Positions 1 to 64,000 of a DNA stretch of 64,000 bases are shown in pieces. How positions within the stretch are numbered: position 1 is the stretch's first letter; each line of letters opens with the position of its first letter. Position numbers and translations under genes: made by a program. The notes under the pieces were generated by a model. It was given only the letters and a program-made list of their open reading frames with translations, had not been told where the DNA came from and made no database searches. The DNA comes from Paenibacillus dendritiformis (GTDB taxonomy: Bacteria; Bacillota; Bacilli; Paenibacillales; Paenibacillaceae): positions 627,501 through 691,500 of the forward strand of contig NZ_OX216966.1 of the NCBI RefSeq assembly GCF_945605565.1. Direction: 5' to 3'.

Positions 1-2003
<2,003 letters not shown>

Positions 2004-2063
2004 CGAAGATGATTTGATGATTTTACTTTCGCATTCAGTTTTTAAGGTACAACACCTTATCTG

Positions 2064-2180
2064 TTTGGTGGCGATAGCGGAGGGGTTCCACGCGTACCCA
2101 TCCCGAACACGACCGTTAAGCCCTCCAGCGCCGATGGTACTTGGACCGCAGGGTCCTGGGAGAGTAGGACGCTGCCAAGC
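2064..2180 (+). rRNA. 5S ribosomal RNA
   Basis: Complete 5S rRNA gene of 117 nt. It begins TTTGGTGGCGATAGCGG and ends ACGCTGCCAAGC, so the two ends can pair as helix I. The internal CCCGAACACG and AGCGCCGATGGTA stretches are 5S signatures. It lies about 60 nt after the 23S gene in the usual 23S-5S order, and no tRNA gene is seen between them. Confidence 0.96.
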
Positions 2181-2188
2181 AGACAAAG

Positions 2189-2217
2189 ACCACTGACTTC
2201 TGTCGGTGGTTTTTTTC
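2189..2217 (+). terminator. rrn operon intrinsic terminator
   Basis: A 9-bp stem ACCACTGAC / GTCGGTGGT with a TTCT loop is followed by a run of T, directly after the 5S gene. This is the expected factor-independent end of the rRNA operon. Confidence 0.9.
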
Positions 2218-2279
2218 TATATCTGCGGAGGAATACAGGGAATGCGGCGAACCGGACGGACGGCGAACCAGACTGACAT

Positions 2280-2417
2280 GACATCGCATCCTGAGGCGTT
2301 ATCGTATCCTAGAGGTATCGTTGCCATTCTGATGCGTTATTGGAGAGGCGTTATCTTTTCCTGGAGCATCATCAGAGAGCATCATCGCATTCTGGAGGCG
2401 GCATTGCCTCCTGGGGC
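2280..2417. repeat. Degenerate 18-19 bp tandem repeat beside the rrn operon
   Basis: Eight head-to-tail units start near 2280, 2298, 2317, 2336, 2350, 2368, 2381 and 2400. A rough consensus is GTTATCGCATTCTGGAGGC. Two units (2336 and 2368) are shortened to 13-14 bp by loss of the centre. No coding frame in this stretch looks genuine, and nothing else is recognised between the rrn terminator and the insertion sequence apart from copies of the GAATTGCTGC family near 2432-2500. Confidence 0.6.
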
Positions 2418-2431
2418 TGCGCGTGTGGAGG

Positions 2432-2500
2432 GAATTGCTGCGTTTTTACAGGAATTTCAGCCCTAAAAGCCAACATGCAGAGAAATTCCTGCAAATCCGG
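2432..2500. repeat. GAATTGCTGC / GCAGGAATT family repeat, left of the IS
   Basis: The segments GGAATTGCTGCG, TTTTACAGGAATTT and GAAATTCCTGCAAAT form the same palindromic vocabulary as the array at 3931-4136 and the stretch at 42236-42430. The insertion sequence begins immediately after it, so the IS may have landed inside a larger repeat region. Confidence 0.5.
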
Positions 2501-2573
2501 CTAGGCCCCTCATATCTGGGGTCATGCCCACCAAAAAATATGCGTTCTTAGAATTGCTTCCTATTTCGCGTGA

Positions 2574-3545
2574 TTACATGGCCCGATGATATTTTGATCG
2601 GTCTTCCAGCGTCATGACCCACTTCGAGAATTGCGATGGTGACATGCTCTTTAGGCTACCATGCATTCTGCGGTTGTTGTAGAAATCCATATAACGATCA
2701 AGTGCTTCATAGGCCTCTTCAAATGTCATAAATTCCGTCAGGCTGAACAGATCACGTTCGAGTATGCTATGAAATGACTCAATGTACGCGTTCATATTCG
2801 GGCTACGCGGCGGGATCCGTTCATGGACGATCTCCAGACTCTCGCACGTATCACCAAACAGCTTGCTGACAAACTGAGGCCCGTTGTCGGTGCGGATGGT
2901 AGGTAAGTCATCGCCGGGATTCAGACGTTCTTGCAGCGCACGGCATAGTGTCTGCACGACGTGCTTGGCCTCACAGACGGAACCCCGGTATTGTCCGACG
3001 ACGACGCGGTCAAATACGTCGATGATACTGAGCACGAAAAAGAATCGCTGACGCCCAACCACGTACCCATATTTAATGTCAATTTGCCATAGCTGATTCA
3101 CCCCGGTTACCGTTCGGTTTCTCGGTACTCTGCGAGGATGTTTGCTTGTTTTCTTTCGTTGTTTCTGAAGAATTCCTAACTCCTTGCAAATGCGGTACGC
3201 CTTTTTCTTGTTTAGGATCAAGCCACGTTGTCTGCGGAGGCACAGCGCCAAATTCTTGTACCCATACACGTGCTCTTCTCCTTCCAGGAGTTCGAGCATC
3301 CATTCTTTAATCTGTTCATCTGCAACTTTCCGGCCCGTGTTCGTAGAGGAAAATCCAGGTACAGGACGCCCTTTTAGGCCGCATGAAGCACGTTCTTCGG
3401 TGTTGGATGCCTCTCGTTTCTTCCGGCCATAGTACGTCGATTCGTGAACTTTTAGGATACGCAGAACCTTAGCTGTTGCATGCCCCCGCTTAATAAACGA
3501 TTCTGCTACTTCAAGTCTTTCAGATAAGCGGGGTTCTTCTTTTTT
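2574..3545 (-). CDS. IS3-family transposase OrfB (DDE integrase core), made by -1 frameshift
   Basis: Catalytic half of the transposase, which cuts and joins DNA at the element ends. The frame is open from the slippery site at 3545 to the stop at 2574. Its retroviral-integrase-type core has the three acidic positions in QLWQIDIKYG, TIRTDNGPQF and YIESFHSILERD, with the HGSLKSMSP tail region typical of the family. The first in-frame ATG (3299) would drop about 80 N-terminal residues that read as family-like sequence (SFIKRGHATAKVLRIL and onwards), so translation most likely enters by frameshifting from OrfA, giving an OrfAB fusion of roughly 415-420 residues. No disrupting stop is seen. Confidence 0.88.
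   Translation of the reverse strand, partial: KKEEPRLSERLEVAESFIKRGHATAKVLRILKVHESTYYGRKKREASNTEERASCGLKGRPVPGFSSTNTGRKVADEQIKEWMLELLEGEEHVYGYKNLALCLRRQRGLILNKKKAYRICKELGILQKQRKKTSKHPRRVPRNRTVTGVNQLWQIDIKYGYVVGRQRFFFVLSIIDVFDRVVVGQYRGSVCEAKHVVQTLCRALQERLNPGDDLPTIRTDNGPQFVSKLFGDTCESLEIVHERIPPRSPNMNAYIESFHSILERDLFSLTEFMTFEEAYEALDRYMDFYNNRRMHGSLKSMSPSQFSKWVMTLEDRSKYHRAM
3484..3545 (-). promoter_or_regulatory. Programmed -1 ribosomal frameshift signal (slippery heptamer plus stem)
   Basis: On the minus strand the heptamer A-AAA-AAG lies at 3545-3539 in the correct phase with OrfA (codons AAA AAG). Five nucleotides later a perfect 9-bp stem forms between CCCCGCTTA (complement of 3525-3533) and TAAGCGGGG (complement of 3484-3492), with a 32-nt loop. 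Slippery site, spacer and stem match the IS3-family signal that makes OrfAB. Confidence 0.85.
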
Positions 3546-3826
3546 ACGAGTTCTCGCAGGATTTCGATCTCAAGTTCTTTTTCACCCAGGAGCTTTTTTG
3601 CCTGTTCGAACTTGGCCTCCACCTCTTGAAGTCGACGGAGTTCTTGCAGATGCTCGTCTGCTGCAGGTATCTCCTCTTGACTAATTTCGTCACGGTGGTC
3701 TCTAACCCAAACACGTATAGTCTCCGGATGTACACCGTACATTCGGGCGAGAGTTCCCACCTTAATGCCGGCCAGTGCTTCCTTTACGATTTCCAAGCGT
3801 ATTTCTTTGCTAAAGTGCTTTCCCAT
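3506..3826 (-). CDS. IS3-family transposase OrfA (helix-turn-helix)
   Basis: OrfA of the insertion sequence, 106 residues. It has an N-terminal helix-turn-helix segment (LARMYGVHPETIRVWVRDH, about residues 26-44) that should bind the terminal repeats, followed by a leucine-rich coiled coil (about 55-95) used for dimerisation. It ends just past a slippery A-run at 3539-3545, where ribosomes can slip into OrfB. OrfA alone usually acts as a regulator and the OrfAB fusion is the active transposase; that is family knowledge, not seen here. The start at ATG 3826 is preceded by a purine-rich stretch complementary to CCCCCT at 3835-3840. Confidence 0.85.
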   Translation of the reverse strand: MGKHFSKEIRLEIVKEALAGIKVGTLARMYGVHPETIRVWVRDHRDEISQEEIPAADEHLQELRRLQEVEAKFEQAKKLLGEKELEIEILRELVKKKNPAYLKDLK

Positions 3827-3930
3827 ACTTATTACCCCCTCTGATAACAGCTTATAATATTGGGGCCAAGAGCTCCAGTTTAATTAGGGGGCCTAGGAGA
3901 ATCTACATCATTTTACTCTCTTTTGCACCC

Positions 3931-4136
3931 AAGCCAAGCGAAACGGGGGAAATTGCTGCAGTTTTGCAGGATTCCTTTTTTGGTGAAGCCGTGCATGTCG
4001 AATTGCTGTACTTTTACAGGATTTTCTTTGTTGAAGCCGTGCATGTCGAATTGCTGTAACTTTTACAGGATTTTCTTTGGTGATGTCGTACATCTCGAAT
4101 TGCTGCAGCACTTTCGCAGGATTTCAATACGTGGTA
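3931..4136. repeat. Tandem array of 48-55 bp hairpin units
   Basis: Four imperfect units start at 3931, 3986, 4034 and 4083. The best-matched pair (3986-4033 and 4034-4082) is almost identical. Each unit carries a small inverted repeat such as CTGTAA-CTT-TTACAG or CTGCAGTTTTGCAG after the word GAATTGCTG. Units abut without unique spacers, so this is not a CRISPR array. The 3897-4369 gap holds this array, weaker copies up to about 4235, and the terminator at 4341-4363; no gene is seen. Confidence 0.75.
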
Positions 4137-4340
4137 GTGCATAAGGGGGTAATGAGCGCGTATCCCAATACTGCAGTTTTGCAGAATTTTTTTGGACAAA
4201 CCTCCCTGCAAAGCAAATTCCCTGCAACCAAGCATACGAAAAACATGAACTCAAGCCTCATCACAAAGAAAAAAACAAAATGCATGCCTCATCAAGGCGG
4301 TGACGCAGCCGTTTTTTTCACCGATACCCAGCGCAAAGAA

Positions 4341-4363
4341 AAAACACCCTCAATGGGTGTTTT
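4341..4363 (-). terminator. Intrinsic terminator of the unknown membrane protein gene
   Basis: Perfect 9-bp stem AAAACACCC / GGGTGTTTT with loop TCAAT, ending about 7 nt after the stop codon of the minus-strand gene at 4370. Read on the minus strand it is followed by a T-rich tract (complement of 4335-4343). Confidence 0.75.
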
Positions 4364-4369
4364 CGTATA

Positions 4370-4891
4370 TTATGCTTTATAGACGGACATCTCTCCGGCA
4401 GGCAGCTTGATGAGCCCATCCTTGCTTGCCGATTGGGCAACGAAGGTGGCGTATACGCGCGGCGCTATCATCCACAAATGCCAGAAGAACAGCTGCAGGG
4501 TCAGCTCGAGCGGCAGCCAAGGCATGATTATCACCAGGATAAGCAAAGAGATGAGCGTTGTATGCCATAGTATTTTTCTCCAGTACCGGATACTGATGAA
4601 TTGTTGTTCCTGCGGCAGGAAGCCGATCCAGGGGAGATTGAATCTCCATATCCACCGCTTTTTGAAGGTATACCGATCCATCACGAAGATAGAACGCGCG
4701 ATTACATAATGAATCCAGACGATAACGACCCACGAAGCGCCGATATAGGCGACTCCCCATAGACCGCTCATTCCTATTGATGCCGCCAGCGCGGCCGCGC
4801 CGAACAGCAGGTACATGTACATAAAGACCCGATGGAACCGAATCCGCTTTAGGAGCTGATAATTGTAAAAGGTGCGCTCACTACTGCTCAA
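4370..4891 (-). CDS. Uncharacterised membrane protein
   Basis: Protein of 173 residues that I do not recognise. The start chosen is TTG at 4891, because a strong AAAGGAGG site lies 7-8 nt upstream; the longer frame from 5029 has no comparable site. Four hydrophobic segments are visible, at about residues 20-40, 43-65, 110-128 and 130-150, with Arg/Lys-rich links between them (YTFKKRWIWRF, RYWRKILW). That predicts a small polytopic membrane protein. It stands alone on the minus strand with its own terminator, between the repeat array and gin, where B. subtilis carries other genes. No catalytic or metal-binding motif stands out. Confidence 0.65.
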   Translation of the reverse strand: MSSSERTFYNYQLLKRIRFHRVFMYMYLLFGAAALAASIGMSGLWGVAYIGASWVVIVWIHYVIARSIFVMDRYTFKKRWIWRFNLPWIGFLPQEQQFISIRYWRKILWHTTLISLLILVIIMPWLPLELTLQLFFWHLWMIAPRVYATFVAQSASKDGLIKLPAGEMSVYKA

Positions 4892-5083
4892 GGAAGCTCC
4901 TCCTTTTGGTTGCGTCACGAATTGAGGAATACGATATATATCGGAATTTGATCTATGAAAATGTAGAAGGGAGCGGAGATTGGGGCAGAAGTGAAGTCGC
5001 AAAAGAGGTACAGACCGTACATACACCAAATGCGACCATTCCTCATACGTATATATAAATATGTGAAATGAACTATGAAACTG

Positions 5084-5113
5084 GTATAGCTTTATAGAGT
5101 TCAGGGCATACTA
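5084..5113 (+). promoter_or_regulatory. Sigma-F promoter of gin
   Basis: The -35 element GTATA (5084-5088) matches the sigma-F consensus GywTA exactly. After a 15-nt spacer, GGGCATACTA (5104-5113) matches GGnrAnAHTR at nine of ten positions. The predicted start is near 5120, just before the gin ribosome-binding site. Forespore expression of gin from sigma-F is known in B. subtilis. Confidence 0.75.
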
Positions 5114-5142
5114 ACGATAAAATTATAGAAGGTGGGATGGCC

Positions 5143-5325
5143 ATGGAACATCAGGAGACCCACTGCATTATTTGCGGTGAAGCAACAGAGGACGGCATCG
5201 TGGTTGTCAATCAATTCATTTGTACCTCCTGCGAACAGGAAATGGTGAAGACCGACGTGGAGGACCGGAAATATCCTTTTTTTATTCATCGGTTAAAACG
5301 GTTGTGGGTGCACATGAATGTATAA
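5143..5325 (+). CDS. csfB: Anti-sigma-G factor Gin (CsfB)
   Basis: Small zinc protein of 60 residues with two CxxC knuckles, THCIICGE near the start and ICTSCEQEM near residue 30, followed by a basic, aromatic tail. This is the Gin/CsfB pattern. Gin holds sigma-G (and sigma-E) inactive at the wrong time or place during sporulation. Its position right after an rRNA operon and before yaaO-tmk matches csfB in B. subtilis. Start ATG 5143 is preferred over ATG 5137 because the site GAAGGTGGG (5129-5136) would abut the earlier ATG. A sigma-F promoter lies at 5084-5113 and a terminator follows. Confidence 0.88.
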   Translation: MEHQETHCIICGEATEDGIVVVNQFICTSCEQEMVKTDVEDRKYPFFIHRLKRLWVHMNV

Positions 5326-5341
5326 GGTAAGCCAGACAAAG

Positions 5342-5369
5342 GAGCCTGAACCTTTTTGGGCTCTTTTTT
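5342..5369 (+). terminator. Terminator after gin
   Basis: Stem GAGCC (5342-5346) / GGCTC (5359-5363) followed by six T. The stem is short, but the position 16 nt past the gin stop supports it. Confidence 0.65.
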
Positions 5370-5440
5370 GTCGTTTCCCCGCAGGAATGATGAAGCGCTG
5401 CCCGATTTACGATACAATGAAGGAATAAGAACAAGGAATG

Positions 5441-5520
5441 AGTGTTCAATAAGGCCAGTCAGTACCGAGAAGGTTTCAGGAACCTAAAGTGATCAAAAGC
5501 GGACTTTTTGAACAACCTCT
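5441..5520 (-). repeat. GTTCAAAAAG inverted-repeat element, copy 1
   Basis: Imperfect inverted repeat running from GTGTTCAATAAGG (5443) to GGACTTTTTGAAC (5501-5513), in reverse orientation to the copies at 22876 and 45606. The complement contains GTTCAAAAAGTCCGCTTTTG, which is shared with copy 3. It creates an apparent N-terminal extension (MIKSGLFE) on the downstream gene that should not be annotated as protein. Confidence 0.75.
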
Positions 5521-5536
5521 AGAAGGGGCAGACTTC

Positions 5537-7108
5537 ATGGTGTATCACGGAGAAGAATCCTTTTCACGTCATATTCATCAGCATGCGCCGTTGGTTGGCG
5601 CGATGCTTGACTATATGGAGCGCCGTTCGGCCTCCTTCCATGTTCCGGGTCATAAGGATGGCGAGCTGTACCGCCGGATGGCGGAAGAATGGCCGCACCC
5701 GGGCAACGAGCTGTTGCGCAGCATGGCCTCGCTCCTAGCCATGGACACGACCGAGGTCGAGGGAACGGACGATCTGCATCACCCGACCGGCCCGATCGCG
5801 GAAGCCCAGCGTCTGGCGGCACGCTGCTTCGGTGCCGAAGAGACACATTTTCTGATAGGCGGAAGCACGGTGGGCAATATGGCGCTTCTCTTGAGCAGCT
5901 GCACCCGTCCAGGCGATCTCATCATCGTGCAGCGGAATGTCCATAAATCGATTCTGCATGGCCTGATGCTGGCGGGCGCGAGGGCGGTATTCTTAACGCC
6001 GCAGACTGACCGGGCGACCGGACTGGCGGCTGTGCCGGATGTGGAGACGGTAAGCGAAGCGCTGAACCGCTATCCGCAGGCCAAGGCTGTCATGATTACG
6101 AACCCTAATTATTATGGAATGGGTGCCGATATAAGTGAGATGGCCCGCCTTGCCCATGATCACGGCATTCCTTTGCTCGTGGACGAGGCGCATGGGGCGC
6201 ATTTCGGATTTCATCCGGACGTCCCCCCCTCCTCCCTCTCGATGGGAGCGGATGGGGTCGTCCAATCAACGCATAAGATGCTGGGCGGGATGACGATGAG
6301 CGCCATGCTGCATGTGCAGGGGCCTCGTCTCGATCGGGACAGGCTGAAGCAGGTGTTAACGATGGTGCAGAGCTCCAGCCCTTCGTATCCATTGATGGCC
6401 TCGCTCGATTTGAGCCGCTACTGGCTGGACCGGCATGGAGCAGCCGCCTTGGAGCCCGGGCTGGAGGCCGCGCGCTGGCTGCGCGCACGAATCCAGGCGA
6501 TGCCGGCGTTCGAGCTGGTGCCGGGACCGGACGGCTTGACGGCTTATCATTATCAAGATCCATTCAAAATCGTCCTTCGGGATCGATGTGACCGGCTCAG
6601 CGGCTACGAGCTGCTGGACAAGCTGTCCGCCCATGGCTGTGTGGCCGAGATGGCCGATCCCCAGTTCGTGGTGGCGGCGCTCAGCTTGAGCACGTCGATG
6701 GCCGATGCGGAACGGCTGGCCCAAGCTCTCGAAGCGGTGGCGGTGACCATTGGCGATGCGCCTACATATAATACGATGCGGGCGAATGACATGGTTGAGA
6801 ATGCTGCCGGGGCCAGCTGCTCCGAGCCAGTGCCGTTCTCGCTGTACGATGTGCCTCAGGCGAGGACGGTGCGGGTACCGGCAAGCGCCGCGGTCGGTGC
6901 AATTGCGGCCGAGACCGTAACCCCCTATCCGCCAGGGATACCGCTGCTCTACCGCGGCGAACGCGTGACCGAGGCGGTTGTCCGGCAGCTTGAACGGCTG
7001 GCTGAAGCTGGGGCGAAATGTCACGGAGCCGGGGATCCGACGCTCCGGACCATACAAATAGTTGCGAACGAGATTAACGGCACGGAAGAGGAGACGCAGT
7101 ATGAATAG
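5537..7108 (+). CDS. Orn/Lys/Arg decarboxylase family PLP enzyme, YaaO-like
   Basis: PLP-dependent fold-type I amino acid decarboxylase of 523 residues, similar to B. subtilis YaaO and SpeA. The cofactor lysine is K247 in QSTHKMLGG. The upstream DEAHGAHFG (about 216-224) supplies the Asp that holds the pyridine ring, and FHVPGHKDG is the N-terminal family signature. The substrate (arginine, lysine or ornithine) cannot be read from sequence. Start ATG 5537 follows AAGGGG by 8 nt; the longer frame from GTG 5489 is encoded by the upstream repeat element. The stop overlaps the tmk start by 8 nt, suggesting translational coupling, as in the yaaO-tmk pair of B. subtilis. Confidence 0.88.
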
Positions 7109-7766
7109 AAGCAATTGGCCAGGCTGGTTCATTACGATGGAAGGAGGGGAAGGAGCCGGGAAGACGACGGCGATGCGCAAGCTGGCGCAGCGGCTGGAGG
7201 ATCGCGGGCTTGACATGGTCATGACGCGGGAACCGGGCGGCATCGCCATCTCCGAACAGATTCGCAGCCTGATTCTCGATCCTGCGCATGTCAGCATGGA
7301 CCCGCGAACGGAAGCGCTGCTCTATGCGGCGGCCCGCCGTCAGCATCTGGTGGAGCGGGTGGAGCCTGCGCTCCAACGGGGAGCCATCGTGCTGTGCGAC
7401 CGGTTCGTCGATAGCAGTCTTGCTTACCAAGGCTATGCACGGGGTATTGGTATGGAAGAGGTGTGGGATATCAACCGCTTCGCCGTGCATCGCACGATGC
7501 CGGATATTACGCTCTGGTTCGATATTGAGCCGGAAGAAGGACTGGAACGCATCCGAGCGAACCGCTCCCGCGAAGTGAACCGGCTGGACACGGAGCAGCT
7601 GGCATTTCATCAGGCGGTGCGGCAGGGCTATGAACGGCTCGCCCGGCAATTCCCCGACCGAATCGTCCGTGTGGACGCCTCGCAGTCGGAAACGGTGATT
7701 CAGGAGCAAATAATCGACATTTTATCCGAGCGAACGCAGGATTTCGGGCCCCGCATGTGTAAATAA
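7101..7766 (+). CDS. tmk: Thymidylate kinase
   Basis: Cytosolic dTMP kinase, 221 residues, which phosphorylates dTMP to dTDP with ATP. The P-loop [10 protein letters not shown] is at about 14-23, TREPGG follows near residue 44, and the [16 protein letters not shown] dTMP-binding stretch starts near D100. An Arg-rich lid ([10 protein letters not shown]) follows. ATG 7101 sits inside the end of yaaO; the frame upstream of it shows no family-like sequence. The downstream darA-yaaR-holB-ricT-yabA order is that of B. subtilis. Confidence 0.97.
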
Positions 7767-7770
7767 ATAA

Positions 7771-8156
<386 letters not shown>

Positions 8157-8157
<1 letters not shown>

Positions 8158-8192
8158 AGAGGCAGTTATAAAAAGTCCGCTTTGAACACTCA
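8157..8192 (+). repeat. GTTCAAAAAG inverted-repeat element, copy 2 (internally deleted)
   Basis: Short form AGAGGCAGTTATAAAAAGTC followed by CGCTTTGAACACTC. It keeps both ends of the larger element but has lost its middle. It starts at the darA stop and lies just before yaaR. Confidence 0.6.
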
Positions 8193-8226
8193 ATTTAGAG
8201 CATGATAGAATGCAGGTGGATAACAA

Positions 8227-8670
8227 GTGAAGATTAATCCAGGGTTCCGGCCCCTTGGCCAAGACGTGCGCATAGGGGATACGGTAGCGAAGCCCATTCA
8301 GCAGAAATCATTTGCGGATATAATGCAGCAGCAGGACGGCCAAGCGAGCAGAGATGAATTGCAGCAGCGCCTGCAGGATATTTATCGTCAAGGAGAACGA
8401 CTGGCGAAGTCGATGACCGTCAGGGAACTCCGGCAATACCGGACTCTGGTGAAGCGGTTCCTGGAAGATACGGTCCGCCGGGGCATCACGCTGCGCGACT
8501 CGCGCGGATGGGATCGCCGGGGACGCAATAAGCGCTACAAGCTGGTCGAGGAGATCGATGCGGCGTTGATTGCTCTGGCGGAGGAACTGCTGGAGACGGA
8601 ACAAGGCAAAATCGAATTGCTGCAAAAGGTCGGAGAGATTCGCGGCATGCTGATCAATTTGAGCTTTTGA
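8227..8670 (+). CDS. yaaR: YaaR family protein (DUF327)
   Basis: 147-residue, charged, mostly helical protein of the YaaR family, found next to holB in Bacillus-type genomes. It contains the pattern MTVRELRQYRTLVKRFLE and a long C-terminal helix (about 100-147). There is no signal peptide or membrane segment. Its biochemical role is not established. GTG 8227 follows AGGTGG by 6 nt. The stop overlaps a possible TTG start of holB. Family assignment is firm from sequence and position; function is unknown. Confidence 0.85.
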   Translation: MKINPGFRPLGQDVRIGDTVAKPIQQKSFADIMQQQDGQASRDELQQRLQDIYRQGERLAKSMTVRELRQYRTLVKRFLEDTVRRGITLRDSRGWDRRGRNKRYKLVEEIDAALIALAEELLETEQGKIELLQKVGEIRGMLINLSF

Positions 8671-8702
8671 CAGCCGTTCAGGAATGGAAGGACTTACAAG
8701 CG

Positions 8703-9683
8703 ATGTCGTTTCAACAAATTATCGGACAGGAACGGGCGAAGACCCTATTGCAGAACGGTCTGCGTTCGGGTAAAGTCTCGCATGCATATTTGTTCAGCGG
8801 GCCGAAGGGAACGGGGCGGCTGCAGACGGCAATCACCTTCACGAAGGCGCTGTTCTGCGAGAATGCAACGGATGACGCCTGCGGCGAATGCTTGTCATGC
8901 CGCAAGATCGAGCATGGCAATCACCCGGATGTGCATGTGATTTCACCCGAAGGACAGAGCATCAAAATCGATCAGGTGCGTGAACTGCAGCGGGAGTTTT
9001 CGTACCGGACGCATGCGGAAGGCCGCAAAGTGTATATTATGGAGCAGGCGGAGACGATGACCGTGCAGGCGGCCAACAGCCTGCTCAAATTTTTGGAAGA
9101 ACCGATGAGCCCGATCGTCGCGATCTTGATTACGGACAATGGACAAGCGATGCTGCCCACGATTCAATCGCGCTCGCAATGGGTGCCTTTTACCCCGGCG
9201 GATCCCCAGATCATCTACAATGCATTGGTTGAGGAGGGCTGCTCTGCCTTGCTGGCCCGGGCGGCGGTTCATCTCGTCAACGGAATAGGGGAAGGCAGGG
9301 AACTGTGCCAGCAGAATTGGTTTGCAGAACTGAGAAACGTAATGTTACAATTAGGAAAGGAGTGTGGGACACGGTTGTCATCCGCACTTCTTATGGCACA
9401 ACAGAAGGTGTTCAAGACCGAGCTTGGAGAACATACGGACATGTTGTTCCGTCTGTTCCACCTCTGGTTTCGTGATATGCTGAATTATCAATTCAACCGA
9501 CAGGAGAACCTCGTCTTTTGCGATCAGCTGGATGCAATAGGCAGAATAGCCTGGTCGAAATCGGCGCAGGGATGGATCCGATGCATGGCCGCGGCAGCAG
9601 AAGCGCAGAAGCGGGTACGCGCCAATGTCAGTCCGCAGCTTGCATTTGAACAGTTTCTGGTTGGAGTGCAAGGAGGTACATGA
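8703..9683 (+). CDS. holB: DNA polymerase III delta' subunit
   Basis: Clamp-loader delta' subunit, 326 residues, part of the complex that places the sliding clamp on primed DNA. The AAA+ Walker A loop GPKGTG is at 33-38 and a zinc module has Cys52, Cys60, Cys63 and Cys66 (C-x7-C-x2-C-x2-C). SLLKFLEEP and the IQSRSQ sensor region follow near 125-150. I start at ATG 8703 (MSFQQIIGQERA); TTG 8667 would overlap the yaaR stop but adds residues that do not look conserved. The ricT start codon directly follows the stop. Confidence 0.93.
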   Translation: MSFQQIIGQERAKTLLQNGLRSGKVSHAYLFSGPKGTGRLQTAITFTKALFCENATDDACGECLSCRKIEHGNHPDVHVISPEGQSIKIDQVRELQREFSYRTHAEGRKVYIMEQAETMTVQAANSLLKFLEEPMSPIVAILITDNGQAMLPTIQSRSQWVPFTPADPQIIYNALVEEGCSALLARAAVHLVNGIGEGRELCQQNWFAELRNVMLQLGKECGTRLSSALLMAQQKVFKTELGEHTDMLFRLFHLWFRDMLNYQFNRQENLVFCDQLDAIGRIAWSKSAQGWIRCMAAAAEAQKRVRANVSPQLAFEQFLVGVQGGT

Positions 9684-10484
9684 TTGTATAACGTGGTCGG
9701 CGTCCGCTTCAAGAGAGCGGGCAAAATATATTACTTCGATCCGGTGGAATGGCCGGTTCAGCGGGATGAGCACGTTATCGTCGAGACGGCGCGGGGAATC
9801 GAATACGGCAAAGTCGTCATCGGCCCGAAGACGGTCGGCGAGAATGATGTCGTACTTCCCTTGAAGAAGGTAATCCGCATTGCCAATGAGGCCGACGCTA
9901 CGCTGGTGGATTCGAACCGGCAGGCGGCGAAGGATGCCTTCACGACTTGCATGGACAAGATACGGGCTCATCAGTTGAAGATGAAGCTGGTTGATGTCGA
10001 ATATACATTTGATCGGAACAAAATTATTTTCTATTTCACGGCCGAAGGACGAGTAGATTTCCGAGAGCTGGTCAAAGACCTGGCAAGCGTATTCCGGACC
10101 CGGATCGAGCTGCGGCAGATTGGGGTACGGGATGAAGCGAAGATGCTCGGCGGCATCGGCCCGTGCGGCCGGGTCCTATGTTGTTCGTCCTGGCTCGGCG
10201 ATTTCGAGCCGGTCTCGATCAAGATGGCCAAAGATCAGAATTTATCGTTGAATCCTACCAAAATTTCCGGCCTGTGCGGCCGGCTCATGTGCTGCTTGAA
10301 ATACGAGCATGATAATTATGAGAGCGTCAAGGAAGAGCTTCCGGCGGTAGGGAAATGGGTAGTCACGTCGATCGGCGAGGGCAAGGTCGTCGGCCTGAAT
10401 GCCGGTGAACGGAAGGTTCACGTTCAATTGGCGGATATCAGCAAAGTGAAGGAGTTTCCTTTTGACGACGTCGTATTGAAATAA
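9684..10484 (+). CDS. ricT: RicT (YaaT), PSP1-domain subunit of the RicAFT complex
   Basis: 266-residue PSP1-domain protein. In B. subtilis RicT joins RicA and RicF in a complex carrying [4Fe-4S] clusters that steers RNase Y processing and is needed for normal sporulation, competence and biofilm formation. The cluster cysteines are present as GPCGRVLCC (C161, C166, C167) and GLCGRLMCC (C198, C203, C204), the same numbering as in B. subtilis. TTG 9684 is used because AAGGAGGT lies 6 nt upstream and it directly abuts the holB stop. It is probably co-transcribed with holB and yabA. Confidence 0.94.
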   Translation: MYNVVGVRFKRAGKIYYFDPVEWPVQRDEHVIVETARGIEYGKVVIGPKTVGENDVVLPLKKVIRIANEADATLVDSNRQAAKDAFTTCMDKIRAHQLKMKLVDVEYTFDRNKIIFYFTAEGRVDFRELVKDLASVFRTRIELRQIGVRDEAKMLGGIGPCGRVLCCSSWLGDFEPVSIKMAKDQNLSLNPTKISGLCGRLMCCLKYEHDNYESVKEELPAVGKWVVTSIGEGKVVGLNAGERKVHVQLADISKVKEFPFDDVVLK

Positions 10485-10517
10485 TGAAGCGTACTTTTCA
10501 CGCTCTGGGGTGGGAAC

Positions 10518-10907
10518 TTGGAGAAGAAAGACATTTTTGCGCAAATTCATGATATGGAAACGCATATGGGAGACCTTCATCAAGAGCTGGGTGCGCTGAA
10601 ATACGTCGTCAAGGAGCTGCTGGAAGAGAATCAACGCCTTCGCATGGAGAACCAGCGGCTGCGCCAATTGCTCCATCAGGAGCATCAGGATCAGCAGCCG
10701 GAATCCCCTGTCGCAGCAGAAGGAGCATCGGCACCCGCAGCGGATGCCCTGAACCCCGAAGGGGAAGAGCAGGAGAGTGTGGTAGGCGAAGGATACGACA
10801 ACTTAGCGCGGCTGTATCATGAAGGCTTTCATATTTGCAACGTCTATTATGGGCATTTACGAACGGAAGGCGACTGCTTGTTCTGTCTGTCCTTCCTAAA
10901 TAAATAA
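10518..10907 (+). CDS. yabA: Replication initiation control protein YabA
   Basis: 129-residue regulator that bridges DnaA and the DnaN clamp to limit re-initiation of replication (known from B. subtilis). An N-terminal heptad coiled coil (about 1-58) drives tetramer formation, an acidic Pro/Ala/Glu linker follows (59-92), and the C-terminal zinc domain carries [18 protein letters not shown] and [12 protein letters not shown] with H105, C107, C120 and C123. The start is TTG 10518, matching the homologue's MDKKELF-like beginning. It ends an apparent tmk-to-yabA gene run and is followed by a strong terminator. Confidence 0.94.
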
Positions 10908-10912
10908 CGAGG

Positions 10913-10955
10913 GCCGTAGGTGATGGGGAATCGGATTCCTGCCTACGGCTTTTCT
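10913..10955 (+). terminator. Terminator after yabA
   Basis: Perfect 8-bp stem GCCGTAGG (10913-10920) / CCTACGGC (10942-10949) followed by TTTTCTTC, 6 nt past the yabA stop. Confidence 0.85.
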
Positions 10956-11021
10956 TCATATCCAGGCTGCATCGGACAGGCTATATAATGACATGAGACA
11001 GGAAGGAGTTACCGATATAGA

Positions 11022-11813
11022 ATGAAGGAACACGGTAAGGAGAGCGGCATCCTGCAGCCTTCGGAACGGCTTGATGACCTGCTGACCCACGAGCTTCGCA
11101 TCATTCAGAGCCCGGAGGTGTTCAGCTTCTCGATGGATGCCGTTCTGCTGGCGCGCTTCGCCACGGTGCCTGCCAAGGGCCGCATTATGGATCTGTGCAC
11201 CGGCAACGGGGTCATTCCGCTGCTGCTGTCGACGCGGACAAGAGCCGCGATCGAAGGGCTGGAGATCCAGCCGCGCTTGGCGGACATGGCTCGCCGCAGC
11301 GTTGCCCTGAACGGGCTGGAGGAGCGCATCCGGATTCACGAAGGGGATCTGAAGCAGTTCGAACCGGATGCGGACCGGCCGTTCTATGAGCTGATTACGG
11401 TGAATCCGCCGTATATGCCGCTGCAGGCCGGAGAGCCGAAGCTGAGCGAGCATCAGGCGCTTGCCCGCCATGAGCTGGCATGCACGCTGGAGGATGTAAT
11501 TGCGCAGGCTGCTCGCTGGCTGCGAACGGGCGGCAAGCTGGCGATGGTGCATCGCGCCTCCCGGTTGGGCGATATCATCGCCTTGATGCGGGCATACCGG
11601 GTCGAGCCGAAGCGCATCCGCCTCGTGCATCCGCGCATCGGAATGGAAGCGAATATGGTGCTGATCGAAGCGGTGCGGGACGGCAAGCCGGACGTGCGTA
11701 TTCTCCCGCCGTTAATCGTTTATAATGAAGGAAATACGTATTGCCAGGAACTAATGGATATTTATTACGGCGAGTCGCCGCAGTTGAAGGATGGGTCACA
11801 TGGAGATCAATGA
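11022..11813 (+). CDS. tRNA1(Val) (adenine37-N6)-methyltransferase-type protein, YabB-like
   Basis: SAM-dependent methyltransferase of 263 residues. It has the class I SAM motif DLCTGNGVIPLLL (about 57-69) and the N6-adenine catalytic motif NPPY at 128-131. This matches the TrmN6/YabB family, which methylates A37 of tRNA1(Val) in E. coli; the tRNA target in this organism is inferred. ATG 11022 follows AGGAAGGAG. The stop overlaps the start of rsmI by 14 nt. In B. subtilis a small GIY-YIG gene (yazA) lies between these two genes; it is absent here. Confidence 0.87.
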   Translation: MKEHGKESGILQPSERLDDLLTHELRIIQSPEVFSFSMDAVLLARFATVPAKGRIMDLCTGNGVIPLLLSTRTRAAIEGLEIQPRLADMARRSVALNGLEERIRIHEGDLKQFEPDADRPFYELITVNPPYMPLQAGEPKLSEHQALARHELACTLEDVIAQAARWLRTGGKLAMVHRASRLGDIIALMRAYRVEPKRIRLVHPRIGMEANMVLIEAVRDGKPDVRILPPLIVYNEGNTYCQELMDIYYGESPQLKDGSHGDQ

Positions 11814-12708
11814 GCAATTCAGCTATGAGGAGAAGGATGGAGGCGGCCGGCTGTATCTCGTCGGCACCCCGATTGGCAATCTGGAGGATATGACATACCG
11901 GGCCGTGCGGATGCTCCGGGAAGCGGATATCATTGCGGCGGAGGATACGCGCGAGACGCGCAAGCTGCTCAGCCACTTCGAGATTCAAGGCAAGACGTTA
12001 TACAGTTATCATGAGCATAATAAGCAGGCCAGCGGTCCAGAACTGATTCGGTTGATGCAGGAAGGAAAGCGTATCGCCCTCGTGAGCGACGCCGGGCTTC
12101 CGGCCATATCCGACCCGGGCGCCGATCTGGCGGCGATGGCGATCGAAGCGGAGCTGCCGGTCATCCCGATCCCCGGACCGAATGCGGCGTTGTCCGCGCT
12201 TATCGCTTCCGGGCTGCCGACGGAGCGATTCACCTTCGTCGGGTTCTTGCCCCGGGAGAAGAAGCGGGCTGCTGACATTTTGGCTTCCTTGGCGGCGGAA
12301 GCGGGTACATTGCTTTTTTATGAATCGCCGCATCGGGTGGAGAAGACGCTGGAACGGATGGCCGAAGTCTTCGGTTCCGGGCGGCGTGTCGCGCTGGCGC
12401 GCGAGCTGACGAAGCGGTACGAGCATTTTGTGCGCGGGACGATTGCGGATTGTCTGGCCTTTCTTCAGGAGAAGCCTCCGCTTGGAGAGTACTGCATCGT
12501 CGTGGAAGGCGGCGGAAGCAGTGGAGGGACCGGGGCGGACATCGTCTGGTGGAGCGAGCTGACCGAGCAGGAGCATGTGGCGCATTATGAGGAGCAGGGG
12601 ATAGCCCGCAAAGAGGCGATGAAGCAGGCGGCCAAGGATAGAGGCGTCTCGAAGCGGGACATCTATGAAGCGCTGCTCCAGGAGAAGCGGGAAGAAGACG
12701 GCAAATGA
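11800..12708 (+). CDS. rsmI: 16S rRNA 2'-O-methyltransferase RsmI
   Basis: Tetrapyrrole-methylase-fold enzyme of 302 residues that 2'-O-methylates C1402 of 16S rRNA. The signature motifs are LYLVGTPIGNLEDMTYRA (near 20-37), AAEDTRETRKLL, LVSDAGLPAISDPGA and GPNAALSALIASGL. ATG 11800 is preferred over ATG 11791 because GAAGGATGG at 11786-11794 overlaps the earlier codon. It overlaps the preceding methyltransferase gene, so the pair is probably translated together. Confidence 0.93.
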   Translation: MEINEQFSYEEKDGGGRLYLVGTPIGNLEDMTYRAVRMLREADIIAAEDTRETRKLLSHFEIQGKTLYSYHEHNKQASGPELIRLMQEGKRIALVSDAGLPAISDPGADLAAMAIEAELPVIPIPGPNAALSALIASGLPTERFTFVGFLPREKKRAADILASLAAEAGTLLFYESPHRVEKTLERMAEVFGSGRRVALARELTKRYEHFVRGTIADCLAFLQEKPPLGEYCIVVEGGGSSGGTGADIVWWSELTEQEHVAHYEEQGIARKEAMKQAAKDRGVSKRDIYEALLQEKREEDGK

Positions 12709-12830
12709 TGATTCCGGCTCATTCCTATGGGCCGGCCGGAGGGTCCGGAAGTAGGGGCCATAAGGCATAGTTCCCTGTGGCTGCCTGTTCACAAAGGCCT
12801 GGTGAGTACCCTCTACAAGGCAAAAAAAGA

Positions 12831-12860
12831 CCTTCATGGTCGGGTTCTAAACCATGAAGG
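12831..12860 (-). terminator. Terminator of abrB
   Basis: Perfect 10-bp stem CCTTCATGGT / ACCATGAAGG with a 10-nt loop. On the plus strand A-runs precede it at 12822-12828, so the T-tract is on the minus strand and the signal ends abrB. A weaker stem (AGGTTA about 12881 / TAACCT) followed by eight T near 12921-12928 may serve rsmI on the plus strand. Confidence 0.8.
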
Positions 12861-12926
12861 CACCAAGGAAGATATGAAAAAGGTTAGAATTAACAAGTTG
12901 ATTAGTGCTATTATAACCTATTTTTT

Positions 12927-13181
12927 TTATTTTGTCACAGGTTGAGGGATTTCTGATATACATTCGTGGCAAACAATTTTTCCTTTGAAGTATGTAACGT
13001 TCTCTGCATTGCCGCAGAAGATGCAGGCAGGCTCGTATTTTTTGAGCATGATGCGCTCTCCATCCACGTAAATCTCCAGCGCATCTTTTTCACCAATGCC
13101 CAAGGTGCGGCGAAGCTCGATTGGAATAACGACACGACCCAGTTCATCAACTTTGCGAACGATACCAGTGGACTTCATCAT
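12927..13181 (-). CDS. abrB: Transition-state regulator AbrB, zinc-knuckle variant
   Basis: 84-residue swapped-hairpin DNA-binding protein. The N-terminal half KSTGIVRKVDELGRVVIP with ELRRTLGI and DALEIYVDGERIMLKKY is nearly identical to B. subtilis AbrB, the repressor of stationary-phase genes. The C-terminal half is different: it has CIFCGN and IVCHECISE, two CxxC pairs that could bind zinc, in place of the usual multimerisation tail. The minus-strand start is at 13181 (ATGATG), 9 nt after GAGGAGA. It lies between rsmI and a convergent neighbour order like B. subtilis yabC-abrB. A promoter and Spo0A box are read at 13220-13277. Confidence 0.92.
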   Translation of the reverse strand: MMKSTGIVRKVDELGRVVIPIELRRTLGIGEKDALEIYVDGERIMLKKYEPACIFCGNAENVTYFKGKIVCHECISEIPQPVTK

Positions 13182-13219
13182 ATTCAACGCTCTCCTCTTA
13201 ATTACATAATGTGTCATGA

Positions 13220-13277
13220 TTCGACAATTTTCTGATTGACTGTTTATTATCGTACCAACCATTCCCATATTAGTCAA
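13220..13277 (-). promoter_or_regulatory. abrB promoter with downstream Spo0A box
   Basis: On the minus strand, TTGACT (13277-13272), a 17-nt spacer and TACGAT (13254-13249) form a sigma-A promoter with a start near 13242. The exact Spo0A box TGTCGAA lies at 13226-13220, about +16 to +22. Repression of abrB by Spo0A bound just downstream of the start is known in B. subtilis. The rest of the 13182-13551 gap is AT-rich, with no other site I can support. Confidence 0.65.
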
Positions 13278-13551
13278 CCTATAAAATGGATATTTTTTAT
13301 GCTAATTTATGGTTTTTATTTATTTTTTATCTGATTTTTAACTGATTTTAACGTATCTATTCCCGTTTTTACGCTTTGATGGTATTATATGTTATCTGTT
13401 TTCCGTCAGGCGCTACGAATCCGCCGTATTTCGACAACTCCGCCAAATGTGAAAACGATGTCGAAATGGAACGGATGTCATTTTATAGTCGATTGCTATG
13501 TCTGAAGCGGGCGCTGCGCTGTATCCGTAACATGAAACCAAGGAGGGAAAC

Positions 13552-14841
13552 ATGATGCTGCAAGAAGAAAAAGTGTTCAAGGATCCGGTTCATAATTATG
13601 TGCATGTCCAAGATCGGACAATATGGGATCTGATCAATACGAGCGAATTTCAACGGCTGCGTCGGATCCGCCAGTTGGGGACTTCCTATTTCACGTTCCA
13701 TGGGGCGGAGCATAGCCGCTTCTCCCATTCCCTCGGCGTATATGAGATTACGCGCCGGATCATTTCTCAATTCGAACGGAACCGGTATGCGGATTGGCCG
13801 GAAGAAGAAGGACTGCTCGCCCTGTGTGCCGCCCTGCTGCATGATGTGGGACACGGCCCGTTCTCCCATTCGATCGAAGAGGCCTTCGGCATGTTCCACG
13901 AGGACTGGACCTGCCGTATTATATTGGAAGATACTGAGATCCGCCGCGTGCTGGCGAGGATCGATCCCGGGTTCCCGGAGAAGGTGGCATCCGTCATTCG
14001 CAAATCGTATGCATCCCCGATTGTCGTTAACCTTGTGTCCGGACCGCTTGATGCTGATCGGATGGATTATTTGCTGCGGGATGCCTATTTCACCGGCGTC
14101 AATTATGGCACCTTCGATCTTGATCGGATCTTGAGGCTTCTGCGCCCGCATAAGGGGCGCATCGTCGTGAAGGAGAGCGGCATGCATGCGGTGGAGCATT
14201 ACTTGCTCTCCCGTTATGAGATGTACTGGCAGGTATACTTCCATCCGGTGACCCGCAGCTCCGAGATGCTGCTGCGGCATATCTTCAAGCGGGCGGCGGA
14301 GTTGTACCGGGAAGGGTTTGCTTTTCGATTCTTTTTGCCGCCGCTTACCTCGCTGTTCGAGGGGACGATTGGGACCTCGGATTATCTGCAGCTGGATGAA
14401 GCCCTGGTCCAGACGACGTTCATGCAGTGGCGCCTGGAGAAGGATGAGCGGTTGGCCGACTTGTGCGAGCGGTTCATGGAGCGTAAACTATACAAATATA
14501 TTGAGACGGATCAGCTGGACAAAGCGACGGAGCGCCGGCTGTCCCAAATATGGACGGAAGCGGGACTGGATCCGGAGTACGACTTGATGTTCGATTCGCC
14601 TTCGGACAATCCGTACGATGTGTACCGGGTAGGCGATGAGCCGACGCAGCAGCATATTTTGCTGCTTGATCCGTATGGCCGCGTGATGGAGCTGTCGAAG
14701 AAATCGGATATTGTCCGCTCGATCAGCGGCATCCGGAGAGGGAAGCATTATATTTACTTTCCGAAGGACAAGCTGGAAGCGGTCCAGCATGCGCTGCCTG
14801 CTGATGTGCGGCAGTTGTTCCTGTCCGGCGAGATTGGATAA
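13552..14841 (+). CDS. HD-superfamily phosphohydrolase, YwfO/dGTPase-like
   Basis: 429-residue HD-domain protein. Metal ligands are visible in HGAEHSRFSHSLGVYEI (H in FSHSLG, about residue 60), ALLHDVGHGPFSHSIEE (HD at about 99-100) and the later Asp in SGPLDADRMDYLLRDA. This arrangement matches the YwfO/SAMHD1-like dNTP triphosphohydrolase group; the substrate is inferred. It starts at ATG 13552 with AAGGAGG 5 nt upstream (ATG 13555 is equally possible). It occupies the place of metS in B. subtilis, between abrB and tatD. Confidence 0.85.
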   Translation: MMLQEEKVFKDPVHNYVHVQDRTIWDLINTSEFQRLRRIRQLGTSYFTFHGAEHSRFSHSLGVYEITRRIISQFERNRYADWPEEEGLLALCAALLHDVGHGPFSHSIEEAFGMFHEDWTCRIILEDTEIRRVLARIDPGFPEKVASVIRKSYASPIVVNLVSGPLDADRMDYLLRDAYFTGVNYGTFDLDRILRLLRPHKGRIVVKESGMHAVEHYLLSRYEMYWQVYFHPVTRSSEMLLRHIFKRAAELYREGFAFRFFLPPLTSLFEGTIGTSDYLQLDEALVQTTFMQWRLEKDERLADLCERFMERKLYKYIETDQLDKATERRLSQIWTEAGLDPEYDLMFDSPSDNPYDVYRVGDEPTQQHILLLDPYGRVMELSKKSDIVRSISGIRRGKHYIYFPKDKLEAVQHALPADVRQLFLSGEIG

Positions 14842-14951
14842 CGGCTGCCTGCCGCTTCATCTCTGGAGGGCGGGAAGCGATCCCGAACGGCAGCAAGCCG
14901 GACGTTCATTCGGGAAGATAAGCATACCATCATCATGAAGGAGTGACTTCG

Positions 14952-15719
14952 ATGTTATTTGATACGCATACCCATTTAGATAATGAGGCTTTTGACGCCG
15001 ACCGGGAAGAGATCATCACCCGCGCCTTCGAGCAGGGAGTCACGAGAATGGTGAACGTAGGGTTCAACCGGGAGACGATCCCGACGACGATGGCATTGGC
15101 GGAGAAATACGAATTTATTTACGCCGCCGTGGGATGGCATCCAACCGATGCCATCACAATGAAGCCGGAGGATATGCAGTGGATTGCCGATCTGACAGAG
15201 CATGACAAGGTAGTTGCCATCGGGGAGATCGGGCTGGACTACCATTGGGACACGTCTCCTAAGGATGTGCAACAGCGCGTGTTCCGGGATCAGATCGGGC
15301 TGGCCCGCGAGCTGAAGCTGCCGATTATTATTCATAATCGCGACGCCCATGAGGATGTCGTCCGCATTTTGCGCGAAGAGAAGGCGAGCGAGGTGGGCGG
15401 CATCATGCACTCGTTCTCCGGAAGCTGGGAGACGGCCAAAATGTGCCTTGACATGGGATTCTATATTTCATTTGGCGGACCGATCACGTTCAAGAACGCG
15501 AAGCAGCCGAAGGAAGTGCTCGTCCGCATACCGGATGACCGGTTGCTGGTCGAGACGGACTCCCCATATTTAACGCCGCATCCATTTCGAGGAAAGCGAA
15601 ATGAGTCTGCTTATGTTCGTCTCGTTGCCGAAGCGGCAGCCGAATTGAAAGGAATGGAATTTGAAGAAATTTGCAGAATGACGACTGAAAATGCTTTGAC
15701 ATGTTTTGACATACGATGA
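14952..15719 (+). CDS. tatD: TatD-family metal-dependent DNase (YabD)
   Basis: 255-residue TIM-barrel hydrolase. FDTHTHLDNEAFDADR carries the first HxH pair, AIGEIGLDYHWD the Glu, IIIHNRDAHED and GIMHSFSG further His ligands, and LVETDSPYLTPHPFRGKRNE the final Asp. The family has 3'-5' DNase and D-Tyr-tRNA deacylase-like members; its cellular role here is not certain. ATG 14952 has GAAGGAG 8 nt upstream. In B. subtilis yabD also sits directly before yabE. Confidence 0.92.
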   Translation: MLFDTHTHLDNEAFDADREEIITRAFEQGVTRMVNVGFNRETIPTTMALAEKYEFIYAAVGWHPTDAITMKPEDMQWIADLTEHDKVVAIGEIGLDYHWDTSPKDVQQRVFRDQIGLARELKLPIIIHNRDAHEDVVRILREEKASEVGGIMHSFSGSWETAKMCLDMGFYISFGGPITFKNAKQPKEVLVRIPDDRLLVETDSPYLTPHPFRGKRNESAYVRLVAEAAAELKGMEFEEICRMTTENALTCFDIR

Positions 15720-15914
15720 AAATCGATGAAAAACCGATGAAATAAAGATGTAGGCCACCAAATAAGTGGATTCTATTGAGAAAATGCGAAATTGTTACTT
15801 TTTTTTAACCCTTTTTCGCTTAAAACGGAATTGATACTGTCTTTACAAGGTGATTACAAACACGATATGATTTCTCACAGATGTTCGAAACGAAAACTTG
15901 AATATTGTTCCAAC

Positions 15915-16210
15915 CAACCAGTATCGCTTAATCTCCTTGAGTGGAGAGCGGGGGAACCAAATGGCGTGTTGGCGGTGCATCTATGGCATGGCTGAACGCG
16001 TGGATTGATTCCTTGGGGTGAATTCGGTGCAGCCGAGCCATGAGCCGGTTCGCAGCGACAGGGCGACTCTCACAGCCCGAACCCGACAGCTAACCTCGTC
16101 AGCGTACGGAGAGAGGGGTCCTCGTGCGTCCTTAACTGATGACGTTTGGGTTTCAATGAGAAGCCATGATCAAGAGTCGCCTCTTACACTAGGCTTCTTT
16201 TGTTTTTCTC
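15915..16210 (+). ncRNA. Cyclic di-AMP riboswitch (ydaO/yuaA class) with terminator
   Basis: The gap between tatD and yabE carries the conserved ydaO-class words CGCTTAATCTCC, GAGAGCGGGGGAACCAAATGG, TTGGGGTGAATT, GAGCCGGTTCGCAGCGACAG, CGACTCTCACAGCCCGAACC and CGACAGCTAACCTCGTCAGC in order. A terminator follows: AGAAGCC (16159-16165) / GGCTTCT (16192-16198), with an inner AAGAG / CTCTT stem and a T-rich tail. Known members turn genes off when c-di-AMP binds, often in front of cell-wall remodelling genes, which fits yabE. Exact 5' bound is approximate. Between the terminator and yabE is a further hairpin at 16298-16321. Confidence 0.92.
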
Positions 16211-16297
16211 GAAATCTTCTTTTTTTGAATAAAGAAAAGAAAGACGTCATAGGTGTAAGGAACAGGAGGTGAGGAACAACCGTTACTGGTGTTGGTG

Positions 16298-16321
16298 CGA
16301 AGGAACCGCAAGGTTGCTTCG
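16298..16321 (+). other. GNRA-capped hairpin in the yabE leader
   Basis: CGAAG (16298-16302) pairs with CTTCG (16317-16321), and AACC (16304-16307) pairs with GGTT (16312-16315) around a GCAA tetraloop, with one G-G mismatch. It lies after the riboswitch terminator and about 80 nt before the yabE start. It has no T-tract, so it is not a terminator; it may be an mRNA-stability or processing structure. Confidence 0.5.
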
Positions 16322-16401
16322 TAAACATTCTTCAAATAGTCGCGTCAGCCAGAAATCATGCGTAACACTCGACGGCGGGACTATGTAAGGAGGACCGAGA
16401 A

Positions 16402-17514
16402 GTGGGACAGCTCGTTCAAGACGAAACCCATGAACCCCGATCATCCAGCATGTCGCTCGCAATGCGATGGAAGCATGAAAATGTTCGTATCGTCTCTGTC
16501 ATCATCGTTATGGCGGTTGTAATTACCTTGATAGCCGTATTATTTCAATACAACGCGTCCAAGAAGACGCTGTCCGTCTACGTGGATGGACGGGAAGAAG
16601 CTTTGGTAACCCGGGAATCGATGCTGCGCGATGTTTTGGATGAGCACGCGATAGCCGTTGGGGCCCATGATGTGGTATCGAAGCCGTTGGATTCTGACAT
16701 CGCCGATGGTGATCGGGTCATCATCGAGCGCGCCAAGCCGGTGAATATCGTGATGGGCGGCAAGAAGGCAACGCACTACACGACGAAGAAATCAGTCAAC
16801 GAAGCATTGATCGCTTTGAATATACCCGTCAAGCCGGAGGATAAGGTCATCCCTCAAAAAGAGACCGCCGTATCGCAAAATATGGATATCCGGATTATCG
16901 ACGTCCGCAAAAATGTGGAGGAGCGAAAAGTAAAAGTCCCGTTCCGGACGGTAAAAAAAGCCGATCCGACCTTAACGAAAGGGAAGACCAAGACCGTGCA
17001 AAAAGGCCAGGAAGGCCTGGTCATTCAGAAAATCGAGAAGGTTTACGAGGACGGCAAGCTCGTGTACTCCAAAATGGTGGACAAAAAGGTCAAAACGAAG
17101 CAAGTAAACCAAGTTGTGGCGTACGGCACCAAAAAAGAGCCGGAAGTCGCCGTGCTGTCCGTCAGCGGGGGTAGCAAGTCTGGCGGAAGCGTTGATTTCA
17201 ATTATAAAAAAGTGCTTAAAAATGTGGAATTGACCGCCTATACCGAACAGGAGGGCTCTGCAGGGTCGAAGACCGCCTCCGGCGCGATCGTATCCGAAGG
17301 CCGCACCATCGCCGTCGATCCGGACGTGATTCCGCTCGGCTGGTGGGTGTACATTGAAGGCATCGGATTCCGCCGCGCAGAAGATACCGGCGGCGCAGTC
17401 AAGGGCAACATCATTGACGTATACTTCGATAGCAGCAGCACCGTCCGCAAATTCGGCCGCAAACACGGATTTACTGTATATGTTATCGGTCCGGTGAAGC
17501 CGGAATTGAATTAA
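16402..17514 (+). CDS. yabE: G5/3D-domain cell-wall protein, YabE-like
   Basis: 370-residue membrane-anchored, Rpf-like cell-wall hydrolase candidate. A single transmembrane segment (about 29-50) is followed by two DUF348 repeats (about 55-155), a G5 domain (about 170-260) and a C-terminal 3D domain (about 275-365) with AVDPDVIPLGWWVYIEG and EDTGGAVKGNIIDVYFDS. The 3D domain carries the catalytic Asp residues of lytic transglycosylase-type enzymes. GTG 16402 has AAGGAGG 7 nt upstream. The long leader carries a c-di-AMP riboswitch, so expression should follow c-di-AMP level, linking wall remodelling to turgor control. A terminator follows. Confidence 0.92.
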   Translation: MGQLVQDETHEPRSSSMSLAMRWKHENVRIVSVIIVMAVVITLIAVLFQYNASKKTLSVYVDGREEALVTRESMLRDVLDEHAIAVGAHDVVSKPLDSDIADGDRVIIERAKPVNIVMGGKKATHYTTKKSVNEALIALNIPVKPEDKVIPQKETAVSQNMDIRIIDVRKNVEERKVKVPFRTVKKADPTLTKGKTKTVQKGQEGLVIQKIEKVYEDGKLVYSKMVDKKVKTKQVNQVVAYGTKKEPEVAVLSVSGGSKSGGSVDFNYKKVLKNVELTAYTEQEGSAGSKTASGAIVSEGRTIAVDPDVIPLGWWVYIEGIGFRRAEDTGGAVKGNIIDVYFDSSSTVRKFGRKHGFTVYVIGPVKPELN

Positions 17515-17560
17515 GGCGGCATTATAACATATAGTAAGATATAACGTTTTATGTCATTCT

Positions 17561-17588
17561 AAGAAGAGGGGTTTCCCTCTTCTTTTGT
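17561..17588 (+). terminator. Terminator after yabE
   Basis: Perfect 10-bp stem AAGAAGAGGG / CCCTCTTCTT with a GTTT loop (17561-17584), then T-rich sequence. Confidence 0.85.
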
Positions 17589-17635
17589 GTTTTTTACATA
17601 GAGGCGCCAGCGGGGACCGGAGAGGAGCAGCAGTT

Positions 17636-19133
<1,498 letters not shown>

Positions 19134-19186
19134 GCACCAAATGATGCATCTGCCCATAGGATGGTCGAAGAGAGGTGATCGATCCT

Positions 19187-20080
19187 ATGAAGCAAGGAGA
19201 TTTGGTCGTACGCAAGTCCTATGGCGGCGATATTACGTTCCGTGTGGAGATGGTCCATCAAGACAAGGCGATCATCAAAGGCACGGATTACCGTCTGATC
19301 GCCGACTCGCCGATTCATGATCTGGTGAGGGTGCCTGAGTCGACCGTCAAGCGCCGCACACGACAAGCCCACATCAAGATGCTGGAGTCGGTGGAAGCGC
19401 TCGAAGAGAAGAACAGAAGACAATCGGAACGGCAGCAGGCCGAGATTTCAATGGCTGATCCAGTCCATTCATCGGCTTATTTCGAAATGCCCGGCAAGGT
19501 GTTACACTTGGACGGAGATCCGAATTATTTACAGAAAAGCTTGGCGATCTACCGGCAGCTGCGGGTGCCTGCGGAGGGCCATTATGTGTCGGAGGCGAGC
19601 ATGGCAGACGCTCTGTACCGCCTGCTTCCGGTGGTCCAGCCCGACATTGTGGTGTTGACAGGTCATGACGGCGTGCTCAAGCAGCTGAAGCAGCGGGATC
19701 TGTACAATTTGCAAAGCTACAAAAACTCCCAGAACTTCGTCAATGCCGTTCACATTGCCAGACAGTTCGAACGCCATCTCGATCTGATGACGATTGTGGC
19801 GGGTGCATGCCAGTCCCATTTCGAAGCGCTGCTCCAGGCGGGGGCCAACTTCGCCAGCTCTCCGGGGCGGATTATGATTCACGCGCTTGATCCGGTCTAT
19901 GTGGCGGTAAGGGCCTCCTACACCTCGGTCAAAGACACGGTCAAGATCGGGGAAATCTCGCCTCATACGATGTCGGGAATCGATGGGGTCGGCGGAATTG
20001 AGACAAGAGGAAGCTACCGAATCGGCATGCCGAAATGGAAAGATTTATCGAATTTAAAAGTTACACCGTCCGTTATTTGA
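19187..20080 (+). CDS. yabG: Sporulation-specific protease YabG
   Basis: 297-residue YabG family protease, which in Bacillus and Clostridioides processes spore coat proteins and pre-germination factors. An N-terminal region like MKQGDLVVRKSYGGDITFRV with LIADSPIHDLVRV is followed by the protease domain with VLHLDGDPNYLQKSL, PDIVVLTGHDGV and AGACQSHFEALLQAGANFASSP, where the His and Cys may be catalytic. ATG 19187 is preferred over GTG 19175 because AGAGGTG at 19171-19177 would overlap the earlier codon. No sigma-K promoter was identified with confidence. Confidence 0.92.
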   Translation: MKQGDLVVRKSYGGDITFRVEMVHQDKAIIKGTDYRLIADSPIHDLVRVPESTVKRRTRQAHIKMLESVEALEEKNRRQSERQQAEISMADPVHSSAYFEMPGKVLHLDGDPNYLQKSLAIYRQLRVPAEGHYVSEASMADALYRLLPVVQPDIVVLTGHDGVLKQLKQRDLYNLQSYKNSQNFVNAVHIARQFERHLDLMTIVAGACQSHFEALLQAGANFASSPGRIMIHALDPVYVAVRASYTSVKDTVKIGEISPHTMSGIDGVGGIETRGSYRIGMPKWKDLSNLKVTPSVI

Positions 20081-20131
20081 ATAAAAAACGAATTTTTATC
20101 ATATGTTATACACTTTGGGCAAAAAAACACA

Positions 20132-20201
20132 TTGACATTAATTTAAACTTGTTGTTATAATTATTTGTTGATTTGACAAAACCTCTGGAATTGTTTATAA
20201 T
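20132..20201 (+). promoter_or_regulatory. Tandem consensus sigma-A promoters of veg
   Basis: Two perfect sigma-A hexamer pairs lie 40 bp apart. The upstream one is TTGACA (20132-20137), an 18-nt spacer, TATAAT (20156-20161). The downstream one is TTGACA (20173-20178), a 17-nt spacer, TATAAT (20196-20201). The veg promoter of B. subtilis is a classic very strong promoter; doubling it predicts very high transcription. Confidence 0.9.
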
Positions 20202-20227
20202 GGACAAGGAAAGAGGTGGTGGCTGAA

Positions 20228-20503
20228 ATGGCGAGAAACGCGCTGTTTGAAATTCGACGCTGTCTTGAAGCTCATGTAGGGCAGAAGATTATGCTTCGTG
20301 CGAATGGAGGCCGTCGTAAGACAATCGAACGCACGGGCGTGTTAGAAGAGACCTACCCTTCTGTATTTATTGTCAAGTTGGACCAGGATCAGAACGCATT
20401 TAAGCGTGTATCCTACAGCTATGCAGATATATTAACAGATACGGTCGAAGTAACCGTATGCGCCGAAAACGGCGAGATGAAGATTGAATATGTTCGCGGC
20501 TGA
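20228..20503 (+). CDS. veg: Veg protein
   Basis: 91-residue Veg family protein. The core [20 protein letters not shown] and [18 protein letters not shown] is close to B. subtilis Veg, a strongly expressed small protein reported to influence biofilm formation through SinR; the molecular mechanism is unclear. An SH3-like beta fold is expected. ATG 20228 has GAAAGAGGTGG just upstream; the GTG codons at 20216 and 20219 lie inside that site. It is driven by two consensus promoters and closed by a UUCG-loop terminator, so it is monocistronic. Confidence 0.94.
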
Positions 20504-20514
20504 GCGAACTGGAT

Positions 20515-20541
20515 GGCAGTCCTTCGGGGCTGCCTTTTTGT
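20515..20541 (+). terminator. Terminator after veg
   Basis: Stem GGCAGTCC / GGGCTGCC (one G-T pair) closed by a TTCG tetraloop (20515-20534), then TTTTT. Confidence 0.9.
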
Positions 20542-20682
20542 TATTCCATATTTCGGATCGCCATCGAACGAATAACCGTCCGGCGAACAATCCACATTAT
20601 AGACATACCGCGTGCGCGGGAGCATGCGGCGAATTGCACAATACCCATGAATCCGGAAGGGTTCTTGCGAGGAGGTATGGCG

Positions 20683-20865
20683 ATGGGCCGGAGAAGACGC
20701 AGCAGCTTCATGTCCGAGGAGTTGAAGACGGAGCTGGCCAAAGATCTGGGCTTCTATGACACCGTTCAGGAGTACGGATGGGGTGCCATTCGTGCCAAGG
20801 ACGCCGGAGATATGGTCAAGCGTGCCATTCAACTTGCCGAGCAAGCGGCAGCCAAGAAATCATGA
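20683..20865 (+). CDS. sspF: Small acid-soluble spore protein SspF-type
   Basis: 60-residue alpha/beta-type SASP relative. [18 protein letters not shown] with [21 protein letters not shown] and [11 protein letters not shown] is very close to B. subtilis SspF, made in the forespore under sigma-G and able to coat DNA. The germination-protease site type (E-I/L-A) resembles the AKD region. ATG 20683 is chosen because GAGGAGGT (20669-20676) abuts the earlier ATG 20677. A CATTATA sequence at 20595-20601 could be a sigma-G -10 box, but the nearest GAATA is 20 nt away, longer than usual. The veg-sspF-ispE order is conserved. Confidence 0.93.
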
Positions 20866-20885
20866 TCCTTCCTCTTCATTCCGAG

Positions 20886-20917
20886 CGAGCAGGCGCACTT
20901 CACCTGCTCGTTTTTTT
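20886..20917 (+). terminator. Terminator after sspF
   Basis: Perfect 8-bp stem CGAGCAGG (20886-20893) / CCTGCTCG (20903-20910), then seven T. Confidence 0.9.
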
Positions 20918-21013
20918 GTGACGGCGCGCGCTCCGGCCGGCGCGAATGACTTGGCCAGTAGAGTCTGTTATAATAACCTAAGCGATCCGTAGGATAAAGA
21001 AGGGTGAACGTGA

Positions 21014-21883
21014 GTGAAGGTATACGAGAAAGCGCCGGCCAAAATCAATTTGCTGCTGGACGTGCTGAGAAAGCGCAGCGACGGTTATCACGAAGTAGAG
21101 ATGGTCATGACCATGGTCGATTTGGCGGATCGTCTTGAGATGGAGGAGCTGCCGCGCGACACCATTATCATTTCCAGCCAGGCGGGCTTCATTCCGCTGG
21201 ATGAGAAGAACCTGGCGTTTCAGGCGGCGAAGCTGATTAAGGAACGGTACGAAGTGAAGCAGGGCGTATATATTCACCTGGATAAAAAAATTCCCGTTGC
21301 CGCCGGATTGGCGGGCGGCAGCAGCGACGCGGCGGCGGCGCTGCGGGGGCTGAACCGGCTGTGGCGGCTCGGCATCCCGGATGAGGAGCTGCAAGCGCTC
21401 GGGGCGGAGCTCGGCTCGGACGTGCCCTTCTGCGTCACCGGAGGAACGGCCATCGCGAGCGGGAGAGGAGAGCGGCTACAGCCGATAGCGAACCCGCCGC
21501 AGTGCTGGGTTATTCTGGCCAAGCCGCCGATCAATGTGTCCACCGCGGATATTTACGGCCGCTTGCGCGCGGATAGAATTACGGAGCATCCCTCTCTGGC
21601 TGATATGGTACAGGCCATCGACGGGCATGACTTCTATGGGGTGTGCCGCTCGCTTGGCAATGTGCTGGAGGACGTGACGCTGCCTCTGTATCCCGAGGTG
21701 CAGCAGCTGAAGGATGCAATGGTGAAACTAGGCGCCGACGGCGTCCTGATGTCCGGCAGCGGGCCAACCGTATTCGGGCTCGTGTCGAGGGAGTCGAAGA
21801 TAGCGAGGATTTATAACGGACTGAGAGGCTTCTGCAAGGAAGTGTATGCGGTACGCCTGCTCGGTTCACGGCAGGGGAGCTGA
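21014..21883 (+). CDS. ispE: 4-diphosphocytidyl-2-C-methyl-D-erythritol kinase
   Basis: 289-residue GHMP kinase of the MEP isoprenoid pathway; it phosphorylates the 2-hydroxyl of CDP-methylerythritol. [24 protein letters not shown] at the N-terminus, the GHMP ATP loop [19 protein letters not shown] (about 95-113) with Asp, and the C-terminal [13 protein letters not shown] motif are present. GTG 21014 follows AAGGGTG. The only promoter sign is an extended -10, TGTTATAAT, at 20967-20974, with no good -35. Gene order sspF-ispE-purR is as in B. subtilis. Confidence 0.95.
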
Positions 21884-21947
21884 CGCCGCGGAGCGGGATG
21901 CGCTGGCACGAGCGGGCGCCTTCGGCTCGGCGTGCGGCCCCACCGCC

Positions 21948-22017
21948 TTGACATATTGATAAATTGTTGATAATGGACGTACATTCATGTAATATTTACA
22001 TTATAATATTCGGTTTT
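21948..22017 (+). promoter_or_regulatory. purR promoter region and PurBox-like site
   Basis: TTGACA (21948-21953), a 17-nt spacer and TAATGG (21971-21976) give a plausible sigma-A promoter. The 13-mer AATATTCGGTTTT at 22005-22017 matches the complement of the PurBox consensus (AWWWCCGAACWWT) at 12 of 13 positions. Autoregulation of purR through PurBoxes is known in B. subtilis; only one half-site pair is seen here. Confidence 0.45.
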
Positions 22018-22035
22018 TGTGAGCGAGGAGTCACG

Positions 22036-22869
22036 ATGAAAAAAATGAAGCGCAGCGCCCGCTTGGTTGAAATGACGCAATACCTGATGACGAAGCCCCA
22101 TACGCTCATTCCACTCACGACCTTCGCTGAACGGTATGGTGCGGCCAAATCGTCCATCAGCGAAGATCTGGCGATTATCAAGGAAGTGTTCGAAGAGGAA
22201 GGAACGGGGGAACTGCTTACCCTTGCCGGAGCGGCCGGGGGCGTGAAATTCATGCCCAAATGCGGTCCGGACAAGGCTCTTCCTGTCATCGAGGAATTAT
22301 GCACCGTCATGGAGCAGCCTGACCGCGTGCTGCCCGGCGGTTACTTCTACATTACGGATATACTTGGCCAACCGGCGCTCATGAATGATATCGGGCGCAT
22401 GTTCGCTTCCGCGTTCGCAGGGCGCGAGATCGACGTCGTCATGACTGTAGAGACGAAGGGAATCCCGATCGCCTACGCGACGGCCGCGCATCTCAACCTG
22501 CCGGTGGTGCTGGTGCGCCGGGACCATGTCGTCACGGAAGGATCGGCCGTCAGCATTAATTATGTATCCGGCTCGCATAAGAGCATTCATACGATGACAT
22601 TGGCCCGGCGGGCGTTGAAGGAGCGTTCGCGCGTCTTGATCGTGGACGATTTCATGCGCGCGGGCGGAACGGTTCACGGCATGATCGAGCTGCTGCATGA
22701 GTTCAATGCGATGGTGGCCGGTGTCGGCGTCCTGGTCGAATCTGAAGACGTTTCGAAGGAAGAACGGCTGCTTCACGATTACGTGTCGCTGGTCCGGGTT
22801 GGAACGAAGGACCCAGGCGGTCGTCAGTTGGTTGTTCAGCCGGGCAATTATTTCGATGGAATGAAGTAA
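22036..22869 (+). CDS. purR: Purine operon repressor PurR
   Basis: 277-residue PRPP-sensing repressor of purine genes. An N-terminal winged helix (RRSARLVEMTQYLM-like start, SERYG-AKSSISEDLAII region, about 5-70) is fused to a type I PRTase domain. Its PRPP loop is VLIVDDFMRAGGTVHGM (about 198-214), and TVETKGIPIAYATAAHLNLPVVLVRRD precedes it. In the Bacillus enzyme this fold binds PRPP but does not catalyse. ATG 22036 is 5 nt after GCGAGGAG (ATG 22045 is possible); the longer frame from 21964 runs through the promoter. Followed by copy 3 of the inverted-repeat element. Confidence 0.95.
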   Translation: MKKMKRSARLVEMTQYLMTKPHTLIPLTTFAERYGAAKSSISEDLAIIKEVFEEEGTGELLTLAGAAGGVKFMPKCGPDKALPVIEELCTVMEQPDRVLPGGYFYITDILGQPALMNDIGRMFASAFAGREIDVVMTVETKGIPIAYATAAHLNLPVVLVRRDHVVTEGSAVSINYVSGSHKSIHTMTLARRALKERSRVLIVDDFMRAGGTVHGMIELLHEFNAMVAGVGVLVESEDVSKEERLLHDYVSLVRVGTKDPGGRQLVVQPGNYFDGMK

Positions 22870-22875
22870 GAAGTG

Positions 22876-22932
22876 AGAGGCAGTTCAAAAAGTCCGCTTT
22901 TGATCACGAAGAGAAACAGCCTTTTTGAACAT
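22876..22932 (+). repeat. GTTCAAAAAG inverted-repeat element, copy 3
   Basis: Perfect 10-bp terminal inverted repeat GTTCAAAAAG (22883-22892) / CTTTTTGAAC (22921-22930) around a 28-nt centre. It follows the purR stop and precedes ridA. It can fold as a hairpin and may double as a terminator-like structure, though the T-run is inside the stem. Confidence 0.8.
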
Positions 22933-22965
22933 GCATGACAACATGCATTAAAAGGAGGAAACGCC

Positions 22966-23349
22966 ATGTCTGAAAAAATAGTTCCTGTAGCGACGAAAGA
23001 GGCTCCTGCAGCAATAGGTCCCTATTCGCAAGCGGTGCAATGGGGCAATCTCGTATTTACCTCTGGTCAAATACCGCTGACTGCGGAAGGCCAGCTAGTG
23101 GAGGGCGGCATCGAGGAACAGACGCATCAAGTATTCCGCAATTTGAAGGCCGTGCTGGAGGAGGCAGGAACCTCTTTGGACAAGGTGCTCAAGGCGACCG
23201 TGTTCCTCAAGGATATGAATCAATTCACTCAAATCAACGCCATCTATGAAGCTTATTTCGGATCGCATAAGCCGGCTCGCTCCACCGTTGAAGTGGCGCG
23301 GCTGCCAAAAGATGTGCTTGTCGAAATCGAACTAATCGCTACGATTTAG
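22966..23349 (+). CDS. ridA: RidA family 2-iminobutanoate/2-iminopropanoate deaminase (YabJ)
   Basis: 127-residue trimeric enzyme that hydrolyses reactive enamine/imine products of PLP enzymes. [43 protein letters not shown] and the C-terminal [23 protein letters not shown] signature (with the key Arg) are all present. ATG 22966 has AAAGGAGG 8-9 nt upstream. The purR-yabJ-spoVG order is as in B. subtilis, where yabJ was first linked to purine regulation. Confidence 0.95.
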
Positions 23350-23371
23350 ATCGAAGCATGTCGAAACGGCT

Positions 23372-23407
23372 AAAGAGCGTTAAAAATTTCAAAAAAAAGC
23401 GCTTTTT
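23372..23407 (+). terminator. Possible terminator after ridA
   Basis: AAAGAGCG (23372-23379) can pair with CGCTTTTT (23400-23407) with one G-T pair and a 20-nt AT-rich loop. It is weak, but lies between ridA and the spoVG promoter. Confidence 0.4.
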
Positions 23408-23420
23408 GTGGCAAAATTAA

Positions 23421-23447
23421 GAAGGATTTTAGTTGCGCGTGTGGAAT
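23421..23447 (+). promoter_or_regulatory. Sigma-H promoter of spoVG
   Basis: GAAGGATTT (23421-23429) matches the sigma-H -35 consensus RnAGGAwWW, and GTGGAAT (23441-23447) matches the -10 RnnGAAT, with an 11-nt spacer. The predicted start is about 30 nt before the spoVG start codon. The spoVG promoter is the classic sigma-H promoter of B. subtilis, also repressed by AbrB. Confidence 0.88.
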
Positions 23448-23486
23448 TATACACCAAGTCTTGATGGAAAAAGGTGGTGAACACAC

Positions 23487-23771
23487 GTGCAAATTACTGA
23501 TGTAAGACTCCGCCGCGTCAACACAGAGGGGAGAATGAAAGCAATCGCTTCCATTACGATTGATAATGAGTTTGTCGTTCACGACATTCGCGTTATCGAT
23601 GGTAACAACGGCATGTTCGTTGCCATGCCAAGCAAACGGACGCCGGACGGCGAATTCCGCGATATTGCGCATCCAATTTCATCTGCAACACGCGAGAAAA
23701 TTCAAGCTGCGGTACTGTCTGAATACGAGCGTGCGGCGACGGAAGAGGAAGTTATTGAAGAAGGCGCGTAA
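23487..23771 (+). CDS. spoVG: Septation and RNA-binding regulator SpoVG
   Basis: 94-residue Spo[40 protein letters not shown] and [23 protein letters not shown] are nearly invariant in the family. It is a small dimeric protein that binds DNA and RNA and affects septation, cortex formation and virulence genes in different Firmicutes. The start is GTG 23487, after AAAGGTGGTGA. Its own sigma-H promoter and terminator make it monocistronic. Confidence 0.96.
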
Positions 23772-23800
23772 GCGTCTGGGTAATTATGGGGTTGCAAAGA

Positions 23801-23836
23801 AAGAGAGCCAATCATAGGGGGCTCTCTTTTCTTTTT
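23801..23836 (+). terminator. Terminator after spoVG
   Basis: Perfect 9-bp stem AAGAGAGCC (23801-23809) / GGCTCTCTT (23820-23828), then TTCTTTTTG. Confidence 0.88.
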
Positions 23837-23894
23837 GTTCATAATGAGATATATTCTTCTATGGAATCAAAGGGAGAGCAGGAGGTTGGACACT

Positions 23895-25289
23895 TTGAAA
23901 AGAATAGCCATTGTGCTTGCCGCCGGACAAGGCAAACGCATGAAGTCTAAGCTCTATAAAGTGCTTCATCCGGTGTGCGGCAAACCGATGGTGGGCCATG
24001 TACTCGATGCGGTGGAGCAGGTGCGCTGCGAACGCACTGTTGTCATTGTGGGGCATGGCGCCGAGGCGGTTCAAAGCTATCTGGGCGAACGGGCAGAGTT
24101 CGCGCTTCAAGCCGAGCAGCTTGGCACAGGACATGCCGTGAAGCAAGCCAAGGCGCTTCTGGACGGAGAGAAGGGAACGACTCTCGTCATTTGCGGTGAC
24201 ACTCCGCTAGTCACTTCCGAGACGCTTGCGCAGCTTATGGAGCTTCATGAAGGCGCACAAGCGTCGGCAACGATTTTGACGGCTGAACTGGATCAGCCGG
24301 CCGGATACGGCCGCGTGGTCCGCGGAACAGACGGTTCGGTCATGAAAATTGTTGAGCAGAAGGACTGCACGCCGGAAGAACAGCGCATCCGGGAGATTAA
24401 CACGGGCACGTATTGCTTCGACAATGAGAAGCTGTTCGCTGCATTGGAGCAGATTACGAACCAGAACGCTCAGCAGGAATATTATTTGACTGACGTTATC
24501 GGTATTTTGAAATCGCAGGGGGAGATCGTGCAGGCGTACTGTACGGCCGACGAAGCCGAGTCCATTGGCGTCAACGATCGGTGTGCCCTCGCCGAGGCCG
24601 AACGGCTGATGCGGGAACGGATCAATAAGCGCCATATGGTGAATGGCGTGACGATTACGGATCCGGCGCAGACCTATATCGAAGCGGACGTCCGGATTGG
24701 CGCGGATACCGTCATTGAACCCGGCACGACGCTGCGGGGCAGTACGGTCATCGGGGAAGATTGCGTCATCGGCCCGAATAGCGATGTGACCGATTCGGTT
24801 ATCCTTAATCGCGTGCACATCAAGCAATCGGTCCTGCAGGAGGCGGCCGTCGGCAGCGGCAGCTGCATCGGGCCATTTGCATACTTGCGTCCCGGCGCCA
24901 AGCTGGGAGAGGACGTGAAGGTCGGCGATTTCGTAGAGATTAAGAATGCTTCTCTGGATGATCATGCCAAAGTATCGCATTTAAGCTATATAGGGGATGC
25001 GAAGGTAGGGAAGAATGTCAATATCGGTTGCGGCGCGATTACCGTCAACTATGACGGACATAATAAATCCGTTACCGAGATCGGAGACGACGCGTTCATT
25101 GGCAGCAACGTCAATCTGATCGCCCCGGTCAAGGTTGGGGATGGAGCATATGTCGTCGCCGGTTCAACCATTACGCATGATATCCCTGCCGGCGATCTCG
25201 CCATTGCCCGTGAGCGGCAGACGAATAAGCCGGGTTACGCGGACAAGATTCGTGCCCGCGCTAAGGCAAAAAAAGAACGGAACTCCTAA
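23895..25289 (+). CDS. glmU: Bifunctional UDP-GlcNAc pyrophosphorylase / glucosamine-1-phosphate acetyltransferase
   Basis: 464-residue enzyme that makes UDP-GlcNAc for peptidoglycan. The N-terminal uridyltransferase domain starts with [20 protein letters not shown] (GlmU signature loop) and includes [12 protein letters not shown] and CGDTPL. From about residue 255 a left-handed beta-helix of hexapeptide repeats forms the acetyltransferase, with the [20 protein letters not shown] and NYDGHNK motifs. TTG 23895 is chosen because AGGAGG (23880-23885) lies 9 nt upstream; the longer frame from 23835 overlaps the spoVG terminator. The glmU-prs pairing is conserved. Confidence 0.96.
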
Positions 25290-25415
25290 TGATAACAGTT
25301 GCATTAAGCTCCCGTAAAGGGTAGCATTAAGTTGATAGACTTGAACGCGCATTGCCATTAACGGAAATGTAGAACTTCAATGAACAAGAACCGGCACGGA
25401 GGGTTATTCAAAATC

Positions 25416-26369
25416 ATGACGTATTGTGATTCCAAGTTGAAAATATTCACTTGCAACTCCAATCCAAAATTGGCGCATCAAATCGCCGAGTACATCGGCA
25501 TTCCTATGGGGGATGCCGTGACGACGAGCTTCAGCGACGGCGAGATTCAGATCAAGCTCTCCGAGAGCGTTCGCGGCTGCGACGTCTATGTCGTACAATC
25601 GACATGCGATCCGGTGAACGACAGTCTGATGGAACTGCTTGTCATGGTCGACGCACTCAAGCGCGCGTCCGCCAAGAGCATTAATGTCGTCATTCCTTAT
25701 TACGGCTATGCGAGACAAGATCGCAAGGCCCGTTCCCGCGATCCGATTACAGCGAAGCTGGTAGCCAATCTGATTGAGACGGCAGGCGCACACCGCGTCA
25801 TTACGATGGATTTGCACGCAACACAGATTCAAGGATTTTTCGATATCCCGGTGGACCATTTGCTGGGAGTGCCTATTCTGGCCCAATACTTCCGCTCCAA
25901 GCAGCTGGAAAATATTGTGGTCGTATCGCCGGATCATGGCGGCGTCGTACGCGCCCGCAAGCTGGCCGACTTCCTGAATGCGCCGCTGGCGATTATCGAT
26001 AAGCGCCGTCCAGAGCCGAATGTGAGCGAGGTCATGAACATTATCGGCGATATCAAAGGCAAGACCGCGATCATCATCGATGACATCATCGATACGGCGG
26101 GCACGATCGTGCTCGGTGCCAACGCGTTGGTGAAGGCGGGCGTGAAGGATGTGTATGCTTGCTGTACACACCCGGTCCTGTCCGGTCCAGCGATGGAACG
26201 ATTGGAGAATTCGCCATTCAAAGAAGTGATTGTGACGGATACGATTCCAATCAAGCATGAGAATCCTTCCAGCAAATTGCAAGTGCTGTCGGTTGCTCCG
26301 TTAATGGGTGAAGCCATTATTCGCGTTCATGAAGAATTGTCCATCAGCAAGCTGTTCGAGATTGAATAA
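25416..26369 (+). CDS. prs: Ribose-phosphate pyrophosphokinase
   Basis: 317-residue PRPP synthetase, which transfers pyrophosphate from ATP to ribose-5-phosphate. [45 protein letters not shown], the metal-binding [18 protein letters not shown] and the PRPP loop [14 protein letters not shown] are all intact. ATG 25416 gives the normal family start; GGAGGG lies 12 nt upstream, a rather long spacing, and an in-frame ATG at 25380 is less likely. The product feeds purine, pyrimidine, NAD and histidine synthesis, and PRPP is the effector of PurR encoded nearby. Confidence 0.95.
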
Positions 26370-26429
26370 GAACAGCGTTCGCGTATGTCGCAACGTTACT
26401 TGGGGAAATAATCACAAGTAGTCTGAATA

Positions 26430-26474
26430 GTAAGGGTTACGTCTTTGACCATCGGTCAGAGAAGTAACCCTTAT
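26430..26474 (+). other. Near-perfect 20-bp hairpin between prs and pth
   Basis: AAGGGTTAC (26432-26440) pairs with GTAACCCTT (26464-26472), and inside it TCTTTGACC (26442-26450) pairs with GGTCAGAGA (26454-26462) around a 3-nt loop; only one mismatch interrupts the stem, which extends one or two pairs outward. No T-tract follows on either strand, so it is not a canonical terminator. B. subtilis has the ctc gene at this position; it is absent here. Confidence 0.75.
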
Positions 26475-26499
26475 CGGCATTGATAAAGGAGGAGCCGTC

Positions 26500-27060
26500 T
26501 TGAAATGGATTGTAGGGCTCGGGAACCCGGGCATGCAGTACGCGTCCACCCGCCACAATATCGGCTTCATGGCGGTAGACAGGCTGGCGGAGCGCCATCA
26601 GATTCAGGTGCGCGACAGCAAATGCAAAGCCCTGGTTGGCGAAGGGCGCGTCGGCACGGAGAAAATCGTGCTCATTAAGCCGATGACCTATATGAATCTA
26701 TCAGGCGAAGCGGTACGAGCCTATATGGATTATTACAAGGCCGATCCGGCAGACTTGATCGTATTGTATGATGATATGGATACCGAGCTCGGCAAGGTCC
26801 GCCTGCGGTATCAAGGAAGCTCCGGCGGGCACAACGGCATCAAGTCGCTGATTCAGCATTTGGGCACGCAGACGTTCAACCGGGTGCGCATGGGCATCTC
26901 CCGTCCGCAGCCGGGACGCGAGATCGTGGATTACGTCCTGTCGCCCTTCGCCAAGGCCGAGCGCGACAAGCTGGAGGAGGCCATTGACAAAACCTGCGAT
27001 GCGGTCGAATTCGCGCTGACCCATCCTTTTGATCAGACCATGGCCAAATTTAACGGGTAA
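26500..27060 (+). CDS. pth: Peptidyl-tRNA hydrolase
   Basis: 186-residue enzyme (SpoVC in B. subtilis) that recycles peptidyl-tRNA. The signature GLGNPGMQYASTRHNIGFMAVD contains the catalytic His, KPMTYMNLSGEAV and LYDDMDTELGKVRLR carry the substrate-binding Asn and Asp, and GSSGGHNGIKS is the second signature. TTG 26500 follows AAAGGAGGAG. Downstream fin and mfd keep the B. subtilis order. Confidence 0.95.
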   Translation: MKWIVGLGNPGMQYASTRHNIGFMAVDRLAERHQIQVRDSKCKALVGEGRVGTEKIVLIKPMTYMNLSGEAVRAYMDYYKADPADLIVLYDDMDTELGKVRLRYQGSSGGHNGIKSLIQHLGTQTFNRVRMGISRPQPGREIVDYVLSPFAKAERDKLEEAIDKTCDAVEFALTHPFDQTMAKFNG

Positions 27061-27133
27061 CCGGCTAAATCGGCCCTATCCGGGACATACTGAGTAACTG
27101 AATCGGTATAATCTCGCGATAGGGGGCATATAC

Positions 27134-27364
27134 ATGTCTGTGAATTATGTCTGCAAACATTGTCATACGTTAATCGGGCGCGTCGAAGGGAGCGAGATCG
27201 ACGAGACGAGACTCGGCTTTCATCTGCTGACTGAGGCAGAGCGCCATGAATATATTAAGGTTCATACCAATGGAGACGTAACGGTGCGAATGACTTGCGA
27301 TTTTTGTACAGAAGCGATCCAGATGCACCCCGAATTGTCCTTGCTGTCATCGCCTTTGCAATGA
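27134..27364 (+). CDS. fin: Anti-sigma-F factor Fin (YabK)
   Basis: 76-residue zinc protein with an N-terminal CKHC and a C-terminal CDFC pair, plus the RVEGSEIDETRLGFHLLT stretch typical of Fin. Fin, made early in the forespore, antagonises sigma-F and helps the switch to sigma-G. Together with Gin (5143) the window encodes both forespore anti-sigma factors. ATG 27134 follows AGGGGG by 7 nt. A TATAAT-containing stretch lies at 27107-27112; no convincing sigma-F promoter was found. Confidence 0.9.
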   Translation: MSVNYVCKHCHTLIGRVEGSEIDETRLGFHLLTEAERHEYIKVHTNGDVTVRMTCDFCTEAIQMHPELSLLSSPLQ

Positions 27365-27483
27365 CAGCTTGTTGCATGCGGACATACGTCAGCCTTGGCT
27401 TGCCGCCGAGGCTTATTTTGGATGGACCGAATACTATAACCCTGAAAATATGATTACGCGGGTAAGAAAGAGAGGCCTGTCCT

Positions 27484-31000
<3,517 letters not shown>

Positions 31001-31014
<14 letters not shown>

Positions 31015-32125
31015 ACAGACGCGCTCCAAAAAATGGATGCTGCTCGCGCTGTCTGCCGTGTTGACGCTGTCCGTCCTGGCGGGATGCGGCAAGAAAGATA
31101 CAACGGCGGCACCGAAGGATGGAAGCAAAGTCGTAGCTACCTATGAAGGCGGAGAAGTTACCGAGGACCAATTCAAGAAGGAAATGGCCACCATGCTCGT
31201 GTTCTATCCCGAGTATGAGCAAATTATCGGCATGGATCAGTTCCAGGAATATTTCTTGAAGCAGCAGATCGCTTACTTGTATCTGGAGGGCAAAGCGTCC
31301 GACAAGGCGAAGAAGACGGGCGGAGAGAAGGCCAAGGAACAGCTGGACTTGATGAAAACGCAGGCAGGCGATGACGAGTTCAAGAAGATTCTGGATGCCC
31401 AAAAGCTGACCGAAGCCGACGTGACAGCGTACATGACCCGGATTTTGACGGTCGTTCAAGATTTCAATGACAAGGTCACCGATGAGCAACTGAAGTCCGA
31501 GTTCGAGAAGAACAAGAAGGACTTGACTGTGGCGACCGTTCGCCACGTGCTGATCGGCTTTCAGGATAAGAACGGAAAAGAACGCAAAAAAGAAGATGCG
31601 CTTAAGCTGGCCAAAGATATCCAAGCCCGTCTGAAGAAAGGCGAGGACTTCGCAAAGGTAGCCAAGGAACATTCGGATGACACCGGATCGGCGGAGAACG
31701 GCGGCCTGTACAAGGATAAGGCAGTAGGCGGTTGGGTACCTCAATTCAAGGAGGCGGCCTTGACGCTGCCGATCAACGAGATCAGCGAGCCGGTCGAGAC
31801 CGACTACGGCTACCATGTGATGCGGGTCGAAGCTCGTGCGGAGAAAACGTTCGACAAGCTGACCGACACCGAGAAGACGTCCCTGCGGACCGGTGCCGCA
31901 TCGGAATTGATGAACGACTTCATGGAAAAAGACCTGGAGAAGCTCATCAAGGAGATCAATCTGCCGAAGACCGAAGAGAAGCCGGACGCATCCAAGGAAG
32001 AGCAGCCGACTGACACGACAGACGAGAATAAGGACACGAAGCAGGACGATAAGAAAACCGAGACGCCACAAGACAACAACGCGGCAACAGACAAGAAAGA
32101 GGACAAGGCGGAAGGCACGAAATAA
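31001..32125 (+). CDS. prsA: PrsA-type foldase lipoprotein (parvulin)
   Basis: 374-residue secreted lipoprotein. A lipoprotein signal peptide ends at the lipobox LAGC (Cys29). A SurA/PrsA-like N-terminal region follows, then a parvulin peptidyl-prolyl isomerase domain (about 175-270; RHVLIGF, EHSDDTGSAENGG, YGYHVMRVEAR), and a highly charged, low-complexity tail rich in Lys, Asp, Glu and Thr (about 320-374) that may contact the wall. PrsA folds exported proteins outside the membrane. ATG 31001 lies inside the end of mfd, after AAGGGAG. B. subtilis keeps prsA elsewhere; a second parvulin gene (yacD) is at 57627. A terminator follows. Confidence 0.9.
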
Positions 32126-32142
32126 AGCGATTCACCAGCTGC

Positions 32143-32176
32143 GGCTGTCCCCGATGTCGGGGACGGCCCTTTTTTT
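32143..32176 (+). terminator. Terminator after prsA
   Basis: Stem GGCTGTCCCC (32143-32152) / GGGGACGGCC (32159-32168, one G-T pair), loop GATGTC, then CTTTTTTT. Confidence 0.9.
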
Positions 32177-32235
32177 GCGCCTGACTAGGGATAAAGACCT
32201 AGGACAAGCTTCGATTCGACAAAAACAGAGTTTTA

Positions 32236-32316
32236 GGATAAAATTATCCAGTGTTAACGACAAATAAATGTGAAAAATTTGAGAAAAGTGGAGAAAATAT
32301 GTCGTTAAATGTCGAA
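32236..32316 (+). other. Inverted repeats and Spo0A-like box upstream of spoVT
   Basis: In the 32177-32488 gap, TTAACGACA (32254-32262) and TGTCGTTAA (32300-32308) form a perfect 9-bp inverted repeat 37 nt apart. TGTCGAA at 32310-32316 is an exact Spo0A-box core. A smaller palindrome, GGATAA-AA-TTATCC, is at 32236-32249. The region is AT-rich and has no gene. No sigma-G promoter for spoVT could be placed with confidence. Confidence 0.45.
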
Positions 32317-32488
32317 AAATGTGAAATGTTTTGCAGTCAACCGGGCATGAACGGAGTATCATGAAATGTATAAGAAGTTGGGAGCAGATGAATACTATGG
32401 TCAGAGTTTGAAACTATACCGCATCTCTCCTAAAAACAATAATCCAGTTGACCTTTAAAACTAATCTTGGAAAGCGGGGCAACCTTTA

Positions 32489-33031
32489 ATGAAAGCTACT
32501 GGTATTGTTCGTCGTATTGATGATCTTGGACGCGTGGTCATTCCCAAAGAAATTCGTCGCACGCTGCGTATTCGCGAAGGAGATCCACTTGAAATTTTCG
32601 TTGATCGCGACGGTGAAGTCATCCTCAAAAAATATTCGCCTATCGGGGAATTGGGCGATTTCGCCAAGGAATATGCGGAGTCTCTGTACGAAAGCACAGG
32701 CCATATTACGATGATTTCCGATCGCGACACCATCATCGCGCTGGCTGGAGGCTCGAAGAAGGAGTTTTTGGACAAGCAGATCGGCATGCTGCTGGAAAAC
32801 TGTATGGACAACCGCAAGTCGGTGCTGGAGACGAATTCCGGCAATTATGAGATCGTGAAGGATCATCAGGAGACGTTGTCTTCTTTTGTCGCTGCGCCGA
32901 TTGTATCGGGCGGGGATCCGATTGGAACGGTCGTGCTGTTGAATCGGGATGACAGCGTCAAGATGGGTCAGATGGAAGTGAAAATGGCAGAAACGGCTGC
33001 CGGCTTCCTCGGAAAACAAATGGAACAATAA
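32489..33031 (+). CDS. spoVT: Stage V sporulation regulator SpoVT
   Basis: 180-residue AbrB-family regulator. The N-terminal swapped-hairpin DNA-binding domain (KATGIVRRIDDLGRVVIP, then KEIRRTLRIREGDPLEIFVD, 1-52) is joined to a GAF-like domain (about 56-178). In B. subtilis SpoVT acts with sigma-G to tune forespore genes. ATG 32489 has only a weak upstream GCGGGG. It lies downstream of mfd-prsA and before yabM, as in B. subtilis apart from the prsA insertion. Own terminator follows. Confidence 0.95.
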   Translation: MKATGIVRRIDDLGRVVIPKEIRRTLRIREGDPLEIFVDRDGEVILKKYSPIGELGDFAKEYAESLYESTGHITMISDRDTIIALAGGSKKEFLDKQIGMLLENCMDNRKSVLETNSGNYEIVKDHQETLSSFVAAPIVSGGDPIGTVVLLNRDDSVKMGQMEVKMAETAAGFLGKQMEQ

Positions 33032-33051
33032 TCCGCTCCGGCGGTGCATCG

Positions 33052-33110
33052 CTCCTGCTCGTGAAGGGCCGCCCCCATGGCGCGCGCACCTTCTGAAGCG
33101 GGAGTTTTTT
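33052..33110 (+). terminator. Terminator after spoVT
   Basis: CTCCTGCT (33052-33059) pairs with AGCGGGAG (33097-33104), with an inner GAAGG / CCTTC stem, then six T. Confidence 0.75.
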
Positions 33111-33244
33111 GTTCTCGGCGTTCCGGACGGCCACGCTCTGTCCGCCGCAAAGGTCTATGATATAATACGTGTACATATCAACACGCGCGTAAGAAATCAT
33201 GGACGCAGCGGCAACCTTTGGATTCGGATGGGCGGGAGACGAGC

Positions 33245-34921
33245 ATGGAGCGTACAACAGGAAGGCAGGTCTTATCCGGCGCTTTGATGCTGGGCGCGGC
33301 GGCGGTGTTGTCGAAGATTATCGGCACGCTGCAGAAAATTCCGCTGCAGAACATCGGGGGCGACGGTGTCTTCGGCATCTACAACGCCGTGTATCCCTTC
33401 TACGTGCTGCTGGTGGTCGTCGCGTCGGCAGGCATCCCTGTCGCCGTGGCCCGTCTCGTCGCCGAATGCGAAGCGGCGGGGGACGAGCAGGGATCGTCCC
33501 GCGTGCTGTACGCCTCCTGCCTCCTGATGAGCTTCACCGGCCTCATCGGCTTCCTCGCCTTGACCTGGGGAGCCGAGACGGTCGCTTCGTGGATCGGCAA
33601 CCGCCATACCGTCCCGGCGATACGCAGCTCGGCCTACGCGCTGCTCGTCATGCCGCTGGCCGCCGCCCTGCGGGGCTATGACCAGGGACGCGGACGGATG
33701 GAATCGACAGCCGTCTCGCAGGTGGCCGAACAGACCGGCCGGGTGGCGGTCATGATCGCGCTCCTGCTTTATTATGTGAGCCGGGAAGCGCCGGAGGAGA
33801 CCATTGCGGCCGGCGCCACCTTCGGCTCGTTCGCGGGCGGCGTGTGCGGCTTGGCGGCGATGGCTTGCTTCCGGTGGAGGGAGCGGCGTTCGGCCGCTCG
33901 GGAAGCCCGGGCCGTATCGGTGCCGTCTGGCCCGAAGGAGGCGGATCTACCCGGCTCGGCGAGGGGAGACTTGTCAGCCCCGGCGTCTTCGCCGACAATC
34001 GGCGCCTGGATGCGGCGGCTGGCCTGGACGGCCTTGCCGATCTGCCTCGGCGCGATCGTGATGCCGGCCGTGAACGTCGTCGATGTGTTCACGGTGCCGC
34101 GCCTGCTGGCGCAGCGGGGGCTCGGCGAGGCCGGAGCGCTGGCGGAGTTCGGCGTCTACAGCCGCGCCTTCCCCCTGGTCCAGCTCGTGACGATGGTCGC
34201 CAGCTCGCTCGCGGTCGGCCTCGTGCCGGCCGTGGCCGCTGCCGCGCGCCGCGATGCGGCCCAACTGCGGGAGCTGCTGGCGTCCGCGCTGCGCTGGACC
34301 TGGCTGATCGGCTGGGCCGCGGCGGCGGGGCTCATCGCCCTGGCCGAGCCGATCAATGTGGCGCTCTACACCGATGCCGCCGGGATGGCGGCCTTCGTGT
34401 GGATCGCGTCCACGGCGGTCAGCGGCGTGCTGCAGGCCGTGACCGCCGCGCTGCTGCAGGGCATGGGGGCCGTGCGCGCCCCCGCCCTGATTCTGCTGTT
34501 CGCCGCCGGCGTGAAGGCGGCGCTCAATCTGTGGCTGGTCCCGGCCTATGGCATCGCCGGGGCAGCCATAAGCGCGGCCGCCTCGCTCGCGCTCGCTGCG
34601 GCGCTGAATGCGGCCGCGCTGAAACGCGCCAGCGGCGTCCGCTTCGCCGCCTGGGGCGCCCGGAGCGCGCGGCTGGCGCTGGCGCTCGCCGCCATGGCCG
34701 CGGCGGCGCGCCTGGCCGCGCTTGTCCCGGCAGCGCTCGGCCTGGGCGGCCGCACAGGCGCCCTGCTCGCGGTCGCCGCCGGCGTGCCGCTCGGTGCGCT
34801 CGTCTTCGCCGGGCTGGCGCTGCGGCTCGGCCTCGTGCGGCCGCAGGAGCTGGCGGGCCTGCCGCGCATCGGCCCGGCACTGGCCCGGATCGCGGCCAAG
34901 ATCGCGCCGCGGCACAGGTAA
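33245..34921 (+). CDS. MurJ/SpoVB-like polysaccharide flippase, YabM
   Basis: 558-residue polytopic membrane protein of the MVF/MATE-like flippase superfamily, similar to B. subtilis YabM and SpoVB. The start QVLSGALMLGAAAVLSKIIGTLQKIPLQN, with LVVVASAGIPVAVARLVAE, is typical; about 14 transmembrane helices are predicted. The cargo is probably a lipid-linked polysaccharide or peptidoglycan precursor, but this is not settled for YabM. ATG 33245 has GGGAGA 7-8 nt before it. From about 33,850 to 34,920 the gene is very GC-rich and Ala-rich, so long spurious frames run on both strands; one extends far upstream of the yabN start. Confidence 0.85.
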   Translation: MERTTGRQVLSGALMLGAAAVLSKIIGTLQKIPLQNIGGDGVFGIYNAVYPFYVLLVVVASAGIPVAVARLVAECEAAGDEQGSSRVLYASCLLMSFTGLIGFLALTWGAETVASWIGNRHTVPAIRSSAYALLVMPLAAALRGYDQGRGRMESTAVSQVAEQTGRVAVMIALLLYYVSREAPEETIAAGATFGSFAGGVCGLAAMACFRWRERRSAAREARAVSVPSGPKEADLPGSARGDLSAPASSPTIGAWMRRLAWTALPICLGAIVMPAVNVVDVFTVPRLLAQRGLGEAGALAEFGVYSRAFPLVQLVTMVASSLAVGLVPAVAAAARRDAAQLRELLASALRWTWLIGWAAAAGLIALAEPINVALYTDAAGMAAFVWIASTAVSGVLQAVTAALLQGMGAVRAPALILLFAAGVKAALNLWLVPAYGIAGAAISAAASLALAAALNAAALKRASGVRFAAWGARSARLALALAAMAAAARLAALVPAALGLGGRTGALLAVAAGVPLGALVFAGLALRLGLVRPQELAGLPRIGPALARIAAKIAPRHR

Positions 34922-34968
34922 CGTACGGTTCTCCCCGGAGAGAACCTCGACACGAAGGAGGCATTCCC

Positions 34969-36474
34969 ATGTCAGGAACAATCACGGTCGTCGGGCTCGG
35001 CTCCGGCGACGCCGGACAGCTGACGCTGGACGTATGGAACCGGCTCCGCCGGGCGGAGCGCCTGTATGTGCGCACGGAGCGCCATCCGGTGATGTCGCTG
35101 CTGCAGGAGGAAGGGACGGCATACCGTTCCTTCGACGAGGTGTACGAAGCGAAGGACGATTTCCCGGCGGTATACGAGGAGATTGCCCGGGCGTTAATCG
35201 CGGCGGCGCAGGACGGCGGTACGGTCGTCTACGCGGTGCCGGGCCATCCGATGGTGGCGGAGGCCACCGTGAAGCTGCTGGCCGAGCGCTGTCCGGCTGA
35301 AGGCATCCGGCTGGAGATCCGGGGCGGCGAGAGCTTCCTCGATCAGGCCTTCATCCGGCTCGGCTTCGATCCGATTGAAGGGTTCCAGCTGCTGGACGCG
35401 AGCGGACTGAAGCGCTCCATGATCAATCCCCGGTTGCACACCGTTATCGGACAAGTGTATGATACGTTTACAGCTTCCGAAGTGAAGCTGGGCTTGATGG
35501 AAGTATATCCGGACGATTACGAGGTCATCGCCGCTCATGCGCTCGGCGTTGAGGGGCAGGAGGAGATCCATCGCGTGCCGCTGTACGAGCTCGATCGGCT
35601 GGAGGGCTACGGCAACCTGTCGCTCATCTACGTGCCGCGTTCGGAGGCGGACGAGGTGCTGAACGGCACGTTCGACAAGCTGCACGAGATCGTGGCGACG
35701 CTGCGCAGTCCCGAAGGCTGTCCGTGGGATCGGGAGCAGACGCATCAGTCGATTCGCAAGAACTTCATCGAAGAGACCTATGAGGTGCTGGAAACGATCG
35801 ACGATGACGATCCCGTCGGCATGCAGGAGGAGCTGGGCGACGTGCTGCTCCAGATTATGCTGCATGCCCAGATGGAGGAAGAGACGGGAACCTTCTCGGC
35901 ATATGATGTCATTCGGGGCCTGAACGAGAAGCTCATCTTCCGCCATCCTCATGTGTTCGGGGACAAGGCGGCCGCCGATTCGGAATCGGCGCTCCGCAAT
36001 TGGGAGCAGATGAAGGCCGAGGAGAAGCGGCGCAAGGGACGCGACGCGGAACGCAAGTCCATATTGGACGGGGTGCCGCGGGATTTGCCGGCGCTGATGA
36101 AGGCCCGCGAGCTGCAGCACAAAGCGGCCAAAGTCGGCTTCGACTGGGATCGGATCGAGGATGTACTTGACAAACTGGCCGAAGAATTGCAAGAATTGCG
36201 AGAGGCGATCAGCTTGGCAGAGACGGCGAAGGGCGGGGAGAAGCACCGCGCGCATGCCGTAGAGGAGCTGGGAGACGTGCTGTTCGCGGCAGTAAATGCG
36301 GCAAGATTTCTGGGAGCCGACCCGGAAGAAGCGTTGACGGGGACGAACCGCAAATTTATTCGCCGTTTTCAATATATTGAGGAACAGCTTCGTATAAACG
36401 GCAAATCTTTTGACCAGACTGATTTACTAGAAATGGAGAAGTGGTGGCAGGAAGCGAAGCAGCTGAAGCCTTGA
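34969..36474 (+). CDS. mazG: Tetrapyrrole-methylase/MazG fusion nucleotide pyrophosphohydrolase, YabN
   Basis: 501-residue fusion. An N-terminal SAM-methylase-like domain (about 1-215; TITVVGLGSGDAGQLTLDVW, VVYAVPGHPMVAE) precedes two MazG segments (about 230-490) with GCPWDREQTHQSIRKNFIEETYEVLE, EELGDVLLQIMLHAQ and a later VEELGDVLFAAVNAAR. MazG hydrolyses (d)NTPs to monophosphates and pyrophosphate, cleaning the pool or damping ppGpp responses. ATG 34969 has GAAGGAGG 7 nt upstream; the open frame continues 375 codons further upstream only as a shadow of yabM. Gene order matches yabM-yabN-hup-like B. subtilis. Confidence 0.92.
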   Translation: MSGTITVVGLGSGDAGQLTLDVWNRLRRAERLYVRTERHPVMSLLQEEGTAYRSFDEVYEAKDDFPAVYEEIARALIAAAQDGGTVVYAVPGHPMVAEATVKLLAERCPAEGIRLEIRGGESFLDQAFIRLGFDPIEGFQLLDASGLKRSMINPRLHTVIGQVYDTFTASEVKLGLMEVYPDDYEVIAAHALGVEGQEEIHRVPLYELDRLEGYGNLSLIYVPRSEADEVLNGTFDKLHEIVATLRSPEGCPWDREQTHQSIRKNFIEETYEVLETIDDDDPVGMQEELGDVLLQIMLHAQMEEETGTFSAYDVIRGLNEKLIFRHPHVFGDKAAADSESALRNWEQMKAEEKRRKGRDAERKSILDGVPRDLPALMKARELQHKAAKVGFDWDRIEDVLDKLAEELQELREAISLAETAKGGEKHRAHAVEELGDVLFAAVNAARFLGADPEEALTGTNRKFIRRFQYIEEQLRINGKSFDQTDLLEMEKWWQEAKQLKP

Positions 36475-36671
36475 CCGGAGCGGTCAGCGGCCTGATATCC
36501 CCTATTTTCGTCAAAATATGAAAAAGTGCCGTAACCGGGGAGGATTTTACTCGCAAAGCAAGAATACATACATTCGAGAATACAACATGGATTGTATTTT
36601 GCGACTCCGGCATCAGCCCGCGAGCCAACACACTCTATTGAATGACTAATAGGATTGGGAGGCCAATAAAC

Positions 36672-36944
36672 ATGAACAAAACAGATTTGATCAACAACAT
36701 CTCGGAGAAAAGCGGATTGACCAAAAAAGACGTAGAAGCGGTATTGAACGGCTTCTTCGGTGAAGTTACGGATGCATTGTCCAAAGGCGACAAAGTGCAA
36801 CTGATTGGATTCGGCACATTCGAGACTCGCAAGCGCGCAGGCCGCACGGGCCGCAACCCGCAAACCGGCAACACGATCGAAATTCCGGAATCCACGGTTC
36901 CGGCGTTCAAAGCGGGCAACAAGCTTAAAGAAGCTGTAAAATAA
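36672..36944 (+). CDS. hup: DNA-binding protein HU
   Basis: 90-residue histone-like HU. NKTDLINNISEKSGLTKKDVEAVLNGFF, IGFGTFETRKRAGRTGRNPQTG with the flexible DNA-binding arm, and FKAGNKLKEAV are textbook. It is a dimeric nucleoid protein that bends and compacts DNA. ATG 36672 follows GGGAGG by about 10 nt. Its TAA overlaps the ATG of rqcP by one base, so the two are co-translated. A palindrome AATACAA / TTGTATT (36579-36598) lies upstream. Confidence 0.96.
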   Translation: MNKTDLINNISEKSGLTKKDVEAVLNGFFGEVTDALSKGDKVQLIGFGTFETRKRAGRTGRNPQTGNTIEIPESTVPAFKAGNKLKEAVK

Positions 36945-37222
36945 TGCGTCTCGACAAGTTCCTGAAGGTTTCGCGGCTCATTAAGCGGCGCACCGTAGCC
37001 AAAGATGTGTCCGAACAGGGACGCGTCATATTGAACGGCCGCGAGGCGAAGCCGAGCACGACCGTCAAGGTGGGAGACGAGATTACGGTTCAGTTCGGGC
37101 AGAAGCTCGTCACGGTCCGGATCGAGCGTCTCCAGGAGACGACGAAGAAGGAAGAAGCAGCCGGCATGTACACGCTGCTGAAGGAAGAGCCTATTCCGCG
37201 ATCGAAGGATCTGGAATGGTAA
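36944..37222 (+). CDS. rqcP: Ribosome quality-control factor RqcP (YabO), S4 domain
   Basis: 92-residue S4-domain RNA-binding protein: MRLDKFLKVSRLIKRRTVA with EQGRVILNGREAKPSTTVKVGDEI is the S4 fold. RqcP (formerly YabO) works with RqcH on stalled 50S subunits to add alanine tails to nascent chains. ATG 36944 overlaps the last base of the hup stop. A terminator follows, which separates it from the queuosine operon. Confidence 0.92.
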   Translation: MRLDKFLKVSRLIKRRTVAKDVSEQGRVILNGREAKPSTTVKVGDEITVQFGQKLVTVRIERLQETTKKEEAAGMYTLLKEEPIPRSKDLEW

Positions 37223-37244
37223 TCGCCATGAATCCATCAAGAAC

Positions 37245-37278
37245 GGCCCTTTCCCGATAACGGGGGAGGGCCTTTCTT
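37245..37278 (+). terminator. Terminator after rqcP
   Basis: GGCCCTTTCCC (37245-37255) pairs with GGGGGAGGGCC (37262-37272), followed by TTTCTTG. Confidence 0.8.
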
Positions 37279-37418
37279 GTGCCTGCCGGGAGGAGATCTC
37301 CGGTTGCAGCAGGGGCTTCGAACGCGGCGGTGCAGGGAAAATAAGCCTTTGAATCTCTTCCCCCCGTTCCCTATAATAGACGTATAACCAAATACATTCC
37401 GCCGGCATTCCCGGCGGG

Positions 37419-37505
37419 AGAGGTTCGCAATCTCCCTCTATAAAAAACTAAGGCTGACAGCATCCGTACGGGTATGGCTTTCCCTTGGTGTTGTCTTTTT
37501 TTGTG
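37419..37505 (+). ncRNA. preQ1-I riboswitch controlling queCDEF
   Basis: The 35-nt aptamer at 37419-37453 begins AGAGGTTCGC, has the CCCTCTATAAAAAACTAAGG core with the A-rich tail, and can fold as the H-type pseudoknot of preQ1-I. Downstream, GACAGCA (37456-37462) can pair with TGTTGTC (37488-37494), followed by seven T, as a terminator. Known members lower expression when preQ1 is bound. The genes that follow make preQ1. Placement of the terminator base pairs is by eye. Confidence 0.93.
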
Positions 37506-37615
37506 CTTATGGAGGCGGGGGAAGCGGCGTATGCCGGATCGACCCCTGCTTCGAATGGACCGATGCACATGCCTTCGTCTTGTTCTGTAGAGGAATAAGA
37601 AGGGATGGACACAGG

Positions 37616-38353
37616 ATGAATGATGCAATGAACCGTAAGGAAGCAGCCGCAGATCGGGCGGCAGGAGCAGCCGTCCAGGGCAAGCCGCAGGAGAAGGCGG
37701 TCGTCGTCTTCAGCGGCGGGCAGGACAGCACGACCTGCCTGTTCTGGGCGCTGGAGCGCTTCGATGCCGTCGAGACGGTGACGTTCGACTATGGACAGCG
37801 CCACCGCAGCGAGCTGGAGCATGCGAAGCGGATTGCAGCCAAGCTGCAGGTGCCGAACCGCGTGCTTGATATGTCGCTGCTCAATCAACTGGCGCCGAAC
37901 GCGCTCACCCGGGCCGATATCGACATCGCCCAGGAGGAGGGCGAACTGCCGAACACGTTCGTCGAGGGGCGCAACCTGCTCTTCTTCTCGTTCGCCGCGA
38001 TCTATGCGAAGCAGATCGGCGCCCGGCATATCGTGACGGGCGTCTGCGAGACGGACTTCAGCGGCTATCCCGATTGCCGGGACGTATTTGTCAAATCGCT
38101 GAACGTCACGCTCAATCTGGCGATGGACTACGGCTTCGTCCTTCATACGCCGCTTATGTGGCTGAACAAGGCTGAGACCTGGCGCTTGGCGGACGAACTG
38201 GGGGCGTTCGAATTCGTGCGCACGGAGACGGTAACCTGCTATAACGGGCTGCCGGGCGACGGCTGCGGCGAATGCCCGTCTTGCAAGCTGCGGCGCGCGG
38301 GACTGGAGAGCTATCTCGCGGAGAGAGCGCAGAAGGCGGGGGCCGGGGCATGA
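37616..38353 (+). CDS. queC: 7-cyano-7-deazaguanine synthase QueC
   Basis: 245-residue ATP-dependent enzyme that converts 7-carboxy-7-deazaguanine and ammonia to preQ0. The PP-loop [17 protein letters not shown] starts near residue 26, [15 protein letters not shown] follows, and the zinc site is [19 protein letters not shown] (four Cys, about 212-228). The first 25 residues, Ala/Lys-rich, are an extension beyond the usual start; ATG 37628 is an alternative start. The TGA overlaps the queD ATG (ATGA), so the operon is tightly coupled. First gene after the preQ1 riboswitch. Confidence 0.95.
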
Positions 38354-38838
38354 GCAGACCGGGCCCGTTCCGCATCGTAGAGAAGCTGCAGCAATACGGA
38401 ACCGATATATCCCGCGAGTCGCTGCGCTACCACAAGCGCCGCGTGCTCGTCAGCAAGGAATTCACCTTCGACGCGGCGCATCATCTGCACGCCTACGAAG
38501 GCAAATGCAAAAATCTGCACGGCCATACGTACAAGGCTGTGTTCGGCCTAAGCGGCTATACGAACGACATTGGCATCGCCCTTGATTTCGGAGACATTAA
38601 GGAGATCTGGAAGGAGCGGATCGAACCGTATCTCGATCACCGTTATTTGAACGAGACGCTCCCCCCGATGAATACGACGGCGGAGAATATGGTCGTCTGG
38701 CTATATGAGCAGATGAGCGCCGCGCTGGCGGAGGAGCCGTACCGCACCCGCTGCGAAGGCGGGCGAGTGGAGTTCATCCGTCTCTACGAGACGCCGACCA
38801 GCTATGCCGAGGCGAGACGGGAGTGGATGGAGCGATGA
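38350..38838 (+). CDS. queD: 6-carboxy-5,6,7,8-tetrahydropterin synthase QueD
   Basis: 162-residue T-fold enzyme that converts dihydroneopterin triphosphate to carboxytetrahydropterin. Zinc and catalytic residues appear in [23 protein letters not shown] (H44, Cys53, H57, H59). An N-terminal extension of about 34 residues (to VSKEF) precedes the normal domain; its purpose is unknown. ATG 38350 overlaps the queC stop and its TGA overlaps the queE ATG. Confidence 0.94.
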
Positions 38839-39560
38839 CGATACCGGTGCTGGAACTGTTCGGGCCGACCGTGCAGGGCGAAGGGATGCTTGTCGGCCGG
38901 AAGACAATGTTCGTGCGCACGGCAGGCTGCGACTACCGCTGCTCCTGGTGCGATTCCGCCTTCACGTGGGACGGATCGGCGAAGGAGGAGATTCGCAGCC
39001 TGACGGCGGAAGACATCCTGCGGGAGCTGAACGCGCTCGCCGCCGGCCGCTTCGATCATGTCACAATCTCGGGCGGCAATCCCGCCCTGATCCCCGGCAT
39101 CAGCGGGCTTGTGCGCCTGCTCGGAGAGCATGGCATTCGCACCGCGGTGGAGACGCAAGGCTCGCGGTGGCAGGAATGGCTGCTGGACATCGATGACGTC
39201 ACGCTGTCGCCGAAGCCGCCCAGCTCCGGCATGAGCACCGATGAAGCGCGGCTCGATCAGATGGTGAGCCAGCTGTGGGAACGCCCGGATCGGAAGGGGC
39301 TGTGCCTGAAGATTGTCGTCTTCGACGATCGGGATCTCGCGTATGCCATTCGCATGCATGAGCGTTACCCGGACATTCCGTTCGTCCTCCAGACGGGGAA
39401 TGACGATGTGCGGAGCGCGGATGATCACGAGCTGATCCGGAAGCTGCTCGGCCGGTATGAATGGCTGATCGAGCAGGTCGCCGCCGATCCGCGCCTGAAC
39501 CGGGTGCGGGTGCTGCCGCAGCTGCATACGCTCGTATGGGGCAACAAGCGCGGCGTATGA
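38835..39560 (+). CDS. queE: 7-carboxy-7-deazaguanine synthase QueE
   Basis: 241-residue radical SAM enzyme that makes CDG from carboxytetrahydropterin. The 4Fe-4S loop is GCDYRCSWCDSAF with Cys32, Cys36 and Cys39 (CxxxCxxC), and PTVQGEGMLVGRKTMFVR precedes it. THISGGNP-like VTISGGNPAL is the GGE-equivalent motif. ATG 38835 overlaps the queD stop. It is the third gene of a translationally coupled set. Confidence 0.94.
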   Translation: MTIPVLELFGPTVQGEGMLVGRKTMFVRTAGCDYRCSWCDSAFTWDGSAKEEIRSLTAEDILRELNALAAGRFDHVTISGGNPALIPGISGLVRLLGEHGIRTAVETQGSRWQEWLLDIDDVTLSPKPPSSGMSTDEARLDQMVSQLWERPDRKGLCLKIVVFDDRDLAYAIRMHERYPDIPFVLQTGNDDVRSADDHELIRKLLGRYEWLIEQVAADPRLNRVRVLPQLHTLVWGNKRGV

Positions 39561-39569
39561 CAGAAGGCC

Positions 39570-39621
39570 GGCCTGTCATCAGGCCGCTTGTATGGGAAGC
39601 CGCCCCGGTGCGGAACCGGGG
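39570..39621 (+). other. Two hairpins between queE and queF
   Basis: GGCCTG (39570-39575) / CAGGCC (39580-39585) with loop TCAT, and CCCCGG (39603-39608) / CCGGGG (39616-39621) followed by AAGCTTTTG. The second resembles a weak terminator, so queF may be expressed below the level of queCDE. Confidence 0.5.
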
Positions 39622-39671
39622 AAGCTTTTGAATTCGACACGAATAACCGATATAGAAGGGGAGGCAATCAC

Positions 39672-40163
39672 ATGGCAGGCAGGAACGAAGCCGAATTGCA
39701 GCTGAAGCATCTCGGAGGGAAGACGGAATACGCGACCGACTACGCGCCTCATGTATTGGAGGCGTTCGACAATAAGCATCCGAACCGCGATTATTTCGTC
39801 AAATTCAACTGTCCGGAGTTCACCAGCCTCTGTCCGATGACGGGGCAGCCGGACTTCGCGACCATGTATATCAGCTATATTCCGGACCGGAAGTGCGTCG
39901 AGAGCAAGTCGCTGAAGCTCTATATGTTCAGCTTCCGCAATCATGGCGATTTCCACGAGGATTGCGTCAATATCATTATGAATGATCTGATCGGGCTGCT
40001 CGATCCGAAATATATCGAAGTATGGGGCAAGTTCACGCCGCGCGGCGGCATTTCTATCGATCCGTATTGCAATTACGGCCGTCCGGGCACGAAATACGAG
40101 GAGATGGCGGCTTATCGCCTGATGAATCATGATTTATACCCGGAGACGGTCGACAACCGGTAA
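39672..40163 (+). CDS. queF: NADPH-dependent preQ0 reductase QueF
   Basis: 163-residue T-fold nitrile reductase that converts preQ0 to preQ1. The nucleophile is Cys54 in [15 protein letters not shown] (Asp61 the acid), and the family motif [21 protein letters not shown] is present. ATG 39672 follows AAGGGGAGG. The longer upstream frame would cross the two hairpins at 39570-39621. The product preQ1 is the ligand of the riboswitch at 37419. Confidence 0.95.
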
Positions 40164-40248
40164 GAGAGAATTGTTGGAAGCGTGGCCGCGTTGAAGTTCT
40201 ATTCTGGCATTCCCTTCATAAGCTAGTGTTGAGAAGGAGGTACATGCC

Positions 40249-40536
40249 ATGATGGAATTGAACAAGCCAACGGCCAAGCGCCAGGAGATTAAGATGGTCA
40301 ACCGCAAGCTGCTGGAGATTAGCGGGGTAAGCAAAGTAGAGAGCTTCGACAGCGAGGAGTTCCTGCTGGATACCGAATGCGGATTTCTGACCATACGCGG
40401 CCACAATCTTCATATCAAAAACTTGAGCCTCGAACAAGGACAAGTCGCCATTGAAGGCACGGTCAACTCCCTGACCTATCTGGATGCGAGCTCGCACGAT
40501 AAATCCAAAGGCTTTTTCGGGAAGTTATTCAAGTGA
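40249..40536 (+). CDS. yabP: Sporulation protein YabP
   Basis: 95-residue YabP family protein needed for normal spore formation in B. subtilis. The core VNRKLLEISGVSKVESFDSEEFLLDTECGFLTIRGHNLHIKNLSLE is the YabP/YqfC domain (also related to SafA-region coat proteins). ATG 40249 follows AAGGAGGT. The stop overlaps the GTG start of yabQ, as in the sigma-E yabPQ operon of B. subtilis; no convincing sigma-E promoter was placed. Confidence 0.92.
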   Translation: MMELNKPTAKRQEIKMVNRKLLEISGVSKVESFDSEEFLLDTECGFLTIRGHNLHIKNLSLEQGQVAIEGTVNSLTYLDASSHDKSKGFFGKLFK

Positions 40537-41177
40537 GTCTGTACGTACAATGGACGACCGTGCTGCTCATGATGCTGAGCGGCTTGGCGCTCGGTGTCGT
40601 ATTTGACGGCTACCGCGTCGTAGCGGGGCAATTCCGTTTCCCTCGGTGGACGGTTCCGCTGCTGGATTTGATGTATTGGCTGGCTGCGACGCTGTTCGTG
40701 TTTCAGATGCTCGTGAAGGGCAATCAGGGAGAGCTTCGATTTTACGTCTTTCTTGGCTTGGCCGCCGGGGCGTGGTTGTATGTTATCCTTCTCAGCAAGG
40801 TCACGGTCGCGATCGTAACGTGGCTCGTGCGGGCCATATTGGCCATCTCCCGGTTCATCCGCCGATGCCTGTATGTTCTGCTCGTGCTGCCGCTCAAGGG
40901 CTTATGGATCTTTACAAAAGGTCTAGGTGCGTTTTTGCTGACGGCGGCTATGTTCATCGGAAAAATTGTGCTACAATGTGTTAAGCCGCTATGGTTGCTG
41001 GTCCGCTGGATTTTCCGGCCGCTCATTCTTCCGATCTGGGAACGGCTGGGCATAACGGAACGGCTCCACCGGATCAAGCAGAAGGTATTTTCTGGTGTGC
41101 GTCGAATGAATCAATGGGTGGCAGCGGGAAGAGCGAAGGCGGCTCGTCTGCTGCGCCTGTTTCATCATAAGAAGTAA
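40533..41177 (+). CDS. yabQ: Spore cortex membrane protein YabQ
   Basis: 214-residue polytopic membrane protein. The N-terminal YabQ domain (VQWTTVLLMMLSGLALGVVFDGYRVV) and further hydrophobic segments near 40-60, 70-90 and 95-150 fit the family, which is required for cortex synthesis. The C-terminal third (about 160-214) is strongly basic. GTG 40533 overlaps yabP. divIC follows in the usual order. Confidence 0.92.
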   Translation: MSLYVQWTTVLLMMLSGLALGVVFDGYRVVAGQFRFPRWTVPLLDLMYWLAATLFVFQMLVKGNQGELRFYVFLGLAAGAWLYVILLSKVTVAIVTWLVRAILAISRFIRRCLYVLLVLPLKGLWIFTKGLGAFLLTAAMFIGKIVLQCVKPLWLLVRWIFRPLILPIWERLGITERLHRIKQKVFSGVRRMNQWVAAGRAKAARLLRLFHHKK

Positions 41178-41222
41178 CGGGTAATTCCTTTATCTGACTC
41201 TATCGAAACTGGGGGTGTGCGT

Positions 41223-41543
41223 ATGTCTGCGTCCCGGACACCGGACCGTACTCGTGAGAACAAAATGGCAGGAGCCAAGCGAAGATTGCGATTGTGGATG
41301 GGGTTTATGGTGGTGTTTGCGGGGTGGGGCTTATATACGTACATCGACCAGGCTGCTACCATTGAGGGGCTCAAAGCCGATTATCAGGTGCAGGAGAAGA
41401 AGAAGACGGCTGCCGAAAAGACGCGGAACGAGGTTCAGCAGGAAGTCGATCGCCTGAATACGACCGAATATATTCTTCAGATTGCGAGAAGTAAAGGGAT
41501 GCTGCTTCCGGACGAAGTCCTTATCCGCAAGCACGAGGAATAG
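41223..41543 (+). CDS. divIC: Cell-division protein DivIC (FtsB-like)
   Basis: 106-residue bitopic protein: a basic N-terminus, one membrane helix (about 29-46), and a coiled coil (about 48-85), then the EYILQIARSKGMLLPDEV motif typical of DivIC/FtsB. It links FtsL and DivIB in the divisome. ATG 41223 follows GGGGGTG by 6 nt. It follows yabP-yabQ as in B. subtilis. Confidence 0.9.
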   Translation: MSASRTPDRTRENKMAGAKRRLRLWMGFMVVFAGWGLYTYIDQAATIEGLKADYQVQEKKKTAAEKTRNEVQQEVDRLNTTEYILQIARSKGMLLPDEVLIRKHEE

Positions 41544-41567
41544 GCGCCATATCGGGACAACCGTCGG

Positions 41568-41596
41568 TTGACCACTTGGTGCGGTTACAGTATAAT
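41568..41596 (+). promoter_or_regulatory. Sigma-A promoter of the S1-domain gene
   Basis: TTGACC (41568-41573), a 17-nt spacer and TATAAT (41591-41596), about 75 nt before the start of the S1-domain gene. Confidence 0.75.
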
Positions 41597-41669
41597 CACG
41601 ACATAAGCATTGCTTTCGGTAACGAAGCGGTGTGCCGTTTAACATTTTAAGGGAGGAACATTTTATTCT

Positions 41670-42134
41670 ATGACAATCGAAGTGGGCACCAAGTTACAAG
41701 GCAAGGTGACAGGCATTACGCATTTTGGAGCGTTCGTTGATCTGTCGGGAGGTGTCACGGGACTGGTTCACATCTCTGAAATTGCCGATAACTATGTCAA
41801 GGACGTGAATGACCATTTGAAGATTGACGATATCGTCACGGTCAAAGTAATTAACGTCGACAAGGACGGCAAGATTGGCTTGTCTATCAAGCAGACAGTG
41901 GATAAGCCAGCATCGGAGCAGAGACCGCCAAGAGGACCTCGTCAAGACCGTCCGAACCGAGACGGGGGAGGAAGAGGCGGCTTTGGTAACCGCGACCGGG
42001 GTGGCCGCAAGCCTAATTTCGCTTCTTTTGAGGATAAAATGTCGCGCTTCCTTAAAGATAGTGAAGAGCGCATCTCGTCTTTGAAAAAGAACACGGAATC
42101 CAAGCGCGGAGGCCGTGGCGCACGCCGCATGTAA
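41670..42134 (+). CDS. yabR: S1 RNA-binding domain protein YabR
   Basis: 154-residue RNA-binding protein. The S1 fold spans about 1-75 (GKVTGITHFGAFVDLSGGVTGLVHISEIADNYVKDVNDHL and GLSIKQ). A Arg/Gly/Pro-rich linker (about 80-112) and a basic C-terminus follow. The family resembles the polynucleotide phosphorylase S1 domain; its exact role is not established. ATG 41670 follows AGGGAGG. Own promoter and terminator. In B. subtilis tRNA genes follow it; none is seen here. Confidence 0.9.
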   Translation: MTIEVGTKLQGKVTGITHFGAFVDLSGGVTGLVHISEIADNYVKDVNDHLKIDDIVTVKVINVDKDGKIGLSIKQTVDKPASEQRPPRGPRQDRPNRDGGGRGGFGNRDRGGRKPNFASFEDKMSRFLKDSEERISSLKKNTESKRGGRGARRM

Positions 42135-42151
42135 TAGATGACGAAGGAACG

Positions 42152-42189
42152 AAGCCGCAGACCGGGCACCCGGTATTGCGGCTTTTTTG
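42152..42189 (+). terminator. Terminator after yabR
   Basis: AAGCCGCA (42152-42159) pairs with TTGCGGCTT (42176-42184) around an inner CCGGG / CCCGG stem, then a T-run. Confidence 0.88.
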
Positions 42190-42235
42190 CTGTGTATGTG
42201 GCCTTGGCCGGTGCTGGTGCCGGGAGGTTCTGATC

Positions 42236-42430
42236 GGGCTCGGGCCAAGCCTGCAAATCTGCAGCATTTTCTCTCGATTCATGCCCTGTGAGCTAGAATT
42301 GCTGCAAATATACATCTTTTTGCCCCTCTTTAGGGGCTTTAAGCTCGGAATGGAAGAAATTGATGCATTATTGCAGGAATCCACTTTTCAACAACTGCCT
42401 GCAATCGAATTCCTGCATCTCTGCAGCAAT
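42236..42430. repeat. GAATTGCTGCA / TGCAGGAATT family repeats upstream of spoIIE
   Basis: Words CTGCAAATCTGCAGCA, AGAATTGCTGCAA, TGCAGGAATCC, GAATTCCTGCA and CTGCAGCAAT occur in both orientations. They are the same vocabulary as the arrays at 2432-2500 and 3931-4136. A separate stem CCCCTCTTTAGGGG lies near 42325-42338. The 42190-43021 gap holds these, the 42-bp tandem repeat and the spoIIE promoter; no gene is credible. Confidence 0.6.
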
Positions 42431-42510
42431 CAGGAGAGGATGAACAGGAAACGGCTTCTTTCCAGGCCGGTGTCGGCCCACTCAATGGCCTCTGCCCACC
42501 AAGCTCTGCA

Positions 42511-42622
42511 CCAGCTTCCACGCCGGTTTCTGGCCTCCTACTTGTGCCTCCGCCAGCTTCCACGCCGGTTTCTGGCCTCCTACTTGTGCCTCCGCCAGCT
42601 TCCACGCCGGTTTTCTGGCGCC
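42511..42622. repeat. 42-bp tandem repeat
   Basis: Two identical 42-bp units at 42511-42552 and 42553-42594, each beginning CCAGCTTCCACGCCGGTTTC, plus a third partial, slightly diverged unit to about 42622. Because 42 is a multiple of 3, the frames through it look repetitive (minus strand GGTSRRPETGVEA), but neither frame has a convincing start or family match. Confidence 0.85.
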
Positions 42623-42918
42623 TCCGCCGCCTTCCCAACGGCTTCCGCCCTGCCGTCCCCGCCCCCAGCAGTCTCCACATTGTGACGGAATGGCAGATTC
42701 ATCGCATTGATTTTACTGCCGCCACTATTTTTGTCACCCGTACGAAGGGTTACGACATGTTCTTACGCTATTCCGTATCCTTTCCCCTTATTTCTGAACG
42801 GCGGCAAGTGCAGAACTGCAAAAAAATGACATTCACCTGCTTGCCCTCATGCCGGCTAACACCGGGCGAGCCCTTGTGCGCGCAGGCTTGTCCGTTTTCT
42901 CGCGCCCGACTCAACTGG

Positions 42919-42984
42919 TGTCGGAAACTTTTTTGGACGGGCCTCCTTTTTCTGACAAACTATTTCCAGCTCCTTCTCTATAAT
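42919..42984 (+). promoter_or_regulatory. spoIIE promoter, Spo0A-dependent type
   Basis: CTGACA (42952-42957) and TATAAT (42979-42984) are separated by 21 nt, the long spacing of the Spo0A-activated sigma-A promoters of spoIIE and spoIIG in B. subtilis. TGTCGGAA at 42919-42926 and the complement TTTGTCAGAA at 42950-42959 are Spo0A-box-like. The start would lie about 30 nt before the spoIIE start codon. Confidence 0.7.
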
Positions 42985-43021
42985 GAGAGGCACACATTTC
43001 AGAGAATAGGTGGTGCTTGGC

Positions 43022-45526
43022 ATGAGTAAGACAAAGGTGATTCCGTTTCCGAAGAAAGGCTGGCAGAGCGGGGGGCAAGGAGAGGGCGAGTGGAGCCTCC
43101 CACATAACAAATGGCGGCTGGAACGATTCAAGCGGGTACTTGGCACGCGGAAATGGACCTTCATGTTTGTGCTTATCGGTTTTTTGCTGGGACGGGCCAT
43201 GATCTTGAATGAGTTGTTTCCGTTCGCCGCCGCGTTTTTTGCGGTCGTCTATTTTACGCGCCGCGAGCTGGCAACCTGGGTAGGGACGGCGCTGCTGGCC
43301 GGAAGCTTGTTCGCGCCGGAGCAGATCTCGCTCATGATGGGCATGCAGCTGCTGCTTATCGTACTGATGCACCGCGGCTTGAAAGCGTATGAACGGACCG
43401 ATATGAACATGGCGCCGATCATCGTGTTCGCCGCTACGCTGCTCGTCAAGCTGTTCGTGACCTTTATGTCGACGGCCCTGACCTGGTACGCCCTCGTGAT
43501 GGATATGACGGATGCTGTGCTCGGTCTCGTCCTGACCCTCGTGTTTATACAAGCATTGCCCGTTCTGACGATGAGTAAACGCAATTATACGCTGCGGGTG
43601 GAGGAAATGATCTGCCTGATGATTCTTCTGGCCTCCATTATGACCGGCGCTGTCGGCTGGACCGTCGAGTCGCTGCAGCTCGATCATATTATTTCTCGCT
43701 ATTTCGTGCTGCTGTTCGCCCTGGTCGGCGGAGCACCGCTTGGCGCCTCGGTCGGCGTCGTGCTCGGCTTGATACTCGGCTTGGCCGAGCCGAATTCGCT
43801 GACGCAGATGAGCGTGCTGGCGTTTGCCGGCTTGCTGGCCGGTCTGCTGAAGGACGGCAAGCGCTGGGCGGTTGCCTTCGGCATGCTGCTCGGGACGGCG
43901 ATTCTATCCGTCTATCTCGGGCCTCCTTCGGAGGTGATGGCTTCGACCTGGGAGACGATTGCCGCGGCAGCGCTATTCTTGCTCACTCCTAAATCGATAT
44001 GCGCCACCTTGGCCAAATATGTGCCGGGAACGAACGAGCATACGAAATCGCAGCATGAATATGCGAAGCGGATGCGCGACATGACGGCGGAACGGGTTAC
44101 CCAGTTCTCGGAGGTGTTCCGGCAGCTGTCGAGCAGCTTCAAGCAGACTGCCCAGACGGGCGAGCCTCCGACGGTGGGAGAGGAGCGCAATCGGATGATC
44201 GAATCCGTGACGGCCGCTACCTGTCTCGGCTGCCCGCGGCAGCAGGCCTGCTGGAACCATAAGTCGCTCCAGACGATGACGATGATGAATCAGATGATGA
44301 GCAAGGTCGAACAGGATACCGAGATCGTCTCCTACAAGGAGAAGCAGCTGCCTCAGACGTGGAGGAGCCACTGCATGAAGGCGCCGAAGGTGCTCGCTCT
44401 GATGAGGGAGCATATGATCCGGCGGGCGCTGGACGAGCATTGGCAGAAGCAGATTTTGGACAGCCGCCACTTCGTTGCCGATCAACTGGCCGGCGTGTCG
44501 CAGGTGATGGATGATCTGGCCCGGGAGATTCGGCGCGAAGGACGGGAGCTGTTCATGCAGGAGGAGCAGATTCGGCAGGCGATGGAGGATCTCGGGCTGT
44601 CCGTGCACCGCGTTGATATTTTATCGCTCGATGCGGGACGGATCGAGATCGAGATGATTCATTCCTTCACCGACGGCTATGACGAATGCCGCAAGCTCAT
44701 TGCGCCGCTGCTGTCGGATATATTGGGCGAGCATATCGCCGTCAGAGAGGAGAGGTTAACCGGAACCGAAGGGCATGGCATGGTCACCTTCGTCTCGGCG
44801 AAGGCATTCGAGGTGGAGACCGGCATGGCCGGGGCTGCCAAAGGAGGGGATATGCTGTCGGGAGACAGCTTCAGCACGCTGGAGCTCGGCAGCGGGAAGT
44901 ATGCGGTCGCCTTGAGCGACGGGATGGGCAATGGCGAGCGGGCCCGCATGGAGAGCAGCACCGCGTTGAAGCTGCTGTCCCAGTTCCTGCAATCGGGTAT
45001 TGACGAGAAGCTGGCGATCCAATCCGTCAATTCGGTGCTGACGCTGCGGTCGCCGGACGAGATCTACGCGACGGTCGATATGGCGATCATTGATCTGTAT
45101 TCCGCGAAGACGACGTTCATGAAGAGCGGCTCCACGCCCAGCTTCATCAAGAGCGGGAAGGACGTCCGCTTAGTATCGGGCAGCAACTTGCCGATAGGTA
45201 TTATACAGGATATTGATTTCGAGCTGATTGATTCGGCTTTGCAGCCGGGAGATATCTTGATTATGATGACGGACGGCATCTTCGATGCTCCCGGGCCGGC
45301 AGTCAATAAGGAGATGTGGATGAAGCGGCTCATCAGCGAGCTGGAGACCGACGATCCGCAGGAGATTGCCGATCTTCTCCTGGAGACCGTCATCCGTCAT
45401 GCCAGCGGTCATATCGATGACGACATGACCGTCGTCGTGACGCGCGTTGCCCGCCATCAGCCGCAATGGGCCACGCTGCACTGGAATGGGCATGACCGTA
45501 TGGAGCGGCCGCTGACGGTCAGCTAA
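43022..45526 (+). CDS. spoIIE: Stage II sporulation protein E, SpoIIE phosphatase
   Basis: 834-residue membrane PP2C phosphatase that dephosphorylates SpoIIAA and so activates sigma-F in the forespore; it also acts with FtsZ at the polar septum. About ten transmembrane segments (about 40-310) are followed by a regulatory region (about 320-590, with the CPRQQACW cysteine pair) and the phosphatase domain (about 595-830). MGNGERARMESSTAL, GDSFSTLELGSGKYAVALSDGMGNG and MMTDGIFDAPG contain the metal-binding Asp residues. ATG 43022 has AGGTGG 8 nt upstream. Promoter is of the Spo0A type. Confidence 0.97.
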   Translation: MSKTKVIPFPKKGWQSGGQGEGEWSLPHNKWRLERFKRVLGTRKWTFMFVLIGFLLGRAMILNELFPFAAAFFAVVYFTRRELATWVGTALLAGSLFAPEQISLMMGMQLLLIVLMHRGLKAYERTDMNMAPIIVFAATLLVKLFVTFMSTALTWYALVMDMTDAVLGLVLTLVFIQALPVLTMSKRNYTLRVEEMICLMILLASIMTGAVGWTVESLQLDHIISRYFVLLFALVGGAPLGASVGVVLGLILGLAEPNSLTQMSVLAFAGLLAGLLKDGKRWAVAFGMLLGTAILSVYLGPPSEVMASTWETIAAAALFLLTPKSICATLAKYVPGTNEHTKSQHEYAKRMRDMTAERVTQFSEVFRQLSSSFKQTAQTGEPPTVGEERNRMIESVTAATCLGCPRQQACWNHKSLQTMTMMNQMMSKVEQDTEIVSYKEKQLPQTWRSHCMKAPKVLALMREHMIRRALDEHWQKQILDSRHFVADQLAGVSQVMDDLAREIRREGRELFMQEEQIRQAMEDLGLSVHRVDILSLDAGRIEIEMIHSFTDGYDECRKLIAPLLSDILGEHIAVREERLTGTEGHGMVTFVSAKAFEVETGMAGAAKGGDMLSGDSFSTLELGSGKYAVALSDGMGNGERARMESSTALKLLSQFLQSGIDEKLAIQSVNSVLTLRSPDEIYATVDMAIIDLYSAKTTFMKSGSTPSFIKSGKDVRLVSGSNLPIGIIQDIDFELIDSALQPGDILIMMTDGIFDAPGPAVNKEMWMKRLISELETDDPQEIADLLLETVIRHASGHIDDDMTVVVTRVARHQPQWATLHWNGHDRMERPLTVS

Positions 45527-45605
45527 TCTCTCGGCCGCGGCTTCCTGACTTGCCGCCCCCGTATGGCCAGCGGGGTGTAAACTCTCTTTTCCTTGGAAAT
45601 ACTAG

Positions 45606-45690
45606 GAGAGGTAGTTCAAAAATTCCGCTTCGCTTCGAGTTCTTGCAATCTTCTCGGTGCTGAAAACCGGTCTTTTTGAACTCGCACTCG
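45606..45690 (+). repeat. GTTCAAAAAG inverted-repeat element, copy 4
   Basis: GTTCAAAAA (45614-45622) and TTTTTGAAC (45673-45681) bound a 50-nt centre that shares TTCTCGGT-CTGA with the complement of copy 1. It lies between spoIIE and yabS and creates the false N-terminus MLKTGLFE on the downstream frame. Confidence 0.72.
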
Positions 45691-45728
45691 TACTAGATTC
45701 GGTGAAGAGAGGATGTGCGGAAATCAAG

Positions 45729-46493
45729 ATGAAGCAAATTCTATTGATAACCGACGGCTGCTCCAATGTTGGCGTTCAGCCTGCCATTGCTGCTGCAGAA
45801 GCGCTGGAGCGGGGCATCTCGGTTAACGTTGTCGGCATTGTGGATTACGGAACGATAGGTGAGCTTGGAGCGCGGGAGATTGACGAGATTGCCCGTGCCG
45901 GAGGAGGGATAAGCCGCATCGTCCAGTCGCACCAGCTGTCGCAGACGGTGCAGATGATGACGCGCAAGACCGTTGTGCAGACGATTCATCAGGCAGTGAA
46001 CAAGGAGCTGCGTCAAATTTTCGGAGCCGAGCAGAACGTCGAATTCGAGACCCTTCCGCCGGAGCAGCGTTCGGAAGTGGTACGCGTCATGGACGAACTG
46101 AGCGAGAACTCGCCGCTGCGCGTCGCCCTGCTCATCGATGCGAGCGCGAGCATGAAGCCGAAGCTCCCGGCAGTAGAGGAGGCGATACGGGATCTGATGC
46201 TGAGCCTGCAGGCCAGAGCGGGCAAAAGCGAGTTGAGCGTGTTCCATTTCCCGGGACCTTACGGCGGAGAAGAAGCCGTGATGGATATGGAGTGGACCGA
46301 CGATATCAGCCGCGCGAAGCGCTTGTTCCAGCGGTTGAACATGCGGGGAACGACACCGACGGGACCTGCCCTCTTGAAAGTGATCGACTATTATCAATAT
46401 GATGGAGGCAAGGCGAATCAGGAACGCGACCTGACGTCGTACGCCTCAGATGGAACAGGAACGGATGGGATGTGGAGTGACTACATCGTGTAA
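45729..46493 (+). CDS. yabS: von Willebrand factor A domain protein YabS
   Basis: 254-residue protein. KQILLITDGCSNVGVQP and an interval ending TVQMMTRKTVVQTIHQAVN are followed by a vWA-type half with the MIDAS motif LLIDASASMKPK (about 134-145) and TTPTGPALLKVIDYY. B. subtilis YabS has the same layout and is a sporulation-associated protein of unknown biochemistry. ATG 45729 is chosen although its ribosome site is weak, because the upstream frame from 45657 is made by the inverted-repeat element. Its end overlaps yabT. Confidence 0.85.
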   Translation: MKQILLITDGCSNVGVQPAIAAAEALERGISVNVVGIVDYGTIGELGAREIDEIARAGGGISRIVQSHQLSQTVQMMTRKTVVQTIHQAVNKELRQIFGAEQNVEFETLPPEQRSEVVRVMDELSENSPLRVALLIDASASMKPKLPAVEEAIRDLMLSLQARAGKSELSVFHFPGPYGGEEAVMDMEWTDDISRAKRLFQRLNMRGTTPTGPALLKVIDYYQYDGGKANQERDLTSYASDGTGTDGMWSDYIV

Positions 46494-47490
46494 CATGGAG
46501 AACGAGCAACATCATGCGCAGGCAGCGGCGCTTCGTGTCGAAGCGGGAACCGTGCTGCAGGGAGTGTGGAACGGACGTGTCTACCGAATTGAGCGACGGC
46601 TTGGCCGCGGGGCCAACGGAGTCGTGTATTTGGTGACTCATCTGCCGCCTGCAGCGCAGCCGCGCGGAGGACGGACCGCTGCCTATGCGCTTAAGATGGG
46701 GATGAATTCGGTCGATCTCCAGTCCGAGATTAACGCGCTGCGGGCATGGGAGAAGGGACGCCAGGCGGAGGCGGGGCGCACGGGCCATGCACGGCCATTT
46801 CTCGTCGATAACGATGATTGCGATCTGCACGGCAAGCGCATCCCGTTCTATGTGATGAGATATGTGCCGGGGGTGAGTCTGCGCAAGTTCATTTATAAGC
46901 ATGGGCCGGAATGGTATGGCGTCGTCGGAGGGCGCTTGCTGGAGAAGCTCAGGCAACTGCACCGGCAGGGGCTTGTCTTCGGCGATCTGAAGGCGGAGAA
47001 CGTGCTGGTGAATGATAAGGGAGAGGTTGAGTTGATCGATTACGGCGGACTGACCTCTACGGGGAAAAGCGTAAAGCAATTCACGGAATTGTATGACCGG
47101 GGGTATTGGCACGCCGGATCGCGCACGGCCGACTTCGGGTATGATCTGTTCTCCTTCGCGGTCATGACGATTCAGATGATGGCCGAGCGGGAGCTTCGGG
47201 AACGGATCAAGACAACGCTCCCGCAGACGCGCGACATCAAGGATCTAATCGACATCGCCCGGAACCATCCCCGGGTGCAGCCGTATGAGCCATGGCTGGC
47301 GCCGGCCTTGCGCGGGGAATTCGCCTCCCCGGAGGAGGCATGCCGTCTGTGGCATGAACGGACCCGGAAGCTGCATCGCTCCGGCAAACCGCTGAACCGC
47401 CCTACGCCGCTGTGGCTGAAGTGGTTTTTTGCCGTGTCTGTGCTGCTGTTGGCGGTGAGCATCGCTTATTGGGCATGGGGTTTCGATTAA
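46465..47490 (+). CDS. yabT: Membrane Ser/Thr protein kinase YabT
   Basis: Hanks-type kinase of about 341 residues with a C-terminal membrane helix (about 318-338). The Gly-rich loop LGRGANGVVYLV, the ATP lysine in YALKMGM, and catalytic loop VFGDLKAENVLV (Asp, Lys and Asn kept; His/Arg of HRD replaced by Phe/Gly) with IDYGG in place of DFG are visible. B. subtilis YabT is a DNA-binding, sporulation-linked kinase that phosphorylates RecA and AbrB. The start is uncertain: ATG 46450, 46465 and 46495 are all in frame; 46465 is a compromise. It overlaps yabS. Confidence 0.85.
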   Translation: MGCGVTTSCNMENEQHHAQAAALRVEAGTVLQGVWNGRVYRIERRLGRGANGVVYLVTHLPPAAQPRGGRTAAYALKMGMNSVDLQSEINALRAWEKGRQAEAGRTGHARPFLVDNDDCDLHGKRIPFYVMRYVPGVSLRKFIYKHGPEWYGVVGGRLLEKLRQLHRQGLVFGDLKAENVLVNDKGEVELIDYGGLTSTGKSVKQFTELYDRGYWHAGSRTADFGYDLFSFAVMTIQMMAERELRERIKTTLPQTRDIKDLIDIARNHPRVQPYEPWLAPALRGEFASPEEACRLWHERTRKLHRSGKPLNRPTPLWLKWFFAVSVLLLAVSIAYWAWGFD

Positions 47491-47637
47491 TGGGACATAT
47501 TGTGTTATATTGAATTTATACATATTACTTACGTTGATCACGCAGGTCTCCTTCATACATAAGGAATCAGAGCCCCGGACACGGCATGTTCGGGGAAGAG
47601 GAGTCTGCGGCACAGGACATAATGGAAGGAATCGGGG

Positions 47638-49257
47638 ATGGACATGACGGCACCGGGCAGGCATGCGGACAATGACAGCGAATATGCGTGGCGGCAATGG
47701 ACGGAGAAGCTGCGGGACACCGTAGAGCGGCACCGGCTGTGGAACGATGGCGACCGCATCGTGATCGCGGTCTCGGGCGGACCAGACTCCATGCTGCTGC
47801 TGCATGCCATCGCTGCCCTGACCGGACATCGTCCGGGAAGCGGACAGATCATCATCGCCCATGTGCACCATGGCTTCCGCCCGCAGGAGTCGGACGAAGA
47901 AGCGCGGTTCGTCGAGCGGGAAGCGGAGCGGCTCGGGATAAGAGTGGCGATGAAGCGTGTGGACGCTCCGGGCTGGGCGGCGGAGCATAAGATGAATGCG
48001 CAAGCGGCTGCGAGGCAGCTCCGCTATGACTTCCTGAAGGAAGTCGCCGCTCGCGAGCAGGCGCCGATCATCGCATTGGCGCATCATGCCGATGATCAGG
48101 CAGAGACGGTGCTGATGCGGCTGCTGCGCGGAACCGGCAGCACGGGGCTGTCGGGGATGGCCTGGAAGCGGGAGGCGGACGGCTTCTCCTTCGTCCGGCC
48201 GCTGCTGGGCGTCCGCAAGGCGGAATTGCTGGAGTGGTGCCGCCTGCGCGGTATCGCCTACGTCACGGACAGCAGCAATGCCAAGACGGATTACTTGCGC
48301 AATCGGGTCCGGCTGGACGTTATGCCGCAGTTGGAGCAGGAGAACCCGGGCCTGGTCGCTTCCCTGTGCCGCACGGCCGATGTGCTGCGGGAAGAGAATG
48401 ATTGGATAGAGGAGCAGGCGCGGCAGTTGTTTCAATGCGTGGTGAAGACGGTAAAGGATGGAGAAGACGTTCCCATGGAATCATCGCCGCCGGACGGCGT
48501 CGTTCTTGATCGAAGGGCGCTTCTTCAAGCACATGTCGCTTTACAACGCAGGTTGATTAAACTAATATTAAACTATCTCACGCGGGAAGCGGAACAAGCT
48601 GATTTCGACACGGTTGAGGCGCTGCGGAATGCGGCGATCCGGGAACAGCCATCCACGTGGAAGACGGATGCGGTCCCCGGAGTCGAGTTCCGGAGAGAAT
48701 ACGACCGCTTGCTATGGCTGCGCCAACCCATCGGTCAGGCGAAGAACGGGCCGGATATGCTGGATCTGACGATAGATCGTACATATGAATCGGGCTGTCT
48801 CCCGATACCGTCGAATGGCAGTACGCTGCATTGGGTTATCGAGTGTGATAGCGGCTCTTCCATCACGCAGGAAGCGGCGCATCAAGCCGCATCCGGAAGA
48901 AGGCGGGTCCCCTCGGGACAGGCGGAGGCGCTGTTCGATGCAGAGCAATTGTGTTGGCCGCTGCGTGTCCGATACCGCCGCGACGGCGATCGAATGCGCA
49001 TTTTAGGGTTAAATGGCAGCAAAAAGGTGCAAGATATGTTCGTCGACGCCAAAATCGCGCCCTCGCTTCGCGGTACCGTCCCCATCGTGGCGGATGCCAA
49101 CGGGCAGATCTTGTGGGTGCCGGGCGTGCGGCGTTCGGATGCCGCTCTGGTCGGGCCCTCTACAGACCGTGTCCTGCGGCTGGAGCTGGAAGGCGGTGCG
49201 CATATTCCGGCGCAGCAGCAGCGATCATGCTCCACCCAACCTAACCGCATGATGTAA
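47638..49257 (+). CDS. tilS: tRNA(Ile)-lysidine synthase
   Basis: 539-residue N-type ATP pyrophosphatase that makes lysidine at C34 of the AUA-reading tRNA. The PP-loop VIAVSGGPDSMLLLHAIAAL starts near residue 42, and HVHHGFRPQESDEEARFVE, AHHADDQAETVLMRLLRG and YVTDSSNAKTDYLRNRVR are family motifs. C-terminal TilS domains follow, with WVPGVRRSDAALV near the end. ATG 47638 follows GGAAGG-AATCGGGG. A hairpin CCCCGGACA / TGTTCGGGG (47573-47595) lies upstream. hpt and ftsH follow as in B. subtilis. Confidence 0.94.
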   Translation: MDMTAPGRHADNDSEYAWRQWTEKLRDTVERHRLWNDGDRIVIAVSGGPDSMLLLHAIAALTGHRPGSGQIIIAHVHHGFRPQESDEEARFVEREAERLGIRVAMKRVDAPGWAAEHKMNAQAAARQLRYDFLKEVAAREQAPIIALAHHADDQAETVLMRLLRGTGSTGLSGMAWKREADGFSFVRPLLGVRKAELLEWCRLRGIAYVTDSSNAKTDYLRNRVRLDVMPQLEQENPGLVASLCRTADVLREENDWIEEQARQLFQCVVKTVKDGEDVPMESSPPDGVVLDRRALLQAHVALQRRLIKLILNYLTREAEQADFDTVEALRNAAIREQPSTWKTDAVPGVEFRREYDRLLWLRQPIGQAKNGPDMLDLTIDRTYESGCLPIPSNGSTLHWVIECDSGSSITQEAAHQAASGRRRVPSGQAEALFDAEQLCWPLRVRYRRDGDRMRILGLNGSKKVQDMFVDAKIAPSLRGTVPIVADANGQILWVPGVRRSDAALVGPSTDRVLRLELEGGAHIPAQQQRSCSTQPNRMM

Positions 49258-49305
49258 TCACGTTCATGTTAAGTTTTAAGTATTCACTCTAGGAGGGGCC
49301 CATCA

Positions 49306-49854
49306 TTGTATAACGACATTGAAAAGGTAATTATCAGCGAGGAGCAAATTCAGGCGAAAGTCCAGGAGCTGGGTGCTCAGATCAGCCGCGAGTATGAAGG
49401 GAAATGCCCGCTGGTCATCTGTGTCCTGAAAGGCGCATTCGTCTTCATGGCGGATCTGGTCAAGCGAATTACCGTACCGTTGGAATTGGACTTTATGGCG
49501 GTATCCAGCTATGGAGCTTCCACGAAGTCTTCCGGTGTCGTCCGGATTATCAAAGATTTGGATGTATCCGTGGAAGGCCGGGATGTGCTCATTGTTGAAG
49601 ATATTATAGATACCGGCTTGACGCTCAGCTACTTGATTGAAGTGCTTCAAGGCCGCAAGGCGAATTCCATTCGCCTCGTGACGCTGTTCGATAAGCCGGC
49701 GCGCCGCACCGTTAATCTGGAAGCGGACTACAAAGGATTCGTGCTTCCCGACGAATTCATCGTTGGCTATGGCTTGGATTATGCCGAACGTTACCGCAAC
49801 CTTCCATATATAGGCGTGTTGAAGCCGAACATCTACTCGAATGAAGCCAAGTAA
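49306..49854 (+). CDS. hpt: Hypoxanthine-guanine phosphoribosyltransferase
   Basis: 182-residue purine-salvage enzyme that joins hypoxanthine or guanine to [24 protein letters not shown], the PRPP loop [18 protein letters not shown] and the base-binding [27 protein letters not shown] are present. TTG 49306 lies 7 nt after AGGAGGGG. The tilS-hpt-ftsH arrangement is widely conserved. Confidence 0.95.
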
Positions 49855-49884
49855 GATACACGCCTTACACGCTTGCTGGTCAAG

Positions 49885-49914
49885 TTGTGATGGCATTACG
49901 TGCTATGATACAAT
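49885..49914 (+). promoter_or_regulatory. Sigma-A promoter of ftsH
   Basis: TTGTGA (49885-49890), an 18-nt spacer and TACAAT (49909-49914), with a predicted start just before the AGGAGG site of ftsH. Confidence 0.6.
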
Positions 49915-49943
49915 AATTTCGTGTCCTTGAGAGGAGGTTGGGG

Positions 49944-52067
<2,124 letters not shown>

Positions 52068-52101
52068 CCGCAATTACTTGGGCCGCCCTCCGGGCGTTTG
52101 C

Positions 52102-52131
52102 AAGAGCGTACCTTCCGGTACGCTCTTTTTT
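52102..52131 (+). terminator. Terminator after ftsH
   Basis: Perfect 11-bp stem AAGAGCGTACC (52102-52112) / GGTACGCTCTT (52117-52127) with loop TTCC, then T-run. Confidence 0.93.
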
Positions 52132-52156
52132 ACGGCGATTGGGCCCGAATTCCGAA

Positions 52157-52185
52157 TTGACACAGCGGGTCGGGGTGTGTAAATT
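52157..52185 (+). promoter_or_regulatory. Sigma-A promoter of nadABC
   Basis: TTGACA (52157-52162), a 17-nt spacer and TAAATT (52180-52185), about 40 nt before the nadA start. The ftsH terminator just upstream supports a separate transcription unit. Confidence 0.7.
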
Positions 52186-52226
52186 ATAGGTTAACGACAA
52201 GGCCAAGGAGTGGATGGAGGGTGACA

Positions 52227-53165
52227 TTGGAAGCACTGGCGTTGGCACGGAAGGAAGAGCAGAAGCAGGAGCTCCGTGAACGGCTGATGCAGTTGAAGAA
52301 AGAGCGTAACGCCATCATTTTAGCTCATTATTATCAGCGGGATGAGATTCAGGAAGTCGCCGATTTCAGGGGGGATTCCTTCTTGCTGGCGCAGAAGGCC
52401 GCGGAGACCGACGCAGAAGTTATCGTTTTTTGCGGTGTCCACTTCATGGGGGAGAGCGCCAAAATCTTGGCTCCGAACAAAACGGTCATCATCCCCGATG
52501 AGCGGGCAGGCTGCCCGATGGCCGACATGGTCAATGTCGACGGGCTACGGAGGCTGAAGGCGGAGCATCCGAATGCCAAAGTCGTTACCTATATCAATTC
52601 CTCTGCGGAGATTAAGGCAGAGACCGATATTTGCTGCACTTCCTCCAATGCGGTGAAGGTCATCGCTTCGCTGGATGCGGAAGAGATCATCTGGGTTCCC
52701 GACAAGAACCTGGGCCATTATGTAGAGCAGCAGACCGGTCGACCTTTAATTAAATGGGAAGGCTACTGCAATACGCATGATATGCTCACGGTGAAGGATG
52801 TTATGGAGATGAAGGCGAAGTATCCGGGCGCGCCGTTCGTCGTGCATCCGGAATGCCGCCCGGAAGTCGTGGCCATGGGCGATTTCGTAGGCAGCACGAC
52901 TGCCATTATCGATTATTGCAAACGGTCGGATGCGACCGATATTATTGTAGGGACAGAGGACGGCACCGGGTATCAGCTGCGGAACGACAGCCCGGAGAAG
53001 CGATTCCACTTCGCCACGAAGTATCTCGTCTGTCCGAACATGAAGGTAAATAATCTCAAAAAACTCGTGAAATGCCTCGAAACGATGCAGCCGCAGATTT
53101 ATGTGCCGCCGCAGGTTGCCGAGAAAGCACGGTTATCTTTGGAGCGCATGTTACAAGTCAAGTAG
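52227..53165 (+). CDS. nadA: Quinolinate synthase NadA
   Basis: 312-residue [4Fe-4S] enzyme that condenses iminoaspartate with dihydroxyacetone phosphate to quinolinate. NAIILAHYYQRDEIQEVADFRGDS (near 25-48), the three cluster cysteines in VIVFCGVHFM, TDICCTSSNA and VVHPECRPEV, and GTEDGTGYQLR are present. This is the shorter, about 310-residue NadA type, unlike the longer B. subtilis protein. TTG 52227 is preferred because GGAGG (52216-52220) is 6 nt upstream; GTG 52221 is possible. Followed by nadB and nadC; in B. subtilis these genes lie elsewhere. Confidence 0.93.
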   Translation: MEALALARKEEQKQELRERLMQLKKERNAIILAHYYQRDEIQEVADFRGDSFLLAQKAAETDAEVIVFCGVHFMGESAKILAPNKTVIIPDERAGCPMADMVNVDGLRRLKAEHPNAKVVTYINSSAEIKAETDICCTSSNAVKVIASLDAEEIIWVPDKNLGHYVEQQTGRPLIKWEGYCNTHDMLTVKDVMEMKAKYPGAPFVVHPECRPEVVAMGDFVGSTTAIIDYCKRSDATDIIVGTEDGTGYQLRNDSPEKRFHFATKYLVCPNMKVNNLKKLVKCLETMQPQIYVPPQVAEKARLSLERMLQVK

Positions 53166-53235
53166 AGTAGCATGCGCTACTCTTCTGTTCAAATAGAACA
53201 AAGCATAAGATTCCACATATGAGGTTGTGAACACA

Positions 53236-54861
53236 GTGGCGAATTGGATTCCCCGTTACTTGATAGATTTTGCACTCGAAGATCTGGAGCATGTTCAGAC
53301 TGACGTCATTGTGATTGGCGCCGGTATTGCCGGCCTCTATACCGCTATCCAGGCAAGCCGGGAGCAGCGGGTGCTGATGATAACGAAGAAGTCGCTGTTC
53401 GACAGCAATACGCGCTATGCGCAGGGCGGGATTGCGGCCGTGTTCGCGGACGATGATTCCCCGGCCTACCATCGCCAGGATACATTGATTGCCGGGGCTG
53501 GCCTGTGCGTCCCGGAGGCGGTCGATGTGCTTGTCCACGAAGGTCCGGCCGGCGTCCAGGAGTTGATGCGGATGGGGGCATCCTTCGATGAAGAGAACGG
53601 CGCCATTGCCTTGACACGGGAAGGGGCGCACAGCCATCGCCGCATTCTGCATGCGAACGGCGATGCCACCGGCTATGAGATTGTGCGCGCCTTGGCGGAT
53701 CGTGTCCAGCAGCTGGAGCAGGTCACGATCTGGGACGATCATTTCGTTATCGATCTCGTTACCGATGACGGCGAATGCTGCGGCGCGATTGTCCAGCGGG
53801 CGGATGGCAAGCGCGTCTTCGTCAGCGGCAAGGCTACGGTCATCTGCTCCGGCGGAACCGGGCAGCTGTACCGCTATACGACGAACCCGGAGGTCGCCAC
53901 GGGCGACGGCATCGCTATGGCGTATCGCGCGGGGGCTTATATTCAGGATATGGAGTTCATTCAATTCCATCCGACCGTGCTCAGCTACCCGGGGGCGCCG
54001 CGCTTCCTCATCTCGGAGGCGGTGCGGGGAGAAGGGGCCTGCCTGCGCAATATCCGGGGAGAGCGCTTCATGGAGAAATATCATCCCCAACTGGAGCTTG
54101 CTCCCCGCGACGTGGTAGCCCGGGCGATCCTCAGCGAGATGGAAGCGACCAAGTCAACCTTCGTCTACCTGGATATTACGCATGAGACGGAGGCCATGGT
54201 TAAGCATCGCTTCCCGACGATATACGACACCTGCTTGCAATACGGTCTTGATCTGACCAGCGACTGGATCCCGGTGTCGCCGGCTGCTCATTACATGATG
54301 GGCGGGATCAAGACGGATTTGTGGGGAGAGACCAATATCCGCCGTCTGTTCGCCTGCGGCGAAGTGTCTTCGACCGGCGTGCACGGCGCGAATCGTCTGG
54401 CCAGCAACTCATTATCGGAAGCGATCGTGTACGGCAAGCGGATCGTGGATCGGATTGCGGGACTTGAACCGCGGGCGGAGGCTTGTCCGCATGCCGCGTA
54501 TCAGCGCGAACATCATGAGCCATGCATCCAGCCGATGGTGGAGCGCCGGCTGAAGCTGCAGAAGGTGATGGTCCGTTATGTCGGGCTGCGCCGCCATGCG
54601 GACGGCCTGATGAAGGGCTTAGGCGAGTTGAAGCGCCAGGCGGCCGTATTCGATATGCGGCTGTCGAAGCGGGAGGAGTATGAATTCGCCAATATGCTGG
54701 TCTGCGCCATGCTGGTCGCCGAGTCCGCCTTGTGGCGGGAAGAGAGCCGCGGCGCTCATGCACGGGAAGATTTCCCCGAGCGGGATGACGAGACATGGTG
54801 CAAGCATACCCTGCTGCATCGTGAATATGGAATTACGGAGGAGCGAGTGAGCATTGTGTAG
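53236..54861 (+). CDS. nadB: L-aspartate oxidase NadB
   Basis: 541-residue FAD flavoprotein that oxidises L-aspartate to iminoaspartate for NadA. The dinucleotide fold VIVIGAGIAGLYTAIQA (about 25-41), RYAQGGIAAVF, EFIQFHPTVL, AAHYMMGGIKTDLWG and the C-terminal GVHGANRLASNSLSEAIVYGKR are diagnostic of the family. GTG 53236 lies about 9 nt after GAGGT; GTG 53227 is an alternative only three codons upstream. Its stop overlaps the TTG start of nadC. Confidence 0.93.
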   Translation: MANWIPRYLIDFALEDLEHVQTDVIVIGAGIAGLYTAIQASREQRVLMITKKSLFDSNTRYAQGGIAAVFADDDSPAYHRQDTLIAGAGLCVPEAVDVLVHEGPAGVQELMRMGASFDEENGAIALTREGAHSHRRILHANGDATGYEIVRALADRVQQLEQVTIWDDHFVIDLVTDDGECCGAIVQRADGKRVFVSGKATVICSGGTGQLYRYTTNPEVATGDGIAMAYRAGAYIQDMEFIQFHPTVLSYPGAPRFLISEAVRGEGACLRNIRGERFMEKYHPQLELAPRDVVARAILSEMEATKSTFVYLDITHETEAMVKHRFPTIYDTCLQYGLDLTSDWIPVSPAAHYMMGGIKTDLWGETNIRRLFACGEVSSTGVHGANRLASNSLSEAIVYGKRIVDRIAGLEPRAEACPHAAYQREHHEPCIQPMVERRLKLQKVMVRYVGLRRHADGLMKGLGELKRQAAVFDMRLSKREEYEFANMLVCAMLVAESALWREESRGAHAREDFPERDDETWCKHTLLHREYGITEERVSIV

Positions 54862-55717
54862 CTTGGAACGATTGGCTCTGCGCCGACAGTTGGAAGCGTG
54901 GTTGCAAGAAGATATAGGAACGGGCGACGTCACGACAGCCTACACCATTCCGGCCGGACACCAGTCCCGCGGCATCATTCATGCGAAGGAAGACGGCATG
55001 ATTGCAGGACTTCCGGTAGCCGAAGCTGTATTCGAGATTGTGGATCCCTCGCTGCGGTTCACGGCTCAGGTCGAAGACGGAGCCGTTGTTGCCCGCGGCA
55101 CCGTCCTGGCGGAAGTGGAAGGCAGCACGCACAGTATTTTGTGCGGGGAACGGCTCGCCTTGAACCTGCTGCAGCGCCTGTCCGGGATTGCGACGAAGAC
55201 GAACAAGTTCGTTCAAGCCATTGAGGGACTGAATACGAAGCTGGTCGATACCCGCAAGACGACCCCGGGCCACCGCGCACTGGAAAAATATGCGGTTCGT
55301 GTCGGCGGGGGGAGCAATCACCGCTTCGGCCTGTATGATGCCGTCATGATCAAGGACAACCACATCAAGGGCGCCGGCGGGATCGAGGCGGCGGTAAGCC
55401 GGGCACGCGCCAACATTCCGTATACGATGAACATTGAGGTCGAAGCCGAATCGATCGAGCAAGTGAAGGAAGCGCTGCAGGCGGGGGCGGACATTATTAT
55501 GCTGGACAATATGGATACGGCACGGATGCGCGAGGCGGTCGGCCTCATCCGGGAAGCCGCACCGCATATCCTCATCGAAGCGTCGGGAGGCGTCACTCTG
55601 GATACGATTCGGGACAAGGCGCTGACTGGCGTCGACGTCGTGTCTGTCGGTGCGTTGACCTACTCCTTTCACGCCCTGGACATCAGCCTCGACTTGAATG
55701 AAAAGAAAGAAGGTTAG
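54854..55717 (+). CDS. nadC: Nicotinate-nucleotide pyrophosphorylase (carboxylating) NadC
   Basis: 287-residue enzyme that turns quinolinate and PRPP into NaMN with loss of CO2. WLQEDIGTGDVTTAYTIP, AEVEGSTHSILCGERLALNLLQRLSGIAT, DTRKTTPGHRALEKYAVRVGGGSNHRFGL and EVEAESIEQVKEAL contain the substrate-binding residues. TTG 54854 lies 9 nt after GGAGGAG and overlaps the nadB stop by 8 nt. Completes a nadABC operon that supplies NAD de novo. Confidence 0.95.
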   Translation: MCSLERLALRRQLEAWLQEDIGTGDVTTAYTIPAGHQSRGIIHAKEDGMIAGLPVAEAVFEIVDPSLRFTAQVEDGAVVARGTVLAEVEGSTHSILCGERLALNLLQRLSGIATKTNKFVQAIEGLNTKLVDTRKTTPGHRALEKYAVRVGGGSNHRFGLYDAVMIKDNHIKGAGGIEAAVSRARANIPYTMNIEVEAESIEQVKEALQAGADIIMLDNMDTARMREAVGLIREAAPHILIEASGGVTLDTIRDKALTGVDVVSVGALTYSFHALDISLDLNEKKEG

Positions 55718-55720
55718 GCC

Positions 55721-56494
55721 GTGATACTCGTTATCGATATAGGGAACACCAACATTGTCCTGGGTGTGTACGAGGGAGACAAGCTGCTTCATAACTGGCG
55801 CTTGTCGACGAGCCGGCAGTCGACGACAGATGAATATGGCGTCATGATATATAATCTGTTCACGATGACCAAGCTATCGGTTAAGGATATCGAAGGCGTC
55901 ATTCTTTCTTCCGTCGTCCCGCCGATTATGCATACGATGGAGATGCTGTGCAAGAAATATTTGAACAAGGCGCCGCTCATTGTGGGACCCGGCGTCAAGA
56001 CCGGACTCAATATTCGCATCGAGAACCCGCGCGAGGTGGGGGCGGACCGGATCGTGAATGCGGTGGCGGCGATCGAGTTGTATGGCGGGCTGAAGCCGCT
56101 TGTCGTCGTTGACTTCGGGACGGCGACGACATTTGATGTCATCGACGTTAAGGGCAACTATATTGGAGGCGCGATCGTGCCGGGCATCGGCATATCTACC
56201 GAAGCGCTGTATCAGCGGGCGGCGAAGCTGCCGCGGATTGAATTGACGAAGCCTAAGTCGGTGATTGGGCGCAATACGGTTCACTCCATGCAGGCCGGCA
56301 TTATTTTCGGCTACGCCGGTCAGGTGGACGGCATCGTGGACCGTATAACCAACGAGGTTGGAGCCGAACCTACCGTTATCGCCACCGGCGGCATGGCGGA
56401 GCTCATTGCGAGCGAATCGCGGACGATTGATACGACGAACCCGTTATTGACGCTGGAAGGCTTGCGCCTTATTTATAATCGGAACAAATTGTAA
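55721..56494 (+). CDS. coaX: Type III pantothenate kinase
   Basis: 257-residue ASKHA-fold kinase that starts coenzyme A synthesis. The phosphate loop [20 protein letters not shown] (1-20), [17 protein letters not shown] with the catalytic Asp, and [24 protein letters not shown] are type III signatures. GTG 55721 follows AAGAAGG and begins only 3 nt after the nadC stop, so it may be co-transcribed with nadABC. In B. subtilis coaX directly follows ftsH. Confidence 0.95.
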
Positions 56495-56545
56495 CCCTTT
56501 GACGGTCTATCCCGTCGTAGAATAAGAACAGTACAGGAGGCTCCC

Positions 56546-57466
56546 ATGAACGATATGTTAGGACAGCAACCCGAAGAGAGGGAGAATATGCAGGACATGC
56601 TGATTCGCGGCACCGGATTGGGCGGCAAGGTCCGCATCTTTGCGGTACGCACGACCGGGCTGGTCAATGAATTGCAGCGGCGCCACGGCACCTACCCGAC
56701 GGCGACGGCTGCGCTCGGACGCACGGTTACCGCTGCCGCCATGATGGGCGCCATGCTCAAAGGCGATGAGAAATTGACCGTTCAGGTCAAGGGCGACGGA
56801 CCTATCGGGCAGATTGTCGCCGATGCGAACGCTCACGGTGAGGTGCGCGGCTATGTTACGCATCCGCAGGTGCATCTGGCCAGCAATGCTCAAGGCAAGC
56901 TGGATGTGGCAGGCGCGGTCGGACGCAGCGGCTTCATCCATGTCATCAAGGATCTTGGCCTGAAGGAGCCGTATCGCGGCAGCTCCCCGATCATCTCGGG
57001 AGAATTGGCCGAGGACTTCACGTATTACTTCGCCACCTCCGAGCAGACCCCGTCTGCCGTAGGCCTCGGGGTCCTGGTGGACGTCGATAATTCCGTCCTG
57101 CATGCGGGAGGCTTCATTGTACAATTGCTGCCTGGACTGACCGATGAACAGATCAATCAGATCGAGCATTCGCTCAGCGTGCTCCCTCCCGTTACCGCCC
57201 TGCTGGATCAAGGCATGGAATTGGATGAACTGGTGACTTGGATTATCAGTGACGCTAACGTTATGGAACGGATGCCGATCCGCTTCCAATGCCAATGCTC
57301 CCGGGAACGGGTGGAGCGGACATTGATTAGTGTAGGCAAGGGCGAATTGACGGCGATGATTGAAGAGGATGGCCAGGCGGAGGTCGTCTGTCATTTTTGC
57401 AACGAGAAGTATTCATTTGGAAGAGAAGAACTGGAACAACTGCGTGATCAGGCGCAGCAAGCCTAG
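56546..57466 (+). CDS. hslO: Redox-regulated chaperone Hsp33
   Basis: 306-residue holdase. The core (about 20-240) includes GTYPTATAALGRTVTAAAMMGAMLKGDE and GYVTHPQVHL. The C-terminal redox switch has C-x-C in FQCQCSRERVERTL and C-x2-C in VCHFCNEKY; it releases zinc and unfolds on oxidation. ATG 56546 follows AGGAGG by 6 nt. The coaX-hslO-yacD-cysK order is as in B. subtilis. Confidence 0.95.
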   Translation: MNDMLGQQPEERENMQDMLIRGTGLGGKVRIFAVRTTGLVNELQRRHGTYPTATAALGRTVTAAAMMGAMLKGDEKLTVQVKGDGPIGQIVADANAHGEVRGYVTHPQVHLASNAQGKLDVAGAVGRSGFIHVIKDLGLKEPYRGSSPIISGELAEDFTYYFATSEQTPSAVGLGVLVDVDNSVLHAGGFIVQLLPGLTDEQINQIEHSLSVLPPVTALLDQGMELDELVTWIISDANVMERMPIRFQCQCSRERVERTLISVGKGELTAMIEEDGQAEVVCHFCNEKYSFGREELEQLRDQAQQA

Positions 57467-57626
57467 CCGGACAAGTCGCAATGGATGAGCACGGGCCGGA
57501 GGCGAGCCCCGCGTCGAACGATGGGACCCGGATCGTGGTTCCGCATCCGAATCGGTCGATAGGGCGGGCGAGCCAGAGGTAGGAACGGCTAACACGGAAA
57601 TAAACGGGATAAGGGAAGCAAGCGAT

Positions 57627-58571
57627 ATGACGAAAGAAGTCAAAAGCTTATGGGGCTGCATCCTCATTCTTTGCGTCTGCATCTTGGTGCTCGCCGGCAT
57701 GCTCATCTTCAAGCATGATCGCCCTTCCGCGGGGCCGGATGCGAATGCTTCCCCTGATTCCTCAACGGTTGTGGCAACCGTCGGCGGGGAGAAGGTAACG
57801 CGCAAGGAATGGCAAGAGGAATTGGAGCGGCAGTATGGCGCGCAGGTAATGGAACAGATGTTGACGGCCAGGGCAGCAGCGAAGGAAGCGGAAGCGTTAG
57901 GGATTACAGTAAGCCAAAAAGAAGTGGAGCAAGAGATTGCGCGGCAAATGCGAGGGTATGAGAGCGCAGAAGCTTATTTTCAGGCAATGACGGACCAGTT
58001 GGGAATGAGTCCGGACCAGATTCGGCAGGACATCCATCACCGGCTGCTGCTGGAGAAAATCGCGACTCATAACGTGAATGTGTCGGAGGAAGAGCTTGAC
58101 CAGTATTTGCAGGACCATCGGGATACTTACGAGTCTGTCGATGTGTATCAGCTCGCCCATATTGTCGTGCCGACCCGCGAGGAAGCGGAAGACGTGCTGG
58201 CGAAGCTGAAGGACGGAGAGACCTTCGCCTCCTTGGCAGGGAGATTGTCGGTGGATGAATTCTCCTCCTATCAGGAAGGTCGTCTCGGATGGATCGACGC
58301 GAACGATCCGTTCTTCTCCCGGGCGGAACTGGAAGCGGCGCGCGAGATGGAGATAGGCGACATCTCAGAGCCGATTGCAGTGAGCGACGGATTCGCCATT
58401 CTGACCGTAACCGGCAAGCGCGAAGCGCAGTCGGAGGGCGAAGCTGCGATCAAGGAGCAGGCCCGCCGGGATGTGGCGCTGTCCAAATCGCCCCCGCTGA
58501 GGGAGTGGGAAGAGGCGCTTCGCAAAAAGTATCATGCCGTCGTTCTCGCGGCAGCATCCGTGAACGGGTAA
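57627..58571 (+). CDS. Parvulin-type peptidyl-prolyl isomerase YacD-like
   Basis: 314-residue membrane-anchored isomerase. One N-terminal transmembrane helix (about 8-28) is followed by a SurA-like N-domain (about 45-160) and a parvulin domain (about 165-260; YQLAHIVVPTREEAEDVL, EFSSYQEGRLGWIDAND, EPIAVSDGFAILTVTGK). It fits yacD of B. subtilis by place and content. There is no lipobox, unlike PrsA at 31001. ATG 57627 is used; the upstream 57467-57626 gap holds no gene. A terminator follows. Confidence 0.85.
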   Translation: MTKEVKSLWGCILILCVCILVLAGMLIFKHDRPSAGPDANASPDSSTVVATVGGEKVTRKEWQEELERQYGAQVMEQMLTARAAAKEAEALGITVSQKEVEQEIARQMRGYESAEAYFQAMTDQLGMSPDQIRQDIHHRLLLEKIATHNVNVSEEELDQYLQDHRDTYESVDVYQLAHIVVPTREEAEDVLAKLKDGETFASLAGRLSVDEFSSYQEGRLGWIDANDPFFSRAELEAAREMEIGDISEPIAVSDGFAILTVTGKREAQSEGEAAIKEQARRDVALSKSPPLREWEEALRKKYHAVVLAAASVNG

Positions 58572-58573
58572 AT

Positions 58574-58631
58574 AAAAGGGATAACCGCAAGAGCGAGTGG
58601 ATTCGTCCGCCCTTGCGATTATCCCTTTTTG
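58574..58631 (+). terminator. Terminator after the yacD-like gene
   Basis: AAAAGGGATAA (58574-58584) pairs with TTATCCCTTTT (58619-58629), with an inner CGCAAG / CTTGCG stem, then T. Confidence 0.85.
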
Positions 58632-58702
58632 TCATGCAGAGCCATCGGGTGTTATCGCCTGGAGCAAGCTTCAATTTTTTGGCATAACCTTCGCGTGCTC
58701 TA

Positions 58703-58731
58703 TTGACAACCTACAGCTGGATTGGTAAGAT
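58703..58731 (+). promoter_or_regulatory. Sigma-A promoter of cysK
   Basis: TTGACA (58703-58708), a 17-nt spacer and TAAGAT (58726-58731). The leader of about 90 nt contains CGGAAATTAGTGG, vaguely like a CymR-type site, but not enough to claim one. Confidence 0.65.
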
Positions 58732-58826
58732 TGAATAAAACCTAGTGCTTTAGTCGGAAATTAGTGGATAATACGGATGTACACGGGCAACACCGAGATA
58801 TTGAATAATGGCAGGAGGGCATCGTT

Positions 58827-59765
58827 ATGGCAAGAATCGTCAATAATGTAACCGAATTGATTGGGGATACTCCACTAGTGCGTTTGAACCGCATCGTGCC
58901 GGAAGGCAGTGCCGAGATTTACGTCAAGCTCGAATATCAGAATCCGGGAGCCAGCGTGAAGGACCGGATCGCAATCAGCATGATCGAAGTGGCAGAACAG
59001 GAAGGCTTGCTGAAGCCTGGCGATACGATCGTCGAGCCAACGAGCGGTAACACCGGGATCGGCCTGGCTATGGTGGCGGCGGCCAAAGGTTACAAGGCGA
59101 TTCTCGTTATGCCGGAGACGATGAGCATCGAACGGCGCAATCTGCTGCGCGCCTACGGCGCGGATCTTGTGCTCACCCCGGGCTCGGAAGGAATGAACGG
59201 GGCCGTGCGGAAGGCAGAGGAGCTTGTTCAGGAGAATCCTTCTTACTTCATGCCGCAGCAGTTCAAGAATAAGGCGAACGTCAAGGTGCACCGCGAGACG
59301 ACAGGTCCGGAGATTGTCGAAGCGATTCGTTCGCTGGACGGCCGGCTGGATGCGTTCGTGGCCGGAATCGGCACCGGCGGAACGATCTCGGGAACCGGCG
59401 AAGTGCTGAAGGAGAATTTCCCGGATATCCGGGTGGTCGCGGTCGAACCGTCCGCTTCTCCGCTGCTGTCGGGTGGCAAGCCGGGACCGCATAAGATTCA
59501 AGGCATCGGGGCGAACTTCATTCCGGACATTCTGAATCGCAATGTCTACGATCAGATCATTGCGGTGGATAATGAAGACGCGTTCGAGGTGGCCCGCCAG
59601 GTCGCGAAGTTGGAAGGCATTCTGTGCGGCATCTCATCGGGAGCGGCCATTCATGCAGCACTGCAGGTCGCCCGCGAGCTGGGCGAAGGGAAGCGCGTCA
59701 TTGCCGTCGTTCCAAGCAATGGCGAGCGCTACTTGAGCACGCCGCTATTCAACTTCGAGAATTAA
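58827..59765 (+). CDS. cysK: Cysteine synthase (O-acetylserine sulfhydrylase)
   Basis: 312-residue PLP enzyme that makes cysteine from O-acetylserine and sulfide. The cofactor Lys is K45 in [24 protein letters not shown] binds substrate, and [13 protein letters not shown] and [11 protein letters not shown] bind the PLP phosphate and ring. ATG 58827 follows GGAGGG. It keeps the cysK-pabB order of B. subtilis but is separated from pabB by a weak terminator. Confidence 0.96.
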
Positions 59766-59865
59766 TAGATTTCCATGTATTGCATACCCCCTCCCATCAG
59801 GAGCACGCGGCAAGCCATTGCCCTGCGCGCTTTCTGGTGGCGAGGGGGTTTTTGGATATGTAAGG

Positions 59866-59892
59866 GAGCCTTTTCTTCCCGAGGCTCTTTGT
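59866..59892 (+). terminator. Possible terminator between cysK and pabB
   Basis: GAGCC (59866-59870) / GGCTC (59883-59887) with a T-rich loop and TTTGTTT after. Short stem, moderate support. Confidence 0.45.
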
Positions 59893-59970
59893 TTATACTT
59901 ACGGTAACGATTCCGGTGATTCATGTCACAGATAACAGATATGAGATCAGCGGTAAGGCGAGGTGGAGAA

Positions 59971-61611
59971 GTGGAGCAGATGTCCCTGCGTGAAGCAGCG
60001 ATCATTACAGCCGGCCATTGGAGCCGGTGGGTAGAGGAAGGGTACACCGTGCTTCCTTATATAGCGGAATATGAATGGGGGCATGAGGCCTTGGCTTCAT
60101 GGCTTCCGGTATGGGAGGACGCAGGCAGCCATGCGGCCGTGCTCGAGAGCGGCAAGGACGGCCGGTACACGTTTGTGGCCTGCCGGCCCGTGTCCGTCAT
60201 TACCGGCAAGGAGCGGGAGGCGTTCATTCAGGAAGGGGATAACCCGGCCCGCAGGGAGGAAGGGGAGCCGCTCCAGCTGTTGAAGCGGTGGATGTCCCCT
60301 TTCCGCGCGCCGAAGGTGGACGGGATGCCCAAGTTCGTCGGCGGCTGCATCGGGTATTTAAGCTATGACGTCGCCCGTTCCCTTGAACGGCTGCCCGAGT
60401 CGGCGGCAGATGATCTGGAGCTGCCGGACTACGTATTTGTGCAAATGGATGAGCTGTGGATTGTGGACAAGCAGGAGCGGCGGCTGTACTGCGCCGTCAT
60501 GACGCGCTGGCCGGACAGGAACGCCGGACAGGAAGCGGTTGGCGCTGCCCTTGCCGTGAAGTATGAGGAAGCAGCCTTGCGGGCGCTGGCGATGAAGGCC
60601 CAGTGGGACGGATGGCAGGAACGAGCTTCCGCGAGCTTCAGCCCGGGCCAACAGGCAAGCTCCTTGTCCGTTCACGGTCATGATCTGCAGACGATGGATA
60701 TTGAAGCGTTCGAAGGGGTCGCTTCGGCATTTCCGAAGGAGGAGTTCAAGGATGCGGTGCGCCGCATTCAGCACTATATCGGGCAAGGGGACGTGTTCCA
60801 GGTGAATTTGTCCATGCGCCAGTCCCGCCGCATGCGGGAGACGCCGGAACGGCTGTATGAATGGCTGCGCGCATTGAACCCGTCCCCGTACATGGGATTG
60901 CTTCGGTTCCCCGAGTTCCAGCTTGTGTCTTGCTCCCCGGAGCTGCTCGTCCGGCTGGAGCAAGGGACCGTCAGCACGCGCCCGATAGCCGGGACGAGAC
61001 GCCGCGGCCGTATGCCGGAGGAGGACGCGCGCATGGCGGAGGAGCTTCGGACCAACGAGAAGGAGCGGGCAGAGCATATTATGCTCGTCGATCTGGAGCG
61101 CAACGATCTTGGGCGCATCTCGGCCTATGGTTCGGTGCGGGTAGACGAGTTGATGGCCATCGAGACGTACTCTCATGTCATGCATCTCGTCTCGGAAGTG
61201 CGCGGGACGCTTGCTGAGGGCAAGGATGCCTTCGATGTCATCCGAGCGACATTCCCCGGCGGGACGATTACCGGCGCGCCGAAGGTGCGGACGATGGAAA
61301 TTATCGAGGAGCTGGAACCGGTCCGCCGCGGGCCATATACCGGGTCTTTCGGCTGGATTGACTATAACGGCGATTTGGAATTAAATATTATTATTCGTAC
61401 GCTGGTGACGAAAGACCAGATGGGCTATATTCAGGCGGGAGCCGGCATCGTGATCGATTCCGACCCGAAACGGGAATATGCCGAATGCCTGAACAAAGCC
61501 AAGGCATTATGGAAGGCAGTGCAGTTGAGCGAGAGCGTGCCGGCGGATGCTAATCCGCCGGGAGAGAATGAAGCAGAGGCAGACGAGGCGAGAGGAGCTG
61601 GTTCAGGATGA
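59971..61611 (+). CDS. pabB: Aminodeoxychorismate synthase component I
   Basis: 546-residue chorismate-using enzyme of folate synthesis; with PabA it forms 4-amino-4-deoxychorismate. The N-terminal TrpE-like region ([19 protein letters not shown]) precedes the chorismate-binding core with [55 protein letters not shown] and [25 protein letters not shown] 59971 or ATG 59980 could start translation; GTG is used because AGGTGG lies just before it, though spacing is tight. The stop overlaps pabA (ATGA). Confidence 0.92.
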
Positions 61612-62186
61612 TTCTGGTTATTGATAACTATGATTCGTTTACGTACAACTTGGTGCAATATTTGGGGGAGCTCGGCGAAGAGGTGCAGGTCTACCGCAAT
61701 GACGAGATTGATATCGCGGGCATCGAACGGTTGCAGCCGGATCATCTGCTGCTGTCCCCGGGCCCATGCACGCCGAACGAAGCGGGCATCACGCTGCAGG
61801 TCATTGAGCATTTCGCGGGCATCATCCCGATTCTGGGCGTGTGTCTCGGCCATCAGGCAATCGGCCAAGCCTTCGGCGGGGAGGTTGTTCGTGCCGGACG
61901 GCTGATGCACGGCAAGACGTCCCCGATTCTTCATCAAGGCGAATCGATCTTCGCCGGCTTGCCGAATCCGTTCACGGCGACCCGGTATCATTCGCTTATC
62001 GTCGATCGGGCGAGTCTGCCGGCTTGCCTGGCGATTACGGCGGAGACGGCCGAAGGGGAAATTATGGGGCTGCAGCATAAGGAACATCCGATTGTTGGCG
62101 TCCAATTCCATCCGGAATCGATTATTTCCGAGCATGGCCACCAGATGCTGCGCAATTTCTTAAGCATGGCGGCGCCTGTGCGATGA
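61608..62186 (+). CDS. pabA: Glutamine amidotransferase PabA (may also serve TrpG)
   Basis: 192-residue class I amidotransferase supplying ammonia to PabB. Cys79 in [15 protein letters not shown] is the nucleophile, and [13 protein letters not shown] carries the catalytic His and Glu. In B. subtilis this gene serves both folate and tryptophan synthesis; the same may hold here. ATG 61608 overlaps the pabB stop and its own stop overlaps pabC. Confidence 0.95.
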
Positions 62187-63070
62187 CAGGCATCATCGGT
62201 TGGAATGGAGAGCTGGTGCCGAGTCATGAAGCCGCGGTTTCCGTGATGGACCACGGGTTTCTGTACGGCATGAGCCTGTTCGAGACGATGCGCACGTATG
62301 GCGGCCGTCCCTTCCTGCTGGAACGGCATCTGGAGCGGCTGTCCGGCGCCTGCGAGGAGCTGGGAATCCGCTGGACGGCTGAAGCAGAGCAGGCGGAGGC
62401 TCATATCCGGGCCGTCATGGCCGCGAATCATCTGGAAGAGGCCTATGTCCGGTATACGGTCAGCGCCGGCGAGAACGGCTTCGGCTTGCCGGGCGGCGAG
62501 TACGCCAGCCCGGTGACGATTGTGCTGGTGAAGCCGCTGCCAGACGTCCCGGATGCGCTGTATGCGCACGGGAAGCCGCTGCAGCGGCTGCGGCTGGCGC
62601 GCAACCGGCCCGAAGGGGACAGGCGCTTCAAGTCGGGGCATTACATGAATAATATTCTCGCCAAGCGCGAGCTGGGCGGCTATGAGTCGGCGCCTCTCGG
62701 GGCGGAAGGATTAATGCTGACAGCGGAAGGATGGCTGGCGGAGGGCATCGTCAGCAATCTGTTCTTCCTCACGGGCCGCCGGCTCTGTACCCCGGAGCTT
62801 GCAACGGGCATTCTTCCCGGCATCACGCGGGGGGTGGTTCTGGAGCTGGCTGCGGCCTGCGGTCTTACGGCGGAGGAAGGGCTGTACCGCTGGGATGACT
62901 TGATGCAGGCAGACGAAATTTTCATTACGACCTCCGTGCAGGAACTCGTCCCGATTACTTCGCTGTGGGATGAGACAGGGCAGTCAGCCGAGGTAAGCGG
63001 GGGGCGAATTGGAGCCTCCACCCGTGCGCTGTTGAACGCTTATCGCTCCCTGACGGTGCGCAATGCTTGA
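62183..63070 (+). CDS. pabC: Aminodeoxychorismate lyase
   Basis: 295-residue fold-type IV PLP enzyme that releases pyruvate from aminodeoxychorismate to give p-aminobenzoate. The cofactor Lys is K150 in [17 protein letters not shown], and [23 protein letters not shown] with [17 protein letters not shown] are family motifs. ATG 62183 overlaps pabA (ATGA). The pabB-pabA-pabC-folP run makes the pterin half-acceptor for folate. Confidence 0.92.
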
Positions 63071-63159
63071 CAAGCTGCGAATGAAGGACGAGGCGTTGGC
63101 GGCCCATTATTCTCGTAACATAGTATACAAGAGCTTGTAACAGATCGGAGATGTTGAAC

Positions 63160-63999
<840 letters not shown>

Positions 64000-64000
64000 C

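Follow-up and report, generated by a model that had tools for sequence, protein, structure and literature searches.

The short intergenic repeat found at four places in the window (i.e. the whole 64,000-nucleotide stretch of Paenibacillus dendritiformis DNA analyzed here) belongs to a MITE family that appears not to have been described before and whose fold is conserved; in style it resembles BOX and bcr1. The best explanation, which we hold with high confidence, is a family of mobile elements that carry no gene, are probably mobilized in trans, fold into a hairpin and decay by internal deletion. Many Paenibacillaceae genomes carry tens of copies each of this family, which appears to be unnamed and gave no Rfam match. 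It inserts structured sequence between genes, gives genes in-frame false starts that can mislead gene-start prediction, and offers a natural data set of a mobile hairpin that retains its fold while swapping modules.

A sequence-only reading of this DNA had proposed four copies in the window, and all are present within a few bases of the proposed positions (Table 1). The 21-mer GTTCAAAAAGTCCGCTTTTGA matched at three places in the window with up to 3 mismatches (copies 1, 3 and 4) versus none in 100 shuffles, and the family model also scores these three copies. Copy 2 was not found by the family model and was matched in the genome sequence search (635657-635690, 89%). As that reading described, copy 3 has perfect 10-bp ends, copy 2 is reduced to its ends with TTTAGA on both sides, and copies 1 and 4 do have a block in common, TTCTCGGT, which is part of the right arm. 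The window copies are internally deleted derivatives of a longer modular parent. By eye, copy 2 also contains a TTGAAC/TAGAAT pair at 18 nt.

Table 1. Copies of the element in the window and the genes and start codons beside them (positions are those of the window).
Feature	Position	Strand	Remarks
Copy 1, internally deleted	5438-5519 (core 5444-5513)	+ (right-end-first strand)	Family model 31.7 bits
Copy 2, ends-only relic	8159-8193	-	Flanks TTTAGA, 8153-8158 and 8194-8199
Copy 3, strongly deleted, perfect 10-bp ends	22877-22936 (core 22883-22930)	-	Family model 38.4 bits
Copy 4, internally deleted	45608-45687 (core 45614-45681)	-	Family model 34.3 bits
Element-borne GTG, likely false start	5489-5491	+	Orn/Lys/Arg decarboxylase-like (YaaO-like) gene
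Likely start ATG	5537-5539	+	YaaO-like gene
DarA/YaaQ-type c-di-AMP receptor	7819-8157	+	Stop codon inside left flanking repeat of copy 2
DUF327 gene (presumably YaaR)	8227-8670	+	Downstream of copy 2
purR	21964-22869		Upstream of copy 3
RidA family gene	22966-23349	+	Downstream of copy 3
Element-borne GTG, likely false start	45657-45659	+	VWA-domain gene
Likely start ATG	45729-45731	+	VWA-domain gene

The same places were compared in related genomes. At copy 1, the element or a piece of it is present in G006, G008 and G001 and absent in G010; the copy is flanked by the imperfect duplications AAGGA (5433-5437) and TAGAA (5520-5524), with AAGAA at the empty G010 site. The place of copy 2 measures 39–40 bp in G006, G008, G001 and G010. 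Between the flanks of copy 3, in which no target duplication is visible, only 6–7 bp are found in G006, G008 and G001, with 38 bp in G010. The interval of copy 4, between the same flanks, spans 187 bp in G006, 180 bp in G010, 95–96 bp in G008 and G001, and 96 bp in the window.

The element had been described as dispersed, with a scarcity of further copies named as grounds for rejecting this; it was found at roughly 40–60 places in the window's genome, so that objection fails. The first sequence search (E up to 1) and the second (E up to 0.1) each yielded at least 40 merged places, and at least 51 when combined; each search scored 40 first-look candidates, and some copies may be missed. Adding matches to a 25-nt end pattern and three short copies brought the count to 60 places, the weakest of which may be chance. 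The end pattern itself (up to 3 mismatches) had 60 matches in the genome versus none for the reversed pattern, and the exact 25-mer occurs in at least 119 stretches of public records. Matches were present in 29 of 79 genomes and, class-wide, in 34 of 299, the window's genome included in both counts; 7 of 18 same-genus genomes held no match. The element spans a bacterial family and, by kinship label, reaches another order. Three of 72,556 plasmid records matched, all from Paenibacillus, and no match was found among 50,697 phage records. The intergenic placement proposed earlier holds across the family: genomic-context tests used the 99 copies that had ≥700 bp of flanking sequence in both directions, and 12 of these fall within ORFs of ≥90 aa versus 80% of random placements.

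An intact element is ∼178 bp long, contains no gene, and is bounded by imperfect terminal inverted repeats of ∼30 bp, in which 10-bp repeats occur in both orientations and similarity extends, with mismatches, over ∼30 bp. The left end is GAGGTWGTTCAAAAAGTCCGCTTTTGATCAC and the right end, which matches it in part, is GTGCGTGTTCAAAAAGNCCGGTTTTCAGCAC. Elements are short; in Paenibacillus sp. EZ-K15, close convergent end pairs are 34–437 bp apart (the 437-bp copy is partly masked). End-pattern searches yielded 145 finds, with certain elements detected on both strands; these came down to 127 distinct copies, which were read. Optional hairpin modules of ∼37 nt increase the length in steps, with core classes of ∼167, 204, 242, 278 and 311–316 nt. 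Three fixed positions can accommodate these modules, a pair of them facing each other across the stem, and two modules differ at one orthologous insertion. In one genome, a 117-nt module also adds to the length.

Short length and the lack of a transposase gene, together with terminal inverted repeats, 5-bp target duplications and element-free orthologous sites between species, bear out the “MITE-like” half of the earlier description. Exact 5-bp duplications, mostly TWWWA, flank 52 of 127 copies versus 5.9 expected, this count being the highest among 36 offset pairs compared at that length; 75 copies have no exact duplication. In EZ-K15, with the offset fixed beforehand, exact duplications were found in 12 of 20 copies (1.05 expected) and at least four of five positions matched in 17 (4.8 expected), the sample being hand-chosen from the 29 close pairs (eight long, eleven of ∼167 nt and one of 34 nt). 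The duplicated 5-mer differs between sites (TAGAA, TAGTA, TTAAA, TATTG, ATAAA) and agrees within a site. The site of one insertion, L018, is occupied in G000 and G001; G006, G008, G014 and, less tidily, G010 have it empty. This insertion lacks a clean duplication, and ∼45 extra bp in its right flank are missing from the empty sites.

The “structured” half of that description is upheld by covariation along the whole length of the element. Two-sided changes occur in 19 of 44 pairs, a number reached in 0 of 500 shuffles, and 96.6% of cells are paired versus 86.9% when shuffled and 31–46% for slid structures; the alignment held 47 of 82 cores (150–172 nt), those >92% identical having been removed. 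The fold has seven helices on the right-end-first strand, and for all 47 sequences this strand gave the lower minimum free energy (consensus energy −33.7 versus −16.6), family members not being independent of one another. A strand test based on G-T versus A-C cells was set aside: it gave 165 versus 9 on the structure of the right-end-first strand, 13 versus 111 on that of the other strand, 120 versus 33 on the intended strand-neutral structure (a single doubtful pair contributing 19 of the 33), 30 versus 14 when only Watson-Crick pairs chose the structure, and 9 versus 7, about equal, over the 18 pairs predicted on both strands. These counts depend on the choice of structure, and the strand claim therefore rests on folding energies and is weak. 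Since the right-end-first strand folds better, selection may act on the fold of this strand, in the form of either RNA or single-stranded DNA. It is conceivable, albeit rather doubtful, that a folded RNA, beyond the DNA ends, has been selected across orders, with modules swapped at fixed sockets and the RNA or single strand aiding transposition or protecting host transcripts. Within the window, copies 3 and 4 fold with z scores of −2.4 and −3.2, and −3.9 and −2.9, respectively, on the two strands. Copy 1 folds barely better than its shuffles and for that reason shows no visible host benefit. There is no credible Rfam match for the copies tested: none over the window copies at the gathering score, none over the element at E≤1 in L031, L032, L061, L070 and L158, and, among L324–L328, one match of L326 to snoZ278 at 20.3 bits versus a gathering score of 36 (E=0.57).

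A covarying fold would also be expected of a host-useful cis-acting RNA (e.g. a terminator, mRNA stabilizer or processing site) that spread for its benefit to neighboring genes, mobility being secondary. Of the 87 intergenic copies, 49 lie between same-direction genes, and in 32 of these 49 it is the transcribed strand that folds better; the stem is seen to be flanked by A5/T5 tracts, as in bidirectional terminators. However, this orientation bias is weak, copies also lie between divergent (23) and convergent (15) genes, and orthologous copies vary in length and shrink. An outward promoter starting from the end hexamer TTGAAC was likewise rejected, as −10-like hexamers are not enriched at 16–18 nt. 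We therefore regard a primarily cis-acting role as unlikely.

Two other modes of spread, and one artifact, were weighed. Recombination-like, site-specific spread at a short AT-rich motif, with TWWWA repeats as the recombination sites, would suit the head-to-tail tandems with a single common 4–5 bp spacer (L012, L116, L117, L214 and, judged by spacing, the G013 C15 tandem). Spread of this kind has been suggested in print for the B. cereus bcr repeats, and bcr elements are linked to a TTTAT motif (PMC6542083). In our data, however, the variation of the 5-mer between sites and its agreement within each fit target duplication rather than one fixed site, leaving recombination only a slim chance. 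Slimmer still is that of a REP/RAYT or IS200/IS605-type system, in which an HUH transposase recognizing the hairpin moves single-stranded DNA: the strand preference of the hairpin, high copy number and intergenic placement would agree with it, but target duplications and terminal inverted repeats largely refute it. To our knowledge, IS200/IS605 elements have neither. Chance or assembly artifact, for which no supporting point was found, is already refuted by the 60 end matches in one genome against none reversed and by the public records of the exact 25-mer.

For the preferred reading, a mobile element family, we infer a transposase of the DDE type, supplied in trans, that probably recognizes both ends. 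Insertion would take place at CTWWWAG-like intergenic sites, with the middle 5 bp becoming duplicated. The interior forms a single long hairpin whose pairing is preserved through compensatory changes between lineages. Inserted copies would then decay by internal deletion into short palindromes, of which window copies 2 and 3 are examples; judging from the junctions, deletions often appear to join CTTTTGATCAC in the left arm to CTTTTTGAACAC in the right end.

Genes of such a partner transposase are expected to be flanked by the end sequence GNGNNTGTTCAAAAAG, and convergent end pairs at IS distance were searched for, with ORFs judged by eye. No autonomous partner with matching ends was found in G000, in G013 (among the ends listed) or in the draft genome of EZ-K15. 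MITEs usually have such a partner but do not require one, since it may be lost or reside elsewhere. G000 has 53 exact TGTTCAAAAAG ends and 60 looser ones, and its only pair near IS size (L027, 799 bp) encloses a different repeat, with no ORF resembling a transposase by eye. A further 24 stretches, twenty of them mostly unpaired ends, turned out to contain single matches or short copies with deletions. Only L284 and L291 had a further end within 3 kb, which in L284 has one mismatch and lies at a distance of 2.3 kb and in L291 belongs to a short copy. The second-end match of L284 sits within a coding frame that we take to be Rpn nuclease-like. In G013, 165 ends were counted, and the one ∼2.2 kb pair among the ends listed consists of a short complete copy and a separate end. 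The 73 exact ends of that genome hold no pair at IS distance. EZ-K15 has 87 exact ends, among which are the 29 close convergent pairs and a 30th pair at 30 kb; one 2,140-bp span contains two elements. Long end pairs among the first loci were L118, L127, L119 and L172, of which L118 and L127 were rejected as partner candidates, their ORFs being ordinary by eye. L158 was also rejected, comprising two full elements around a gene of ordinary appearance.

Several known repeats resemble the family. Pneumococcal BOX (boxA-boxBn-boxC) is a short intergenic repeat with conserved ends, variable hairpin modules and a predicted RNA fold, for which mobilization in trans has been proposed (PMC3049150). The likeness to our element, a non-coding intergenic repeat with conserved ends, a variable number of optional hairpin modules, a predicted fold and proposed mobilization in trans, is one of architecture. 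Unlike BOX, our element occurs in another taxon, carries modules at three distinct positions, including a pair on opposing arms, and shows clear 5-bp duplications. The bcr1-bcr3 elements are characterized as MITE-like intergenic repeats of 100–400 bp, often in UTRs, with bcr1 in tens of copies per genome and an AT-rich 5-bp motif associated with the bcr set (PMC6542083, PMC3446304); the first bcr element is described as confined to the B. cereus group (PMC6542083). Our element is likewise MITE-like and intergenic, with tens of copies and an AT-rich 5-bp motif, a likeness of general description, whereas its plasmid matches are only in Paenibacillus. MITEs such as QMITE2 and RUP are summarized as intergenic, with terminal inverted repeats, target duplications and a stem-loop transcript (PMC10969869). 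On that summary, inverted ends, target duplications, a stem-loop and intergenic placement are shared by our element. Most MITEs have a narrow host range; unlike MITEs in general, ours extends over a family and, by kinship label, into another order. No report of it was found in literature on Paenibacillus-type repeats, BOX and bcr1, coverage outside which most subscription papers fall, nor were its end letters among the matches listed; we call it undescribed for that reason alone.

Lastly, the element affects the apparent starts of two window genes. The N-terminal extensions pointed out earlier, with frames of the IKSGLFEL and LKTGLFEL types, are both open (ORFs 5489-7108 and 45657-46493). Relatives without the element at the site (G010 for copy 1, G013 and G018 for copy 4) also lack the frame derived from it, and they keep the downstream ATG; therefore, as judged from these comparisons, both extensions are derived from the element and both element-borne starts are very likely false. 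Some element-carrying relatives also retain the frame, namely G008 at copy 1, and G006 and G010 at copy 4.

Comparison of 30 loci identified the four short copies in the window as remnants of a longer intact element. Its core of ∼165–168 bp runs from GTTC to GAAC, with a further 6 bp per side (GAGGTW on the left, ACGCAC on the right), and the first 25 core bases of either end, GTTCAAAAAGTCCGCTTTTGATCAC and GTTCAAAAAGNCCGGTTTTCAGCAC, resemble each other. Among 145 end-pattern finds, which include some elements seen from both strands, 94 measured 170–176 bp as counted there; other length classes lay at ∼213, 250, 286 and 320 bp. All four related copies claimed by the sequence-only reading were found in the window. 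The 21-mer GTTCAAAAAGTCCGCTTTTGA (≤3 mismatches) matched copies 1, 3 and 4, with 0 matches in 100 shuffles, and a covariance model of the element, built later, recovered copy 3 (E 4e-7), copy 4 (E 3.5e-6) and copy 1 (E 1.4e-5) but not the ends-only copy 2.

Features of the window (G000:C1:627501-691500) and of loci (L) from this and other genomes
Feature	Location	Remark
Copy 1	window 5438..5519	
Copy 2	window 8159..8193	ends only
Copy 3	window 22877..22936	
Copy 4	window 45608..45687	
Decarboxylase-like ORF	window 5489-7108	begins at element-borne GTG
VWA-domain ORF	window 45657-46493	begins MLKTGLFE...
Possible promoter for DUF327 gene	window 8182-8211	TTGAAC at the end of copy 2, TAGAAT 18 nt further on
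Second dispersed repeat, motif GAATTGCTG-TTTTTACAGGATTTC	window 2432-2458, 3950-4193, 42357-42385	partly tandem, 48-50 bp spacing; similar wording in L027 ∼1050-1240
c-di-AMP (ydaO/yuaA) and PreQ1 riboswitches	window 15915-16120 and 37414-37457	ordinary
Possibly interrupted element	L027 746-1544 (G000:C1:2891841-2892639)	∼700 bp between two element ends, with two copies of another repeat, GGGGTGGAGATTGTCCATTTTCCTACTCAAAACTT...
Head-to-tail tandem elements	L012 1353-1709, L116, L117, L214, G013 C15:231434-231831	one common 4-5 bp spacer; copies 96-99% identical in L012, L117, L214
Ends-only palindromes, core ∼34 bp or less	L294, L295, L296; L342	repeated in G013; L342 with exact 5-bp duplication
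117-nt module carriers	L324-L328 (full); L323, L330 (partly)	EZ-K15
11-mer TGTTCAAAAAG	L284 1-1032 and L285	within coding frame of two related genes

A whole-genome search, proposed in the same reading, returned many further copies, in tens of places of the 6.72-Mb, single-contig source genome. Searching with 87 bases at E up to 1 returned 55 pieces, and searching with the full length of 176 bases at E up to 0.1 returned 51; each set merged to 40 places, and the two sets combined marked 51 places. The end pattern had 60 matches, against 0 for the reversed pattern, and once these matches and three short copies were added the total reached 60 places, the weakest of which are possibly chance. At L027 it is as if other repeats had been inserted into the element.

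Evidence of mobility was obtained from flanking sequence. A 5-bp direct repeat directly outside the 6-bp ends was exact in 52 of 127 elements, compared with 5.9 expected from flanks re-paired among elements (the offset being the best of 36 tried). With the offset fixed, the Paenibacillus sp. draft genome EZ-K15 gave exact duplications in 12 of 20 elements (1.05 expected) and at least four of five matching bases in 17 of 20 (4.8 expected). Flank column counts read C-TWWWA-G at both sides, a palindromic target. For the 75 of 127 elements without an exact duplication, our explanation is age and decay. At the L018 insertion, G006, G008 and G014 have two adjoining matches without the element, G010 has the same with extra bases, and G001 carries the element; the duplication is not clean there, and ∼45 more bases to its right are likewise missing from the empty sites. 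At copy 1, the element or a piece of it is present in G006, G008 and G001 and absent in G010. The flank comparison suggested earlier from sequence yielded both target duplications and empty sites.

A 39–40 bp relic stands at copy 2 in all four relatives (G006, G008, G001 and G010), and at copy 3 the flanks are separated by 6–7 bp in G006, G008 and G001 and by 38 in G010. At copy 4, the lengths in G008 and G001 (95 and 96) match that of the window, with 187 bp in G006 and 180 bp in G010; hence copy 4 shrank, or theirs grew, after insertion. G013 (112) and G018 (70) have no clear element at this site. Ends-only copies recur in G013, where the pattern search gave 165 end matches, and the sequence at their junctions is what a deletion joining CTTTTGATCAC of the left arm to CTTTTTGAACAC at the right end would leave; such copies may have arisen in this way. 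Copy 2, which had been described as keeping only its ends, has a junction of this type (GTCCGCTTTGAACAC) with TTTAGA on either side. The occurrence of TGTTCAAAAAG in the L284 and L285 genes, which we take to be Rpn nuclease/putative transposase-like, is probably chance.

Folding was assessed on an alignment of 47 diverse cores, out of 82 of that length, in the right-end-first direction. RNAalifold predicted a single long stem of seven helices, with two-sided compensated changes at 19 of 44 pairs. Paired cells made up 96.6% of 2064 (86.9% shuffled), 191 cells had two-sided changes (64 shuffled), and the covariation score was 0.289 (0.119 shuffled); none of 500 shuffles reached any of five fold measures. 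The shuffle control can be inflated by relatedness, and the tested structure came from the same alignment. Despite these caveats a real fold is very likely, because pairing fell to 31–46% when partner columns were shifted by one, two or three positions, and pair types are varied (GC 25, CG 16, AU 1, UA 1, UG 1 at columns 43-101). Compared with shuffles, L018 folded at z -3.2; of the window copies, the folding check envisaged for each gave z -2.4 to -3.9 for copies 3 and 4 and -0.2 and -1.1 for copy 1. The right-end-first strand was more stable in 47/47 cores (mean -58.6 vs -48.0 kcal/mol), and on pairs common to both strands' predictions there was no G-T asymmetry (9 vs 7), so the fold is compatible with the RNA or the DNA level.

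Longer copies contain ∼37-nt hairpin modules, of type ATGTTTCCGNAGGAAACAT-NCTTCGNAAGCATNNGCTT, in three fixed places; 52 of 53 module-like matches sit near an element end in the loci then examined (∼1.5 Mb). One insertion, with nearly identical flanks, is common to L014 of the source genome and L178 of P. dendritiformis G25-126. The two copies are nearly identical save for two modules in L178, one per arm around an almost unchanged tip; by eye, the outer parts of these modules are complementary, and two such facing modules could lengthen the stem. A 117-nt double-hairpin module lies, whole or in part, at one fixed place near one end in 7 of the 20 EZ-K15 copies taken. Exact duplications in five of the seven carriers (L324–L327 and L330; L323 and L330 have masked N stretches) mean that composite elements evidently moved, or that the module was swapped in place. 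No credible Rfam match was found for this module in L324–L328. A somewhat similar hairpin occurs elsewhere in the EZ-K15 genome (L118), which also has 29 close convergent end pairs, 34–437 bp apart.

Matches at E 1e-3 were found in 29 of 79 genomes, the source genome included, and in 11 of 18 same-genus relatives (seven without match). An exact 25-mer occurred in at least 119 stretches of public genomes, all Paenibacillus or Cohnella among the matches listed. Across the class, the covariance model matched 34 of 299 genomes at E 1e-5, own genome included: 20 from the window's family (seven further listed members without match), six from another family and genus (f32, g60), whose best E values span 1.0e-36 to 2.7e-35, and eight others. 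These eight matched less strongly, their best E lying between 7e-12 and 9e-6. The label of f32 gives the same class and, as we read it, another order. Horizontal spread is plausible, since the f32 copy L313 is 85.8% identical to L069 from the window's family. There were no matches in 50,697 phage records and three, all Paenibacillus, among 72,556 plasmid records, in two of which the element lies between two same-direction genes.

The earlier description, "MITE-like or structured", proved apt on both counts, given the duplications and empty sites and the covarying fold. The element has the defining MITE features that were tested (PMC10969869) and is filed as a new family of this kind. By published description, it resembles pneumococcal BOX in modular make-up (PMC3049150) and bcr1 of B. 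cereus in being MITE-like, with an AT-rich 5-bp motif and many copies (PMC6542083, PMC3446304). A conserved fold across orders, socket-like modules and a missing partner transposase are reasons to follow the element.

The intergenic location proposed for the family was confirmed: 12 of 99 copies with enough flank lay inside an ORF ≥90 aa, versus 80% of random placements. The 87 intergenic copies were located between same-direction (49), divergent (23) or convergent (15) genes, crude counts given that ORFs were called mechanically, and the better-folding strand was the transcribed one in 32 of the 49 same-direction cases, a weak bias. The element family as a whole has no promoter pattern like TTGAAC/TAGAAT. 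False N-terminal residues had been predicted downstream of two copies, rightly for both genes, as the frames vary or are absent between relatives. At copy 1, G010, without the element, has the downstream ATG after a stop and no element-derived frame, G008, with it, keeps the frame, the upstream frame of G001 differs, and that of G006 was not located by peptide; the true start of the decarboxylase-like gene is likely ATG 5537. At copy 4, the element-derived frame is common to G006 and G010, with other frames in G008 and G001 and short unrelated extensions in G013 and G018. Because MKQILLITDG is constant across seven genomes while these upstream extensions differ, the VWA-domain gene likely starts at ATG 45729.
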